From: Prevotella sp.
GTDB lineage: Bacteria; Bacteroidota; Bacteroidia; Bacteroidales; Bacteroidaceae
NCBI GenBank assembly: GCA_017402445.1
Contig: JAFPME010000016.1
Span: 1-42,400, forward strand
Length of the DNA stretch: 42,400 bases
Direction of reading: 5' to 3'
Shown: piece by piece, positions 1 to 42,400 of the stretch
Layout: the number at the start of each line of letters is the position of its first letter
Position numbering within the stretch: the first letter of the stretch is position 1
Notes under the pieces: model-generated
Told to the model about the DNA's origin: nothing
Seen by the model: the letters and a program-made list of their open reading frames with translations, nothing else
Databases searched by the model: none
Program-made: the position numbers and the translations under genes

Positions 1-86
1 GAAGTGCTTCGTGCAGGGGAAATCACATTCTCCCCCTCGGGGGAACAGGAGGGGGCCGGTGACATCAAACAATTACGATAAATAAA

Positions 87-136
87 GTGAGCTCGAAGAA
101 TCATAACCGTCTTAGTCTTGAATTCGTCGAACTCAC
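87..136. repeat. Inverted repeat with GTGAGYTCGAMGAAT arms
   Basis: The left arm is GTGAGCTCGAAGAAT (87-101) and the right arm is ATTCGTCGAACTCAC (122-136); 13 of 15 positions pair, with a 20-base loop. The right arm continues into TCGAACTCACGTT, a 13-base word found again at about 20422-20434, also as the right arm of a dyad. No T-run follows, so it is not a standard terminator. Function unknown. Confidence 0.5.
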
Positions 137-272
137 GTTAAAATACATTCATACCGTTAAATTGAAAGGTGTAATGTCCTTTTTGTTTGCAAAAATAATA
201 GCAGAAGTGCCAAAATAGTTTAAAATTGTCAATTTTTCGATGCAAAAAGATACGTCCTATCCCTTTTTTTTG

Positions 273-280
273 TATATTTG
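273..280 (+). promoter_or_regulatory. -7 box for the 39-residue ORF
   Basis: TATATTTG matches the Bacteroidota -7 consensus TAnnTTTG. Transcription would start near 287, giving a leader of about 80 bases before the small gene at 367. No exact TTTG is visible at the -33 distance. Confidence 0.5.
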
Positions 281-352
281 CTACAGAAAATAGACGCTCC
301 CTACGTCTGTAGATGGTTAACTAAAAATCTGCTCTTAGAGGGAAAGGGCTAC

Positions 353-358
353 AGGAGG
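353..358 (+). promoter_or_regulatory. Strong Shine-Dalgarno AGGAGG
   Basis: A full AGGAGG ends 8 bases before the ATG at 367. Genes in Bacteroidota generally lack such sites, and the other genes checked in this window have A-rich leaders instead. The site is therefore unusual and fixes the start of the small ORF. Confidence 0.6.
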
Positions 359-366
359 AACGGACT

Positions 367-486
367 ATGAAGGAGAAACCAAAAATGTTCAACGAGGAAG
401 AGTATGAACTCGACAACTACTTGAACGAAGAGAACGATTATGACCGTAGCACGGCATCGAGCATTTCTACTATCTGGTACAGTTGA
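367..486 (+). CDS. Small acidic protein, unknown function (39 aa)
   Basis: The frame starts at ATG 367, 8 bases after a perfect AGGAGG, and ends at TGA 484-486. The protein begins MKEKPKMFNEEEYELDNY, is rich in Glu, Asp and Asn in its first 26 residues and ends in a Ser/Thr-rich stretch closing with TIWYS. There is no signal peptide, membrane segment or Cys. The gene has a -7 box at 273 and its own intrinsic terminator at 507-546, so it appears to be an independent short transcription unit of about 260 bases. I do not recognise the family. The alternatives are a structured small RNA with an incidental frame, or a peptide with a regulatory role. The promoter, RBS and terminator together are the case for it being real. 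Confidence 0.5.
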   Translation: MKEKPKMFNEEEYELDNYLNEENDYDRSTASSISTIWYS

Positions 487-506
487 TCGATAACATCTGA
501 AAAAGC

Positions 507-546
507 ACTGCGTACTGACATCCAAGTCTGTACGCAGTTTTTTTTT
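507..546 (+). terminator. Intrinsic terminator of the small gene
   Basis: ACTGCGTAC (507-515) pairs perfectly with GTACGCAGT (530-538) across a 14-base loop and runs into nine T residues at 538-546. It separates the small transcript from rbfA. Confidence 0.8.
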
Positions 547-589
547 GCCTTTTTTCTGCTGCATCACCTGCGTTTTCAAGATTTTTGAT

Positions 590-597
590 TACCTTTG
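590..597 (+). promoter_or_regulatory. -7 box for rbfA operon
   Basis: TACCTTTG matches TAnnTTTG. It lies just after the upstream terminator and 23 bases before the rbfA ATG, so the leader is very short. Confidence 0.6.
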
Positions 598-620
598 CAC
601 TTGTATAGATCAGAAAAGAC

Positions 621-956
621 ATGCAAGAGACAAGACAAAACAAAATAGCACGGCTGCTGCAGAAGGAGCTGAGTCTGATATTCCAGGGGCAGACCCGGAT
701 GATGAAGGGAGTGATGGTGAGCGTCACGCGCGTCCGGATTTCGCCCGATCTGAGTGTCTGCACGGCCTACCTGAGCGTGTTTCCGAGCGAGCGAGGCGAG
801 GAAATCGTCAAGAACGTGAACGAGAACCAGAAGACCATCCGTTACGAACTGGGTACACGGGTTCGCAACCAACTGCGCATCATCCCCGAACTGCGTTTCT
901 TCATCGACGATTCGCTCGACTACATTGAGCACATCGATGAGCTGCTGAAGGGTTAA
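621..956 (+). CDS. rbfA: Ribosome-binding factor A
   Basis: RbfA is a KH-fold assembly factor that binds the small ribosomal subunit late in maturation and helps process the 16S rRNA 5' end. The 111 residues match the family length. The N-terminus (ETRQNKIARLLQKELSLIF) has the typical RbfA helix, followed by the KH region with VTRVRISPDLSVCTAYLSVF and the closing RFFIDDSLDYIEHIDELL. The gene opens an apparent operon: the permease begins 17 bases after its stop and the sulfatase-like gene follows. The start is set by the -7 box 23 bases upstream. Confidence 0.95.
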   Translation: MQETRQNKIARLLQKELSLIFQGQTRMMKGVMVSVTRVRISPDLSVCTAYLSVFPSERGEEIVKNVNENQKTIRYELGTRVRNQLRIIPELRFFIDDSLDYIEHIDELLKG

Positions 957-973
957 GACGAAAAGAACGGCTT

Positions 974-2203
974 ATGAATTTTCCTTTTTATATTGCGCGA
1001 AGGTACCTGTTCTCGAAGAAAAGTACGAACGTCATCAACATTATCAGCGCCATTTCCGTGATGGGTGTGGCTGTGGCTACGATGGCCCTGGTGGTCACGC
1101 TGAGCGTGTTCAACGGGTTTCACGACCTTGTGGCAACGTTCTTCACCAGCTTCGACCCCCAGCTGAAGGTGACTCCCGTGATGGGTAAGACGGCACCGTC
1201 GGACGATCCGCTGTTGGTCAAGCTTAAGCAGCATCCGTCCATCGACGTGGCTATGGAGACGGTGGAGGACAATGCGCTGGCTCTGTACCGTGACCGTCAG
1301 GCAATGATTGTGGTGAAAGGTGTTGAGAAGACCTTCTCGGAGCTGAGTCACATCACCGAGATACTCTATGGCGACGGCGACTTCTCGCTGCAGGCAGCCG
1401 ACTTGCAGTACGGCGTTCCCGGGTTGCGGTTGGCGGCCGCGTTAGGAACGGGAGCCCGCTGGGACGGCTACCTGAAAATCTATGCACCGGTGAAGGAAGG
1501 GCAGCTTGACATGTCGAGCCCCGAACAAGGCTTCGTGGAAGACTCTCTGTTGTCGCCGGGCGTCATCTTCAACGTCCATCAGGCGAAGTACGACAAGAGT
1601 TACATGCTGACGTCCATCAACTTCGCGCGCAACCTGTTCGGGCAGGACGGAAGACTCTCAGCTCTTGAAATCCGCCTGAAGCCCGGCAGCGACCTGGACG
1701 ACGTGAAGGACGAGATGCGTTCCATCGTGGGCGACAAGTATCGTGTGGAAGACCGATACGAACAGCAAGCGGACACGTTCCGCATCATGAAGATAGAGAA
1801 ATTCATTGCCTACATCTTCCTGACGTTCATCCTCGTGGTGGCTTGCTTCAACATCATCGGGTCGCTCTCGATGTTGATCATCGACAAGAAGGAAGACGTG
1901 CGGACACTGCGCAACCTGGGCGCCAACGACCGTCAGGTGACGAGCATCTTTATGCTCGAAGGGCGCATGATTTCGGCCATCGGCGCCGTGTTGGGCATCC
2001 TTGCCGGACTGCTGTTGTGCTGGATTCAGCAGCGCTTCGGTATCGTCTCGTTAGGTTCGAGCAGCGGTTCGTTCGTGGTCGATGCCTATCCGGTGAGCGT
2101 ACATCCCACGGACATCGTGCTGATTTTCATCACGGTGCTGGCGGTGGGCTTCGTTGCCGTCTGGTATCCGGTGCGCTACCTGGGCAAGCGTCTTCTTGAC
2201 TGA
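974..2203 (+). CDS. LolC/LolE-type ABC transporter permease
   Basis: This is a 409-residue FtsX/MacB-fold permease. The N-terminus (FYIARRYLFSKKSTNVINIIS) is characteristic of LolC/LolE proteins, which with the ATPase LolD extract lipoproteins from the inner membrane for transport to the outer membrane. One membrane helix lies at about 25-50, a large periplasmic domain spans about 50-270, and three helices at about 275-400 form the FtsX domain. No LolD ATPase gene is in the window. It sits 17 bases after rbfA and 44 bases before the LtaS-like gene, probably in one operon. The family assignment is firm; lipoprotein release as substrate is inferred from family membership. Confidence 0.88.
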   Translation: MNFPFYIARRYLFSKKSTNVINIISAISVMGVAVATMALVVTLSVFNGFHDLVATFFTSFDPQLKVTPVMGKTAPSDDPLLVKLKQHPSIDVAMETVEDNALALYRDRQAMIVVKGVEKTFSELSHITEILYGDGDFSLQAADLQYGVPGLRLAAALGTGARWDGYLKIYAPVKEGQLDMSSPEQGFVEDSLLSPGVIFNVHQAKYDKSYMLTSINFARNLFGQDGRLSALEIRLKPGSDLDDVKDEMRSIVGDKYRVEDRYEQQADTFRIMKIEKFIAYIFLTFILVVACFNIIGSLSMLIIDKKEDVRTLRNLGANDRQVTSIFMLEGRMISAIGAVLGILAGLLLCWIQQRFGIVSLGSSSGSFVVDAYPVSVHPTDIVLIFITVLAVGFVAVWYPVRYLGKRLLD

Positions 2204-2247
2204 GCTGAGCCGGCAGTGGCTGTCGGCTCCCAAACCAAATCATCAAT

Positions 2248-4137
2248 ATGAAAGCACGGATTCTTTACCTGATCAAGTTCTACTTGCTTACCGTCATCTT
2301 GATGTTGATGGCTAAGCCGGTTTTCATGTACTATAACCGTGAGGGAAACCTGTTCGGACTCTCCGACGTGAAAGATGTGCTCTGGCATGGCCTGACACTC
2401 GACCTTTCCACTGCCCTTTATGTCCTGGCTGTTCCTTTCCTGACCGTCGTCGTGTCGCTGTGGATGCGGCGGTGGAACATAGTGCGTGCTTTCCTGAAAG
2501 GCTACTATGTGCTGGTAGCACTGGCGCTGGCCATGGCTTTCACCGTAGACACGAGCTTGTACACGTTCTGGGGCTTCAAGCTCGATGCCTCGGTGTTCCA
2601 GTTCATCGACTCCACGGGCAATGCGCTGACGAGTGTTTCGTGGTGGTACGTGGCAGTCAGGCTGGCCGTTATCGCAGCGTTGGCCTTTGGCTTCTACAAA
2701 GCCTATGTGTGGATTACGCCGCATGAACGCCAGGAGCGTCGCGGCATAAGTCAGTTGGGACTGTTCCGTAGCCGACGCACGCGCCGTGGCAGCGTCATGC
2801 CCCTTCGTTCGGTGGGTGGACGGCTTGTGGCTACGCTGCTGATGTTGCTCGCCATCCCCCTGATTGTCGTAGGCATGCGAGGCGGTCTGAGCGTTTCTAC
2901 GACGAACGTCGGTCAGGTGTATTTCTCGCAGACCCAGTTCCTGAATCACTCGGCGGTGAACCCGCTGTTCAGTTTCATTGCTTCCATCGGCAAGAGCACG
3001 AACGACATACCAGCGTACCGATACTTTGACGATGCCGAATGCCGCAAATTGCTCGACGGCGTGTTCTTCACCGGCGGCCAGCCCACGGACACGCTGCTGA
3101 ACACGCAGCGTCCGAACATTCTGCTCGTCATCATGGAGAGCTGTGGGGGCGAGTTCACACAGATAGGCGGCAGGGCCGAAGTGACGCCAAACCTGACGCG
3201 TCTGGCCTCCGAAGGTGTTTATTTCTCACAGTGCTATGCCAACAGCTGGCGCACTGACCGCGGCATGGTGAGTATCCTGAGCGGCTGGCCTGCGTTTCCC
3301 GACAACTCAGTGATGAAGATGGCATCGAAGGTGAAGTCGCTTCCCTCGCTGGCGGCGTCGCTGAAGAAAGTCGGCTACAGCAGCACATTCCTCTATGGTG
3401 GCGACGTGAACTTCACCAACACGCGCGGCTATCTTTACAGTACAGGTACGGAGACCATCATTTCGGAAGACGACTTCACGAAGGAAGAGCGAGGCTCGTC
3501 GAAGTGGGGCGTATGCGACAGTATCACTTTCGACCGTCTGTACGACACACTGCAGCAATACGGATCGGCAAAGCCATGGTTTGTCTCGTTCCTGACGCTG
3601 AGCTCGCATGAGCCTTGGACCGTCCCGATGCCGACGAAGTTTGACGACGAAATCCTGAATGCGTTTTACTATCTGGACCATTGTATCGGGCGGTTCATAG
3701 AACGTTTGCGCCAAACTCCTATATGGAACAACACGCTGGTGATTCTGCTTCCCGACCACGGCATCAAATACAAGGACATCGACGAGACGAAGCCGCTGCG
3801 AGCCCACATCCCGATGATCTGGACAGGCGGGGCCGTCAGCCGTCAACGTACGATCGGACTGTTGTGCAACCAAAGCGACCTGGCAGCCACACTGCTCGGG
3901 CAGATGGGGCTCAGTCACGCCGACTTCCCTTTTAGCCGTGATATTCTCTCGCCTGAATACGGTAGTCGTCAGTTCGTGATGCACACGCACACCGACGGTT
4001 TCTCTGTGATTGACAGTACGGGGTTCCATGCCTATGACCTGCATTCTGAACGTGTCCTCGTGGGAAACGACGGGCTTGCGGTGAAGAAGGGAAAGGCTGT
4101 GCTGCAGCATACCTCAGCCGACTTGCGTCAGCGATAG
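2248..4137 (+). CDS. LtaS-like sulfatase-fold membrane protein
   Basis: This 629-residue protein has about five N-terminal membrane helices (residues 5-225) and an extracytoplasmic alkaline-phosphatase/sulfatase-fold domain (about 285-610), the layout of lipoteichoic acid synthases, OpgB and YejM. Expected catalytic positions are visible: metal-binding Glu in IMESCGGEF (about 296), nucleophile Thr336 in NSWRTDRGMVS, His454 in LSSHEPW, and Asp503-His504 in LLPDHG. Gram-negative relatives transfer phosphoglycerol or phosphoethanolamine to envelope glycans or lipids; Gram-negatives make no lipoteichoic acid, so the substrate is unknown. It is the last gene of the rbfA operon and ends at a strong hairpin. 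Confidence 0.85.
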   Translation: MKARILYLIKFYLLTVILMLMAKPVFMYYNREGNLFGLSDVKDVLWHGLTLDLSTALYVLAVPFLTVVVSLWMRRWNIVRAFLKGYYVLVALALAMAFTVDTSLYTFWGFKLDASVFQFIDSTGNALTSVSWWYVAVRLAVIAALAFGFYKAYVWITPHERQERRGISQLGLFRSRRTRRGSVMPLRSVGGRLVATLLMLLAIPLIVVGMRGGLSVSTTNVGQVYFSQTQFLNHSAVNPLFSFIASIGKSTNDIPAYRYFDDAECRKLLDGVFFTGGQPTDTLLNTQRPNILLVIMESCGGEFTQIGGRAEVTPNLTRLASEGVYFSQCYANSWRTDRGMVSILSGWPAFPDNSVMKMASKVKSLPSLAASLKKVGYSSTFLYGGDVNFTNTRGYLYSTGTETIISEDDFTKEERGSSKWGVCDSITFDRLYDTLQQYGSAKPWFVSFLTLSSHEPWTVPMPTKFDDEILNAFYYLDHCIGRFIERLRQTPIWNNTLVILLPDHGIKYKDIDETKPLRAHIPMIWTGGAVSRQRTIGLLCNQSDLAATLLGQMGLSHADFPFSRDILSPEYGSRQFVMHTHTDGFSVIDSTGFHAYDLHSERVLVGNDGLAVKKGKAVLQHTSADLRQR

Positions 4138-4221
4138 ACTGTCTGTAGTCGTCAGGAAAGACATATCGAGAAAGCACTGCTGTGGCAGTCACGGACGTCG
4201 GATGCCCTGTGAATAAAACCA

Positions 4222-4290
4222 AAACCATGCGGACCACATCTTCCCCCGGCAGGGGAACGGTGTGGTCCGCATGGTTTCTCTGTTTTTTTT
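4222..4290. terminator. Bidirectional terminator between LtaS-like gene and rnc
   Basis: A perfect 17-bp stem pairs 4222-4238 (AAACCATGCGGACCACA) with 4261-4277, and the loop contains a second small stem (CCCC-GGCA-GGGG). A T-run follows at 4282-4290, and A-rich sequence precedes the stem for the minus strand. It serves both convergent operons. Confidence 0.88.
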
Positions 4291-4319
4291 GCTTCACGCT
4301 TGTTGCGAAGCAAAGTGGA

Positions 4320-5390
4320 TTATTCGCTGAACGCGGCGGCTTCGGCGGCTGCGATGATGTCTTCGCGCGACGGATCAGACTTGATGTCCGACAGGTCGAA
4401 CTCATCTTCTTCGTCCACCTTGCGTTGGCTTGGGGCATCGGAAACGGCAGCGGACGGGCGCGGAGACTGCGTCTGATCGTCGTCAAAGCGTTCCAGTTTC
4501 ACCACTTTCTGCTGTCTGTGCTCAGGCATGGGGTGGGGTGCACTTTCATTGATGAATGCCTGCTGAGTGTCCACAGTGTCGGGGACGGCTGTCACCGGCA
4601 TTTCTTCCATCTTCGTGCGATCCGCCTTGGCGCCAAACACCTTGTCGATGAACTGCGGTTCCTTGCGCAAGCGTTGCAGGGTGAGCTTGGATGCCAGCTG
4701 TTGGGCCTCTTTCTTGCTATAGCCCTCGCCGATTTCTCCTTTCAGCTTGCCCTCAAAGAGGACGCGATAGGTGAATTTCGGGTTCCCGTTCTTGTCCTTT
4801 TCCTGCTTGAGCAGTTCGAAGTCCAGTTTCACGCGGTTCTTCTGGCTCCACTCGATGAGCTTCGACTTGAAGTTCACCTCCTTGTATGCCACCTTGTCAA
4901 TGTTGAGCAGCTCCTTCAGGATGCGCTTCTCCATGAAGCGCATGCAGGCATCGTAGCCACGGTCCAGATAGATGGCACCCACCAAGGCCTCGAACGCATT
5001 TCCACCCATGTAGCTGTTGTGTGAAGAACTGCGGCCGTTGCTCACAATCAGTTGGTTGATTCCCATCTCCTGCGCCAGTCGGCCCAGCGTCTCGCGCTGC
5101 ACGATTTTCGATCGTGTGTTTGTCAGGAAGCCTTCGCGTTTACCAGGGAAATGGCTGTAGACGATGTGTCCTACCACCGAGTCGAGCACAGCGTCGCCGA
5201 GGAACTCCAGCCTCTCGTTGTTCACAGGCTTTCCTTTTTCTCGGTGTCCCAAGCTTTTGTGCATGAGTGCCTGCTTGTAGTAGCTGATGTTGCGTGGGTA
5301 GAACCCGATGATGTCATAGAGAGAAGAATAAAGCTCCTTATCCTTGCGGAAAGGGAGCTTTATGATATCCAGTAGGTCAAAAATCTGCAT
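4320..5390 (-). CDS. rnc: Ribonuclease III with extended C-terminal tail
   Basis: RNase III cuts double-stranded RNA in rRNA processing and mRNA decay. The catalytic domain (about 25-155) carries the signature ERLEFLGDAVLD at 59-70, with metal-binding Glu62 and Asp66, and the second acidic site in FEALVGAIYLDRG (Glu134). A double-stranded-RNA-binding domain follows at about 170-245, ending around GEGYSKKEAQQLASKLTL. The last 110 residues are an acidic, low-complexity tail ending in AAAEAAAFSE; bacterial RNase III is usually 220-250 residues. The gene is last in acpP-fabF-rnc, 52 bases after fabF, and ends near the shared terminator. Confidence 0.95.
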   Translation of the reverse strand: MQIFDLLDIIKLPFRKDKELYSSLYDIIGFYPRNISYYKQALMHKSLGHREKGKPVNNERLEFLGDAVLDSVVGHIVYSHFPGKREGFLTNTRSKIVQRETLGRLAQEMGINQLIVSNGRSSSHNSYMGGNAFEALVGAIYLDRGYDACMRFMEKRILKELLNIDKVAYKEVNFKSKLIEWSQKNRVKLDFELLKQEKDKNGNPKFTYRVLFEGKLKGEIGEGYSKKEAQQLASKLTLQRLRKEPQFIDKVFGAKADRTKMEEMPVTAVPDTVDTQQAFINESAPHPMPEHRQQKVVKLERFDDDQTQSPRPSAAVSDAPSQRKVDEEDEFDLSDIKSDPSREDIIAAAEAAAFSE

Positions 5391-5442
5391 GCTTGGATGA
5401 TTTTCTTACATTCTTGTGCAACAGTGTGACTTGTCTTCGTCT

Positions 5443-6705
5443 TTAGTCCTGATACTTTTTGAAGATAACACAGGCGTTGTGGCCACCGAAACCGAACGTG
5501 TTGCTCATGGCGGCGCGCACCACGCGCTTCTGTGCCTTGTTGAACGTGAAGTTCAGGTTGTAGTCTATTTCCTCGTCCTTGTCGTCGTCAGAATGGTTGA
5601 TGGTCGGCGGTATGATGTCGTTCTGCACGCTCAGCACGGCCACCATGGCCTCTACGGCACCGGCTGCTCCCAGCAGGTGGCCCGTCATTGACTTCGTCGA
5701 GGAGATATTCAGCTTGTAGGCAGCATCGCCGAAGACATCCTTGATGGCCTTGGCCTCCGAGATGTCACCGACGTGGGTCGAAGTGCCATGCACATTGATG
5801 TAGTCGATGTCCTCGGGCTTGAGGTTTGCATCTTCCAAAGCTGCGGTCATCACGAGTTTTGCACCCAGTCCTTCCGGATGAGAGGCGGTGATGTGGTAAG
5901 CATCGGCGCTCATTCCCTCGCCAACCATCTCGGCGTAGATTTTAGCACCGCGTGCCTTGGCGTGCTCCAGCTCTTCCAGAATGAGGCATCCGGCACCTTC
6001 GGCCATGACGAAACCGTCGCGGCTGGCGCTGAACGGGCGGCTGGCTCCGGCGGGATCGTCGTTGCGGGTGGAGAGGGCTTTCATAGCATTGAAGCCGCCG
6101 ACACCTACGACGCAGATGGCGCTCTCGGCTCCACCGCTGACAATGATGTTTGCCTTGCCCAGACGAATCAGGTTGAAGGCATCAGCCAGTGCATTGCTTG
6201 ACGATGCACAGGCAGAAGTCGTCGTATAGTTGGGCCCATGGAAGCCGAAATGGATGGAGATGTGGCCAGAGGCAATGTCGCTGATCATCTTTGGAATGAA
6301 GAACGGGCTGAATTTGGGGCCCTGGTCTTCGTGCAGCGCATAGTATTTCACCTCATCCTCGAATGTTTTGATACCACCGATGCCCACACCGTAGATGACG
6401 CCGATACGGTTGAGGTCTTCTTTCTCCAAGTCGATGCCGCTGTCCTTCACGCCCTGTATGGCGCTGATCATGGCCAGTTGGGTGTATCTGTCGAGTTTTC
6501 TTGACTCCTTACGGTCTATGTACTCGTTGATGTCTAAGTTCTTCACCTCGCAGGCGAACTTGGTTTTGAACAGTGTGGTATCGAAATAGGTGATAGGAGC
6601 TGCTCCGCTCACACCGGCCAGCAGGTTCTTCCAAGTCTCCTCGGGAGTGTTACCCACGGGTGTTACGGCACCAAGTCCTGTCACCACAACTCTTTTCAAT
6701 TCCAT
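5443..6705 (-). CDS. fabF: 3-oxoacyl-ACP synthase II
   Basis: FabF (KAS II) elongates acyl-ACP with malonyl-ACP in type II fatty acid synthesis. The protein has 420 residues, normal for the family. The catalytic triad is in place: Cys166 in TTSACASSS, His306 in NVHGTSTHVGD and His343 in TKSMTGHLLGAAG. The glycine-rich C-terminus reads MSNTFGFGGHNACV. It lies downstream of acpP, which encodes its carrier, and upstream of rnc, a conserved order. Confidence 0.97.
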   Translation of the reverse strand: MELKRVVVTGLGAVTPVGNTPEETWKNLLAGVSGAAPITYFDTTLFKTKFACEVKNLDINEYIDRKESRKLDRYTQLAMISAIQGVKDSGIDLEKEDLNRIGVIYGVGIGGIKTFEDEVKYYALHEDQGPKFSPFFIPKMISDIASGHISIHFGFHGPNYTTTSACASSSNALADAFNLIRLGKANIIVSGGAESAICVVGVGGFNAMKALSTRNDDPAGASRPFSASRDGFVMAEGAGCLILEELEHAKARGAKIYAEMVGEGMSADAYHITASHPEGLGAKLVMTAALEDANLKPEDIDYINVHGTSTHVGDISEAKAIKDVFGDAAYKLNISSTKSMTGHLLGAAGAVEAMVAVLSVQNDIIPPTINHSDDDKDEEIDYNLNFTFNKAQKRVVRAAMSNTFGFGGHNACVIFKKYQD

Positions 6706-6826
6706 AATATATCAAAAAAAACGGGTGTGAGGGTGATGGATTGGAAAAAAATGTATTGAACGAATGTTGGGCATTGGTCGTTCATTCAGCCAATACCCAA
6801 CATCCTTCTTCCATCACCGAAAGTGA

Positions 6827-7063
6827 TTATTTTGCGTTCTCCTCAATGTACTTGACAGCGTCGCCTACAGTAGCAATGGTCTCTGCCTTATCGTCGGGGA
6901 TAGAGATGTTGAATTCCTTCTCAAACTCCATGATGAGCTCTACGGTATCGAGTGAATCAGCGCCCAGATCGTTTGTGAAACTTGCTTCGGGCTTTACCTC
7001 TGAAGCGTCTACACCTAACTTCTCAACGATAATATCAACTACCTTGCTTTCAATTTCAGACAT
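6827..7063 (-). CDS. acpP: Acyl carrier protein
   Basis: This is a 78-residue acidic carrier protein of fatty acid synthesis. The 4'-phosphopantetheine attachment Ser37 is in the motif [15 protein letters not shown]. It is first in the acpP-fabF-rnc group, 121 bases before fabF. A weak -7-like box (TTCCTTTG on the minus strand, 7119-7126) lies 56 bases upstream of the start. Confidence 0.97.
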
Positions 7064-7118
7064 AATTGTGATAATTTAAAATGTTAATACTAATCTTCTT
7101 ACTTAAAAATTTCGGGTG

Positions 7119-7126
7119 CAAAGGAA
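7119..7126 (-). promoter_or_regulatory. Possible -7 box for acpP
   Basis: On the minus strand the sequence is TTCCTTTG, one mismatch from TAnnTTTG, placed to give a leader of about 50 bases for acpP. Confidence 0.35.
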
Positions 7127-7472
7127 CAAATATTAATTGGAATACGCAAATTTTTTCACAAAAAAACGTTTTCTGGTTGCACACTTTGCATATATCTGTG
7201 CATAAAAACGGCCCAAATTTCACGTTTGTTGACATTTGGTAGCGCAAACAGTCGGATTTTCTTCGTAAAACAAGTGGTTGCAAGAGATGCGCAAAAGGAC
7301 TGAAAACCACGCTTTTAGCCTTGATGCAAATCAAGCGGACACCCGTTTCTGTCCCTGCCGTAACCACACCCGATGTCATGTTGCTGCATTTCCCTTTGTT
7401 GCAAATCTCCTTCTTTCTGTCCGAAATTGTGTTTTTCTTCAGAAATTATCTGTTTATCTCATCCTTTTTGCG
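7127..7472. other. Divergent intergenic region, acpP / GH3 gene
   Basis: This AT-rich stretch lies between the acpP promoter and the GH3 promoter. A plus-strand frame is open through part of it (from 7321, continuous with the GH3 gene), but it starts upstream of the promoter box and encodes a hydrophobic, low-quality sequence, so I do not count it as coding. I see no repeat, hairpin or RNA gene here. Confidence 0.4.
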
Positions 7473-7480
7473 TACCTTTG
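7473..7480 (+). promoter_or_regulatory. -7 box for GH3 gene
   Basis: TACCTTTG matches TAnnTTTG, with TTTA at 7453-7456 near the -33 position. Transcription would start near 7487, which rules out the in-frame ATG at 7321 and supports ATG 7549. Confidence 0.6.
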
Positions 7481-7548
7481 TAACCGAATTATGCGTATGT
7501 GTACCTATATTATATATATGTGTGCGTGCGCAGAAATGCACGGAGTAT

Positions 7549-9117
7549 ATGAGTCTGACAAGCATTGTGAGGAATGTCTTTCTGCCCCGGCAGAAAGAAC
7601 TGCAACGATATGACAACGAAGGAAAGCAGCTGCAACAGGAAGTGTTGCAGTATCTTGTGAAGCGTGGCACCGATACGCAGTACGGTCGCAGCCACATGTT
7701 CACGACGATTAAGGGCTATGAGCAATTTGCACAGCACGTACCACTCAACGACTACGAGTCGCTGAAGGTCAGCATTGACCGTATGCGGCACGGAGAGCGT
7801 GATGTGCTGTGGCCAGGACAGGTGAAGTGGTACGCCAAATCGTCGGGAACGACCAATGACAAAAGTAAGTTCATCCCTGTTTCGCCAGAAGGACTGAAGA
7901 ACACGCACTACGCAGGAGGCAGCGACACGGTGGCCATCTATCTGCGTAACAACGCCAAAAGCCGCCTCTTCGACGGTCGCGCGCTCATTCTTGGCGGCAG
8001 CCATGCTCCCAACTATACGTTGCCCCACTCGTTGGTGGGCGACCTTAGTGCCATCCTCATAGAAAACATCAACCCGCTGGCCAACCTTGTCCGCGTGCCG
8101 AAAAAGCAGACAGCCCTGCTGAGTGACTTCGAGGTGAAGCGTGACCGCATAGCCCGTGAGACCCTGAACAAGAACGTCACCAACCTCAGTGGCGTGCCTT
8201 CGTGGATGCTCTCCGTGCTGACACGTGTCATGGAGCTGTCGGGCAAGGAGCATCTCGAAGAGGTGTGGCCCAACCTGGAAGTGTTTTTTCACGGCGGTGT
8301 GGCCTTCACGCCCTACCGACAGCAATATCAGGAGCTCATCACCAAGCCTGACATGCACTACATGGAGACCTACAACGCCAGTGAGGGCTTCTTCGGCATA
8401 CAGGACGACCCCGCCGATTCGTCGATGTTGCTGATGCTCGACTACGGTGTCTTCTACGAATTCATCGCCCTGAACGACCTGCCCGAGGTGCAGGAGCAGA
8501 TGAACAACTTCACTCCGGGCGTGGCCTGCGACAAGATCATCCCCCTTTGGGACGTGGAAGTGGGAACGAACTATGCCATGGTTATCTCTACGGCGTGTGG
8601 CCTGTGGCGCTATCTGATTGGCGACACCGTGCGTTTCACCTCGAAAGACCCCTACAAGTTTGTCATCTCCGGACGCACGAAGCACTTCATCAATGCTTTC
8701 GGTGAGGAGCTGATTGTGGACAATGCGGAGAAAGGGCTGGCTGCAGCTTGCCAACAGACAGGTGCCGAGGTGACGGAGTACACGGCTGCGCCCGTCTTCA
8801 TGGACGGCAAAGCCAAGTGCCGGCACCAGTGGCTTGTCGAGTTTGCCCGCATGCCGGAGGACCTTTCGGCTTTCGCCCGAGCCCTCGACAAACGCCTTCA
8901 GGAAATCAACAGCGACTACGAAGCCAAGCGCTACAAGGACATTACGCTGCAGCCACTCGAAGTCATCGTGGCCCGCCCCGGGCTTTTCAACGACTGGCTC
9001 AAGCTGAAAGGCAAGCTTGGCGGTCAGCATAAGATACCGCGACTGAGCAACGATCGCCACCACATTGAAGAGCTGCTGGCCATGAACGGTGCGCAGCAGG
9101 ACGGGCCGCAATGTTAA
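7549..9117 (+). CDS. GH3 auxin-responsive promoter family protein
   Basis: GH3 proteins belong to the ANL adenylating superfamily; plant members conjugate amino acids to hormones. The 522-residue product from ATG 7549 starts MSLTSIVRNVFLPRQKEL, the usual bacterial N-terminus. The ATP-binding motif KSSGTTNDKSKF is at about 97-108, an aromatic/acidic motif YNASEGFFG lies mid-protein, and the end is KLKGKLGGQHKIPRLSNDR. The role in Bacteroidota is not established; amidation of an acyl acid is a family-level guess. The Big_5 lipoprotein gene begins 27 bases after the stop, so the two are probably co-transcribed. Confidence 0.85.
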   Translation: MSLTSIVRNVFLPRQKELQRYDNEGKQLQQEVLQYLVKRGTDTQYGRSHMFTTIKGYEQFAQHVPLNDYESLKVSIDRMRHGERDVLWPGQVKWYAKSSGTTNDKSKFIPVSPEGLKNTHYAGGSDTVAIYLRNNAKSRLFDGRALILGGSHAPNYTLPHSLVGDLSAILIENINPLANLVRVPKKQTALLSDFEVKRDRIARETLNKNVTNLSGVPSWMLSVLTRVMELSGKEHLEEVWPNLEVFFHGGVAFTPYRQQYQELITKPDMHYMETYNASEGFFGIQDDPADSSMLLMLDYGVFYEFIALNDLPEVQEQMNNFTPGVACDKIIPLWDVEVGTNYAMVISTACGLWRYLIGDTVRFTSKDPYKFVISGRTKHFINAFGEELIVDNAEKGLAAACQQTGAEVTEYTAAPVFMDGKAKCRHQWLVEFARMPEDLSAFARALDKRLQEINSDYEAKRYKDITLQPLEVIVARPGLFNDWLKLKGKLGGQHKIPRLSNDRHHIEELLAMNGAQQDGPQC

Positions 9118-9144
9118 TCACAACTGTAAATAAAGACACTTGAT

Positions 9145-11145
9145 ATGGCATTTTCAGATAAGGAGAAAACAACACGGTTGCCACACGACGGACGAAAGGC
9201 AGGAGGCAGCACGCTGGTGCTGTTCTTCTTGGTGCTTCTGTTGTTCTCGGCATGTGCACGCATGGGCCATCCTGACGGCGGGTGGTACGACGAAACGCCG
9301 CCTCGCGTGATTGGAGCCGTGCCCGAAGACAAGGCTGTCAACGTGGATACCCGAAAGTTCTCCATCTACTTCAACGAATACATCAAACTGGAAGGTGCCA
9401 CCGAGAAAGTGGTGGTGTCGCCGCCTCAGATAGAAATGCCTGAGATTGTGGGAAAGGGAAAGTACATCAAGATTGAACTGCTCGACTCCCTGAAACCCAA
9501 CACTACGTACACCATCGACTTCAGCGACGCCATCAGCGACAACAACGAGGGTAATCCGCTGGGCAACTACACGTACAGCTTCTCAACAGGCGACCACATC
9601 GACACCATGGAGGTTTCAGGATTCGTGCTCAACGCTGCCGACCTGGAGCCCGTGAAGGGCATTCTCGTCGGTCTCTACGACAATCTTGACGACTCTGTCT
9701 TCACGACGAAGCCGCTCATGCGCGTCAGCCGGACCGACAGCCGGGGCCATTTCGTCATCAAGGGCGTCGCTCCGGGTAAGTATCGCACCTACGCCCTGCA
9801 GGATGTTGACAACGACTACACGTTCAGTCAGAAGAGCGAGATGATTGCCTTCAACCATGACATCATCGAACCTTCGTGGAAACCCGACATCAGACAGGAT
9901 ACCATCTGGCGCGACTCTCTGCGCATCGACTCCATCATGCGCGTGCCCTACACGCATTTCCTGCCCGATGACATCGTACTGAGGGCGTTCACCGAGTCAA
10001 TGACCACCCGCTATCTGGTGAAACGCGAACGAAAGCAGGCCAACAGTTTTTCGTACTTCTTCAGCTATGGCTGCGATTCGCTGCCCAAGATCCGCGGCCT
10101 GAACTTCAACGACAGCAATGCTTTCGTCGTGGAACCCAGCCTCAAGGGCGATACCATCACCTATTGGCTGCGCGATTCCACGCTCATCAACCAAGACTCG
10201 CTCACCATCGAGTCCACTTATCTCATTTCCGACTCTACGGGAGCACTCGTTTCCGTGACGGATACGGTGACCATGCTCTCGAAGGAACCCTACCAGAAAC
10301 GGCTGAAGCAGAAGGAAAAAGAGTTTAACGAATGGAAGAAAAAGCAGGAGAAAGCAGAGAAACGTGGCGAACCCTTCGAAAAGGAAATGCCTGTACCGCC
10401 GCTTACGGTGAAGCCGAGCGTTACGGGCGAGATGGCTCCCGACGAGAATGTTTCCTTCAGCTTCGACGTCCCGATCGACGTTGCCGACACTTCCAAGGTG
10501 CATCTCTACTCGAAGCACGACTCCTTATGGTATAAAGTACCCTTTATCTTCAGGGAGAAAAAGAATCAGAACCGAACCTACGAGCTGTTGGCGGAATGGC
10601 GTCCCGACGTGGAGTACAGCATAGAGATGGATTCGGCTGCCTTTGTCAGCATCTACGGCCTGGCCACGGCACCTTTCAAGCAAGGCCTGAAGATAAAGAG
10701 TTTAGACGCTTTCAGCACCCTTGTGATACCTGTCAGCGGCATGCCTCGCAGGCAGATGGTGGCCGAACTGCTCAACGCTCAGGAGAGTGTCGTGAAGCGG
10801 ACGAAGGTGCAGGACGGTGTCATAGAGTTCTTCTACGTCATTCCGGGAACCTACTACCTGCGGCTGTTCGTCGACCTCAATGAAAACGGCGTGTGGGACA
10901 CGGGCTGTTACGATGATGACCTGCAGCCCGAGGCGGTCTATTATTACCCTGACCAGATAGAATGCAAGGAAAAGTGGGACCATACGCTCTCGAGCTGGAA
11001 TCCAGAACAGATTAATGTCGCGCAGCAGAAGCCGAAAGCCATCGTCAAGCAGAAGGCAGAGAAGGAAAAAACCATTCGTCACAGGAATGCTGAGCGAGCC
11101 AAGGAGCTGGGCATTGAGTTCATCAAAGAGAACATTCCGTATTAG
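9145..11145 (+). CDS. Big_5 (Ig-like) domain lipoprotein
   Basis: This 666-residue exported protein has a hydrophobic segment at 23-36 followed by the lipobox LFSAC (Cys37), so it is a predicted lipoprotein. The N-terminus before the signal is long (22 residues), but no better Met exists. A Big_5 Ig-like domain at about 48-150 opens with ETPPRVIGAVPEDKAVNVD and is followed by a carboxypeptidase-regulatory-like segment (GFVLNAADLEPVKGILVGLYD). A charged, Lys/Glu-rich linker is at about 380-420, and the basic C-terminus includes KAEKEKTIRHRNAERAKEL. Such proteins are common and uncharacterised in Bacteroidales. It follows the GH3 gene by 27 bases. Confidence 0.8.
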   Translation: MAFSDKEKTTRLPHDGRKAGGSTLVLFFLVLLLFSACARMGHPDGGWYDETPPRVIGAVPEDKAVNVDTRKFSIYFNEYIKLEGATEKVVVSPPQIEMPEIVGKGKYIKIELLDSLKPNTTYTIDFSDAISDNNEGNPLGNYTYSFSTGDHIDTMEVSGFVLNAADLEPVKGILVGLYDNLDDSVFTTKPLMRVSRTDSRGHFVIKGVAPGKYRTYALQDVDNDYTFSQKSEMIAFNHDIIEPSWKPDIRQDTIWRDSLRIDSIMRVPYTHFLPDDIVLRAFTESMTTRYLVKRERKQANSFSYFFSYGCDSLPKIRGLNFNDSNAFVVEPSLKGDTITYWLRDSTLINQDSLTIESTYLISDSTGALVSVTDTVTMLSKEPYQKRLKQKEKEFNEWKKKQEKAEKRGEPFEKEMPVPPLTVKPSVTGEMAPDENVSFSFDVPIDVADTSKVHLYSKHDSLWYKVPFIFREKKNQNRTYELLAEWRPDVEYSIEMDSAAFVSIYGLATAPFKQGLKIKSLDAFSTLVIPVSGMPRRQMVAELLNAQESVVKRTKVQDGVIEFFYVIPGTYYLRLFVDLNENGVWDTGCYDDDLQPEAVYYYPDQIECKEKWDHTLSSWNPEQINVAQQKPKAIVKQKAEKEKTIRHRNAERAKELGIEFIKENIPY

Positions 11146-11329
11146 CCGAATGGCGCAAGTGGGGGGCGTGCCCCGCGGCTCGGCGGCAGTAGGTGCGGTG
11201 CTTAAACCTTTCAGTGACTGCTCCGTCCATATTTACAGAAAGCCGTTCGGCGGTCAGTGGGTGTAACATCGCCCATGCCTCTGCTTCAGGGCGGCAGGTA
11301 AATCACAGAATTACAATAAGCCAACAGAT

Positions 11330-12145
11330 ATGAAACACATCAAGAAATTTCTCGTCTTAGCGCTGACTGTGCTCATGTCGGCACATGTCTCGGCGCAATG
11401 CACGATGGAAAACACGGCCTTTTCGGGGGGTGAGTTTCTCTCGTACAACCTTTATTACAACTGGAAATTCGTATGGGTGAAGGCAGGATCGGCCAGCCTG
11501 TCCACCGTGGAGAGCACATACAAGGGGAAGAAGGCCTACAGGGCCAGCCTGACCACGCGAGGGAGTGGAAAGGTGGACCAGTTCTTCGTCCTGCGCGACA
11601 CGTTGCTCTGCTACACTTCGCGCGACCTGGCACCTCTCTACTTCCGAAAGGGAGCCCGCGAAGGCGACCGCTACACCGTCGATGAAGTGTGGTACGACTA
11701 CAAAGGCAGCCAAGTGAACCTGACGCAGCGTCGTCTCTACAAGGACGGTACGCGCAAGACGATTCACAACAACAGCAAGATTTGTATCTACGACATGATC
11801 AGCATCTTCCTCCGTGCACGCAGTTTCGATCCTACGGACTGGAAGAAGGGCCACGCCTTGAAGATTCCTATTGCCGACGGCAACGGTATTGAGTACAGTG
11901 CGCAGCTGCGTTATCGCGGAAAGAGCGTTGTGAAGGCCGACAATAACAAGAAATATCGCTGCCTGGAACTGTCATACATGGAACCTGACGACGGTAAATA
12001 CAAGGAAATTGTCCGCTTCTATGTCACTGACGACAACAATCACATTCCCATTCGGCTCGACATGTTCCTCCGCATCGGCTCGGCTAAGGCTTTCCTGACG
12101 AGCATGAAGGGTGCACGCAGCGAGATCAAGTCAATCGTTAAATGA
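11330..12145 (+). CDS. DUF3108 domain-containing exported protein
   Basis: The 271-residue protein has a Sec signal peptide (MKHIKKFLVLALTVLMSAHVSAQ) cleaved near residue 22. The mature part matches DUF3108: GGEFLSYNLYYNWKFVWVKAG near the start, a beta-rich body and IPIRLDMFLRIGSAKAFLTS near the end. DUF3108 proteins are periplasmic beta-sheet proteins of unknown role. The gene lies 184 bases after the Big_5 gene, with no clear promoter or terminator between, and is followed by repeat element copy A. Confidence 0.85.
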   Translation: MKHIKKFLVLALTVLMSAHVSAQCTMENTAFSGGEFLSYNLYYNWKFVWVKAGSASLSTVESTYKGKKAYRASLTTRGSGKVDQFFVLRDTLLCYTSRDLAPLYFRKGAREGDRYTVDEVWYDYKGSQVNLTQRRLYKDGTRKTIHNNSKICIYDMISIFLRARSFDPTDWKKGHALKIPIADGNGIEYSAQLRYRGKSVVKADNNKKYRCLELSYMEPDDGKYKEIVRFYVTDDNNHIPIRLDMFLRIGSAKAFLTSMKGARSEIKSIVK

Positions 12146-12178
12146 CGTTTCTGTCGCCAGACTTGTGTTCCGGGTAAG

Positions 12179-12554
12179 CGCTGAATGATGTTTACAAATT
12201 AACGTTTATTATACGAAATTACGGCTGGTTCTCCAAAATAAAAAGCAGACGGACGCGTACACGCGAATTATGAGAAAGCTATAAAGTGCTGGGAACACGC
12301 GACTTGCGTTTTCTTTACATTTTCCGAGCTTTCAGAATGATTCATTTTGCAAACGAAAACGGCCCATTCTGCACGACGGAATGATTCATTCCGCGCGGCA
12401 GAATGGGCCGTTTTGCGTTGTAAAATGAGCCATTTTGAAAAACGGAAAGAAAAAATTACTGGTTCTGTCCGATTCTTTTACCAAAAAAAGCGCTTCCGTC
12501 TTCGTAGAATGAAAAAAAATGTGTACCTGTTTTTTCGGTATGAAATGTTTACAA
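12179..12554 (+). repeat. Interspersed 22-bp-array element, copy A
   Basis: This is a conserved intergenic element of about 375 bp. Its core is five tandem 22-bp units starting at 12336, 12358, 12380, 12402 and 12424. Each unit has an 11-bp palindromic core (AATGATTCATT, AATGGGCCGTT and similar) and an 11-bp spacer beginning YTGC or TTGA. The left flank has ACGGACGCGTACACGCG and TTTTCTTTACATTTT; the right flank has CTGTCCGATTCTTTTACC and GTTTTTTCGGTATGAAAT. TGTTTACAA occurs at both 12189-12197 and 12546-12554. It lies between convergent genes. A 129-residue frame running through it is an artefact of the array. Copies B, C and D are elsewhere in the window. Confidence 0.85.
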
Positions 12555-12645
12555 TCACGGTGCGGATTTCAGATTCTTGGCGTCCGTTTCTTGACACAGT
12601 AAAAGCTCTTCAGGAAACAGGATCGGCGGCAACGGACATGCATCT

Positions 12646-13368
12646 TCATTTGAAGATGCGATGTTCAAACTTATCGAGTCGCTTCAAGGCAGCGGAGACC
12701 GTTGTCTCGACGGGCCATCCACGCAGTTCGGCATAGTGACTGATGAGGAAGGTGTAGAGGTCGCGTCGGTGAACCAGGCGCACCAAGTCCTTCATGCAAT
12801 CCTCGTCTGATGGCCAACCGTCGGTGAAGTGGGAACGATTGATGTCGATGAGCGTGAAATGATACTTGCCGTCGGGGCTCTTTTCGTAGAGGAAATTGGA
12901 GAGATTCAGGTCGCCGTGCAGGATGCCTTTGCTGTGCATGTAGACAATCTGCCGTACGACGGCTCTTGCCAGCTCGTGGTCGAAGTCCTTCACGTCTACC
13001 AGTTCCTGGAAGACTTCGCGCCTTGTCACCTCTTCGCTGACGAAGTAGCAGACGGTGAAGAGCCCCAGTTCGTAGCATTCGATGAATGCCACCTCGCGCG
13101 GAGTGCTGACGCCACGTTGTCGGTATAGTTCAGGAAAGCGGAAGGCACGCTCTCCTTTTGTTTTCCTGAAGAAGGTGTAGACAATCTGCTGAATGAAGTT
13201 CACCCGCTTGTAGCGCTTGGCGACAAAGACCAGCCCTTTGTGTTCGAAGCGCCTTATCTGGTTGCGCTTGTCGTAAATCACCTTTCCCTCGTCGCGTCTG
13301 AACAACGAAGGAATCGATTTGATGAACTGTTCAAAAGGCCGATATGTCTCAGCAATCACTGTCTTCAT
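12646..13368 (-). CDS. Kdo/lipopolysaccharide kinase-like protein
   Basis: This kinase-fold protein of the InaA/WaaP/KdkA type phosphorylates sugars in the LPS inner core in characterised relatives. The catalytic loop is HGDLNLSNFL (Asp about 153) and the metal-binding segment is TLIDINRSHF (Asp about 175); the N-terminal lobe has VIYDKRNQIRRF and VAKRYKR. I place the start at ATG 13368 (MKTVIAETYRPF, 240 aa), where relatives begin; an in-frame ATG at 13416 would add 16 residues. The gene is convergent with the DUF3108 gene, with element A between them, and lies 99 bases downstream of the M28 gene on the same strand. Confidence 0.82.
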   Translation of the reverse strand: MKTVIAETYRPFEQFIKSIPSLFRRDEGKVIYDKRNQIRRFEHKGLVFVAKRYKRVNFIQQIVYTFFRKTKGERAFRFPELYRQRGVSTPREVAFIECYELGLFTVCYFVSEEVTRREVFQELVDVKDFDHELARAVVRQIVYMHSKGILHGDLNLSNFLYEKSPDGKYHFTLIDINRSHFTDGWPSDEDCMKDLVRLVHRRDLYTFLISHYAELRGWPVETTVSAALKRLDKFEHRIFK

Positions 13369-13413
13369 GGCATTCTCTGTAAACAAATTGAAATCCAGGA
13401 TATCGGAAAGGTG

Positions 13414-13442
13414 CATTCCCCGGTCGTTTCCGACAGGGAATG
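13414..13442. other. Hairpin between M28 and kinase genes
   Basis: CATTCCC (13414-13420) pairs with GGGAATG (13436-13442), with an inner GTCG/CGAC stem. No T-run lies on either side, so it is not a typical terminator. It may protect or attenuate the transcript between the two minus-strand genes. Confidence 0.4.
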
Positions 13443-13467
13443 GTTCATGAGCCCGTCAGTCAGTGGG

Positions 13468-14466
13468 CTACTGTTCAGAATAAAGAACCTGAATGATGGT
13501 TTGTCCGACGGCAAGTAGGGTCTGCGCGTCGATGTGTTCCATGTCGTCCTTGACGGTGTGCCATGTCGGTCCGAACGTACTTTGCGCACAGTCGGGATAG
13601 TAGGAGATGATGTCGATGGTCGGAATCTTGGCTATTTCGTTCACAGGCAGGTGGTCGTCGGTGATCTGGGCACCGTCTTCGCGCGGAAAATAGCTGCCAA
13701 AGCCCACCGTTTCTGCTGCTGCCCACACCTTGTCGACGATGCTGGGTGCAAAGTGCATGGACACTTGCTCGCGATAGAAACGAGCTCCCTGGCCACCAAC
13801 CATGTCGAGCAGGATGCCGAAACGGGCACTGTAGTCGGCCGGTTGACGGTTGTTCGCCCAGTATTGCGCTCCTAAGGCCCATGAGTCGCCGCGGTCGGGG
13901 GCATCGCTCCACTGCGGAACGCCCCAGTCTTCAGCGTCGAAGCAGATGAAATCGACGCCTACGGCTGTCGAATCGCTCTGCTGCAGCTGGCGTGCCACTT
14001 CCAGCATGACAGCTATTCCGGAGGCTCCGTCGTTGGCTGCGATGACGGGTTTGCGCCAGTTTGCTTCGTCAGGGTCGTTGTCGGCCCACGGGCGGCTGTC
14101 CCAATGTGCGCAGATCAGGATGCGTGCAGGCCGTTCAGGCTTGTACTGGGCGATGATGTTTGAGCAGCGAAGGGGTGTCCCGTCGTAGCCTGTGAGCGTG
14201 ACGTCCTGCGTGGTCACGGAGCATCCGAACTCCTCGAACTTCTGTGCTATCCACTTGCCGCACTTGTCGTGCGCTTCGCTGTTCATCGTGCGTGGTCCAA
14301 AATCGCACTGAGTCTTGCAGAAAGCGAATGCACTGTCGGCACAGAAGGCCGGTCCTACGGGCAAGACCTTCACGGTTTCATCGTTTCTTGCAGCTTTGTT
14401 GCTCTTGCATGCTGTCAGCAGGTTCATGATGACGATGGCTGTCAATATGAGTGTCAGTTTTTTCAT
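13468..14466 (-). CDS. M28 family lipoprotein metallopeptidase
   Basis: The 332-residue protein has a lipoprotein signal (MKKLTLILTAIVIMNLLTAC, lipobox Cys20). The zinc-peptidase core shows HWDSRPWADN (His121), IAANDGASG (Asp146), FDAEDWG (Glu179, Asp180) and ITDDHLPVNEI (His272). The order and spacing resemble glutaminyl cyclotransferase-like members of M28 as well as aminopeptidases, so cyclisation of N-terminal Gln is a real alternative to exopeptidase activity. It lies 79 bases downstream of the C26-M19 fusion on the same strand. Confidence 0.87.
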   Translation of the reverse strand: MKKLTLILTAIVIMNLLTACKSNKAARNDETVKVLPVGPAFCADSAFAFCKTQCDFGPRTMNSEAHDKCGKWIAQKFEEFGCSVTTQDVTLTGYDGTPLRCSNIIAQYKPERPARILICAHWDSRPWADNDPDEANWRKPVIAANDGASGIAVMLEVARQLQQSDSTAVGVDFICFDAEDWGVPQWSDAPDRGDSWALGAQYWANNRQPADYSARFGILLDMVGGQGARFYREQVSMHFAPSIVDKVWAAAETVGFGSYFPREDGAQITDDHLPVNEIAKIPTIDIISYYPDCAQSTFGPTWHTVKDDMEHIDAQTLLAVGQTIIQVLYSEQ

Positions 14467-14545
14467 TCTTGATGTTTAACGTTTTTCAGATGGATATACG
14501 AGGAAAAAAGGAGTACTGCAGGCAGACTGGCAGGTGCATCACCCG

Positions 14546-16390
14546 TCAGTTTTTTACTGCCGACCGTTGTACTTGTCCCATCAGGCGGATCCAGTTGCCG
14601 CCCCAGATGCGCTCGATGTCGCGCTCGCTGTATTTGCGTCGCATCAGATGGAGCGTGAAGTTGATCAGCTCGGAGGCATCGGCCAGGCCGCGCACGCCGC
14701 CGTCACCGTCGAAGTCGGTGCCTAAGCCGACATGGTCTATGCCCATCAGCTCAATGGCATGCTCCAGATGGTTGAGTGCATCCATGACCGTGGCTTCGCC
14801 CGAAGCGCGGAGGAAGCCGCCGTAGAGCGTGATATGGCAAAGTCCGCCTCGTTGTGCGAGGGCCCGCAGCTGGTCGTCGGTGAGGTTGCGCGGATGGTCG
14901 CAGAGAGCTCGGCAGTTGCTGTGGCTGCACACGATGGGCGTCTGGCTGATGTCCAAAGCGTCGTAGAAGCTCTTTTCGGCAGCGTGGCTCAGGTCGACCA
15001 TGATGCCGTATTTGTTCATTTGCTCGATGACGCGCTCGCCGAACTGCGAAACGCCGTTGTGGGTGTTGCAGCCTTTGGCCGAGTCGCAGATGTCGTTGTC
15101 GCCGTTGTGGCACAGAGTGATGTAGACGACGCCGCGCTGTGCGAAGTGCTGTACGTTTTTCAGGTCGTGGTTCAGTGCCAGTCCGTTCTCGATGGCGAAC
15201 ATGATGCTTTTGCGCCCTTTGCGTTTGTCTTCGTAAAGGTCGGCAGGTGTGCGGGCAATACTGATGCTGCGGCTGTTTTGCTGCACGATGTCTTCAATCT
15301 TGTTGAAGATGAGGTCGGCATAGTCCATGGGACTGCTGACATTGAAGGAAACCTTCTGTGAGAACTGTTCTCCAATCTTTGGTTGCGGCAGATAGGCAGC
15401 CATGGTGACTGCGCTGAGGTGTCCCTCGGTCATTTTCTGCAGGTCCACCAGGATGCGTGGGTCGCGTTGGTTGAAGTGAATGCCCTGCGGGAAGAACATC
15501 GGCGTGTCGCAGTGGGTGTCGAGCGTCACGATTCGCTGGTGCAGATGCTTGGCAGTGGAGAAGTTGGTGGCCTGCCGGACGAGCCATTGGAATAGCGGCA
15601 GCCCGCTCTCTAAGCACTCGGGGTGCCACTGGACGCCCAGGATCGACTTGAACTCAGCACTCTCGATGGCTTCGATGACGCCGTCGGGAGCTGTTGCTGT
15701 TATGCGGAAGCGCTTGCCGCAGTCGCTGACAGCCTGATGGTGGAAGCTGTTGACGTAGATTTTCTCTTGTTTATAGATTTGGTAGAGCGTGGAGCCCGTT
15801 TGTATGTTCACGCTGTGAGTGAGCTCGCTGCGGCCTGCATCCTGCGAGTGCTTGATCATCGGGGCCAGCGACGGCGTCGGTTGGGTGTTGTTGCGGAGAC
15901 CGAAGATGCGGCGTTCCTTCGCTGTGGGCTGCCCGTCTTGCTGTTCGCGCGCCTCGTAGATGTCTTGAGCCACACGACCTCCGAGCGCTACGGCCAGTGT
16001 CTGTATGCCTCGGCAGATGCCCAGAATGGGAATCTGACGGTTGTAAGCCAGCCGTGTGATGAGCAGTTCGGGCAGGTCGCGCTCCTCGTTGATGCGGTGC
16101 AGCTGCGTGGATGGCTCGTCTCCGGTCCAGAGAGGGTTCAAGTCGGCACCGCCGCTGAGCAGCAGTCCGTCCAGCTGGTCAAGCGTGTTGGCGAGAACAT
16201 GGCGGTCGGCCACAGGTGGAATGACGACGGGCACGCCCCCGGCCTTTATCACCGAATCATAATAACGTTTGCTCAGTGTCGTTTCGCCGTCGTTGAAATT
16301 GCCTGTAATGCCTATCAGCGGCTGTTGGTCGGCTTCTGGAAAGTGAGCATAAATGTCGTCTAAATGCGACTGTAGGTTGAAGTTTTCCAT
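14546..16390 (-). CDS. C26 amidohydrolase fused to M19 dipeptidase
   Basis: This 614-residue two-domain protein has a class I glutamine-amidotransferase-like domain of the gamma-glutamyl-GABA hydrolase (C26) type at about 20-275, with nucleophile Cys126 in ILGICRGIQ and His256/Glu258 in VQWHPECLE. An M19 membrane (renal) dipeptidase-like domain spans about 285-610, with zinc ligands in THCDTP (His293, Asp295), then VDLSHAAEKSF, CSHSNCRALCDHPRNL and GLGTDFDGDGG. No signal peptide is seen, so it is probably cytoplasmic. Both domains look intact. Joint action on gamma-glutamyl peptides is an inference: C26 would hydrolyse the gamma bond and M19 the dipeptide. Confidence 0.87.
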   Translation of the reverse strand: MENFNLQSHLDDIYAHFPEADQQPLIGITGNFNDGETTLSKRYYDSVIKAGGVPVVIPPVADRHVLANTLDQLDGLLLSGGADLNPLWTGDEPSTQLHRINEERDLPELLITRLAYNRQIPILGICRGIQTLAVALGGRVAQDIYEAREQQDGQPTAKERRIFGLRNNTQPTPSLAPMIKHSQDAGRSELTHSVNIQTGSTLYQIYKQEKIYVNSFHHQAVSDCGKRFRITATAPDGVIEAIESAEFKSILGVQWHPECLESGLPLFQWLVRQATNFSTAKHLHQRIVTLDTHCDTPMFFPQGIHFNQRDPRILVDLQKMTEGHLSAVTMAAYLPQPKIGEQFSQKVSFNVSSPMDYADLIFNKIEDIVQQNSRSISIARTPADLYEDKRKGRKSIMFAIENGLALNHDLKNVQHFAQRGVVYITLCHNGDNDICDSAKGCNTHNGVSQFGERVIEQMNKYGIMVDLSHAAEKSFYDALDISQTPIVCSHSNCRALCDHPRNLTDDQLRALAQRGGLCHITLYGGFLRASGEATVMDALNHLEHAIELMGIDHVGLGTDFDGDGGVRGLADASELINFTLHLMRRKYSERDIERIWGGNWIRLMGQVQRSAVKN

Positions 16391-16510
16391 CGTTTTCTAT
16401 CGTGTGCTCTGTATTCTGTCTGTTCTGGTTTCGCTCAATGGATCAGCACTGCACGGAGATGCTGTCGAGCCGAGGTTTGTTGTCGGTGGACGGTGAATAC
16501 GAATCCCGCC

Positions 16511-16966
16511 CTATTCAACCGTAATCGGGATTTCGCGCTTCACGCTCTGTTCCAGTGAGATGAGGGTTTCGGTAGCCACCACTCCCGGAATGCCTTGCAG
16601 TTTGTTGTTCAGCAGGTCCATCAGCTGCTCGTTGTCGCGTGCATAGAGCTTGATGAGCATGGTGTAAGGGCCTGTCGTGAAGTGGCATTCCACAATCTCA
16701 GGTATGTGTTCCAGCCTCGCAACGACTTGTTTGTACATACTGCCCCGCTCCAGCGTAATGCCCACATAGGTGCATGTGGAGTAGCCCAGCGACTTGGGAT
16801 TGACGTCAAAGCCTGACCCTGTGATGACACCGTCTTCCATCAGGTGCTGCACACGCTGGTGAATGGCAGCTCTTGACACGTTGCATTCTGCTGCAACATC
16901 CTTGAACGGGATGCGTGCATTCTTCGAGAGTATGCTGAGAATCTTCTTGTCCAGGTTGTCTAACAT
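16511..16966 (-). CDS. Lrp/AsnC family transcriptional regulator
   Basis: The 151-residue protein has an N-terminal winged helix-turn-helix (LDNLDKKILSILSKNARIPFKDVAAECNVSR in outline, about 1-60) and a C-terminal RAM ligand-binding domain (TCTYVGITLERG onward, about 65-150). These feast/famine regulators bind amino acids, form octamers and usually autoregulate. Upstream are a -7 box (17015-17022), the palindrome TTGTATACAA at 16997-17006 in the leader, and a perfect 14-bp inverted repeat (17041-17089) overlapping the -33 region. The same palindrome lies at the same offset before the FKBP operon, so that operon may be a target. Confidence 0.92.
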   Translation of the reverse strand: MLDNLDKKILSILSKNARIPFKDVAAECNVSRAAIHQRVQHLMEDGVITGSGFDVNPKSLGYSTCTYVGITLERGSMYKQVVARLEHIPEIVECHFTTGPYTMLIKLYARDNEQLMDLLNNKLQGIPGVVATETLISLEQSVKREIPITVE

Positions 16967-16996
16967 AATTGTTCTTTTTGCTGTTCAAATAATAAG

Positions 16997-17006
16997 TTGT
17001 ATACAA
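16997..17006. promoter_or_regulatory. Palindrome TTGTATACAA in lrp leader
   Basis: This perfect 10-bp palindrome begins 8 bases downstream of the lrp -7 box, at or just after the predicted start site. An identical palindrome with identical 8-base spacing lies before the first FKBP gene (19632-19641). Confidence 0.55.
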
Positions 17007-17014
17007 TTTGATAG

Positions 17015-17022
17015 CAAAAATA
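17015..17022 (-). promoter_or_regulatory. -7 box for Lrp gene
   Basis: TATTTTTG on the minus strand matches TAnnTTTG and gives a leader of about 40 bases. The -33 region would fall inside the inverted repeat at 17041-17054. Confidence 0.5.
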
Positions 17023-17040
17023 GTCATTTCTTGTGATATG

Positions 17041-17089
17041 TGCAACATTTTGACAGGAAAAATAGCAACTTGCCCGTCAAAATGTTGCA
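17041..17089. promoter_or_regulatory. Perfect 14-bp inverted repeat upstream of Lrp gene
   Basis: TGCAACATTTTGAC (17041-17054) is the exact reverse complement of GTCAAAATGTTGCA (17076-17089), with 21 bases between. It sits between the end of the FKBP operon and the lrp promoter and overlaps the expected -33 position. No T-run follows on the minus strand, so an operator fits better than a terminator. Confidence 0.55.
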
Positions 17090-17107
17090 AAGTGTAGAGG
17101 TTTCGCG

Positions 17108-18049
17108 TTATTTTTTAGACGCAACCTTCATTGGTTTCATTTCACCTGGCAAGACAGGAGAGTATTGAATCTTCTTCTCTGATTCTTTTTGGGGAGTTAC
17201 TTTCAGTACTTCGAGCGTGAAGACAAGCGGGCTGTAAGGAGGGATTGGGCCTGTTTTCCTTGAGCCGTAGGCCAGTTCGTAGGGGATGTAGAGCTCCCAA
17301 AGGCTGCCCTCGGGCATCATTGTCAGTGCCTCGCTCCAACCTTTGATGAGCCTGCTGGGCTGGAAGGTTGCGCTCTTGTTGGGTTGTTTGTCAGATGTGT
17401 CGAACACGGTTCCGTCCGTCAGACGGCCTTCATATTTTACTTCCACCTCATCCGTAGCTTTGGCAATCGGTCCATTGCCCTTGCGGATCACCTTGTACTG
17501 CAGGCCGGAAGCTGTTACTTGCACTCCTTCCTTTGCCTTGTTCTGTTCCATGAATGCTTTAGCAGTCTCTTTCCTTTGCTTCTCTGTGGCTTTGCGGCTT
17601 TCCTGAATAAGCTTGTCAGCCTGCTGCCTGCCCATGCGGAGAGTGTCGTTCTTCATACCTGCTTCGAAGCCGCTCAGGAAGAGTTGATAGTCGAGTTGCT
17701 CGGTCAGTTCGTCATCGATGAGCTTGAAGTTGTTTTCTTTCAGACGCTGTGGAAACGACAGGCCAAGGCTGTAGGCTATCATTTCGTCGGAGCTGTCCTT
17801 GGAAAGTGCCTCGCTGAAACCGCGGTAGAAGGCGGCAATCTTCGCTTCGTCGCCCTGGAACTGGTTCTTCAGGAACGCGTCGAAGCCGAACGTGGCATTC
17901 AGGCCTGCAGCGTAGCTGAGCGAATCGCTTGGCGTCTTCATGGCAGCAGTTGCAGTTTTTTTTGCCTTTTTGTCCTTTGGACCAGCTGAGGCTGAAATGA
18001 AAGAGGCACCCACCGCGAGGGTGAGTGCCATGATGATGATTCTTTTCAT
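17108..18049 (-). CDS. Periplasmic FKBP-type peptidyl-prolyl isomerase
   Basis: The 313-residue protein has a signal peptide (MKRIIIMALTLAVGASFISASAG) without a lipobox Cys, predicting a soluble periplasmic protein. A Mip/FkpA-like helical dimerisation domain (about 40-180, with LSYAAGLNATFGF) precedes an FKBP domain (about 185-290) showing VEVKYEGRLTDGTVFDTS and LWELYIPYELAYG. The C-terminus adds about 25 Lys-rich residues. It is the last of three adjacent FKBP genes, 4 bases after the second. Confidence 0.92.
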   Translation of the reverse strand: MKRIIIMALTLAVGASFISASAGPKDKKAKKTATAAMKTPSDSLSYAAGLNATFGFDAFLKNQFQGDEAKIAAFYRGFSEALSKDSSDEMIAYSLGLSFPQRLKENNFKLIDDELTEQLDYQLFLSGFEAGMKNDTLRMGRQQADKLIQESRKATEKQRKETAKAFMEQNKAKEGVQVTASGLQYKVIRKGNGPIAKATDEVEVKYEGRLTDGTVFDTSDKQPNKSATFQPSRLIKGWSEALTMMPEGSLWELYIPYELAYGSRKTGPIPPYSPLVFTLEVLKVTPQKESEKKIQYSPVLPGEMKPMKVASKK

Positions 18050-18053
18050 ACCG

Positions 18054-18956
18054 TTATTTCTCGATGCCCAGAAGCTTGATGGTGAAAATCAAAGTGGAGT
18101 AAGGCTCGATGCCAGAGCTTCCGTTCTCGCCATAGGCCAGTTCCTGTGGAATGACAACTTCCCACTCGCTGCCGACCGGCATGTGGAGCAGGGCCTCGGT
18201 GAAACCAGGTACCAGCTGGGTGACCTGCATCACGACGGGCTGCTTGCGCTGGATAGAGCTGTCGAACACTTTGCCGTCGATGTTCTTGCCCTCATAGTCG
18301 AACTTCACTTTCGAGTTGGCGGTGGGAACAGCACCGGTTCCTGCCTTCACTACCTTGTAGTAGATGTCACCCTTGAAGTGCTCTTTGCGCATAGAGTCGA
18401 CGCGGTCGACGCTGATTTTCTGGATGCCTTCTTTCTTGGCATATTCTGCTATGTACTTCTTGCCGGCCTCCATGTTCTTCATGAACTGCTTAGCACGGAT
18501 GCTGGTGCTCAGGCTCTCGCTCATCTGCTGTGCCTGTTCGGTGGTGAAGAGTGCCTTCTCGCCGCCCAGAGCGGTCAGCAGACCTGCCACGAAGTTCTTC
18601 GTAGACAGTGTTTTTGTGCTGTCAGTACCGAACACCTGACGGTTCATACCGGGAATCATTCCCTGGCTGATTTGCTGTCCAATCTGCAGTCCGGCGAAGT
18701 ATGCGGACTTCTTCTTGTCGTCACCGGCGTTCACACCTTCATTCAGACCTTTCACGAAGTCGTTGAGATAAGTGGAATCGATGCCCAGTGCTTGTGTCAG
18801 ATAGCCCTTCAACTGCTGAGACTGTGCCACACCCATTGTGTAGCTGAGGGTGTCAACGTCGCTCTTCAGCTCTGCCTTGGGTGCCGAAGAGTTACCGCAT
18901 GATGTGAATGTTGCGGCTGCAATAGCCATAGCGGCTACAAATGTGATTTTTTTCAT
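18054..18956 (-). CDS. Lipoprotein FKBP-type peptidyl-prolyl isomerase
   Basis: The 300-residue protein has a lipoprotein signal (MKKITFVAAMAIAAATFTSC, Cys20). A helical FKBP N-terminal domain (about 30-200) includes LSYTMGVAQSQQLKGYL, and the FKBP domain (about 205-298) includes VKFDYEGKNIDGKVFDSS and WEVVIPQELAYGENGSSGIEPYSTLIF. It is the middle gene of the FKBP triplet, 46 bases after the first and 4 before the third. Confidence 0.93.
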   Translation of the reverse strand: MKKITFVAAMAIAAATFTSCGNSSAPKAELKSDVDTLSYTMGVAQSQQLKGYLTQALGIDSTYLNDFVKGLNEGVNAGDDKKKSAYFAGLQIGQQISQGMIPGMNRQVFGTDSTKTLSTKNFVAGLLTALGGEKALFTTEQAQQMSESLSTSIRAKQFMKNMEAGKKYIAEYAKKEGIQKISVDRVDSMRKEHFKGDIYYKVVKAGTGAVPTANSKVKFDYEGKNIDGKVFDSSIQRKQPVVMQVTQLVPGFTEALLHMPVGSEWEVVIPQELAYGENGSSGIEPYSTLIFTIKLLGIEK

Positions 18957-19002
18957 TTTTTTCTTCTTTTATTGTCTGTGATTCTCTTTGTTCTTTCTTT
19001 TT

Positions 19003-19608
19003 TTAAACCACTGCGAGCAGTTCCACATCGAAGATCAATGCTGCGTAGGGAGGTATGCTGTTGCCTGCTCCACTCGGGCCGTAGGCCAGCAGGTAGGGAA
19101 TGAAGAAGCGGTACTTGGCACCTTCCTTCATCAGCTGAAGGCCTTCTGTCCAGCCGGCAATCACTTGCTGCAGGCCGAATGTGGCAGGTTCGCCGCGCTG
19201 TACGCTGCTGTCGAATACAGTGCCGTCAATGAGAAAACCTTCATAGTGACAGCGGACACTGTCCGTGGCTTTAGGCTGTCGGCCCGTACCTTCGCGCAGT
19301 ACCGTATACTGAAGGCCGCTCTTAGTTACCTTCACTCCTTCTTTTTTCGCATTCTCTGCCAGGAATTTCTCGCCCTCTACTTTTGCTTTCTTACCTTTCT
19401 CTTCGCGCTCGGCGTTCAGCTTTTTTTCCTGTTTCTGGAAGTATTCCTGTACTATCTGCTGAGCTTCGCGGTGTCCCACCTTCAGCTCTGCTCCTGCTAA
19501 CACGTCGCGGATAGCTTCTGCAAAGTCGTCAATGTTCAGGCCTTCGATGTTCATCTGTGCCAATTGCTGGCCGATGCCGAGACCCAAACCATAACTAAGT
19601 TTATCCAT
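19003..19608 (-). CDS. Cytoplasmic FKBP-type peptidyl-prolyl isomerase
   Basis: The 201-residue protein begins MDKLSYGLGLGIGQQLAQMN with no signal peptide, so it is predicted cytoplasmic. A short helical Mip-like N-domain with a charged helix (QKQEKKLNAEREEKGKKAK) precedes an FKBP domain (about 105-200) with VRCHYEGFLIDGTVFDSS and YRFFIPYLLAYGPSGAG. It is first in the three-gene operon, behind a -7 box at 19650-19657 and the palindrome TTGTATACAA at 19632-19641. Confidence 0.92.
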   Translation of the reverse strand: MDKLSYGLGLGIGQQLAQMNIEGLNIDDFAEAIRDVLAGAELKVGHREAQQIVQEYFQKQEKKLNAEREEKGKKAKVEGEKFLAENAKKEGVKVTKSGLQYTVLREGTGRQPKATDSVRCHYEGFLIDGTVFDSSVQRGEPATFGLQQVIAGWTEGLQLMKEGAKYRFFIPYLLAYGPSGAGNSIPPYAALIFDVELLAVV

Positions 19609-19631
19609 TATTACTCAATTCTAAAACAATA

Positions 19632-19641
19632 TTGTATACAA
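19632..19641. promoter_or_regulatory. Palindrome TTGTATACAA in FKBP operon leader
   Basis: This is identical in sequence and in distance from the -7 box (8 bases) to the palindrome before the Lrp gene. It overlaps another palindrome, ACAATATTGT, at 19626-19635. Confidence 0.55.
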
Positions 19642-19649
19642 AGTCGGCG

Positions 19650-19657
19650 CAAAGGTA
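19650..19657 (-). promoter_or_regulatory. -7 box for FKBP operon
   Basis: TACCTTTG on the minus strand matches TAnnTTTG and lies 42 bases before the first FKBP start codon. Confidence 0.6.
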
Positions 19658-19865
19658 CAGTTTTTATCTGACATGCAGAATATAAATGTGAAAAAAAAAC
19701 TTATTTTACATTTTTTTTGATAGATATAATTGCCCAAACAGATTGCTTGTTAGCGAGTTCCGCTGCTGTCCTGAGTTTCAGGTCGTTGTCGCTTAACGCC
19801 AGGTCGGAATAAGAAGGTGGTGTAAGAACATAGTTCTCTCTCTCTGCAGGTGATGGCTTTGCAAA

Positions 19866-20241
19866 CGCTGAATTATGCTTACAAAATAACATTTATTATA
19901 CGAAATTACGGCGGGTTTTCCAAAATAAAAAGCCGACGGACGCGTATGCGCGAAATATGAGAAAGTTCTAAAGCACTGGGAAAAAGCGACTTGTGTTTTC
20001 TTTACATTTTTCGGGCTTTCAAAATGACTCATTCTGCACGCGAAAAAGGCTCGTTTTGCTCGACAGAATGAATCATTCTGCGCGGCAGAACGGGCCATTT
20101 TGCCGCGTAAAATGGGCCATTTTGAAAAACGGAAAGAAAAATCTTCTGGTTTTGTCCGATTCTTTTATCAAAACAAGCGCTTCCGTCTTCGTAGAATGAA
20201 AGAAAATCTTTACCCGTTTTTTCGGTATGAAATATTTACAA
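19866..20241 (+). repeat. Interspersed 22-bp-array element, copy B
   Basis: The closest relative of copy A and exactly the same length. The five 22-bp units start at 20023, 20045, 20067, 20089 and 20111, with cores such as AATGACTCATT, AATGAATCATT and AATGGGCCATT. Flanks match copy A over long runs, for example TTTATTATACGAAATTACGG on the left and AAGCGCTTCCGTCTTCGTAG on the right. TGCTTACAA and TATTTACAA occupy the places of the end repeats of copy A. The element points opposite to the neighbouring minus-strand genes and lies upstream of the FKBP operon. Confidence 0.85.
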
Positions 20242-20488
20242 AGCATCATACGTGTCTATTCAAAATCTTAGTCATAGCTATATGGTTTGAAAGATTGGCT
20301 TTGCCTTTGCCTTTGCCTTTCCCCGTAGGCGGCGATTTTCAATTCCCTACGGCCGCCGATTTTCAATGCTTCGACGAGCAAAGCGAGTGGAACTCGATTA
20401 CATGCGGAGCAACTCTTTATATCGAACTCACGTTCGCTTATGATACCTTCACTTTTGATTTCTGCCTAATTTGATCTCGTCGGACAAT
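20242..20488. other. Gap between element B and secDF terminator
   Basis: No gene is supported. The gap holds three TTTGCC units (20300-20317), a direct repeat of CGATTTTCAAT at 20333 and 20357, and a dyad whose right arm contains TCGAACTCACGTT (about 20422-20434). That word is also in the inverted repeat near the start of the window. Confidence 0.45.
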
Positions 20489-20525
20489 AAAAAAATCTGC
20501 ACCCGCCATTGCGACGGGTGCAGAT
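20489..20525 (-). terminator. Terminator of secDF
   Basis: ATCTGCACCCG (20495-20505) pairs perfectly with CGGGTGCAGAT (20515-20525) around a 9-base loop, with an A-run to its left that reads as a U-run on the minus strand. It lies 33 bases past the secDF stop. Confidence 0.88.
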
Positions 20526-20557
20526 GAAGACGATTATGTTAGAATGACTCGTTTCTT

Positions 20558-23500
20558 TTAGGCTTCTTCCTTGATCTTGCGGCCCATCACGAGGTAGGCA
20601 ACGGGCGAGGCAATGAAGATGGACGACAGTGTACCGAAGACAACGCCGAGGATCATGGCGAAGGCGAAGCTGCGGATGCTGGCACCACCGAGGACGAAGA
20701 TGCAGAGGAGCACGATCAACGTAGAGACTGACGTGTTGATGGTACGAGCCAGCGTCTGGTTGATACTTTCGTTGAAGAGGCTCTGCTTGTCTTGCTTCGG
20801 ATGGAGACCGAGGTTCTCACGGATACGGTCGAAGACCACCACCTTATCGTTGATGGAGTAACCGATCACGGTCAGGATAGCACCGATGAAGGTCTGGTCG
20901 ATTTCGAGAGACCAAGGCACGATGCCCCAGAGCAGCGAATAGAGACCAAGCACGATGATTGTATCGACTGCCAGAGCCACTACGGAACCTACTGAGAACG
21001 CAACGTTGCGGAAGCGGAGCAGGATGTAGAGGAAGATGGCCACCAGGGCGATGAGCACGCTGTAGATAGCGTTGTGCGTTATGTCCTTAGCCACCGACGG
21101 ACCCACCTTCGTAGAGCTGATGATGGAACCACCTTCGCGGATGTCCGGGTTCTTGAACGCCTCGACGTTAGCCTGGTTCACCAGACCGTGCTTCTTCAGC
21201 GCGTTGTACAGAATTGTTTCTGCCTCGTCGTCGGCTGTGGGGCTGTTGCTCTCTATCTTGTAGTTGGTGGAGATACGGATGGTCTTGTTGTCGGTACCGA
21301 TTGAAATGGCACCCGTGTTGCAGCCGGGGAATGCTTCGGCAAGGATGCCGCGCACCTCTTCAGGCTGTACAGCTTTCTCGAAGGCCACCACATAGTTGCG
21401 ACCACCTGTGAAGTCGATGCTCTTGCTCAGGCCGCGGACAGCGAAGCTGACGATGAACACCACAACGGCAACGGCCACGAAAATGAAGGTCTTCTTGTAG
21501 AACGACATGAACGGAACGTGCATGTTCTGCATGAGGTTACGCGAGAAGTTTGTGCAGAACTTCAGGTTCAGCCACTTGTCCTTGTTCATACGGTTCTCGT
21601 AAACCAGACGTGTAAGGAACACGGCGGTGAAGAACGAGCAGCAGATACCGATGATCCAAGTGGTGGCGAAGCCCTTGATGGGGCCTGTACCGAAGTAAAG
21701 CAGGATGACACCCGTAATCAATGAGGTGAGGTTCGAGTCGAAGATGGCCGAGAAAGCGTTGCTGTAACCTGCTTTCAGGGCTTCCTTGATGCCTTTACCG
21801 CTGCGCATCTCTTCCTTGATGCGTTCGTAGATGAGCACGTTGGCGTCGACGGCCGTACCGAGTGTCAGCACGATACCAGCGAGACCCGACATGGTCAGTG
21901 CTGCCTGGAACGACGTCAGGATGCCCAACGTGAAGAACAGGTTGACCAACAGTGCGCAGTTGGCAATCATACCCGGGATGAAGTCATACATCAGAACCAT
22001 GTAGATCATCAGGAGCACGAAGGCGATGATGAACGAGATGATACCCTGCTGGATGGACTGTGCACCGAGCGTCGGTCCGACAACCTCTTCCTGCACGATG
22101 CGGGCAGGAGCAGGCATACGACCGGACTTCAGCGTGTTGGCGAGGTCCTTGGTCGTTTCGATGGTGAAGTTACCCGTAATCTGAGAGTTACCACCAGAGA
22201 TTTCGCCGTTCACACGCGGTGCGGAATAGACGGCGTTGTCAAGCACGATGGCGATGGCCTTGCCTACATTGGCTTTGGTCAGGGCTGCCCAACGACGTGC
22301 ACCGTCGCTGTTCATAGACATGCTGACGCTGGGACGGCCGGAGAGCTGCTCGAATTCGTCCTTTGCTTCCACGATGACGTCACCCTCAAGCGGTGCGCGT
22401 CCGTTGGTTCCGGTGGCCTTGATGGCATAGAGCTCGAACACGTTCTTCGTGCCTTCCATCGGTGTGGCACCCCACATGAGCTTCAGGTCGGAGGGGAAGA
22501 GGCGCTTGGCTTCGTCGCCGTAGATGGCACGGTTGATTTCAGCCGTGTCGCGGATGTGGGCATATCCCACCATGCTCAGGCCCTGAGGAATCACCTGCAG
22601 CATGGCTGTGAGCGGGTGAGTCTTCTTCAGTGCTGCCATTTGGGCATCTTCGCTTTCTTTACTGTCGGTCTTAGCCATCTGGTTGTTGTCCTTCTTCAGG
22701 TCAAGCTTGGGCTGGTCTGCAGCGGGCTTGGCGGCAGCGGCTGTGTCTTTCTTCTCAGCGCTGACCGAGTCGGTGGTTGCCTGCTCGGCGGGAGTGTCTT
22801 CCTTGCCGCTGTTGATGGCAGCCAGACGCTGGTCGAGCTGGTTGAGCAGCGGGGCAATGTCCTGACTGTTGTAGGTCTCCCAGAACTCAAGGTTGGCGCT
22901 TCCCTGAAGGAGCTTGCGCACACGCTCCGGCTCGCGGATACCCGGCATTTCTACCATGAGGCGTCCCTGCTGGCCTTCGAGCTTCTGGATGTTGGGCTGA
23001 ACGACGCCGAACTTATCGATACGGTTGCGGACAACGTTGAACGAGTTGTCGATAGCTGCCTGCACTTCGGTGCGCAGGGCGGCTTCCACCTCCTTGTCGG
23101 TGCTCTGTGTGTTCACCTTTCCCTTCAGCTGCTGCGTAGCGAAGATGGCAGCCAGGGGGCGGTTGGGAGCGTTGCGGTGGAAGGCGTTGATGAACAGAGA
23201 GATGAAATCACTTTGACTGGTTTCTTCTTCCTTCTTTGCTTCCTGCATGGACTTCACAAAGTCGGGATCAGTCTTGTGGTCGGCAAGCACCTCGATGACA
23301 TCAGGCACGCTGATCTCGAGGATTACATTCATACCGCCCTTGAGGTCCAGACCCAGACCTATCTGCGTTTCCAAGCACTCCTGATACGTGTAACCGTCGT
23401 TGATACCGAACGGCAACTTGAGGTATCTCACTGAATCCTTATAGTCCTGCTGGGCTATGGGATCCGAAATCTTGGCAGCCTGACCATCGAAATAGCTCGT

Positions 23501-23581
23501 CGCTGCCGAGAATGACAAATAGAAGATGCTTACAAGCGTCATGAGGACGGCGGTTGTAATTACAATTCCTTTGTTTTGCAT
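20558..23581 (-). CDS. secDF: Fused protein translocase subunit SecDF
   Basis: SecD and SecF are RND-type inner-membrane partners of SecYEG that use proton motive force to pull exported proteins through. Here both are one 1007-residue chain, as usual in Bacteroidota. The N-terminal helix (about 7-29) precedes the first periplasmic domain with GLGLDLKGGMNVILEI. A Lys/Asp/Ala-rich low-complexity insert is at about 258-315. The SecD membrane domain spans about 510-680 and includes GTAVDANVLIYERIKEE; the SecF half spans about 695-1005 with SIDFTGGRNYVVAF and GYSINDKVVVFDRIREN. The leader contains a CATTTT/AAAATG hairpin near 23643-23658. Confidence 0.97.
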   Translation of the reverse strand: MQNKGIVITTAVLMTLVSIFYLSFSAATSYFDGQAAKISDPIAQQDYKDSVRYLKLPFGINDGYTYQECLETQIGLGLDLKGGMNVILEISVPDVIEVLADHKTDPDFVKSMQEAKKEEETSQSDFISLFINAFHRNAPNRPLAAIFATQQLKGKVNTQSTDKEVEAALRTEVQAAIDNSFNVVRNRIDKFGVVQPNIQKLEGQQGRLMVEMPGIREPERVRKLLQGSANLEFWETYNSQDIAPLLNQLDQRLAAINSGKEDTPAEQATTDSVSAEKKDTAAAAKPAADQPKLDLKKDNNQMAKTDSKESEDAQMAALKKTHPLTAMLQVIPQGLSMVGYAHIRDTAEINRAIYGDEAKRLFPSDLKLMWGATPMEGTKNVFELYAIKATGTNGRAPLEGDVIVEAKDEFEQLSGRPSVSMSMNSDGARRWAALTKANVGKAIAIVLDNAVYSAPRVNGEISGGNSQITGNFTIETTKDLANTLKSGRMPAPARIVQEEVVGPTLGAQSIQQGIISFIIAFVLLMIYMVLMYDFIPGMIANCALLVNLFFTLGILTSFQAALTMSGLAGIVLTLGTAVDANVLIYERIKEEMRSGKGIKEALKAGYSNAFSAIFDSNLTSLITGVILLYFGTGPIKGFATTWIIGICCSFFTAVFLTRLVYENRMNKDKWLNLKFCTNFSRNLMQNMHVPFMSFYKKTFIFVAVAVVVFIVSFAVRGLSKSIDFTGGRNYVVAFEKAVQPEEVRGILAEAFPGCNTGAISIGTDNKTIRISTNYKIESNSPTADDEAETILYNALKKHGLVNQANVEAFKNPDIREGGSIISSTKVGPSVAKDITHNAIYSVLIALVAIFLYILLRFRNVAFSVGSVVALAVDTIIVLGLYSLLWGIVPWSLEIDQTFIGAILTVIGYSINDKVVVFDRIRENLGLHPKQDKQSLFNESINQTLARTINTSVSTLIVLLCIFVLGGASIRSFAFAMILGVVFGTLSSIFIASPVAYLVMGRKIKEEA

Positions 23582-23673
23582 TTTTGTTTATTTGTTAATA
23601 TTATGATTTCAAATCGTCTGTTGTCATACGGCATAAGGGCCACATTTTGTGTAAAATGCGGCAATTTAGCGTG

Positions 23674-23681
23674 CAAAGTTA
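23674..23681 (-). promoter_or_regulatory. -7 box for secDF
   Basis: TAACTTTG on the minus strand matches TAnnTTTG. It gives a leader of about 85 bases that includes a small hairpin. Confidence 0.55.
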
Positions 23682-23730
23682 CATATTTTTCCACATATCA
23701 AGAAATTTACGGCAAAAAATGTTCGTTTTT

Positions 23731-24810
23731 TTATTCTTTTTGCCTGTATTTCAACCAACATGTGACGGGGAAATGGTCACTTGCCGTCGCTTTGTTGTCC
23801 ACGAAGCATGCGTAGGGCTTCCAGTGGTGCGAGCACATGATGTTGTCTATCCTTACGTCGATATGGTTGCGGTTGTACGTCCAGCCCGGTCCCAGTCCGG
23901 TCTCGGTGTAGCAGTCTGTGAGCAGGTTGGCGAGTCGGTAGTGGGGGTATGAGTTAGGCCATGAATTGAAGTCGCCGCAGAGGATGATGGGGTATTGCGA
24001 ATGGTTCTGCACGTACTGTGCGATGCTGTCCACCTGCGGTGTCCTGATTTTGGAGGCTCGTGTCACTTTCTCCAGCAGGTTCCTTGTGTCTGTCTTCACA
24101 ACTTCGCTTTTCAGTCTTCCGCTGACGATGTCGCTCACTTGCTGTCTGTCCTCCAGCGTGAACACGTTGCTTTCCAGATGGTTGTTGATGACGATGACCG
24201 TATCGTTCTCAATCTTCAGGTAAAAGGCTACGCTGCCGTTGATGCTCGATTTGTAGAAGATGCGCTCCACGTTGATGATGGGGTAGCGGCTGGCCAGCAT
24301 GACTGAGTTGCCCTTGTTGATGATGTGTGCTTCGACAAAGGGATAGTGCCTGCGCAAGGGCTTCGAATTGGCACTTCCCATCCATGCTTCCTGCAGGCAG
24401 GCAATGTCTGGGTCCGACTTGATGATGTAGTCCACGACGGAGTTCACCGTGTTTCCTTCTTCGTCTTTTTCGCTGTGAAGCATCATCGTGTTGTAGCTGA
24501 GCACTTTGATGGCTCCTGCGGGCGGTTCTTCCGGCAGGTTCACCGGACAGTATGTGCGTACGGGTACATAAGATAATATGAAGCCGAGCAGAGGAACAAG
24601 CAGGTTCTTGGGCTTGATGAAGACCCAGAGGGGGATGAAGAGCAGGTTCAGGACGATGAACGCAGGGAAGATAAGTCCGAGAACAGACAGTGTGGGATGC
24701 TCCGTCGGGGGTATCCTGTCGCTGTATCCGACGGCAATCATGGCAAGAACGGCAATGACGTTGGCTGTCAGAACGAGACGGATGGTTGTTGACTTGATGG
24801 CCTTGAACAT
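23731..24810 (-). CDS. Membrane-anchored EEP-family phosphodiesterase/nuclease
   Basis: This 359-residue protein has three N-terminal membrane helices (about 10-100) and an endonuclease/exonuclease/phosphatase domain (about 105-355). Visible motifs are VLSYNTMMLHSE, ACLQEAWMGS (catalytic Glu), VIVINNHLES, ILCGDFNSWPNS and the closing ASDHFPVTCWL (Asp-His pair). EEP members cut nucleic acids, sphingomyelin or inositol phosphates; the substrate cannot be told from sequence. It follows the rhomboid gene by 25 bases, and the two probably form an operon. Confidence 0.87.
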   Translation of the reverse strand: MFKAIKSTTIRLVLTANVIAVLAMIAVGYSDRIPPTEHPTLSVLGLIFPAFIVLNLLFIPLWVFIKPKNLLVPLLGFILSYVPVRTYCPVNLPEEPPAGAIKVLSYNTMMLHSEKDEEGNTVNSVVDYIIKSDPDIACLQEAWMGSANSKPLRRHYPFVEAHIINKGNSVMLASRYPIINVERIFYKSSINGSVAFYLKIENDTVIVINNHLESNVFTLEDRQQVSDIVSGRLKSEVVKTDTRNLLEKVTRASKIRTPQVDSIAQYVQNHSQYPIILCGDFNSWPNSYPHYRLANLLTDCYTETGLGPGWTYNRNHIDVRIDNIMCSHHWKPYACFVDNKATASDHFPVTCWLKYRQKE

Positions 24811-24835
24811 GGCGGAGACGATGTATTCCGGCTGT

Positions 24836-25771
24836 TTACTTGTTGCTGTTCTCGAAGAGTTTGCGTTTTTCCTCTTCGCTGAGACTGTCGTAGCCGCTGC
24901 GACGTATCTTGTCGAGTATCTGGTCTATCTCGTCCTGCTCGGCCTTTTTGCGCGCGTTGTATTCCCAGTCGGTTTCGCTCCGTCGCGAAGTCGGCTCCGA
25001 CGGCCGCTGCTCCGCGCTGCTTTTCTTGTGGCTGCGCTTTTCCCAGTTGCTGCGCATGTTGTCGAAGAACTGCATGCCGCTCTGTCGGCCGAAACGGTCG
25101 CTGCCGGGATGGCGCTGCCAATAGCGGATGAGCAGGAAGCCGAAGAGCATACCGCCGAGGTGAGCGACGTGGGCCACGTTGTCACCCTGCGAATTGAGGG
25201 CGAAGAACAGCTCGATGGCGGCATAGAACAGCACGAACCACTTGGCCTTGATGGGCACGGGCAGTGGGAAGATGAAGATGCGCTCTTCGGGGAAAATCAT
25301 ACCGAAAGCCAATAGGATGCCGTAGATGGCTCCTGAGGCGCCCACCGTTGTCCAGTTGTTGAGCACCTGTGCTGAGTTGTGGGCTATCTGTATGACGTCG
25401 CTGAACGAGGCTCCGGGAAACTGTGCCGTTGCCTCCATGTAGAACGATCCGAACTGTGCTATCTCCTGAATAATGCCGGCTCCGACACCGCAGACGAGGT
25501 AATAGAAGAGAAACTTCTTCGGTCCCCACACTCTTTCCACCACGCATCCGAACATCCACAGGGCGAACATGTTGAAGAAAATGTGCTCCCATCCACCATG
25601 CATGAACATGTACGTGAAGAGTTGGTAGATGTGGAATTCGGAAGCCATGAAGAAATGCAAACCCAGCAAGTCGTTCAGCTCAACACCTATGCGGCCGAAT
25701 ACAAAAGTTGCGGCAAACATCAAGATGTTAATAATCAGCAAGTTCTTCGTTATCGTGGGGATTGTACGCAT
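24836..25771 (-). CDS. Rhomboid-family intramembrane serine protease
   Basis: The 311-residue protein has six predicted membrane helices (about 10-225). The catalytic dyad is Ser146 in TVGASGAIYG and His204 in VAHVAHLGGMLFGF; the membrane-embedded HGGWEHIFFNMFALW loop is at about 58-72. A charged cytoplasmic tail of about 85 residues follows, rich in Ser/Arg/Glu (SRRSETDWEYNARKKAEQD), longer than in the minimal family. The substrate is unknown. It is first in the rhomboid-EEP pair, diverging from the HU gene. Confidence 0.92.
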   Translation of the reverse strand: MRTIPTITKNLLIINILMFAATFVFGRIGVELNDLLGLHFFMASEFHIYQLFTYMFMHGGWEHIFFNMFALWMFGCVVERVWGPKKFLFYYLVCGVGAGIIQEIAQFGSFYMEATAQFPGASFSDVIQIAHNSAQVLNNWTTVGASGAIYGILLAFGMIFPEERIFIFPLPVPIKAKWFVLFYAAIELFFALNSQGDNVAHVAHLGGMLFGFLLIRYWQRHPGSDRFGRQSGMQFFDNMRSNWEKRSHKKSSAEQRPSEPTSRRSETDWEYNARKKAEQDEIDQILDKIRRSGYDSLSEEEKRKLFENSNK

Positions 25772-25805
25772 GTCAAATGTCGTATTAAAGTGGTTCTTCA
25801 GTCTG

Positions 25806-25813
25806 CAAAATTA
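25806..25813 (-). promoter_or_regulatory. -7 box for rhomboid-EEP operon
   Basis: TAATTTTG on the minus strand matches TAnnTTTG and gives a leader of about 28 bases. Confidence 0.5.
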
Positions 25814-25895
25814 CGAAAAATATCCGTTACCAAGATAAAAAACGGCCCTGTTAGCACTTTTTTTCATGAATTTCTTCACTTTTTTTACTTTTTTG

Positions 25896-25926
25896 TTTGA
25901 TTTATGAATTGTTTGCGCTATATTTG
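25896..25926 (+). promoter_or_regulatory. Complete Bacteroidota promoter for HU
   Basis: TTTG at 25896-25899 and TATATTTG at 25919-25926 are separated by 19 bases, matching both halves of the Bacteroidota sigma-factor consensus. Transcription would begin near 25933, downstream of the earlier in-frame ATG at 25897. Confidence 0.8.
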
Positions 25927-25980
25927 CGAAAAAATTCAGAGCATAAATCATTATTTATCAATTTAATAAACGAAAAAAGT

Positions 25981-26250
25981 ATGAATAAGTCAGATTTAAT
26001 CGACAAGATTGCAGCAGGCGCAGGCCTCAGCAAGGGAGATGCTAAGAAAGCACTCGAAGCAACGACCGCAGCTATCAAGGAAGCTCTCGTCGCAGGTGAC
26101 AAGGTTGCACTCATCGGATTCGGTACGTTCAGTGTGAGCGAGCGTCCCGCACGCGAAGGCATCAACCCGGCTACGAAGGAAAAGATCCAGATTGCTGCCA
26201 AGAAGGTTGCCAAGTTCAAGGCCAGCGCTGAGCTCGCAGAGGCTCTTTAA
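25981..26250 (+). CDS. HU family DNA-binding protein
   Basis: The 89-residue histone-like protein bends and compacts DNA as a dimer. It starts MNKSDLIDKIAAGAGLSKGD and has the beta-arm motif GFGTFSVSERPAREGINPAT followed by KEKIQIAAKKVAKFKAS. The start at 25981 is fixed by the family N-terminus and by the promoter at 25896-25926. It is a single-gene unit ending at a strong hairpin. Confidence 0.96.
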   Translation: MNKSDLIDKIAAGAGLSKGDAKKALEATTAAIKEALVAGDKVALIGFGTFSVSERPAREGINPATKEKIQIAAKKVAKFKASAELAEAL

Positions 26251-26270
26251 TGCCTTTTGTTGTAAGACAT

Positions 26271-26319
26271 AACTGGGCAGACTTCATCTGAGTATGAAGC
26301 CTGCCCAGTTTCTTTTTTT
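26271..26319. terminator. Bidirectional terminator, HU / DUF3089 gene
   Basis: AACTGGGCAG (26271-26280) pairs with CTGCCCAGTT (26301-26310), extended by an inner CTTCAT/ATGAAG stem. A T-run follows at 26309-26319. It serves the convergent HU and DUF3089 genes. Confidence 0.88.
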
Positions 26320-27500
26320 CACTTCTCCATTCTTTTTTCCATGAAACGGGCTGCGCGCAGGGCAATGTTTTCGCGCAGGCAGTCGCGGTATAGCCAGATT
26401 TCACGCGTGTGATAGTTGCCTTCCTTGCCCAGCAACGGCAGCACGTAGTCGGTGGCTGAGTAGCCGTCAACCGTGAGCAGGTGCGACAAGGTGTCGATGC
26501 AGACCGTCATCGTGTCTTTCTTCTGGCTGTCCAATGGCTGCAACGGCGTCGGTTCGGTGGCCAGTGTGGCCGGTGTCGCATCCGTTTTCCAGTTCACCGG
26601 ATTGATGCAGACCACGCCGTCAAGGCCCAGACCGGGCAGTGCCGCCTTGGCATCGCGCACGGAATTGTAGCAGATGGTCACCCCGGTGTCGTCGGCACGT
26701 TGAGCCGGAACGAGTCTCTTGCAGCTGTCCAGCATCTCCTGTTTGATGCCGATGCCGATGACGTAGGCAGCAACCATGCGCTTGGCCGTCGTTTCGTCCA
26801 TTTCCTTCATCAGTTCCACCACGATGCCAGCACCCTGACTGAACCCTGCCAGCACGAAGGGACGGCCTCCGTTCAGTTCTTTCAGGTAATAGGCAAAGGC
26901 TTTCTTCACATCCTGAAGGGCTATGGGGAGCCGTGTCGCCAGCGTGCTGTCGTCGGCAAACGACTGCAGCGAGCACTGACGGTAGTAGGGCGAATAGAAG
27001 TTCAGTGTGCCGCCGATGAGCGTGTCCACGCCCACCATCTCGCTGAGCATGGGGCCACGCACGCTGTCGTTGTACGTGTCGGCATAGTGGCAGAGCGTGC
27101 CGTCGGCCGTGGTATAGTCGCCGGTCTCGGTAGAAATCACGTAGAACAGGTCCACATCTGCCTGCCGGTGGCTCACAAACCATTGCGTGGTGTCGCCGTA
27201 GTCGGGTTCGCGAGGCACCGTACCGTCGGCTGTCAGCGCTCCTTGCCGCTGATGACAGCCCACCAGTGAGGCGACCATCAGCACCACAGCCGCCCATCTG
27301 ACGGTCCAAAGCCTGCCTTTTCCTCTGCCGATGTGTTTCTCTGTGGGAGTCGCCGCAGCCTGTCGGCGCCCTTGTTCCTTATACCTATTATATATATAGG
27401 GGCTCATCGCTCTCAGTGTGTCCTTCGGAAACAGTTGTTCCGCCGGTTTTTTGCTCATCTTCATGTTTGTTTCTGTCCTTGTTCTTCTGTCTGGTGCCAT
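26319..27500 (-). CDS. DUF3089 domain-containing lipoprotein (alpha/beta hydrolase-like)
   Basis: This 393-residue reading frame includes a DUF3089 domain from about residue 105, with DLFYVISTETGDY, the nucleophile elbow VLAGFSQGAGI (Ser221) and VCINPVNW near the end. A hydrophobic segment with lipobox SLVGC (Cys82) shows export as a lipoprotein. The 60 basic residues before the signal are unlikely; the real start may be an internal Met (residues 13, 15 or 32) or a non-ATG codon nearer the signal. DUF3089 resembles lipases and esterases, but its substrate is unknown. It lies beyond the kduD terminator, so it is a separate unit. Confidence 0.78.
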   Translation of the reverse strand: MAPDRRTRTETNMKMSKKPAEQLFPKDTLRAMSPYIYNRYKEQGRRQAAATPTEKHIGRGKGRLWTVRWAAVVLMVASLVGCHQRQGALTADGTVPREPDYGDTTQWFVSHRQADVDLFYVISTETGDYTTADGTLCHYADTYNDSVRGPMLSEMVGVDTLIGGTLNFYSPYYRQCSLQSFADDSTLATRLPIALQDVKKAFAYYLKELNGGRPFVLAGFSQGAGIVVELMKEMDETTAKRMVAAYVIGIGIKQEMLDSCKRLVPAQRADDTGVTICYNSVRDAKAALPGLGLDGVVCINPVNWKTDATPATLATEPTPLQPLDSQKKDTMTVCIDTLSHLLTVDGYSATDYVLPLLGKEGNYHTREIWLYRDCLRENIALRAARFMEKRMEK

Positions 27501-27548
27501 CTTTCTTGCAATGTGGATAACGTCCGGATGCCTCTCGTCACATCGGAT

Positions 27549-27589
27549 GAAAAAACGGTCCTGCTTCCTCAGTCGGATGCAGGACCGTT
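27549..27589 (-). terminator. Terminator of kduD
   Basis: AACGGTCCTGC (27554-27564) pairs perfectly with GCAGGACCGTT (27579-27589). The A-run at its left gives a U-run on the minus strand. It ends transcription 73 bases past the kduD stop. Confidence 0.82.
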
Positions 27590-27661
27590 CTTTTACTGTT
27601 TGTTTCTGTCAATGTGAGAAACCGGGTCCTCGCCGGATTCCTCACAAAGAATCGCGCCCGA

Positions 27662-28465
27662 CTACTTAGGCTGCTTGCCGATGTAGGCCAGGATACCGCC
27701 GTCCACATAGAGTATGTGGCCGTTGACGGCGTCCGAAGCGTGCGAAGCGAGGAACACGGCGGGGCCACCCAGCTCGCTCGGGTCGAGCCAACGGCCTGCC
27801 GGTGTCTTGGCGCAGATGAACGAGTCGAACGGATGACGGCTGCCGTCCGGCTGGCGCTCGCGCAGCGGAGCTGTCTGCGGTGTGGCGATGTAGCCCGGGC
27901 CGATGCCGTTGCACTGGATGTTGTACTCGCCGTACTCGGAGCAGATGTTGCGCGTGAGCATCTTCAGGCCGCCCTTGGCAGCAGCGTAGGCGCTGACGGT
28001 CTCGCGTCCGAGCTCCGACATCATCGAGCAGATGTTGATGATCTTACCTTCGCGGCGCTCCATCATCTCGGGAATGACGGCCGACGAGCAGATGAACGGA
28101 CCGACGAGGTCGATGTCGATGACCTGCTGGAACTCGGCGCGCTTCATCTCGTGCATCGGGATGCGCTTGATGATGCCTGCGTTGTTCACCAGAATGTCTA
28201 TCTGGCCTACTTCTTCGTGAATCTTCTCCACCAGTGCCTTCACGTCGTTTTCCTTCGTGACGTCGCACACGTAGCCCTTCACGTTCTCGATACCGGCCTC
28301 CTTGTAGTTGTTCAGACCGCGCTCGAGAGCTGCCTCGTTGATGTCGTTAAAGATGATGGTCTTCGCGCCGGCGGCCACGAAAGCCTTAGCGATGTTGAAA
28401 CCGATGCCGTAAGATGCGCCGGTAATCCAGGCGTTCTTGCCTTCCAATGAAAATAAATTTGCCAT
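27662..28465 (-). CDS. kduD: 2-dehydro-3-deoxy-D-gluconate 5-dehydrogenase (KduD-like SDR)
   Basis: This 267-residue short-chain dehydrogenase has the NAD(P)-binding motif TGASYGIG (15-22), NNAG at 94-97 and catalytic Ser147, Tyr160 and Lys164 (VSAYAAAKGG). KduD reduces 5-keto-4-deoxyuronate-derived DKI to 2-keto-3-deoxygluconate in pectin and uronate breakdown. Gluconate 5-dehydrogenase is a close relative and cannot be excluded by sequence alone, but the kduI gene upstream on the same strand favours KduD. A GxxExxY gene lies between the two. Confidence 0.88.
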   Translation of the reverse strand: MANLFSLEGKNAWITGASYGIGFNIAKAFVAAGAKTIIFNDINEAALERGLNNYKEAGIENVKGYVCDVTKENDVKALVEKIHEEVGQIDILVNNAGIIKRIPMHEMKRAEFQQVIDIDLVGPFICSSAVIPEMMERREGKIINICSMMSELGRETVSAYAAAKGGLKMLTRNICSEYGEYNIQCNGIGPGYIATPQTAPLRERQPDGSRHPFDSFICAKTPAGRWLDPSELGGPAVFLASHASDAVNGHILYVDGGILAYIGKQPK

Positions 28466-28531
28466 AAATTGTCTTTTAAATAGTTTATATTAAAACGTGA
28501 ATATATTTTTTTTATTCTGTCTTCGACGTCA

Positions 28532-28570
28532 CACGAATGTTCATAAATCTCTCACGAATGCTCATAAATT
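28532..28570. repeat. Two 21-bp ACGAATGYTCATAAAT repeats
   Basis: ACGAATGTTCATAAAT (from 28533) and ACGAATGCTCATAAAT (from 28554) are 21 bases apart, immediately downstream of the GxxExxY gene. They are in inverted orientation relative to the ATTCATGAACATTCGTG repeats on its other side. Confidence 0.65.
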
Positions 28571-28578
28571 ATTCTTTT

Positions 28579-29034
28579 TCATTCTTCGCTACTCCAGTCA
28601 ACAACTTCTCGCAATATGTTCATGTCTTTATCAAGCAGCACGCATTCGTTCGTTTCTTCTATGTATCCGTAGCGTTCGCCTTGCAGCATGGTGTTGCCAA
28701 AGTTAATCAGCAGTCCTATTGGCTGTTTTGTCAGGCGCATATAGTTAAAGAGTTGTGCCCTGTGAGCAGGAACGATCGACTGTACTGATTTCAGTTCAAC
28801 GATTATATTTTCCACATACATGTCAATCTTGTATCTCTTCTTCAGCAAATGCTTCTTGTAGAAGCAGGAAACCAGTGCTTCAGGCTCGAAACTCAGGTGC
28901 CGTTCCGATAGTTCTATCTGCATGGCTTCGTTGTATACGGCTTCCAGTAGCCCCCATTTCAGCTCGGAATGAACCTTCATAGCCGCACCGATCACCTGAT
29001 AGACATCGTCTTTATACCTTTTGAAGCGGTTCAT
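28579..29034 (-). CDS. GxxExxY family protein
   Basis: The 151-residue protein has the family motif GLLEAVY at about 28-34 and a PD-(D/E)XK-like core (IDMYVENIIVELKSVQ, about 71-86). The C-terminal part reads RAQLFNYMRLTKQPIGLLINFG. The fold suggests a nuclease-related origin, but the function is unknown. It sits between kduD and kduI and breaks up that pair. Short tandem repeats lie on both sides in inverted orientation; on the upstream side one unit overlaps the start codon. This looks like an inserted cassette. Confidence 0.85.
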   Translation of the reverse strand: MNRFKRYKDDVYQVIGAAMKVHSELKWGLLEAVYNEAMQIELSERHLSFEPEALVSCFYKKHLLKKRYKIDMYVENIIVELKSVQSIVPAHRAQLFNYMRLTKQPIGLLINFGNTMLQGERYGYIEETNECVLLDKDMNILREVVDWSSEE

Positions 29035-29158
29035 TTATGTTTATTTGTGAACATTCCTCTTTTGCTCCAGACCATTCATGCCCATTCTTGATTGTCATTT
29101 ATGATCATTCATGTCTGTTAATTCATGAACATTCGTGTCTCATTCATGGGCATTCGTG
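29033..29158. repeat. ATTCATGxxCATTCGTG repeat cluster
   Basis: Related 17-base units begin at 29033, 29074, 29097, 29121 and 29142; the last two are ATTCATGAACATTCGTG and ATTCATGGGCATTCGTG. The last four are spaced 21-24 bases apart. They are the reverse complement of the repeats at 28533-28570, so the GxxExxY gene lies inside an inverted pair of arrays. Confidence 0.65.
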
Positions 29159-29181
29159 TAGCGTCGCAGACGAGGAACCTT

Positions 29182-30027
29182 CTACCGAAGCTCCTGCAAG
29201 TCGAAGAAATCCTGGTCTCCGTAGTCAAGGTTCTCCCCGCCCATGCCCCAGATGAATGTGTAGTTGTGCGTGGCGGCGGCGCTGTGGATGCTCCATTCGG
29301 GCGAGAGGACGGCCTGTTCGCCGTGCATCCAGATGTGGCGCGTCTCCTGGGGTTCGCCCATGAAGTGGCAGACGGCCTGCTCCTGCGGCAGCTCGAAGTA
29401 GAAGTAGGCCTCCATGCGGCGTGCGTGGACGTGAGCAGGCATGGTGTTCCACACCGAACCGGTGGCCAGCTCCGTCATTCCCATCTGCAGCTGGCACGTG
29501 GGAAGCACCTGGTTGACCAGCATCTTGTTGATGTTGCGCTCGTTCGACATCTCCAGCGAGCCCATGTGGGCCACCACCGCGTCAGCCTTCGTCACCTTGT
29601 GGCACGGATAGACGGCGTGGGCCGTGGTTGAATTGAAGTAGAACTTGGCCGGGTTCTTGTCGGGATCGTCCGAGCTGAAGCGCACCTCGCGGTCGCCTCT
29701 ACCTATATATAATGCTTCCTTGTAGTCCAGGCAGAACGTCTCGTCGCCCACGACGACCTTGCCCGGGCCGCCGACGTTGAAGATGCCCACCTCGCGCCGC
29801 GTGGTGAAGAAGGGCGCTTTCAGCGGGTCGATGGCCTCCAGCGGCAGGAGCTCCTCTACGGGCATGGCGCCGCCCACCACCATCCGGTCGTACATGGAGT
29901 ACACCATGTTCACCTCGTCCTTCGCAAACAGCCGTTCAATGAGGAAGTCGCGGCGCAGTCGGGCCGTGTCGTATCCTTTCGCATCTTCGGGATGCGCTGC
30001 ATATCTGATTTCGTAATTTGTCTTCAT
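29182..30027 (-). CDS. kduI: 5-dehydro-4-deoxy-D-glucuronate isomerase
   Basis: KduI isomerises 4-deoxy-L-threo-5-hexosulose uronate (from pectin or glycosaminoglycan lyases) to the keto form used by KduD. The 281-residue cupin protein has the family length. Typical segments are VNMVYSMYDRMVVGGAMPVEE, RREVGIFNVGGPG, the metal-binding region WNTMPAHVHARRMEAYFYFEL (two His and a Glu) and WSIHSAAATHNYTFIWGMGGEN. A -7 box (TATCTTTG, 30056-30063, minus strand) lies just upstream. Confidence 0.95.
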   Translation of the reverse strand: MKTNYEIRYAAHPEDAKGYDTARLRRDFLIERLFAKDEVNMVYSMYDRMVVGGAMPVEELLPLEAIDPLKAPFFTTRREVGIFNVGGPGKVVVGDETFCLDYKEALYIGRGDREVRFSSDDPDKNPAKFYFNSTTAHAVYPCHKVTKADAVVAHMGSLEMSNERNINKMLVNQVLPTCQLQMGMTELATGSVWNTMPAHVHARRMEAYFYFELPQEQAVCHFMGEPQETRHIWMHGEQAVLSPEWSIHSAAATHNYTFIWGMGGENLDYGDQDFFDLQELR

Positions 30028-30055
30028 TGTAGTATTTCCTGATTTGTTTTGCCCA

Positions 30056-30063
30056 CAAAGATA
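30056..30063 (-). promoter_or_regulatory. -7 box for kduI
   Basis: TATCTTTG on the minus strand matches TAnnTTTG and gives a leader of about 22 bases. Confidence 0.55.
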
Positions 30064-30235
30064 GCGTTTTTCTGTGTATTTTATGCGAAACGCGCGCGAT
30101 TATTGAGAAAGTTTTCGGAGTTTTAACACATCGGTTGCACGACATGCGCCGGATAGGCCACTCGCACGATGTGACAGTCGTGCTGCGGCGGTGCAAGAAA
30201 GCCGTTTCGAGGGTGGATACAATATGGTGAATAGC

Positions 30236-30277
30236 AAAACAAAGCCCGGCAACAATAGCGAAAATCGTTGCCGGGCT
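30236..30277 (-). terminator. Terminator of the small gene at 30.35 kb
   Basis: AGCCCGGCAAC (30243-30253) pairs perfectly with GTTGCCGGGCT (30267-30277), followed on the minus strand by a T-rich stretch (CTTTGTTTTGC). It suggests the damaged gene at 30351 is, or was, a separate transcription unit. Confidence 0.75.
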
Positions 30278-30350
30278 GAGCGAATGAAGATTTTACACGA
30301 TGGGGTGACATTCAATTAAAACTTGATGAGCCCATCAGGTGAATCTTTCT

Positions 30351-30656
30351 TTATTTGATTCTGATGCTTGACAAAACTTTCTGAATTGCTTCGTTGTCAG
30401 GTTGAATGTTGGATCCGTCGATGGCTATGCATCCAGCATTTCCATCGCTGTTGTAGTAGGCATAGAATTTTCCTTTCCACATGAAAGTGGCAAATTTCTT
30501 GTCTCCATAAGTTTGCTCACCCAGGTCTTCGCTGCCGTCGAGAGATTTCGCGTTCTCAACGGTGAAAGACGGGCCCCTTTCTTTTACCTTTTTTATTTTT
30601 TTTGCTCTTCTTCGTTTTCCTTTTGTCGTCCAAATCGCTTCATGACGACTCTGCAT
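30351..30656 (-). CDS. Small hypothetical protein, probably frameshifted near its start
   Basis: The frame encodes 101 residues. The last 75 (from GPSFTVENAKSLDG to VQPDNE-like IQPDNEAIQKVLSSIRIK) look like a real compact domain with WKGKFYAYYNSDGNAGC. The first 27, read from ATG 30656, are an implausible basic string. A better start is ATG 30643 (MKRFGRQKENEEEQKK), in the neighbouring frame. It stops at 30593-30595 just after a run of eight A; one more A would join it to the downstream domain, giving a protein of about 97 residues. No family is recognised. Element C begins about 50 bases upstream. Confidence 0.5.
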   Translation of the reverse strand: MQSRHEAIWTTKGKRRRAKKIKKVKERGPSFTVENAKSLDGSEDLGEQTYGDKKFATFMWKGKFYAYYNSDGNAGCIAIDGSNIQPDNEAIQKVLSSIRIK

Positions 30657-30699
30657 GCGGAGCTTCGTCAGCGTCGTGAAGCATGGCGGAAAACACCAT

Positions 30700-31078
30700 C
30701 CCTTTCAAAAAAAATTACCAAAAAATCCTGCACAGATTTTTCTTCATTTTAGAAAGCCGATTCGTTCTTTTGAGGTAAAAAAACCGAACAAAACCACAAG
30801 AAAAATCATCCCGTTTTTCAGAATGGGCCATTCTGCGTCGCAAAACGGGCCATTCTGCTCGTCAAAATGAATCATTCTGCGCGTCGAAAAGGCCCGTTTT
30901 GAAGCGCAAAATGAGCCGTTTTGAACGCCCGAAAAATGTAAAGAAAATACAAGTGCTTTGTTTCCAGCGTTTTAAAACTCTCTCATATTTCGCGTGTACG
31001 CGTCCGTCGGATTTTTATTTCAGAACGATGGCACTCTCAGAAGGGTTTTTCCGACTTTTTGTCCGCTTTTTTCACAGC
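30700..31078 (-). repeat. Interspersed 22-bp-array element, copy C (inverted)
   Basis: In plus coordinates the five units start at 30822, 30844, 30866, 30888 and 30910 (cores AATGGGCCATT, AACGGGCCATT, AATGAATCATT, AAAGGCCCGTT, AATGAGCCGTT). Read on the minus strand, its flanks match copy A (CCGACGGACGCGTACACGCG and TTTTCTTTACATTTTTCGGG). Its outer left end instead matches copy D (GGAAAAACCCTTCTGAGA). The right boundary, near 30700, is approximate. It lies between a minus-strand small gene and the divergent M16 gene. Confidence 0.82.
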
Positions 31079-31284
31079 CTGTCGTCGCGCATTCGGCGGA
31101 ACAGGTCGGGCTGGTTGGCGTGCTGCACTCTTCCCCGTTGCTTTGCAAAAAAAATTCGGTCGGCGTGTAGTTTTTCCGATTCTTTTGCGTCTAATAGTCA
31201 TCAGAGAATGTCTCAGCAGTGAGATTTTGGTATAAAAAACATTAATTATAAGGACCGACAGCGACAAAAGGGCCGGAAAATTCC
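31079..31284. other. Gap between element C and M16 promoter
   Basis: No gene, hairpin or repeat is supported. The sequence is mixed GC-rich then AT-rich and leads into the -7 box at 31285. Confidence 0.35.
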
Positions 31285-31292
31285 TATCTTTG
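31285..31292 (+). promoter_or_regulatory. -7 box for M16 protease gene
   Basis: TATCTTTG matches TAnnTTTG. Transcription would begin near 31299, excluding the in-frame ATG at 31290 and supporting ATG 31323. Confidence 0.65.
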
Positions 31293-31322
31293 TGGCTGTT
31301 TAAAAGAACAAAACCTTTTTTT

Positions 31323-34175
31323 ATGAAAGCAAAAAGATTCTTCGTCGCCGCCGTGCTGGCACTCCTCAGCACCGTGGCCGTGGTGGCTCAGGACATGCAG
31401 ATGCCACCCATTCCCATTGACGATCAGGTGCGCATCGGCAAACTTGACAACGGACTGACGTACTACATCCGCCACAACGAGTACCCGGAGCACGTGGCTA
31501 ACTTCTACATCGCACAGCGCGTGGGCTCCATTCAGGAGGAGGAAAACCAGCGCGGACTGGCCCACTTCCTCGAGCACATGGCCTTCAACGGCTCTGAGCA
31601 CTTCCCCGGCAACGGCATCATCGACTTCACACGCTCGCTCGGCGTGGAGTTCGGCAGTGACCTGAATGCCTACACCAGCATCGACCAGACCGTCTACCGC
31701 GTGTGCAACGTGCCCACGAAGCGCGCTACGGCCGTCGACTCCTGCCTGCTCATCCTGAAGGACTGGTCGAACGGGCTGCTGCTCGAAGAAGACGAAATCG
31801 TCAAGGAGCGAGACGTCGTGCACAACGAGTGGCGCATGGGCGAGGGACCGCAGCAGCGCATGCAGACACGCTGCCTTCCGAAGATGTACCCCGGCTCGAA
31901 ATACGGCGAGCGACTGCCCATCGGACTGATGTCCGTCGTGGATAACTTCAAGCGTCAGGAGCTGGCCGACTATTATAAGAAGTGGTACCGCCCGGACAAC
32001 CAGGCCATCATCGTCGTGGGCGACGTAGATGTGGACCACATCGAGGCCGAGGTGAAGCGCCTCTTCGGCGGCATCAAGGTGCCTGCCAACGCCGCCAAGG
32101 TGGTGGCCGAGCCTGTTCCCGACAACAACGAGGCCATCTACATCTTCGACAAGGACCGCGAGATGCCCGTCAACCAGCTGGTTGTCATGATGAAGCACGA
32201 CGCAACACCCGACAACGAGAAGACGTCCATGGCCTATCTGCTGCAGGACTATGTCGTCGACGTGGCGTCGAACATGCTCAACGCGCGCCTCTCCGAGATG
32301 ACGCAGGAGGCTGAATGCCCCTTCGTGCAGGCCTTCGCCGCCGACGGCAACTACCTGCTCTCGAAGACCAAGGACTGCTTCGAGCTGATCGGCATCCCCA
32401 AGGAGGGCAAGGACATGGAGACGCTCGCCGCCCTCATCCGTGAGGCCAAGCGCGCACGCGACTTCGGATTCACCGCCACCGAGTACGAACGCGCCAAGAG
32501 CGACTATCTGGCAAACCTCGAGAAGCGCTACACCAACCGCGACAAGCGCCGCAACGACGAGTACGGCAATGCCTATCGCGACCACTATCTCTCGAACGAA
32601 CCCATCCCGTCGCTCGAATATCTCTACCAGACCATGAACCAAATCGTGCCCATGTTGCCCGTCGAGATTGTCAACCAGGCACTGCCTGAGTTCATCTGCG
32701 AGAGCGACACCAACCTCGTGGTGTGGGAAATGGGGCGCGAAGCCGACGGCCTGACCTATCCGACAGAGGCTCAGATGGCCGAGACGGTGAAGAAAACGCG
32801 CGCCGAGAAGCTCGAAGCCTACGTGGACAACGTGAAGGACGAGCCGCTCATGCTCCCCGAGAACATGCCCAAGAAGGGCTCCATCGTGAAGGAGACCGAG
32901 AACAAGCAGCTCGGCTACAAGGAGCTGACACTCTCCAACGGCGCCACCGTGGTGCTGAAGAAGACCGACTTCAAGGACGACGAGGTGCAGCTGCAGGCCT
33001 TCGCCAAGGGCGGCAGCTGCCTCTACGGACCGAAAGACTACAACAACCTGAAGCTGTTCGACGAAATCATCGGCTACAGCGGCATCGGAAACTTCTCTTC
33101 CAACGAGCTCCAGAAGGCTCTTGCCGGCAAGAACTGCAACGCCGATGCTACGCTGAGCGTCACCCGTCAGCATGTCACCGCGCACTCTACACCGAAGGAC
33201 TTGGAGACCATGTTCCAGATGATGTACTACTATTTCACCGCCGTCAAGAAGGATGAGAAGCAGGTGCAGAACCTCATGTCGCAGTTGGAGCTTGCGCTGA
33301 AGAACAAAAACCTGCAGCCCGCAGCCGTCTTCCAGGACTCGCTCGCCAACACCATGTACTGCCACAATCCGCGATTCGCAAACATTCAGGCCGCCGACCT
33401 GAAGGACATCAGCTACGACCGCATCCTCGAAATCCATAAGGATCGCTTCAAGAACGCCGCTCTGTTCACCTTCGTCATCGTGGGTAACTTCGATGAGGCC
33501 ACCATCCGCCCCCTGCTTGAGCAGTATGTCGCTTCGCTCCCAGCCGACAAGAAGGCCAAGGCCGATGAGCCGAAGAACGTGCTCACCATGTTCAAGGGCA
33601 AGGTGAAGAACAACTTCACGGTGAAGACCGACTCGCCCAACGCCATCTCCTACCTCGTGTGGAACGCGCAGATGCCCTACACGCTGGAGAACAGCGTCAA
33701 GGCCAGCGCCGTCGGACAGATTCTTTCGCAGGTTTACCTCGCCACCATCCGCGAGCAGGAGAGTGCTGCCTACACATGCGGCTCGGCCGGATCGTTCGAC
33801 TTCAGGGGCATTCAGCCCATGGTACGTCTCCTCGCCGTCAGTCAGGGCAATCCCGAAAAGAACGCCCGCGCCGTGGAACTGCTCTACAAGGGCTTCAACG
33901 ACAACATGGCTAAGATGGATGCCGACGCTATGCAGAAAGTGAAGGAGTACATGCTGAAGCAGGCTGACGTTGATGCGAAGTCCAACAGCCACTGGATGAA
34001 CGTGCTCACCACATGGAAGGACTTCGGCGTTGACCTGCAGACCGACTACAAGAAGGTCGTCGAGAGCCTCACTGCCGACAGCCTGCAGAAGTTCATGAAG
34101 CAGGTTGCTGCCGCCAACAACCAGCTCGAAGTCATCATGATGACCGAACCGAAGGACGACAAGAAGGCTGAGTAA
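31323..34175 (+). CDS. Secreted M16 (pitrilysin) family zinc protease
   Basis: This 950-residue protein has a signal peptide (MKAKRFFVAAVLALLSTVAVVAQ). The inverted zinc motif HFLEH is at about 81-85 (His81, Glu84, His85), with the downstream ligand Glu in ERDVVHNEWR. M16 enzymes form a clamshell of two homologous halves; the second half (about 520-945) has the usual degenerate site. The protein is predicted periplasmic and may degrade imported peptides. Start 31323 is chosen from the signal peptide and the promoter. Long open frames on the opposite strand are codon-bias shadows. A terminator follows at 34207. Confidence 0.93.
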   Translation: MKAKRFFVAAVLALLSTVAVVAQDMQMPPIPIDDQVRIGKLDNGLTYYIRHNEYPEHVANFYIAQRVGSIQEEENQRGLAHFLEHMAFNGSEHFPGNGIIDFTRSLGVEFGSDLNAYTSIDQTVYRVCNVPTKRATAVDSCLLILKDWSNGLLLEEDEIVKERDVVHNEWRMGEGPQQRMQTRCLPKMYPGSKYGERLPIGLMSVVDNFKRQELADYYKKWYRPDNQAIIVVGDVDVDHIEAEVKRLFGGIKVPANAAKVVAEPVPDNNEAIYIFDKDREMPVNQLVVMMKHDATPDNEKTSMAYLLQDYVVDVASNMLNARLSEMTQEAECPFVQAFAADGNYLLSKTKDCFELIGIPKEGKDMETLAALIREAKRARDFGFTATEYERAKSDYLANLEKRYTNRDKRRNDEYGNAYRDHYLSNEPIPSLEYLYQTMNQIVPMLPVEIVNQALPEFICESDTNLVVWEMGREADGLTYPTEAQMAETVKKTRAEKLEAYVDNVKDEPLMLPENMPKKGSIVKETENKQLGYKELTLSNGATVVLKKTDFKDDEVQLQAFAKGGSCLYGPKDYNNLKLFDEIIGYSGIGNFSSNELQKALAGKNCNADATLSVTRQHVTAHSTPKDLETMFQMMYYYFTAVKKDEKQVQNLMSQLELALKNKNLQPAAVFQDSLANTMYCHNPRFANIQAADLKDISYDRILEIHKDRFKNAALFTFVIVGNFDEATIRPLLEQYVASLPADKKAKADEPKNVLTMFKGKVKNNFTVKTDSPNAISYLVWNAQMPYTLENSVKASAVGQILSQVYLATIREQESAAYTCGSAGSFDFRGIQPMVRLLAVSQGNPEKNARAVELLYKGFNDNMAKMDADAMQKVKEYMLKQADVDAKSNSHWMNVLTTWKDFGVDLQTDYKKVVESLTADSLQKFMKQVAAANNQLEVIMMTEPKDDKKAE

Positions 34176-34206
34176 CCGCTTCATTGCCTTTTTTTGATAA
34201 ACAGAG

Positions 34207-34239
34207 AGGGAGAATGTGCCGCGCACATCCTCCCTTTTT
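34207..34239 (+). terminator. Terminator of M16 protease gene
   Basis: AGGGAGAATGTGC (34207-34219) pairs with GCACATCCTCCCT (34223-34235), one mismatch, followed by a T-run at 34235-34239. Confidence 0.82.
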
Positions 34240-34249
34240 CGATTGTTGC

Positions 34250-34359
34250 CCGATGGTGTTTCGGTTGCAGTCCGATGGTGTTTCTGCAGCTGTACGATGG
34301 TGTTTCGGTAGCAGTCCGATGGCATTCCGGCAGCTGTTCAGTAGCGTTTCTGTTCTTCA
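34250..34359. repeat. Five-unit 22-bp tandem array
   Basis: Units start at 34250, 34272, 34294, 34316 and 34338. The first three share CGATGGTGTTTC, and units alternate between endings such as GGTTGCAGT and TGCAGCTGT; the fourth and fifth are degraded. The sequence is unrelated to the core of elements A-D, but the period (22) and unit number (five) are the same. It lies between the M16 terminator and the porin promoter. Confidence 0.75.
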
Positions 34360-34440
34360 TGCAGCACGGTTGCGGGGCAAGACAGGTACACTGCCTTTCC
34401 ACAAAAATACATACAATAGCTAAAGAAAATGGCAAAAAAC

Positions 34441-34471
34441 TTTGCAAATTGTAATATTTCAATTATCTTTG
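34441..34471 (+). promoter_or_regulatory. Complete Bacteroidota promoter for porin
   Basis: TTTG at 34441-34444 and TATCTTTG at 34464-34471 are separated by 19 bases, the same arrangement as the HU promoter. The leader is about 58 bases. Confidence 0.8.
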
Positions 34472-34535
34472 CCGACAATTTGAAAGAAGAACGGTAAAAA
34501 GAAAAACAGAATAACAGTAAAACCAAAGAAAAAAC

Positions 34536-35615
34536 ATGAGAAAACAACATCTGAAAACGGCCTTGCTCGCCGTGGCATTGGCTGCCCTGAGCAGCAGCGC
34601 CGCCATGGGACAACAGGAAACCGACTGGATGAAGGATCTCTCCAGCCGCATCACACTCAACGGCTATGCACAAGGGGGCTGGGCCTATCAGGACCCCAAC
34701 GGCACAAAAACGAACGCCTACAACCTGAAGCGCACCTTGCTATGGGCGAAGGCACGCATCACTGACAGATGGTCATTCCTTTTCATGCACGACTTCTCGA
34801 GCGTCGTGCAGGAATTCTATACTGACTACAGGGTGACAAAAGGGAAGGAACTGAGCGTCCGACTCGGACAGTTCAAGCACAGCTACACGATGGAAAACCC
34901 CTTGTCGCCCACAATGCTCGAGCTCATCGACGTCTATTCACAAGCCGTCCTCTACCTTGCTGGCGAAGGACCCGACCCACTCAACGGCGTGAACTACGGC
35001 CGCGACATGGGATTGATGGTCTATGGCGACCTGCTCGACGACCATCTGCACTACGAACTGGCGCTGATGAGCGGCCAGGGCATCAACCGCAAGGACCTGA
35101 ACAACCAGAAAGACTTCATAGCCAAGCTGGAAGTGAAGCCCGCCGACGGCTTCCGTGTGGTGGCTTCCGGCTATTTAGGCAAAGGCAACGCCGTGGGTAC
35201 GGCCGCCTGGAACCCCGACATACAAGTGGGCGACAACTATCGGCGCAACCGTTACAGCGTGGGTGCCGAATACAAGACGCGCCCTTACACCGGCTCGAAG
35301 TACAAAGAGGCGCGCCCAGCCAGCGTCCGTGCCGAGTGGCTTGGCGGTGAAGACGGCAGCGTAGGGTCGCGCGGCGGATATGCCACGTTCTGCATCCCCG
35401 TTGTCGACGCCCTCGACGTCGTGGCCAGCGGCGAGACCTTCGACCGCAACACGTCCGTCGACGGATGGGACCAGACCAATCTGACCTTGGGTCTGCAGTA
35501 TTGGTTCTACAAGAAATGTCGTCTTCAGCTGCAGTACACCCGCTGTCTCTGCGGTGAAAACATCAGCCAGAAGGACTACAACTGGCTGCAGGCACAGGTG
35601 CAGGTGGCGTTTTGA
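34536..35615 (+). CDS. Outer-membrane porin (phosphate-selective porin-like)
   Basis: The 359-residue protein has a signal peptide (MRKQHLKTALLAVALAALSSSAAMGQ). The mature part is rich in alternating beta-strand patterns, with ITLNGYAQGGWAY, LSVRLGQFKHSYTMENPLSP and YGRDMGLMVYGDLLDDHLHYEL, typical of OprO/OprP-like porins of Bacteroidota, and ends in QAQVQVAF with the terminal Phe expected for barrel insertion. The transported solute cannot be assigned. The sodium symporter gene lies 196 bases downstream, past a 21-bp tandem array. Confidence 0.87.
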   Translation: MRKQHLKTALLAVALAALSSSAAMGQQETDWMKDLSSRITLNGYAQGGWAYQDPNGTKTNAYNLKRTLLWAKARITDRWSFLFMHDFSSVVQEFYTDYRVTKGKELSVRLGQFKHSYTMENPLSPTMLELIDVYSQAVLYLAGEGPDPLNGVNYGRDMGLMVYGDLLDDHLHYELALMSGQGINRKDLNNQKDFIAKLEVKPADGFRVVASGYLGKGNAVGTAAWNPDIQVGDNYRRNRYSVGAEYKTRPYTGSKYKEARPASVRAEWLGGEDGSVGSRGGYATFCIPVVDALDVVASGETFDRNTSVDGWDQTNLTLGLQYWFYKKCRLQLQYTRCLCGENISQKDYNWLQAQVQVAF

Positions 35616-35644
35616 GGCGGCCTGCGGCTGGCGGCCTGCGGCCT

Positions 35645-35791
35645 AAATGATAAATGATAAATGACAAATGATAAATGATGATTGTCAAATGAGAGATGAC
35701 AAGTGTCAAATGAGAGATGACAAGTGTCGAATGTGAGGTGACAAGTGTCAAATGAGAGGTGATAATTGTCGAATGATAAATGATAAACGGA
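35645..35791. repeat. 21-bp tandem array, about seven units
   Basis: Units start at 35645, 35666, 35687, 35708, 35729, 35750 and 35771. The third and fourth are identical (AAATGAGAGATGACAAGTGT plus C) and the others differ by a few bases; the first and last are AT-rich variants based on AAATGATAA. The array fills the gap between the porin and symporter genes. A GC-rich 13-base direct repeat (GGCGGCCTGCGGC at 35616 and 35630) precedes it. Confidence 0.8.
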
Positions 35792-35811
35792 AAGTGATAT
35801 AATCGATCATT

Positions 35812-37335
35812 ATGTTTATAAAGATTCTACTTACCATTGTTTTTGTGGCTGTCATGATTGCCGTGGGGCTCTATTCCAGAAAACAGGCAGCCAGTGTGGA
35901 CGGATTTGTGCTCGGCGGACGCGCCGTAGGCCCTTGGCTGACGGCGTTCGCCTACGGCACCAGTTATTTCTCCGCTGTGGTCTTCGTGGGCTATGCGGGC
36001 CAGTTTGGATGGAAATACGGGTTGTCGTCGACATGGATCGGCGTGGGCAACGCCGTCATCGGCTCACTGCTGGCCTGGCTCGTGCTGGGTCGCCGCACCA
36101 AACTGATGACGCAGCACATCGAGAGCCGCACCATGCCCGACTTCTTCGGCACGCGCTACCAGAGCCAGGGGCTGCGCGTAGCGGCCAGCATCATCGCCTT
36201 CGTGTTCCTCATCCCCTACACGGCAGGCGTCTACAAGGGCATCTCCACCCTGTTCGAGATGGGGTTCGGCGTTCCTTACGAGTATTGCGTCATCATCATG
36301 GCCATCCTGACGGCTGTCTACGTCATCCTCGGCGGCTACAAGGCCACGGCTATGAACGACTTCATACAGGGCATCATCATGCTCTTCGGCATCGTCACCG
36401 TCATCGCGGCCGTGCTTTCGGCGCAGGGCGGACTCACCGCTGCCGTTGAGAAGATGGCCAGTCTGCCCGCCGACACGCCCCCGGGAACGACCGAGAACGG
36501 CGGCTTTGCCACGCTGTGGGGCCCCGATCCGTGGAACCTGCTGGGCGTGGTCGTGCTGACGTCGCTCGGCACGTGGGGCCTGCCCCAGATGGTCGGCAAG
36601 TTCTATAGCATCACCGACGAGAGCGCCATCCGCCGCGGAACCATCATATCGACTGTCTTTGCCTTCATCGTGGCGGGCGGATGCTACTTCCTCGGAGGCT
36701 TCGGCCGACTGTTCGGCACGCCGCCGACGCTCCCCAACGGCCGTCTGGACTTCGACTCCATCGTGCCGTCGATGCTGGCCTCGCTGCCCGACTTCATCAT
36801 TGCCCTGGTCGTGTTGCTGGTGCTCTCGGCATCGATGTCGACGCTGGCCTCGCTGGTGCTCACCTCTTCGTCCACGATGACGCTCGACCTGATCTACCGC
36901 GACAAGAAGTCGCTGCCGGGCGAAGTGGAGGAGGGATCCATCGACGACGTGGTGGCCGAGCGCGTGGAGCGCCGCAAGGTGGTGGTCATGCGCGTGCTCA
37001 TTGTCTTCTTCATCGCCATCTCGTTGCTCATCGCCCTCAACCCGCCGACGTTCATCGCGCAGCTCATGGGCATCTCGTGGGGCGCCCTGGCCGGTGCTTT
37101 CCTGGCACCGTTCATGCTCGGTCTCTACTGGCGCGGCGTGACGACGGCTTCGGTGTGGGCCTGCTTCGTGTGGGGCGTGGGCCTGACGGTGGTCAACATG
37201 CTGCTGGGCAACCCCATCAATCCCATCAACTGCGGTGCCATCGCCATGGTGGGCGGTTTCGTGGTCGTGTGGTTGGTCAGCCTGCTGACGCCGAAGATGC
37301 GTAGCGAGGACGTCGAGCGCATGTTCGCTTGGTGA
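35812..37335 (+). CDS. Sodium:solute symporter family transporter
   Basis: This 507-residue inner-membrane protein of the SSS/SLC5 family has about 13 predicted helices. Family features include SVDGFVLGGRAVGPWLTAFAYG near the N-terminus (about 30-50), YVILGGYKATAMNDFIQGIIM (about 165-185) and GTWGLPQMVGKFYSI (about 245-260). The substrate is not evident; family members carry sugars, amino acids, acetate or iodide. A TATAAT-like sequence lies in the last 25 bases before the start. Confidence 0.9.
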   Translation: MFIKILLTIVFVAVMIAVGLYSRKQAASVDGFVLGGRAVGPWLTAFAYGTSYFSAVVFVGYAGQFGWKYGLSSTWIGVGNAVIGSLLAWLVLGRRTKLMTQHIESRTMPDFFGTRYQSQGLRVAASIIAFVFLIPYTAGVYKGISTLFEMGFGVPYEYCVIIMAILTAVYVILGGYKATAMNDFIQGIIMLFGIVTVIAAVLSAQGGLTAAVEKMASLPADTPPGTTENGGFATLWGPDPWNLLGVVVLTSLGTWGLPQMVGKFYSITDESAIRRGTIISTVFAFIVAGGCYFLGGFGRLFGTPPTLPNGRLDFDSIVPSMLASLPDFIIALVVLLVLSASMSTLASLVLTSSSTMTLDLIYRDKKSLPGEVEEGSIDDVVAERVERRKVVVMRVLIVFFIAISLLIALNPPTFIAQLMGISWGALAGAFLAPFMLGLYWRGVTTASVWACFVWGVGLTVVNMLLGNPINPINCGAIAMVGGFVVVWLVSLLTPKMRSEDVERMFAW

Positions 37336-37348
37336 CCGTTCTGTGCAT

Positions 37349-37722
37349 GCTGAAAATAGTGTACAAAAAGTTGGAAAAACCCTTCTGAGAATCGATAATT
37401 CTGAAACAGAAGTGCCGACGCTCGCAAATACGCGAATTTTGAACTTTTCCTAAATCGTTGATACATAGCCGTCTGCGTTTTCTTTACAAAAAGACGAGCT
37501 TTCAAAATGATTCATTTTACGTTTGAAAATGGCCCATTCTGCTCGTCAGAATGGGCCATTCTGTTGAAGAAAACGGGCCGTTTTACATCGCAAAACGGCC
37601 CGTTTTGAAAAACCGGACGGTTTTTTCTGCACTTTTGTCAGGTTCTTTTACGGTTTCAAGAGCTCTCATTGTTCTGCAACAGAAAAATGATTCACATCGT
37701 CTTTCTGGTATTTTTCTTGACA
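37349..37722 (+). repeat. Interspersed 22-bp-array element, copy D
   Basis: Units start at 37506, 37528, 37550, 37572 and 37594. All five cores are perfect 11-bp palindromes (AATGATTCATT, AATGGCCCATT, AATGGGCCATT, AACGGGCCGTT, AACGGCCCGTT), with matched changes in both arms. The left end (GGAAAAACCCTTCTGAGA) matches copy C, and GACGAGCTTTCAAAATGATTC-type sequence leads into the array as in A and B. The flanks are more diverged than in A/B, and the right boundary is approximate. It lies between the symporter gene and metK. Confidence 0.8.
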
Positions 37723-37883
37723 GAACACCGCCGTCTGTACTTGCGTGTGCAATGCTTTCTCCGTCCGTTCGGTCGCCGTTCCGGTCGGCCGTCGGGCCTG
37801 TCGTGCGGTCTTGCTTTCACGGAGTTTCGGCTGCGTCGGAGAGATTTCTTGCAGAAAGAGGCCCGTATTTCAGAAATTCTCCG

Positions 37884-37891
37884 TAACTTTG
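37884..37891 (+). promoter_or_regulatory. -7 box for metK
   Basis: TAACTTTG matches TAnnTTTG and lies 42 bases before the metK start. Confidence 0.6.
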
Positions 37892-37933
37892 CAGCCCCAA
37901 AAGTAAGTGTAATCATTTTAGAAACAACAAAAT

Positions 37934-39190
37934 ATGTCATATTTGTTTACATCAGAGTCGGTGTCGGAAGGGCATCCCGACAAAGTGGCCGACCAGATCA
38001 GTGACGCATTGTTAGACCAGTTCCTGGCCTACGACCCGCAGGCGCGCTGCGCCATCGAGAGCTTTGTCACCACCGGACAGGTGGTCATCATGGGCGAGGT
38101 GCGCTCGGAAGCCTACATCGACCTGCAGACCATAGCGCGCCGCACGATCAAACGCATCGGATACACGAAGTCTGAATATCAGTTCGACGGCGACTCCTGC
38201 GGCATCCTGTCGAGCATTCACGAGCAGAGTGCGGACATCAACCGCGGCGTGGACCGCGACGACGAGGACGCACAGGGAGCCGGCGACCAGGGCATGATGT
38301 TCGGCTATGCGGTGAACGAGACGGAGAACCTGATGCCCGTGAGCCTCGATCTGGCACACCTCATCATGCGGACGCTGTCCGACATCCGCCACGAAGGCAA
38401 GCAGATGACGTATCTGCGCCCCGACGCCAAGAGCCAAGTGACGGTGGAATACTCCGACGAAGGCGTTCCGCAGCGCATCGACACCATCGTCGTTTCGACG
38501 CAGCACGACGAGTTCGACACTGACGAAGCCATGCTCAGCCGCATCAAGGACGACGTCATCAACATCCTCATCCCGCGCGTCAAGCAGCAGATACACTCGC
38601 AGAAGGTGCTCGACCTCTTCGGCCTCGACATCAACTACTTGGTGAACCCGACGGGGAAGTTCGTCATCGGAGGGCCGCACGGCGACACCGGACTGACCGG
38701 ACGCAAGATCATCGTCGACACCTACGGCGGCAAGGGCGCGCACGGCGGCGGTGCCTTCTCGGGCAAAGACTCGTCGAAGGTGGACCGCTCGGCTGCCTAC
38801 ATGGCGCGCTACATTGCCAAGAACATGGTGGCTGCGGGCGTGAGCGACGAGATGCTGGTGCAGCTGAGCTATGCCATCGGCGTGGCGCAGCCCGTGAGCA
38901 TCTACGTGAACACCTACGGCAAGAGCCGCGTGGAGCTTGCCGACAGCGAGATAGCGCGCCGCATCGGCCAGATGTTCGACCTGCGCCCGAAGGCCATCGA
39001 GCGCCTGCTGAAGCTCCGCCAGCCGATGTACGTCGAAACGGCAGCCTACGGACACATGGGCCGCAAGAACGAAGTGGTGAAGAAGACCTTCACCAGCTTC
39101 TATCACGAGACAAAGACGGTCGACGTGGAGCTGTTCACGTGGGAGAAGCTGGACCGCGTGGATGAGATCCGCCGCGTGTTCGGACTGTAA
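37934..39190 (+). CDS. metK: S-adenosylmethionine synthetase
   Basis: MetK makes S-adenosylmethionine from methionine and ATP. The 418-residue protein has the expected motifs: [15 protein letters not shown] near the N-terminus (about 10-24), [12 protein letters not shown] (about 115-126) and the P-loop-like [15 protein letters not shown] (about 265-279). The DUF4271 gene starts 30 bases downstream. Confidence 0.97.
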
Positions 39191-39220
39191 AGTCGTTTCC
39201 ACCCTAACCCACAAACCATC

Positions 39221-40303
39221 ATGTTTCAGCAGCAGGACACCTTGCAGCACGCCCAACAGCCCGTGGAAGCCGAACTGACGGAAACCACCGAGACTGCCGG
39301 GCAGGCTGCCGACGAGACCGGACAGGCCGAGGAACAGGCTGAAGAGCAGGCACCGCCCGCCCACTATCACGCGCTGCGGCCCGTCAGCAACCGTTCGGCT
39401 GCCGAGCTGATGGACTCCACGGTGCAGGGAGCACTGCGCCTGGAACAACCGCAGGACGCGCTCTCTGCCGACACGGCGAAAGCTCCGGGGTGGGCCATCC
39501 TGCGCGACACGACCGACCACCACGTGCTGCCGCGCTTCAGCCGTGAGCTGTTCTTCGGCAAGGACACGCTCTTCAACCGCGAACTGACGGGCATCCGCTA
39601 CGGCGTGGCGGGCGACCCCAAGCCTTACAGCTTCCGCAACGACGACATCGTCACGGGGCTGTTGCTGGCCTGTTTCGTGCTGATGATTTTCTCGCTCAGC
39701 CGTCTGCGCTTCTTCATCACCCGGCAACTCAAGGGCTTCTTCCGCATTCCGCACAGCGAAAACACCACCCCCATGACCGAAACGACCACGGAGTTCCGCT
39801 ACCAGTTCTTCCAGGCCTTCCTGACCTGCCTGCTCTGGTCGCTGCTCAGCTTCATCTACGTGCACGAACGCGTGGCCGACACGTTCATGCTCGACACACC
39901 CTACCACCTCATCCTGATCTTCCTGGGCTGCTTCGTGGCCTATTTCATCGTGAAGGGACTGCTCTACTCGCTGGTCAACTGGACCTTCTTCGACAAGAAA
40001 AAAAATGAACAATGGATGAAGTCGCAGCTCTTCCTGACTGCCATGTCGGGCATCCTGCTTTTCCCGTTCGTGATGCTTCTGAGTTATTTCAATTTTCCAT
40101 TGCAAAGTGCCATCATTTCAGTCGCGATTGTACTAATTATCGTGAAAATGCTGACGCTTTATAAAAGTATTGTTATCTTTTTCAGGCAAAATGGCGTTAT
40201 TGTACAATTTTTTTTGTACTTTTGCACGCTCGAAATCATACCGTTGCTTGGTTTGACCGCAACTTTGATGATCATAGTGGATAATTTGAAGTTAAATTTT
40301 TAA
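39221..40303 (+). CDS. DUF4271 domain-containing membrane protein
   Basis: The 360-residue protein starts with a low-complexity Gln/Glu/Thr/Ala-rich segment (about 2-50). It then has a soluble part and about seven membrane helices (about 140-355), beginning with IVTGLLLACFVLMIFSLSRL. DUF4271 is specific to Bacteroidota and its function is unknown. It commonly precedes hemD, as here (8-base gap). The last 230 bases are much more AT-rich than the rest and contain a TACTTTTG promoter box (40217), so this end of the gene appears to double as the hemD promoter. Confidence 0.85.
   Translation: MFQQQDTLQHAQQPVEAELTETTETAGQAADETGQAEEQAEEQAPPAHYHALRPVSNRSAAELMDSTVQGALRLEQPQDALSADTAKAPGWAILRDTTDHHVLPRFSRELFFGKDTLFNRELTGIRYGVAGDPKPYSFRNDDIVTGLLLACFVLMIFSLSRLRFFITRQLKGFFRIPHSENTTPMTETTTEFRYQFFQAFLTCLLWSLLSFIYVHERVADTFMLDTPYHLILIFLGCFVAYFIVKGLLYSLVNWTFFDKKKNEQWMKSQLFLTAMSGILLFPFVMLLSYFNFPLQSAIISVAIVLIIVKMLTLYKSIVIFFRQNGVIVQFFLYFCTLEIIPLLGLTATLMIIVDNLKLNF
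40217..40224 (+). promoter_or_regulatory. -7 box inside DUF4271 gene, for hemD
   Basis: TACTTTTG matches TAnnTTTG within the AT-rich 3' end of the DUF4271 coding sequence, 87 bases before hemD. The palindrome ATTGTACAAT lies just upstream, near 40199. Confidence 0.45.
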
Positions 40304-40311
40304 GACAGATA

Positions 40312-41061
40312 ATGATCAAGAAGATTTTAATCTCCCAGCCGAGACCAACAAGTGAGAAATCTCCCTATTTTGATATTGCAGAAAACTACGGGGTCGAACT
40401 CGTGTTCCGCCCGTTCATCAAGGTTGAAGGCCTGACAAGCAAGGAATTTCGTCAGCAGAAGGTAAGCATCGTGAACCACACGGCCGTCGTGTTCACTTCG
40501 CGTCATGCCATCGACAACTACTTCAAGCTTTGCAAGGAAATGCGTTTCGAGGTGCCGGAAGACATGAAGTACTTCTGCGTGACCGAACAAATAGCACTCT
40601 ACATACAGAAATACGTGCAGTACCGAAAGCGCAAGGTGTTCTTCGGTCAGACGGGAAAGATAGCCGACCTCGTGCCCAGCATGGTGAAGCACAAGACCGA
40701 ACGCTACCTCATCCCGATGAGCGACGTGCACGACGACTCGGTGAAGACGCTGCTCGACTCGAAGAAGCTGAACCACACGGAGTGCGTGATGTACCGCACC
40801 GTGAGCAACGACTTCACCGAAGAGGAAGCCAAGGAGTTCGATTATGACCTCTGCGTGTTCTTCAGCCCGTCGGGCATCAACGCCTTTCAGACCACTTTCG
40901 GCGACACGAAGAACGACTCGGTGCGCGTGGCCACCTTCGGACCCTCGACCACTCGGGCTGCCCATGAGGCTGGTCTGAACGTGGTCATCGAAGCTCCGTC
41001 GGCCAAATATCCGTCGATGACAGGTGCCCTGAAAGCCTATCTCGACACGACCAATCCCTAA
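40312..41061 (+). CDS. hemD: Uroporphyrinogen-III synthase family protein
   Basis: HemD closes and inverts the last ring of hydroxymethylbilane to form uroporphyrinogen III in tetrapyrrole synthesis. The 249-residue protein begins MIKKILISQPRPTSEKSPYF and has conserved patches VVFTSRHAIDNYF, CVFFSPSGINAFQ and TFGPSTTRAAHEAGL. The sequence family is very divergent, so the assignment rests on these patches, the length and the position before rnpA-yidD-tyrS. Confidence 0.88.
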   Translation: MIKKILISQPRPTSEKSPYFDIAENYGVELVFRPFIKVEGLTSKEFRQQKVSIVNHTAVVFTSRHAIDNYFKLCKEMRFEVPEDMKYFCVTEQIALYIQKYVQYRKRKVFFGQTGKIADLVPSMVKHKTERYLIPMSDVHDDSVKTLLDSKKLNHTECVMYRTVSNDFTEEEAKEFDYDLCVFFSPSGINAFQTTFGDTKNDSVRVATFGPSTTRAAHEAGLNVVIEAPSAKYPSMTGALKAYLDTTNP

Positions 41062-41077
41062 TCGTCACTCCATCCGC

Positions 41078-41470
41078 ATGTCTGCACCGGCAAGAAACAC
41101 GTTGGGCAGCGAAGAGCGCATCAAGAGCAGAAAGCTCATGGAAAGGCTCTTCAACAGCGGTCAGAGCCAGTCTGTAACGGCATTCCCGCTGCGGCTGGTC
41201 TATGTCCGCATTGCTCGCGAGGAAGGCCGCGTGCCCTACTGCATGATGGTGAGCGTGTCGAAGCGCTGCTTCAAGCGGGCCGTGAAGCGCAACCGCGCCA
41301 AGCGGCAGATGCGCGAGGCCTACCGGCTGCACAAGTCGCTGCGCCCCGCCGTCGGCGACGACGAGACCTTGCTGATGGCTTTCATCTGGATGGACTCGCA
41401 GCCGCACGACAGCAAGCGGGTGGTGAAGAGCCTCTGCCGGCTGTACAAGAAGATGGAGGAGAAGTCATGA
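41078..41470 (+). CDS. rnpA: Ribonuclease P protein component
   Basis: RnpA is the basic protein subunit of RNase P, which matures tRNA 5' ends together with the catalytic RNA. The 130-residue protein has the RNR motif region [19 protein letters not shown] at about 66-84. Its last 4 bases overlap the yidD start (ATGA), a usual arrangement. Confidence 0.95.
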
Positions 41471-41718
41471 AGGTGTTGCGATGGCTCTGGAAAGCTCTTT
41501 CGTGGGCACTCGTAGCCCTGCTGCTCGTGCCCATCTGGATCTATCAGAAAGCCATCTCGCCCTATACGCCGCCCTCGTGCCGCTTCACGCCCACCTGTTC
41601 CGAGTATGCACGGCAGGCACTGCTGAAGCACGGGCCCCTGAAAGGGCTGTGGCTGGCGGTCAGGCGCATCCTGCGATGCCACCCCTGGGGCGGTTCCGGC
41701 TACGATCCGGTGCCTTGA
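41467..41718 (+). CDS. yidD: Membrane protein insertion efficiency factor
   Basis: YidD is a small peripheral inner-membrane protein assisting YidC-dependent insertion. The 83-residue protein has an amphipathic N-terminus, [23 protein letters not shown] with the conserved Cys pair, and the ending [15 protein letters not shown]. It overlaps rnpA by 4 bases. Confidence 0.95.
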
Positions 41719-41764
41719 GCGCAACAGGCAGAAGGCGCGGCGGGCTGCGGCTCTTAGCCGTTCA

Positions 41765-41806
41765 GGATGCAGGATGAATGATTCGGGATGCAGGATGAAT
41801 GATTCT
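41765..41806. repeat. Two 21-bp tandem units before tyrS
   Basis: GGATGCAGGATGAATGATTC occurs at 41765 and 41786, 21 bases apart and identical over 20 bases. It is the fourth gap in this window with a 21-22 bp tandem period, apart from elements A-D. Confidence 0.7.
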
Positions 41807-41866
41807 GATCTGCCTGCAGGACTGTTTTTGAATAGTATTCAGACTTTTAAGACATTATATATAAAT

Positions 41867-42400
41867 ATGAAGAACTTCGTTGAAGAACTCCGCTGGCGCG
41901 GAATGCTGGCACAGATGATGCCAGGAACGGAAGAACTCCTGCAGAAGGAGATGGTGACTGCTTACCTGGGAACCGACCCCACGGCTGACTCGCTGCACAT
42001 CGGACACTTGTGCGGCATCATGATGCTGCGCCACTTGCAGCGTTGTGGACATAAACCCATCATCTTGGTGGGCGGCGCTACGGGCATGATCGGCGACCCC
42101 TCGGGCAAGAGTCAGGAGCGCAACCTGCTCAACGACGAGACACTGCGCCACAACCAGGAGTGCATCAAGGCACAGGTGGCCAAGTTCCTCGACTTCGACT
42201 CGAAGGAGGCCAACGCTGCCGAGATGGTGAACAACTACGACTGGATGAAGGACTTCACCTTCCTTGACTTCGCACGCGAGGTGGGAAAGCACATCACCGT
42301 GAACTACATGATGGCCAAGGAAAGCGTGCAGCAGCGACTCAACGGAACGGCTCGCGACGGACTGTCGTTCACCGAGTTCACCTACCAGCTGCTGCAGGGC
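41867..42400 (+). CDS. tyrS: Tyrosyl-tRNA synthetase (5' part, runs off window)
   Basis: TyrRS charges tRNA(Tyr) with tyrosine. The first 178 codons are present. The class I HIGH motif is visible in [14 protein letters not shown] (about 41-48), with the upstream [12 protein letters not shown] and the tyrosine-binding region [15 protein letters not shown]. The start ATG 41867 lies in an AT-rich leader after the 21-bp tandem units. The gene continues past the window end. Confidence 0.95.

Follow-up and report, generated by a model that had tools for sequence, protein, structure and literature searches.

The window, a stretch of 42,400 nt of Prevotella DNA, holds between its genes four related elements of roughly 370 bp, each built around five palindromic units at 22-bp intervals, and the question that they raise is what maintains so regular a design. 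The original prediction offered four candidates: a mobile element, a REP-like family, a protein-binding array and a structured small RNA.

Elements of the window and their copies in the genome

Four copies had been proposed near positions 12179, 19866, 30700 and 37349. All were recovered with boundaries shifted by a few bases, at profile R1 scores above chance (223 to 315 bits), and five units at 22 bp were seen in each of them, as follows.

12180..12558, + strand: element A, subfamily 1, convergent gap (R1 model, 293.9 bits)
12334..12436, + strand: five-dyad 22-bp array of element A (direct reading of units)
19867..20243, + strand: element B, subfamily 1, tandem gap (R1, 314.8 bits; 87% identity to A)
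20021..20123, + strand: five-dyad 22-bp array of element B (direct reading of units)
30702..31076, - strand: element C, subfamily 2, tandem gap (R1, 305.8 bits)
30820..30922, - strand: five-dyad 22-bp array of element C (direct reading of units)
37348..37724, + strand: element D, diverged, tandem gap between a sodium/solute symporter gene and metK (R1, 223.4 bits)
37504..37606, + strand: five-dyad 22-bp array of element D (direct reading of units)

Both orientations were present, as expected from the prediction (A, B and D plus, C minus). Convergent, divergent and tandem gaps had been listed; the window has one convergent (A) and three tandem (B, C and D), and none divergent. The flanks proved less uniform than described. 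The left-flank word ACGGACGCGTACACGCG was exact in A and C only, not in B or D, and TTTTCTTTACATTTT was exact in A, B and C, D having other letters at both places; the two right-flank words given as part of the shared layout occurred in A and B and were missing from C and D. A and B, said to be equal in length to the base, aligned without indels except at their last bases. Elements C and D were more diverged than the A/B pair, the best long match of D in the genome being 71%.

Similar elements also occur far outside the window. With element A as the query, 40 places scored, and according to the R1 profile search, in which 150 of 516 candidates were scored and whose copy number is a lower bound, the ∼378-bp element has at least 80 copies in the half-complete draft genome (78 full length and 2 cut by contig ends), in agreement with the high copy number anticipated. 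All 55 copies with readable neighbours sat between genes, 22 in convergent and 11 in divergent gaps, so that divergent settings do exist genome-wide. Orientation was unbiased (39 plus versus 41 minus; 11 and 11 in tandem gaps). No copy read looked coding, as had been claimed, 8 of the 55 being spanned by a chance-like frame of at least 70 codons. The window element is thus intergenic, non-coding and of high copy number, as are PINSR-type repeats of Prevotella.

Design of the array and its change in a sister species

Five 15-bp dyads, ARAAYGRNYCRTTYT, at exact 22-bp steps fitted all 66 copies read in the own genome (L033 was dropped because it occupies the same place as L030). Under a stricter pattern, all five units passed in 49 of the 66, the others missing one or two, and no copy showed a different step. 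Pairwise identity was 0.83 in the dyads, reaching 0.98 at the AA, G, C and TT positions, versus 0.58 in the spacers and 0.66 and 0.61 in the flanks. Among the 330 units, Watson-Crick combinations between half-sites numbered 213 at pair 2/14 (218 expected) and 194 at pair 5/11 (205 expected), and A.C mismatches were about as frequent as G.T. The two halves of the dyad therefore vary independently, which points to sites in duplex DNA and not to hairpins, and RNA or single-stranded DNA hairpins were rejected on this basis.

The same layout was found in the sister species G240, where five dyads at 22 bp fitted 33 of 33 copies read; this unit count excluded L180 (N gap), L123 (a copy of the own-genome type) and L186 (altered units). 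The centre of the dyad differed between the two species: GGC/GCC was found in 158 of 330 units in the own genome versus 9 of 165 in G240, where CGT/ACG accounted for 59 of 165. The shift was seen at orthologous sites too. Avoidance of GGCC by restriction was rejected as its cause, the observed/expected ratio of GGCC being 1.08 in the G240 loci.

Spacing along the chromosome and arrays of other genomes

Copies of the main family (F1) occurred roughly every 15 kb. None of their 50 neighbour gaps was shorter than 6.6 kb, versus 16 expected (minimum, 6,647 bp), and the coefficient of variation (CV) was 0.57 versus 0.95 for random placement, with none of 20,000 simulations as even; three copies on contigs of unknown extent were left out of this test. 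Against an intergenic null, P was 5e-5. The distribution is thus non-random and even, as is expected of a chromosome-organising array.

Two further motif families with the same 22-bp period, F2 and F3, occupied long intervals free of F1. None of the 14 F2/F3 arrays fell within 9.8 kb of an F1 copy (nearest, 9,858 bp; P about 3e-7), even though zones of 9.9 kb to either side of the F1 copies cover about 66% of the 803 kb scanned. One F2 array (C29 79.97k) was added by eye, and another (C15 7.9k) is a variant. Eight other 22-bp peaks were excluded from the count as weak, non-palindromic or beside another array (C15 53.2k, C15 103.0k, C24 75.0k, C27 35.4k, C27 39.5k, C29 80.06k, C30 52.9k and C35 34.25k), and two of these eight, the non-palindromic peaks C24 75.0k and C35 34.25k, are closer than 9.8 kb to an F1 copy. 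With the three families combined, the 57 gaps had a mean of 16.4 kb and a CV of 0.36.

DNA BLAST of element A against 39 relatives gave no match, and they were reached by the profile alone. Among 28 loci from other Prevotella species, 26 held arrays that keep the 22-bp step but are built from different units. The period is partly selected for here, as these loci were picked by resemblance to R1; only 11 of the 28 reached a dyad score of at least 4. Even spacing was also observed in G366 (P 0.001) and on chromosome 1 of G100 (P 0.0009), the G100 test leaving out seven arrays of other motifs. In G210 and on chromosome 2 of G100 the gap CV was not significant (P 0.42 and 0.11, respectively), whereas the minimum gap was (P 0.015 and 0.003, respectively). 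Array density varied among species, with one about every 7 kb in G100. Among R1-negative genomes, 10 were sampled over a complete 20-kb stretch, and few of these showed a clear palindromic array; the spacing sample as a whole gave 9 peaks at period 22 versus 6 at period 21. Around tnaA, 7 of 80 named loci had a palindromic 22-bp array, and period 18 was commoner there than period 22 (17 versus 9).

G100, presumably of the P. intermedia group, carries elements of five 22-bp units (51 arrays counted) with TGTAAA/TTTACA ends; all 36 found by an end pattern measured 186 bp, and one lies ∼300 bp downstream of tnaA. According to the available part of its published description, the PINSR repeat of P. 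intermedia is intergenic and non-coding, has a 188-bp consensus without terminal inverted repeats (TIR), reaches 177 and 184 copies per genome, is lineage specific with about three quarters of its regions common to strains, and was reported downstream of tnaA; that part of the text mentions neither palindromes nor an array with a 22-bp period, and it is silent on spacing and on related elements with other motifs. The G100 elements resemble PINSR in their length, their place next to tnaA and the two replicons of their host, although their density would give ∼340 arrays per genome versus ∼180 for PINSR. PINSR, compared by description, length and position, probably has the same design as the arrays studied here. 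The window element itself shares with PINSR its intergenic, non-coding, many-copy character and its lack of TIRs, and differs in its length (∼378 bp), motif and longer flanks. No known insertion sequence or RNA family matched the window elements, but a repeat already described probably belongs to the same design.

Proposed protein-binding arrays and alternative explanations

Among the four candidates of the original prediction, a protein-binding array is the best supported, and we consider it close to an even chance that the elements are arrays to which a protein binds cooperatively and which serve as punctuation along the chromosome. This reading rests on the five-by-22 layout, the conservation of dyads over spacers, the independent half-sites, the unstranded intergenic placement, the even ∼15-kb spacing, the mutual avoidance of unrelated motifs and the motif shift between species. 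It is also supported by the array of another motif that stands at the G240 counterpart of the B site, matched by one flank.

Its main rival, to which we give an appreciably lower probability, is a non-autonomous mobile element whose putative recombinase would use the array as a lattice, with local target immunity, known for Tn7 and Mu, keeping copies apart. Element A is absent from the corresponding G240 site, where the gap sequences align too poorly for a precise empty-site junction to be defined; synteny is broken at the sites of B and C. In addition, the left end of subfamily 1 occurs in ∼27 of the 66 own copies (by eye) versus a lone high scorer in G240, L123, which has own-type centres and at 315 bits scores far above the other G240 copies. 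An element lies upstream of metK in both species, in opposite orientation and with low identity (L180 stayed, misaligned, in the copy comparison that covered L123 and the metK element). G240 also contains one remnant without an array (L191) and one copy whose units are altered (L186); decay therefore occurs, which slightly raises the mobile explanation and slightly lowers the preferred one. Nevertheless, neither TIR nor target-site duplications were seen among the 66 copies (best TIR-like identity, 0.53 over 14 bp), and a MITE was rejected. Moreover, truncated copies were found in the own genome only at contig ends (150 of 516 candidates scored), diverged copies keep five recognisable dyads, and exclusion operates between unrelated motifs. 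BLAST of element A against plasmid and phage records and a search of viral contigs with a 32-letter word of its subfamily gave no match. The BrickBuilt MITE of Porphyromonas gingivalis, as far as the available text describes it, is likewise an intergenic element of a Bacteroidales host with a leader, a 23-nt tandem array and a tail, in 19 copies (PMC4596501), but it has a variable repeat number, IS-like TIRs and partial forms, whereas the window family is evenly spaced, keeps to five units, lacks TIRs and showed no truncated copy in its own genome.

The remaining readings are less probable still. It seems unlikely that the elements are operators through which a global transcription regulator controls the adjoining genes: other 22-bp arrays lie upstream of gene starts in G240 (L192, L195 and L208, by eye), but 22 of 55 own copies are in convergent gaps and only 11 in divergent ones, and even spacing would not be expected. 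A structured small RNA with five hairpins is very improbable; the palindromes could fold (inverted repeats are listed), yet the half-sites are independent, A.C is about as frequent as G.T, there is no strand preference, and no Rfam match was obtained in the window at the gathering score. Least probable of all are REP/REPIN-like hairpins moved by a RAYT transposase. The family does resemble REPINs in its abundant, species-specific intergenic palindromes, but in the available text REPINs commonly show compensatory changes, are randomly distributed in extragenic space and are linked to RAYTs (PMC3116915), none of which applies here: Y1_Tnp was not found in seven of nine array-bearing genomes, some incomplete, with one partial match in the own genome and two in G210. 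The REP/RAYT reading was rejected on the independent half-sites and these searches.

Under the preferred protein-binding reading, the core of each element would be a lattice of five dyad-symmetric candidate binding sites (four in other families), two helical turns apart and roughly aligned along one side of the duplex, along which a dimeric DNA-binding protein may bind cooperatively. The different motifs could be bound by a few related or successive proteins. The arrays would act as anchors or boundaries of ∼15-kb stretches and not as operators of single genes. Copies would be gained and lost over time, one motif per genome being maintained and presumably tracking the specificity of the protein. 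Iteron centromeres and the site sets of ParB and Noc likewise consist of arrays of regular binding sites or of palindromes dispersed along the chromosome. Unlike these systems, the sites of the window family are multi-dyad lattices with motif turnover, and a second ParB_N gene was not found in the half-complete own genome. ParB_N gave a single match in 13 of 16 genomes, with one in the half-complete own genome, where no extra ParB/Noc protein was found; HU-HIG proteins gave 2 to 30 matches per genome, in counts that do not follow the arrays. That these searches found no binding protein counts against the preferred reading, as do the long conserved flanks, which the array alone leaves unexplained. 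The non-significant gap CVs of G210 and of G100 chromosome 2, the differences in density among species, the scarcity of clear arrays in R1-negative genomes and the two excluded peaks close to F1 also weigh against it.

As a more tentative extension, which we regard as rather doubtful in its full form, many Prevotella chromosomes may be split into ∼7- to 20-kb stretches whose borders are intergenic arrays, each with four or five dyads set exactly two turns apart. The motif families of these arrays would be interchangeable and would hold one another at a shared distance, with a fast-evolving DNA-binding protein driving species-wide motif turnover at a hundred or more sites. If true, this would give bacteria an equivalent of rapidly evolving centromere or insulator DNA. 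On the present evidence PINSR, so far a lineage-specific oddity without function, is probably one member of a broader class within the genus, whose geometry is conserved, whose copies are evenly spaced along the genome and whose motif differs from species to species. The protein, once found, could be used to ask about topological domains, segregation and local supercoiling in Bacteroidota, and motif turnover at tens to hundreds of sites per genome offers a rare chance to study the joint change of a protein and its sites in bacteria.

Copies and anatomy of the five-dyad element

The four intergenic elements of the original prediction were all present in the window, with boundaries off by only a few bases:

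12180-12558 (+): copy A, subfamily 1
19867-20243 (+): copy B, subfamily 1
30702-31076 (-): copy C
37348-37724 (+): copy D

The window is the whole of contig C35 of a draft genome of 1,866,360 bases in 44 contigs (50.7% complete). A and B were 87% identical by BLAST against this genome, and C and D had different outer flanks; the flank words quoted for the family were found in some copies but not in others. BLAST searches of the genome with A, C and D (40 candidates scored per query) gave 66 distinct copies, which were taken as loci. With a 383-position sequence profile of the element (R1), at least 80 copies were found among 150 scored of 516 candidates, 78 of them full-length and 2 cut by the ends of contigs C39 and C12; further copies are possible. 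Full-length copies scored 182 to 323 bits and antisense self-matches up to 102 bits, and since the range between them held only the contig-end copy on C39, none of the scored matches looked like a decayed copy. Elements lay about 1 kb or less from an end of contigs C3, C5, C12, C17, C18, C25, C26, C27, C29, C33 and C39 (those on C39 and C12 being the cut-off matches), and some arrays of the sister species genome, G240, are N gaps; thus, short-read assemblies may break at the arrays.

Five dyads at forced 22-bp steps fitted all 66 copies read, each matching 48 or more of the 60 constrained positions. Under a stricter, unforced pattern, 49 of the 66 showed the complete set of five at 22 bp; in the remainder one or two units were missed, at multiples of 22, and no copy had a sixth unit in register. 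The repeat unit consists of ARAAYGRNYCRTTYT and a further 7 bp. Mean pairwise identity was 0.83 in the dyads (0.98 at the AA, G, C and TT positions, 0.96 when scored as purine/pyrimidine), 0.58 in the spacers, and 0.66 and 0.61 in the flanks. Copies have diverged (mean identity, 0.67), yet the five dyads are recognizable throughout, which suggests constraint on every single copy. Neither terminal inverted repeats nor a target-site duplication was evident. By eye, the left end of A and B was present in about 27 of the 66 copies, many sharing a further ∼65 to 75 bp upstream and varying pieces downstream.

The dyad halves varied independently across 330 units: Watson-Crick pairs numbered 213 versus 218 expected at positions 2/14 and 194 versus 205 expected at positions 5/11, and A.C mismatches were roughly as frequent as G.T. 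A paired RNA or single-strand hairpin predicts an excess of pairs; none was observed, so both were rejected in favor of a duplex site. The 22-bp step would place the dyads on about one helix face.

Spacing and other 22-bp families in the genome

Neighbor gaps were measured on 27 contigs of known length (77 copies, 50 gaps). The smallest was 6,647 bp, whereas 16.3 gaps shorter than 6.6 kb are expected if copies are placed at random. The 6.6-kb limit derives from the data; the minimum gap was also tested. The 10- to 18-kb range held 30 of the 50 gaps (11.0 expected), with a coefficient of variation (CV) of 0.57 versus 0.95 at random; the observed values were reached in 0 of 20,000 simulations. 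A null drawing from intergenic gaps on six contigs gave a P of 5e-5, with 18 of 28 elements in a called gap and the others overlapped by called frames of at least 90 codons. Strands were balanced (39 versus 41), and the 55 copies readable on both sides, 11 unreadable ones being left out, occupied 22 convergent, 22 tandem (11 + 11) and 11 divergent gaps. Adjoining B is a tandem run of three FKBP-type peptidyl-prolyl isomerase genes (window 17108-19608).

Stretches chosen mostly for absence of the element yielded two further families, F2 (GCAATTTCASTGAAATTGC, four units; 12 arrays, including one variant, on C15, C24, C40, C10, C30 and C29) and F3 (TGACCANGNCNTGGTCA; 2 counted). Period-22 peaks numbered 16 in 20 stretches, versus 0 to 6 at twelve other periods. 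The closest of the 14 F2/F3 arrays lay 9,858 bp from any five-dyad element, in a scan of 803 kb that included seven contigs or long parts of them end to end; ∼66% of the scanned sequence is within 9.9 kb of such an element (P about 3e-7). Pooling the three families gave 57 gaps with a mean of 16.4 kb and a CV of 0.36. Thus, arrays of unrelated motifs stay apart; 2 of 8 non-palindromic peaks dropped from the count sit nearer to the element. F2-like units also occur in another genome of the genus, G366 (CAATTTCACTGAATTTG, L221), and in P. koreensis (CAATTTCGCCGAAATTG, L302), so the F2 motif may be older than that of the five-dyad element. Two other arrays lie in the window:

34229-34338: 22-bp direct-repeat array of four units, CCGATGGTGTTTCGG...GCAGT, in a divergent gap and overlapping the start of a 1013-aa frame; not clearly palindromic, with no relation to the five-dyad element shown
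35645-35812: 21-bp tandem array, AAATGAGAGATGACAAGTGTC and variants, immediately ahead of a sodium/solute symporter gene

Arrays in the sister species and the genus

G240 had 36 full-length profile matches, one of which (L186) has altered units, plus 4 truncated at contig ends or N gaps and L191 (C39, ∼28660-28830), an array-less remnant in which left and right flank pieces are joined without the five units. Five units fitted all 33 other copies read. The half-sites are those of the first genome, with the dyad center shifted: GGC or GCC occupied the center of 158 of 330 units versus 9 of 165 in G240, where CGT or ACG occupied 59 of 165, and a central CG was found in 2 of 330 versus 62 of 165. 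Orthologous sites also show the shift (L037/L157 and L059/L162, both flanks matching; L026/L159, one flank); L078 is matched by two neighboring G240 copies, one per side. Mean identity was higher within the genomes (0.67 and 0.68) than between them (0.60). L037/L157 and L074/L185 were reciprocal best matches, whereas L059/L162 (ranks 10 and 32) and L026/L159 (ranks 13 and 26) were not. No avoidance of GGCC was found in G240. The site of A carries no element there, the matched flanks lying 240 bp apart instead of 499 bp, and the counterpart of the B site, matched by one flank, holds L208, a four-unit 22-bp array of another, GCAAAACAAATTNNATTGC-like motif. Copies have therefore been inherited, gained or lost, replaced, and changed in concert.

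Among 398 genomes of the genus, 148 (the first genome counted) had a profile match with an E value of 1e-3 or better, three candidates being scored per genome. At 28 loci picked by resemblance to R1, the best period between 16 and 28 was 22 in 26, a dyad score of 4 was reached in 11, and the units differed (CAAAACGGTGCGTTTTG, TCAGAAAGGCTTTCTGA and CAAATACACTGTATTTG, for example). G366, a single contig, had 9 arrays of AAAAGTTGAACTTTT in 199 kb, each with four full units and a half, and G210 had 10 of AAACGGNCCGTTT; period-22 peaks numbered 11 and 15, respectively, versus 0 to 4 for other periods. Clear arrays were few in stretches from another 20 genomes, of which 17 had no profile match and 3 had a weak one (7 stretches were below 5 kb); peaks numbered 9 for period 22 and 6 for period 21.

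Naito et al. (PMC4755523) describe PINSR of P. intermedia as a 188-bp intergenic repeat of 177 and 184 copies without terminal inverted repeats, missing from most strain-specific mobile regions, of unknown function, and present downstream of tnaA. G100 (two contigs, 1,965,935 and 708,235 bp) encodes a TnaA sharing 98% identity with its P. falsenii and P. aurantiaca counterparts, and it has an array ∼300 bp downstream of tnaA; all 36 elements found by end pattern measured 186 bp (TGTAAA to TTTACA) and contained 22-bp units. G100 is thus probably a member of the P. intermedia group, and its arrays are probably PINSR. Two 199-kb stretches held 26 and 25 arrays, or about 340 per genome if even, although the published count is lower. 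A second 22-bp-period family, TTTACACGTAAATAA, lies beside PINSR-like arrays on G100 C1 near 1496225, 1529683, 1626209 and 1635887. Around tnaA in 80 named genomes, mostly uncultured Bacteroidales, 7 palindromic arrays were found, including those of P. falsenii, P. aurantiaca and P. koreensis. Spacing was even in G366 (CV, P 0.001) and on G100 chromosome 1 (CV, P 0.0009); in G210 and on G100 chromosome 2 the minimum gap alone was unusual (P 0.015 and 0.003). Our literature search found no further paper naming PINSR with Prevotella and no published account of arrays of this kind or of how they are spaced.

Possible role of the arrays

The main rival to a protein-binding array, a mobile element with local exclusion, accounts for the gain of subfamily 1, but it leaves exclusion between unrelated motifs unexplained unless those motifs share machinery; we consider this reading somewhat less likely. 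The protein families searched yielded no candidate: 7 of the 9 genomes with arrays gave no Y1 transposase match, ParB_N had a single match in the draft genome (50.7% complete), and counts of HU-HIG did not track with the arrays.

We tentatively favor, at close to an even chance, a cooperative protein-binding lattice. Possible parallels are the iteron centromeres of plasmids, Noc sites and transposition immunity. A protein would bind cooperatively along each array, and the arrays would in this way punctuate the chromosome.
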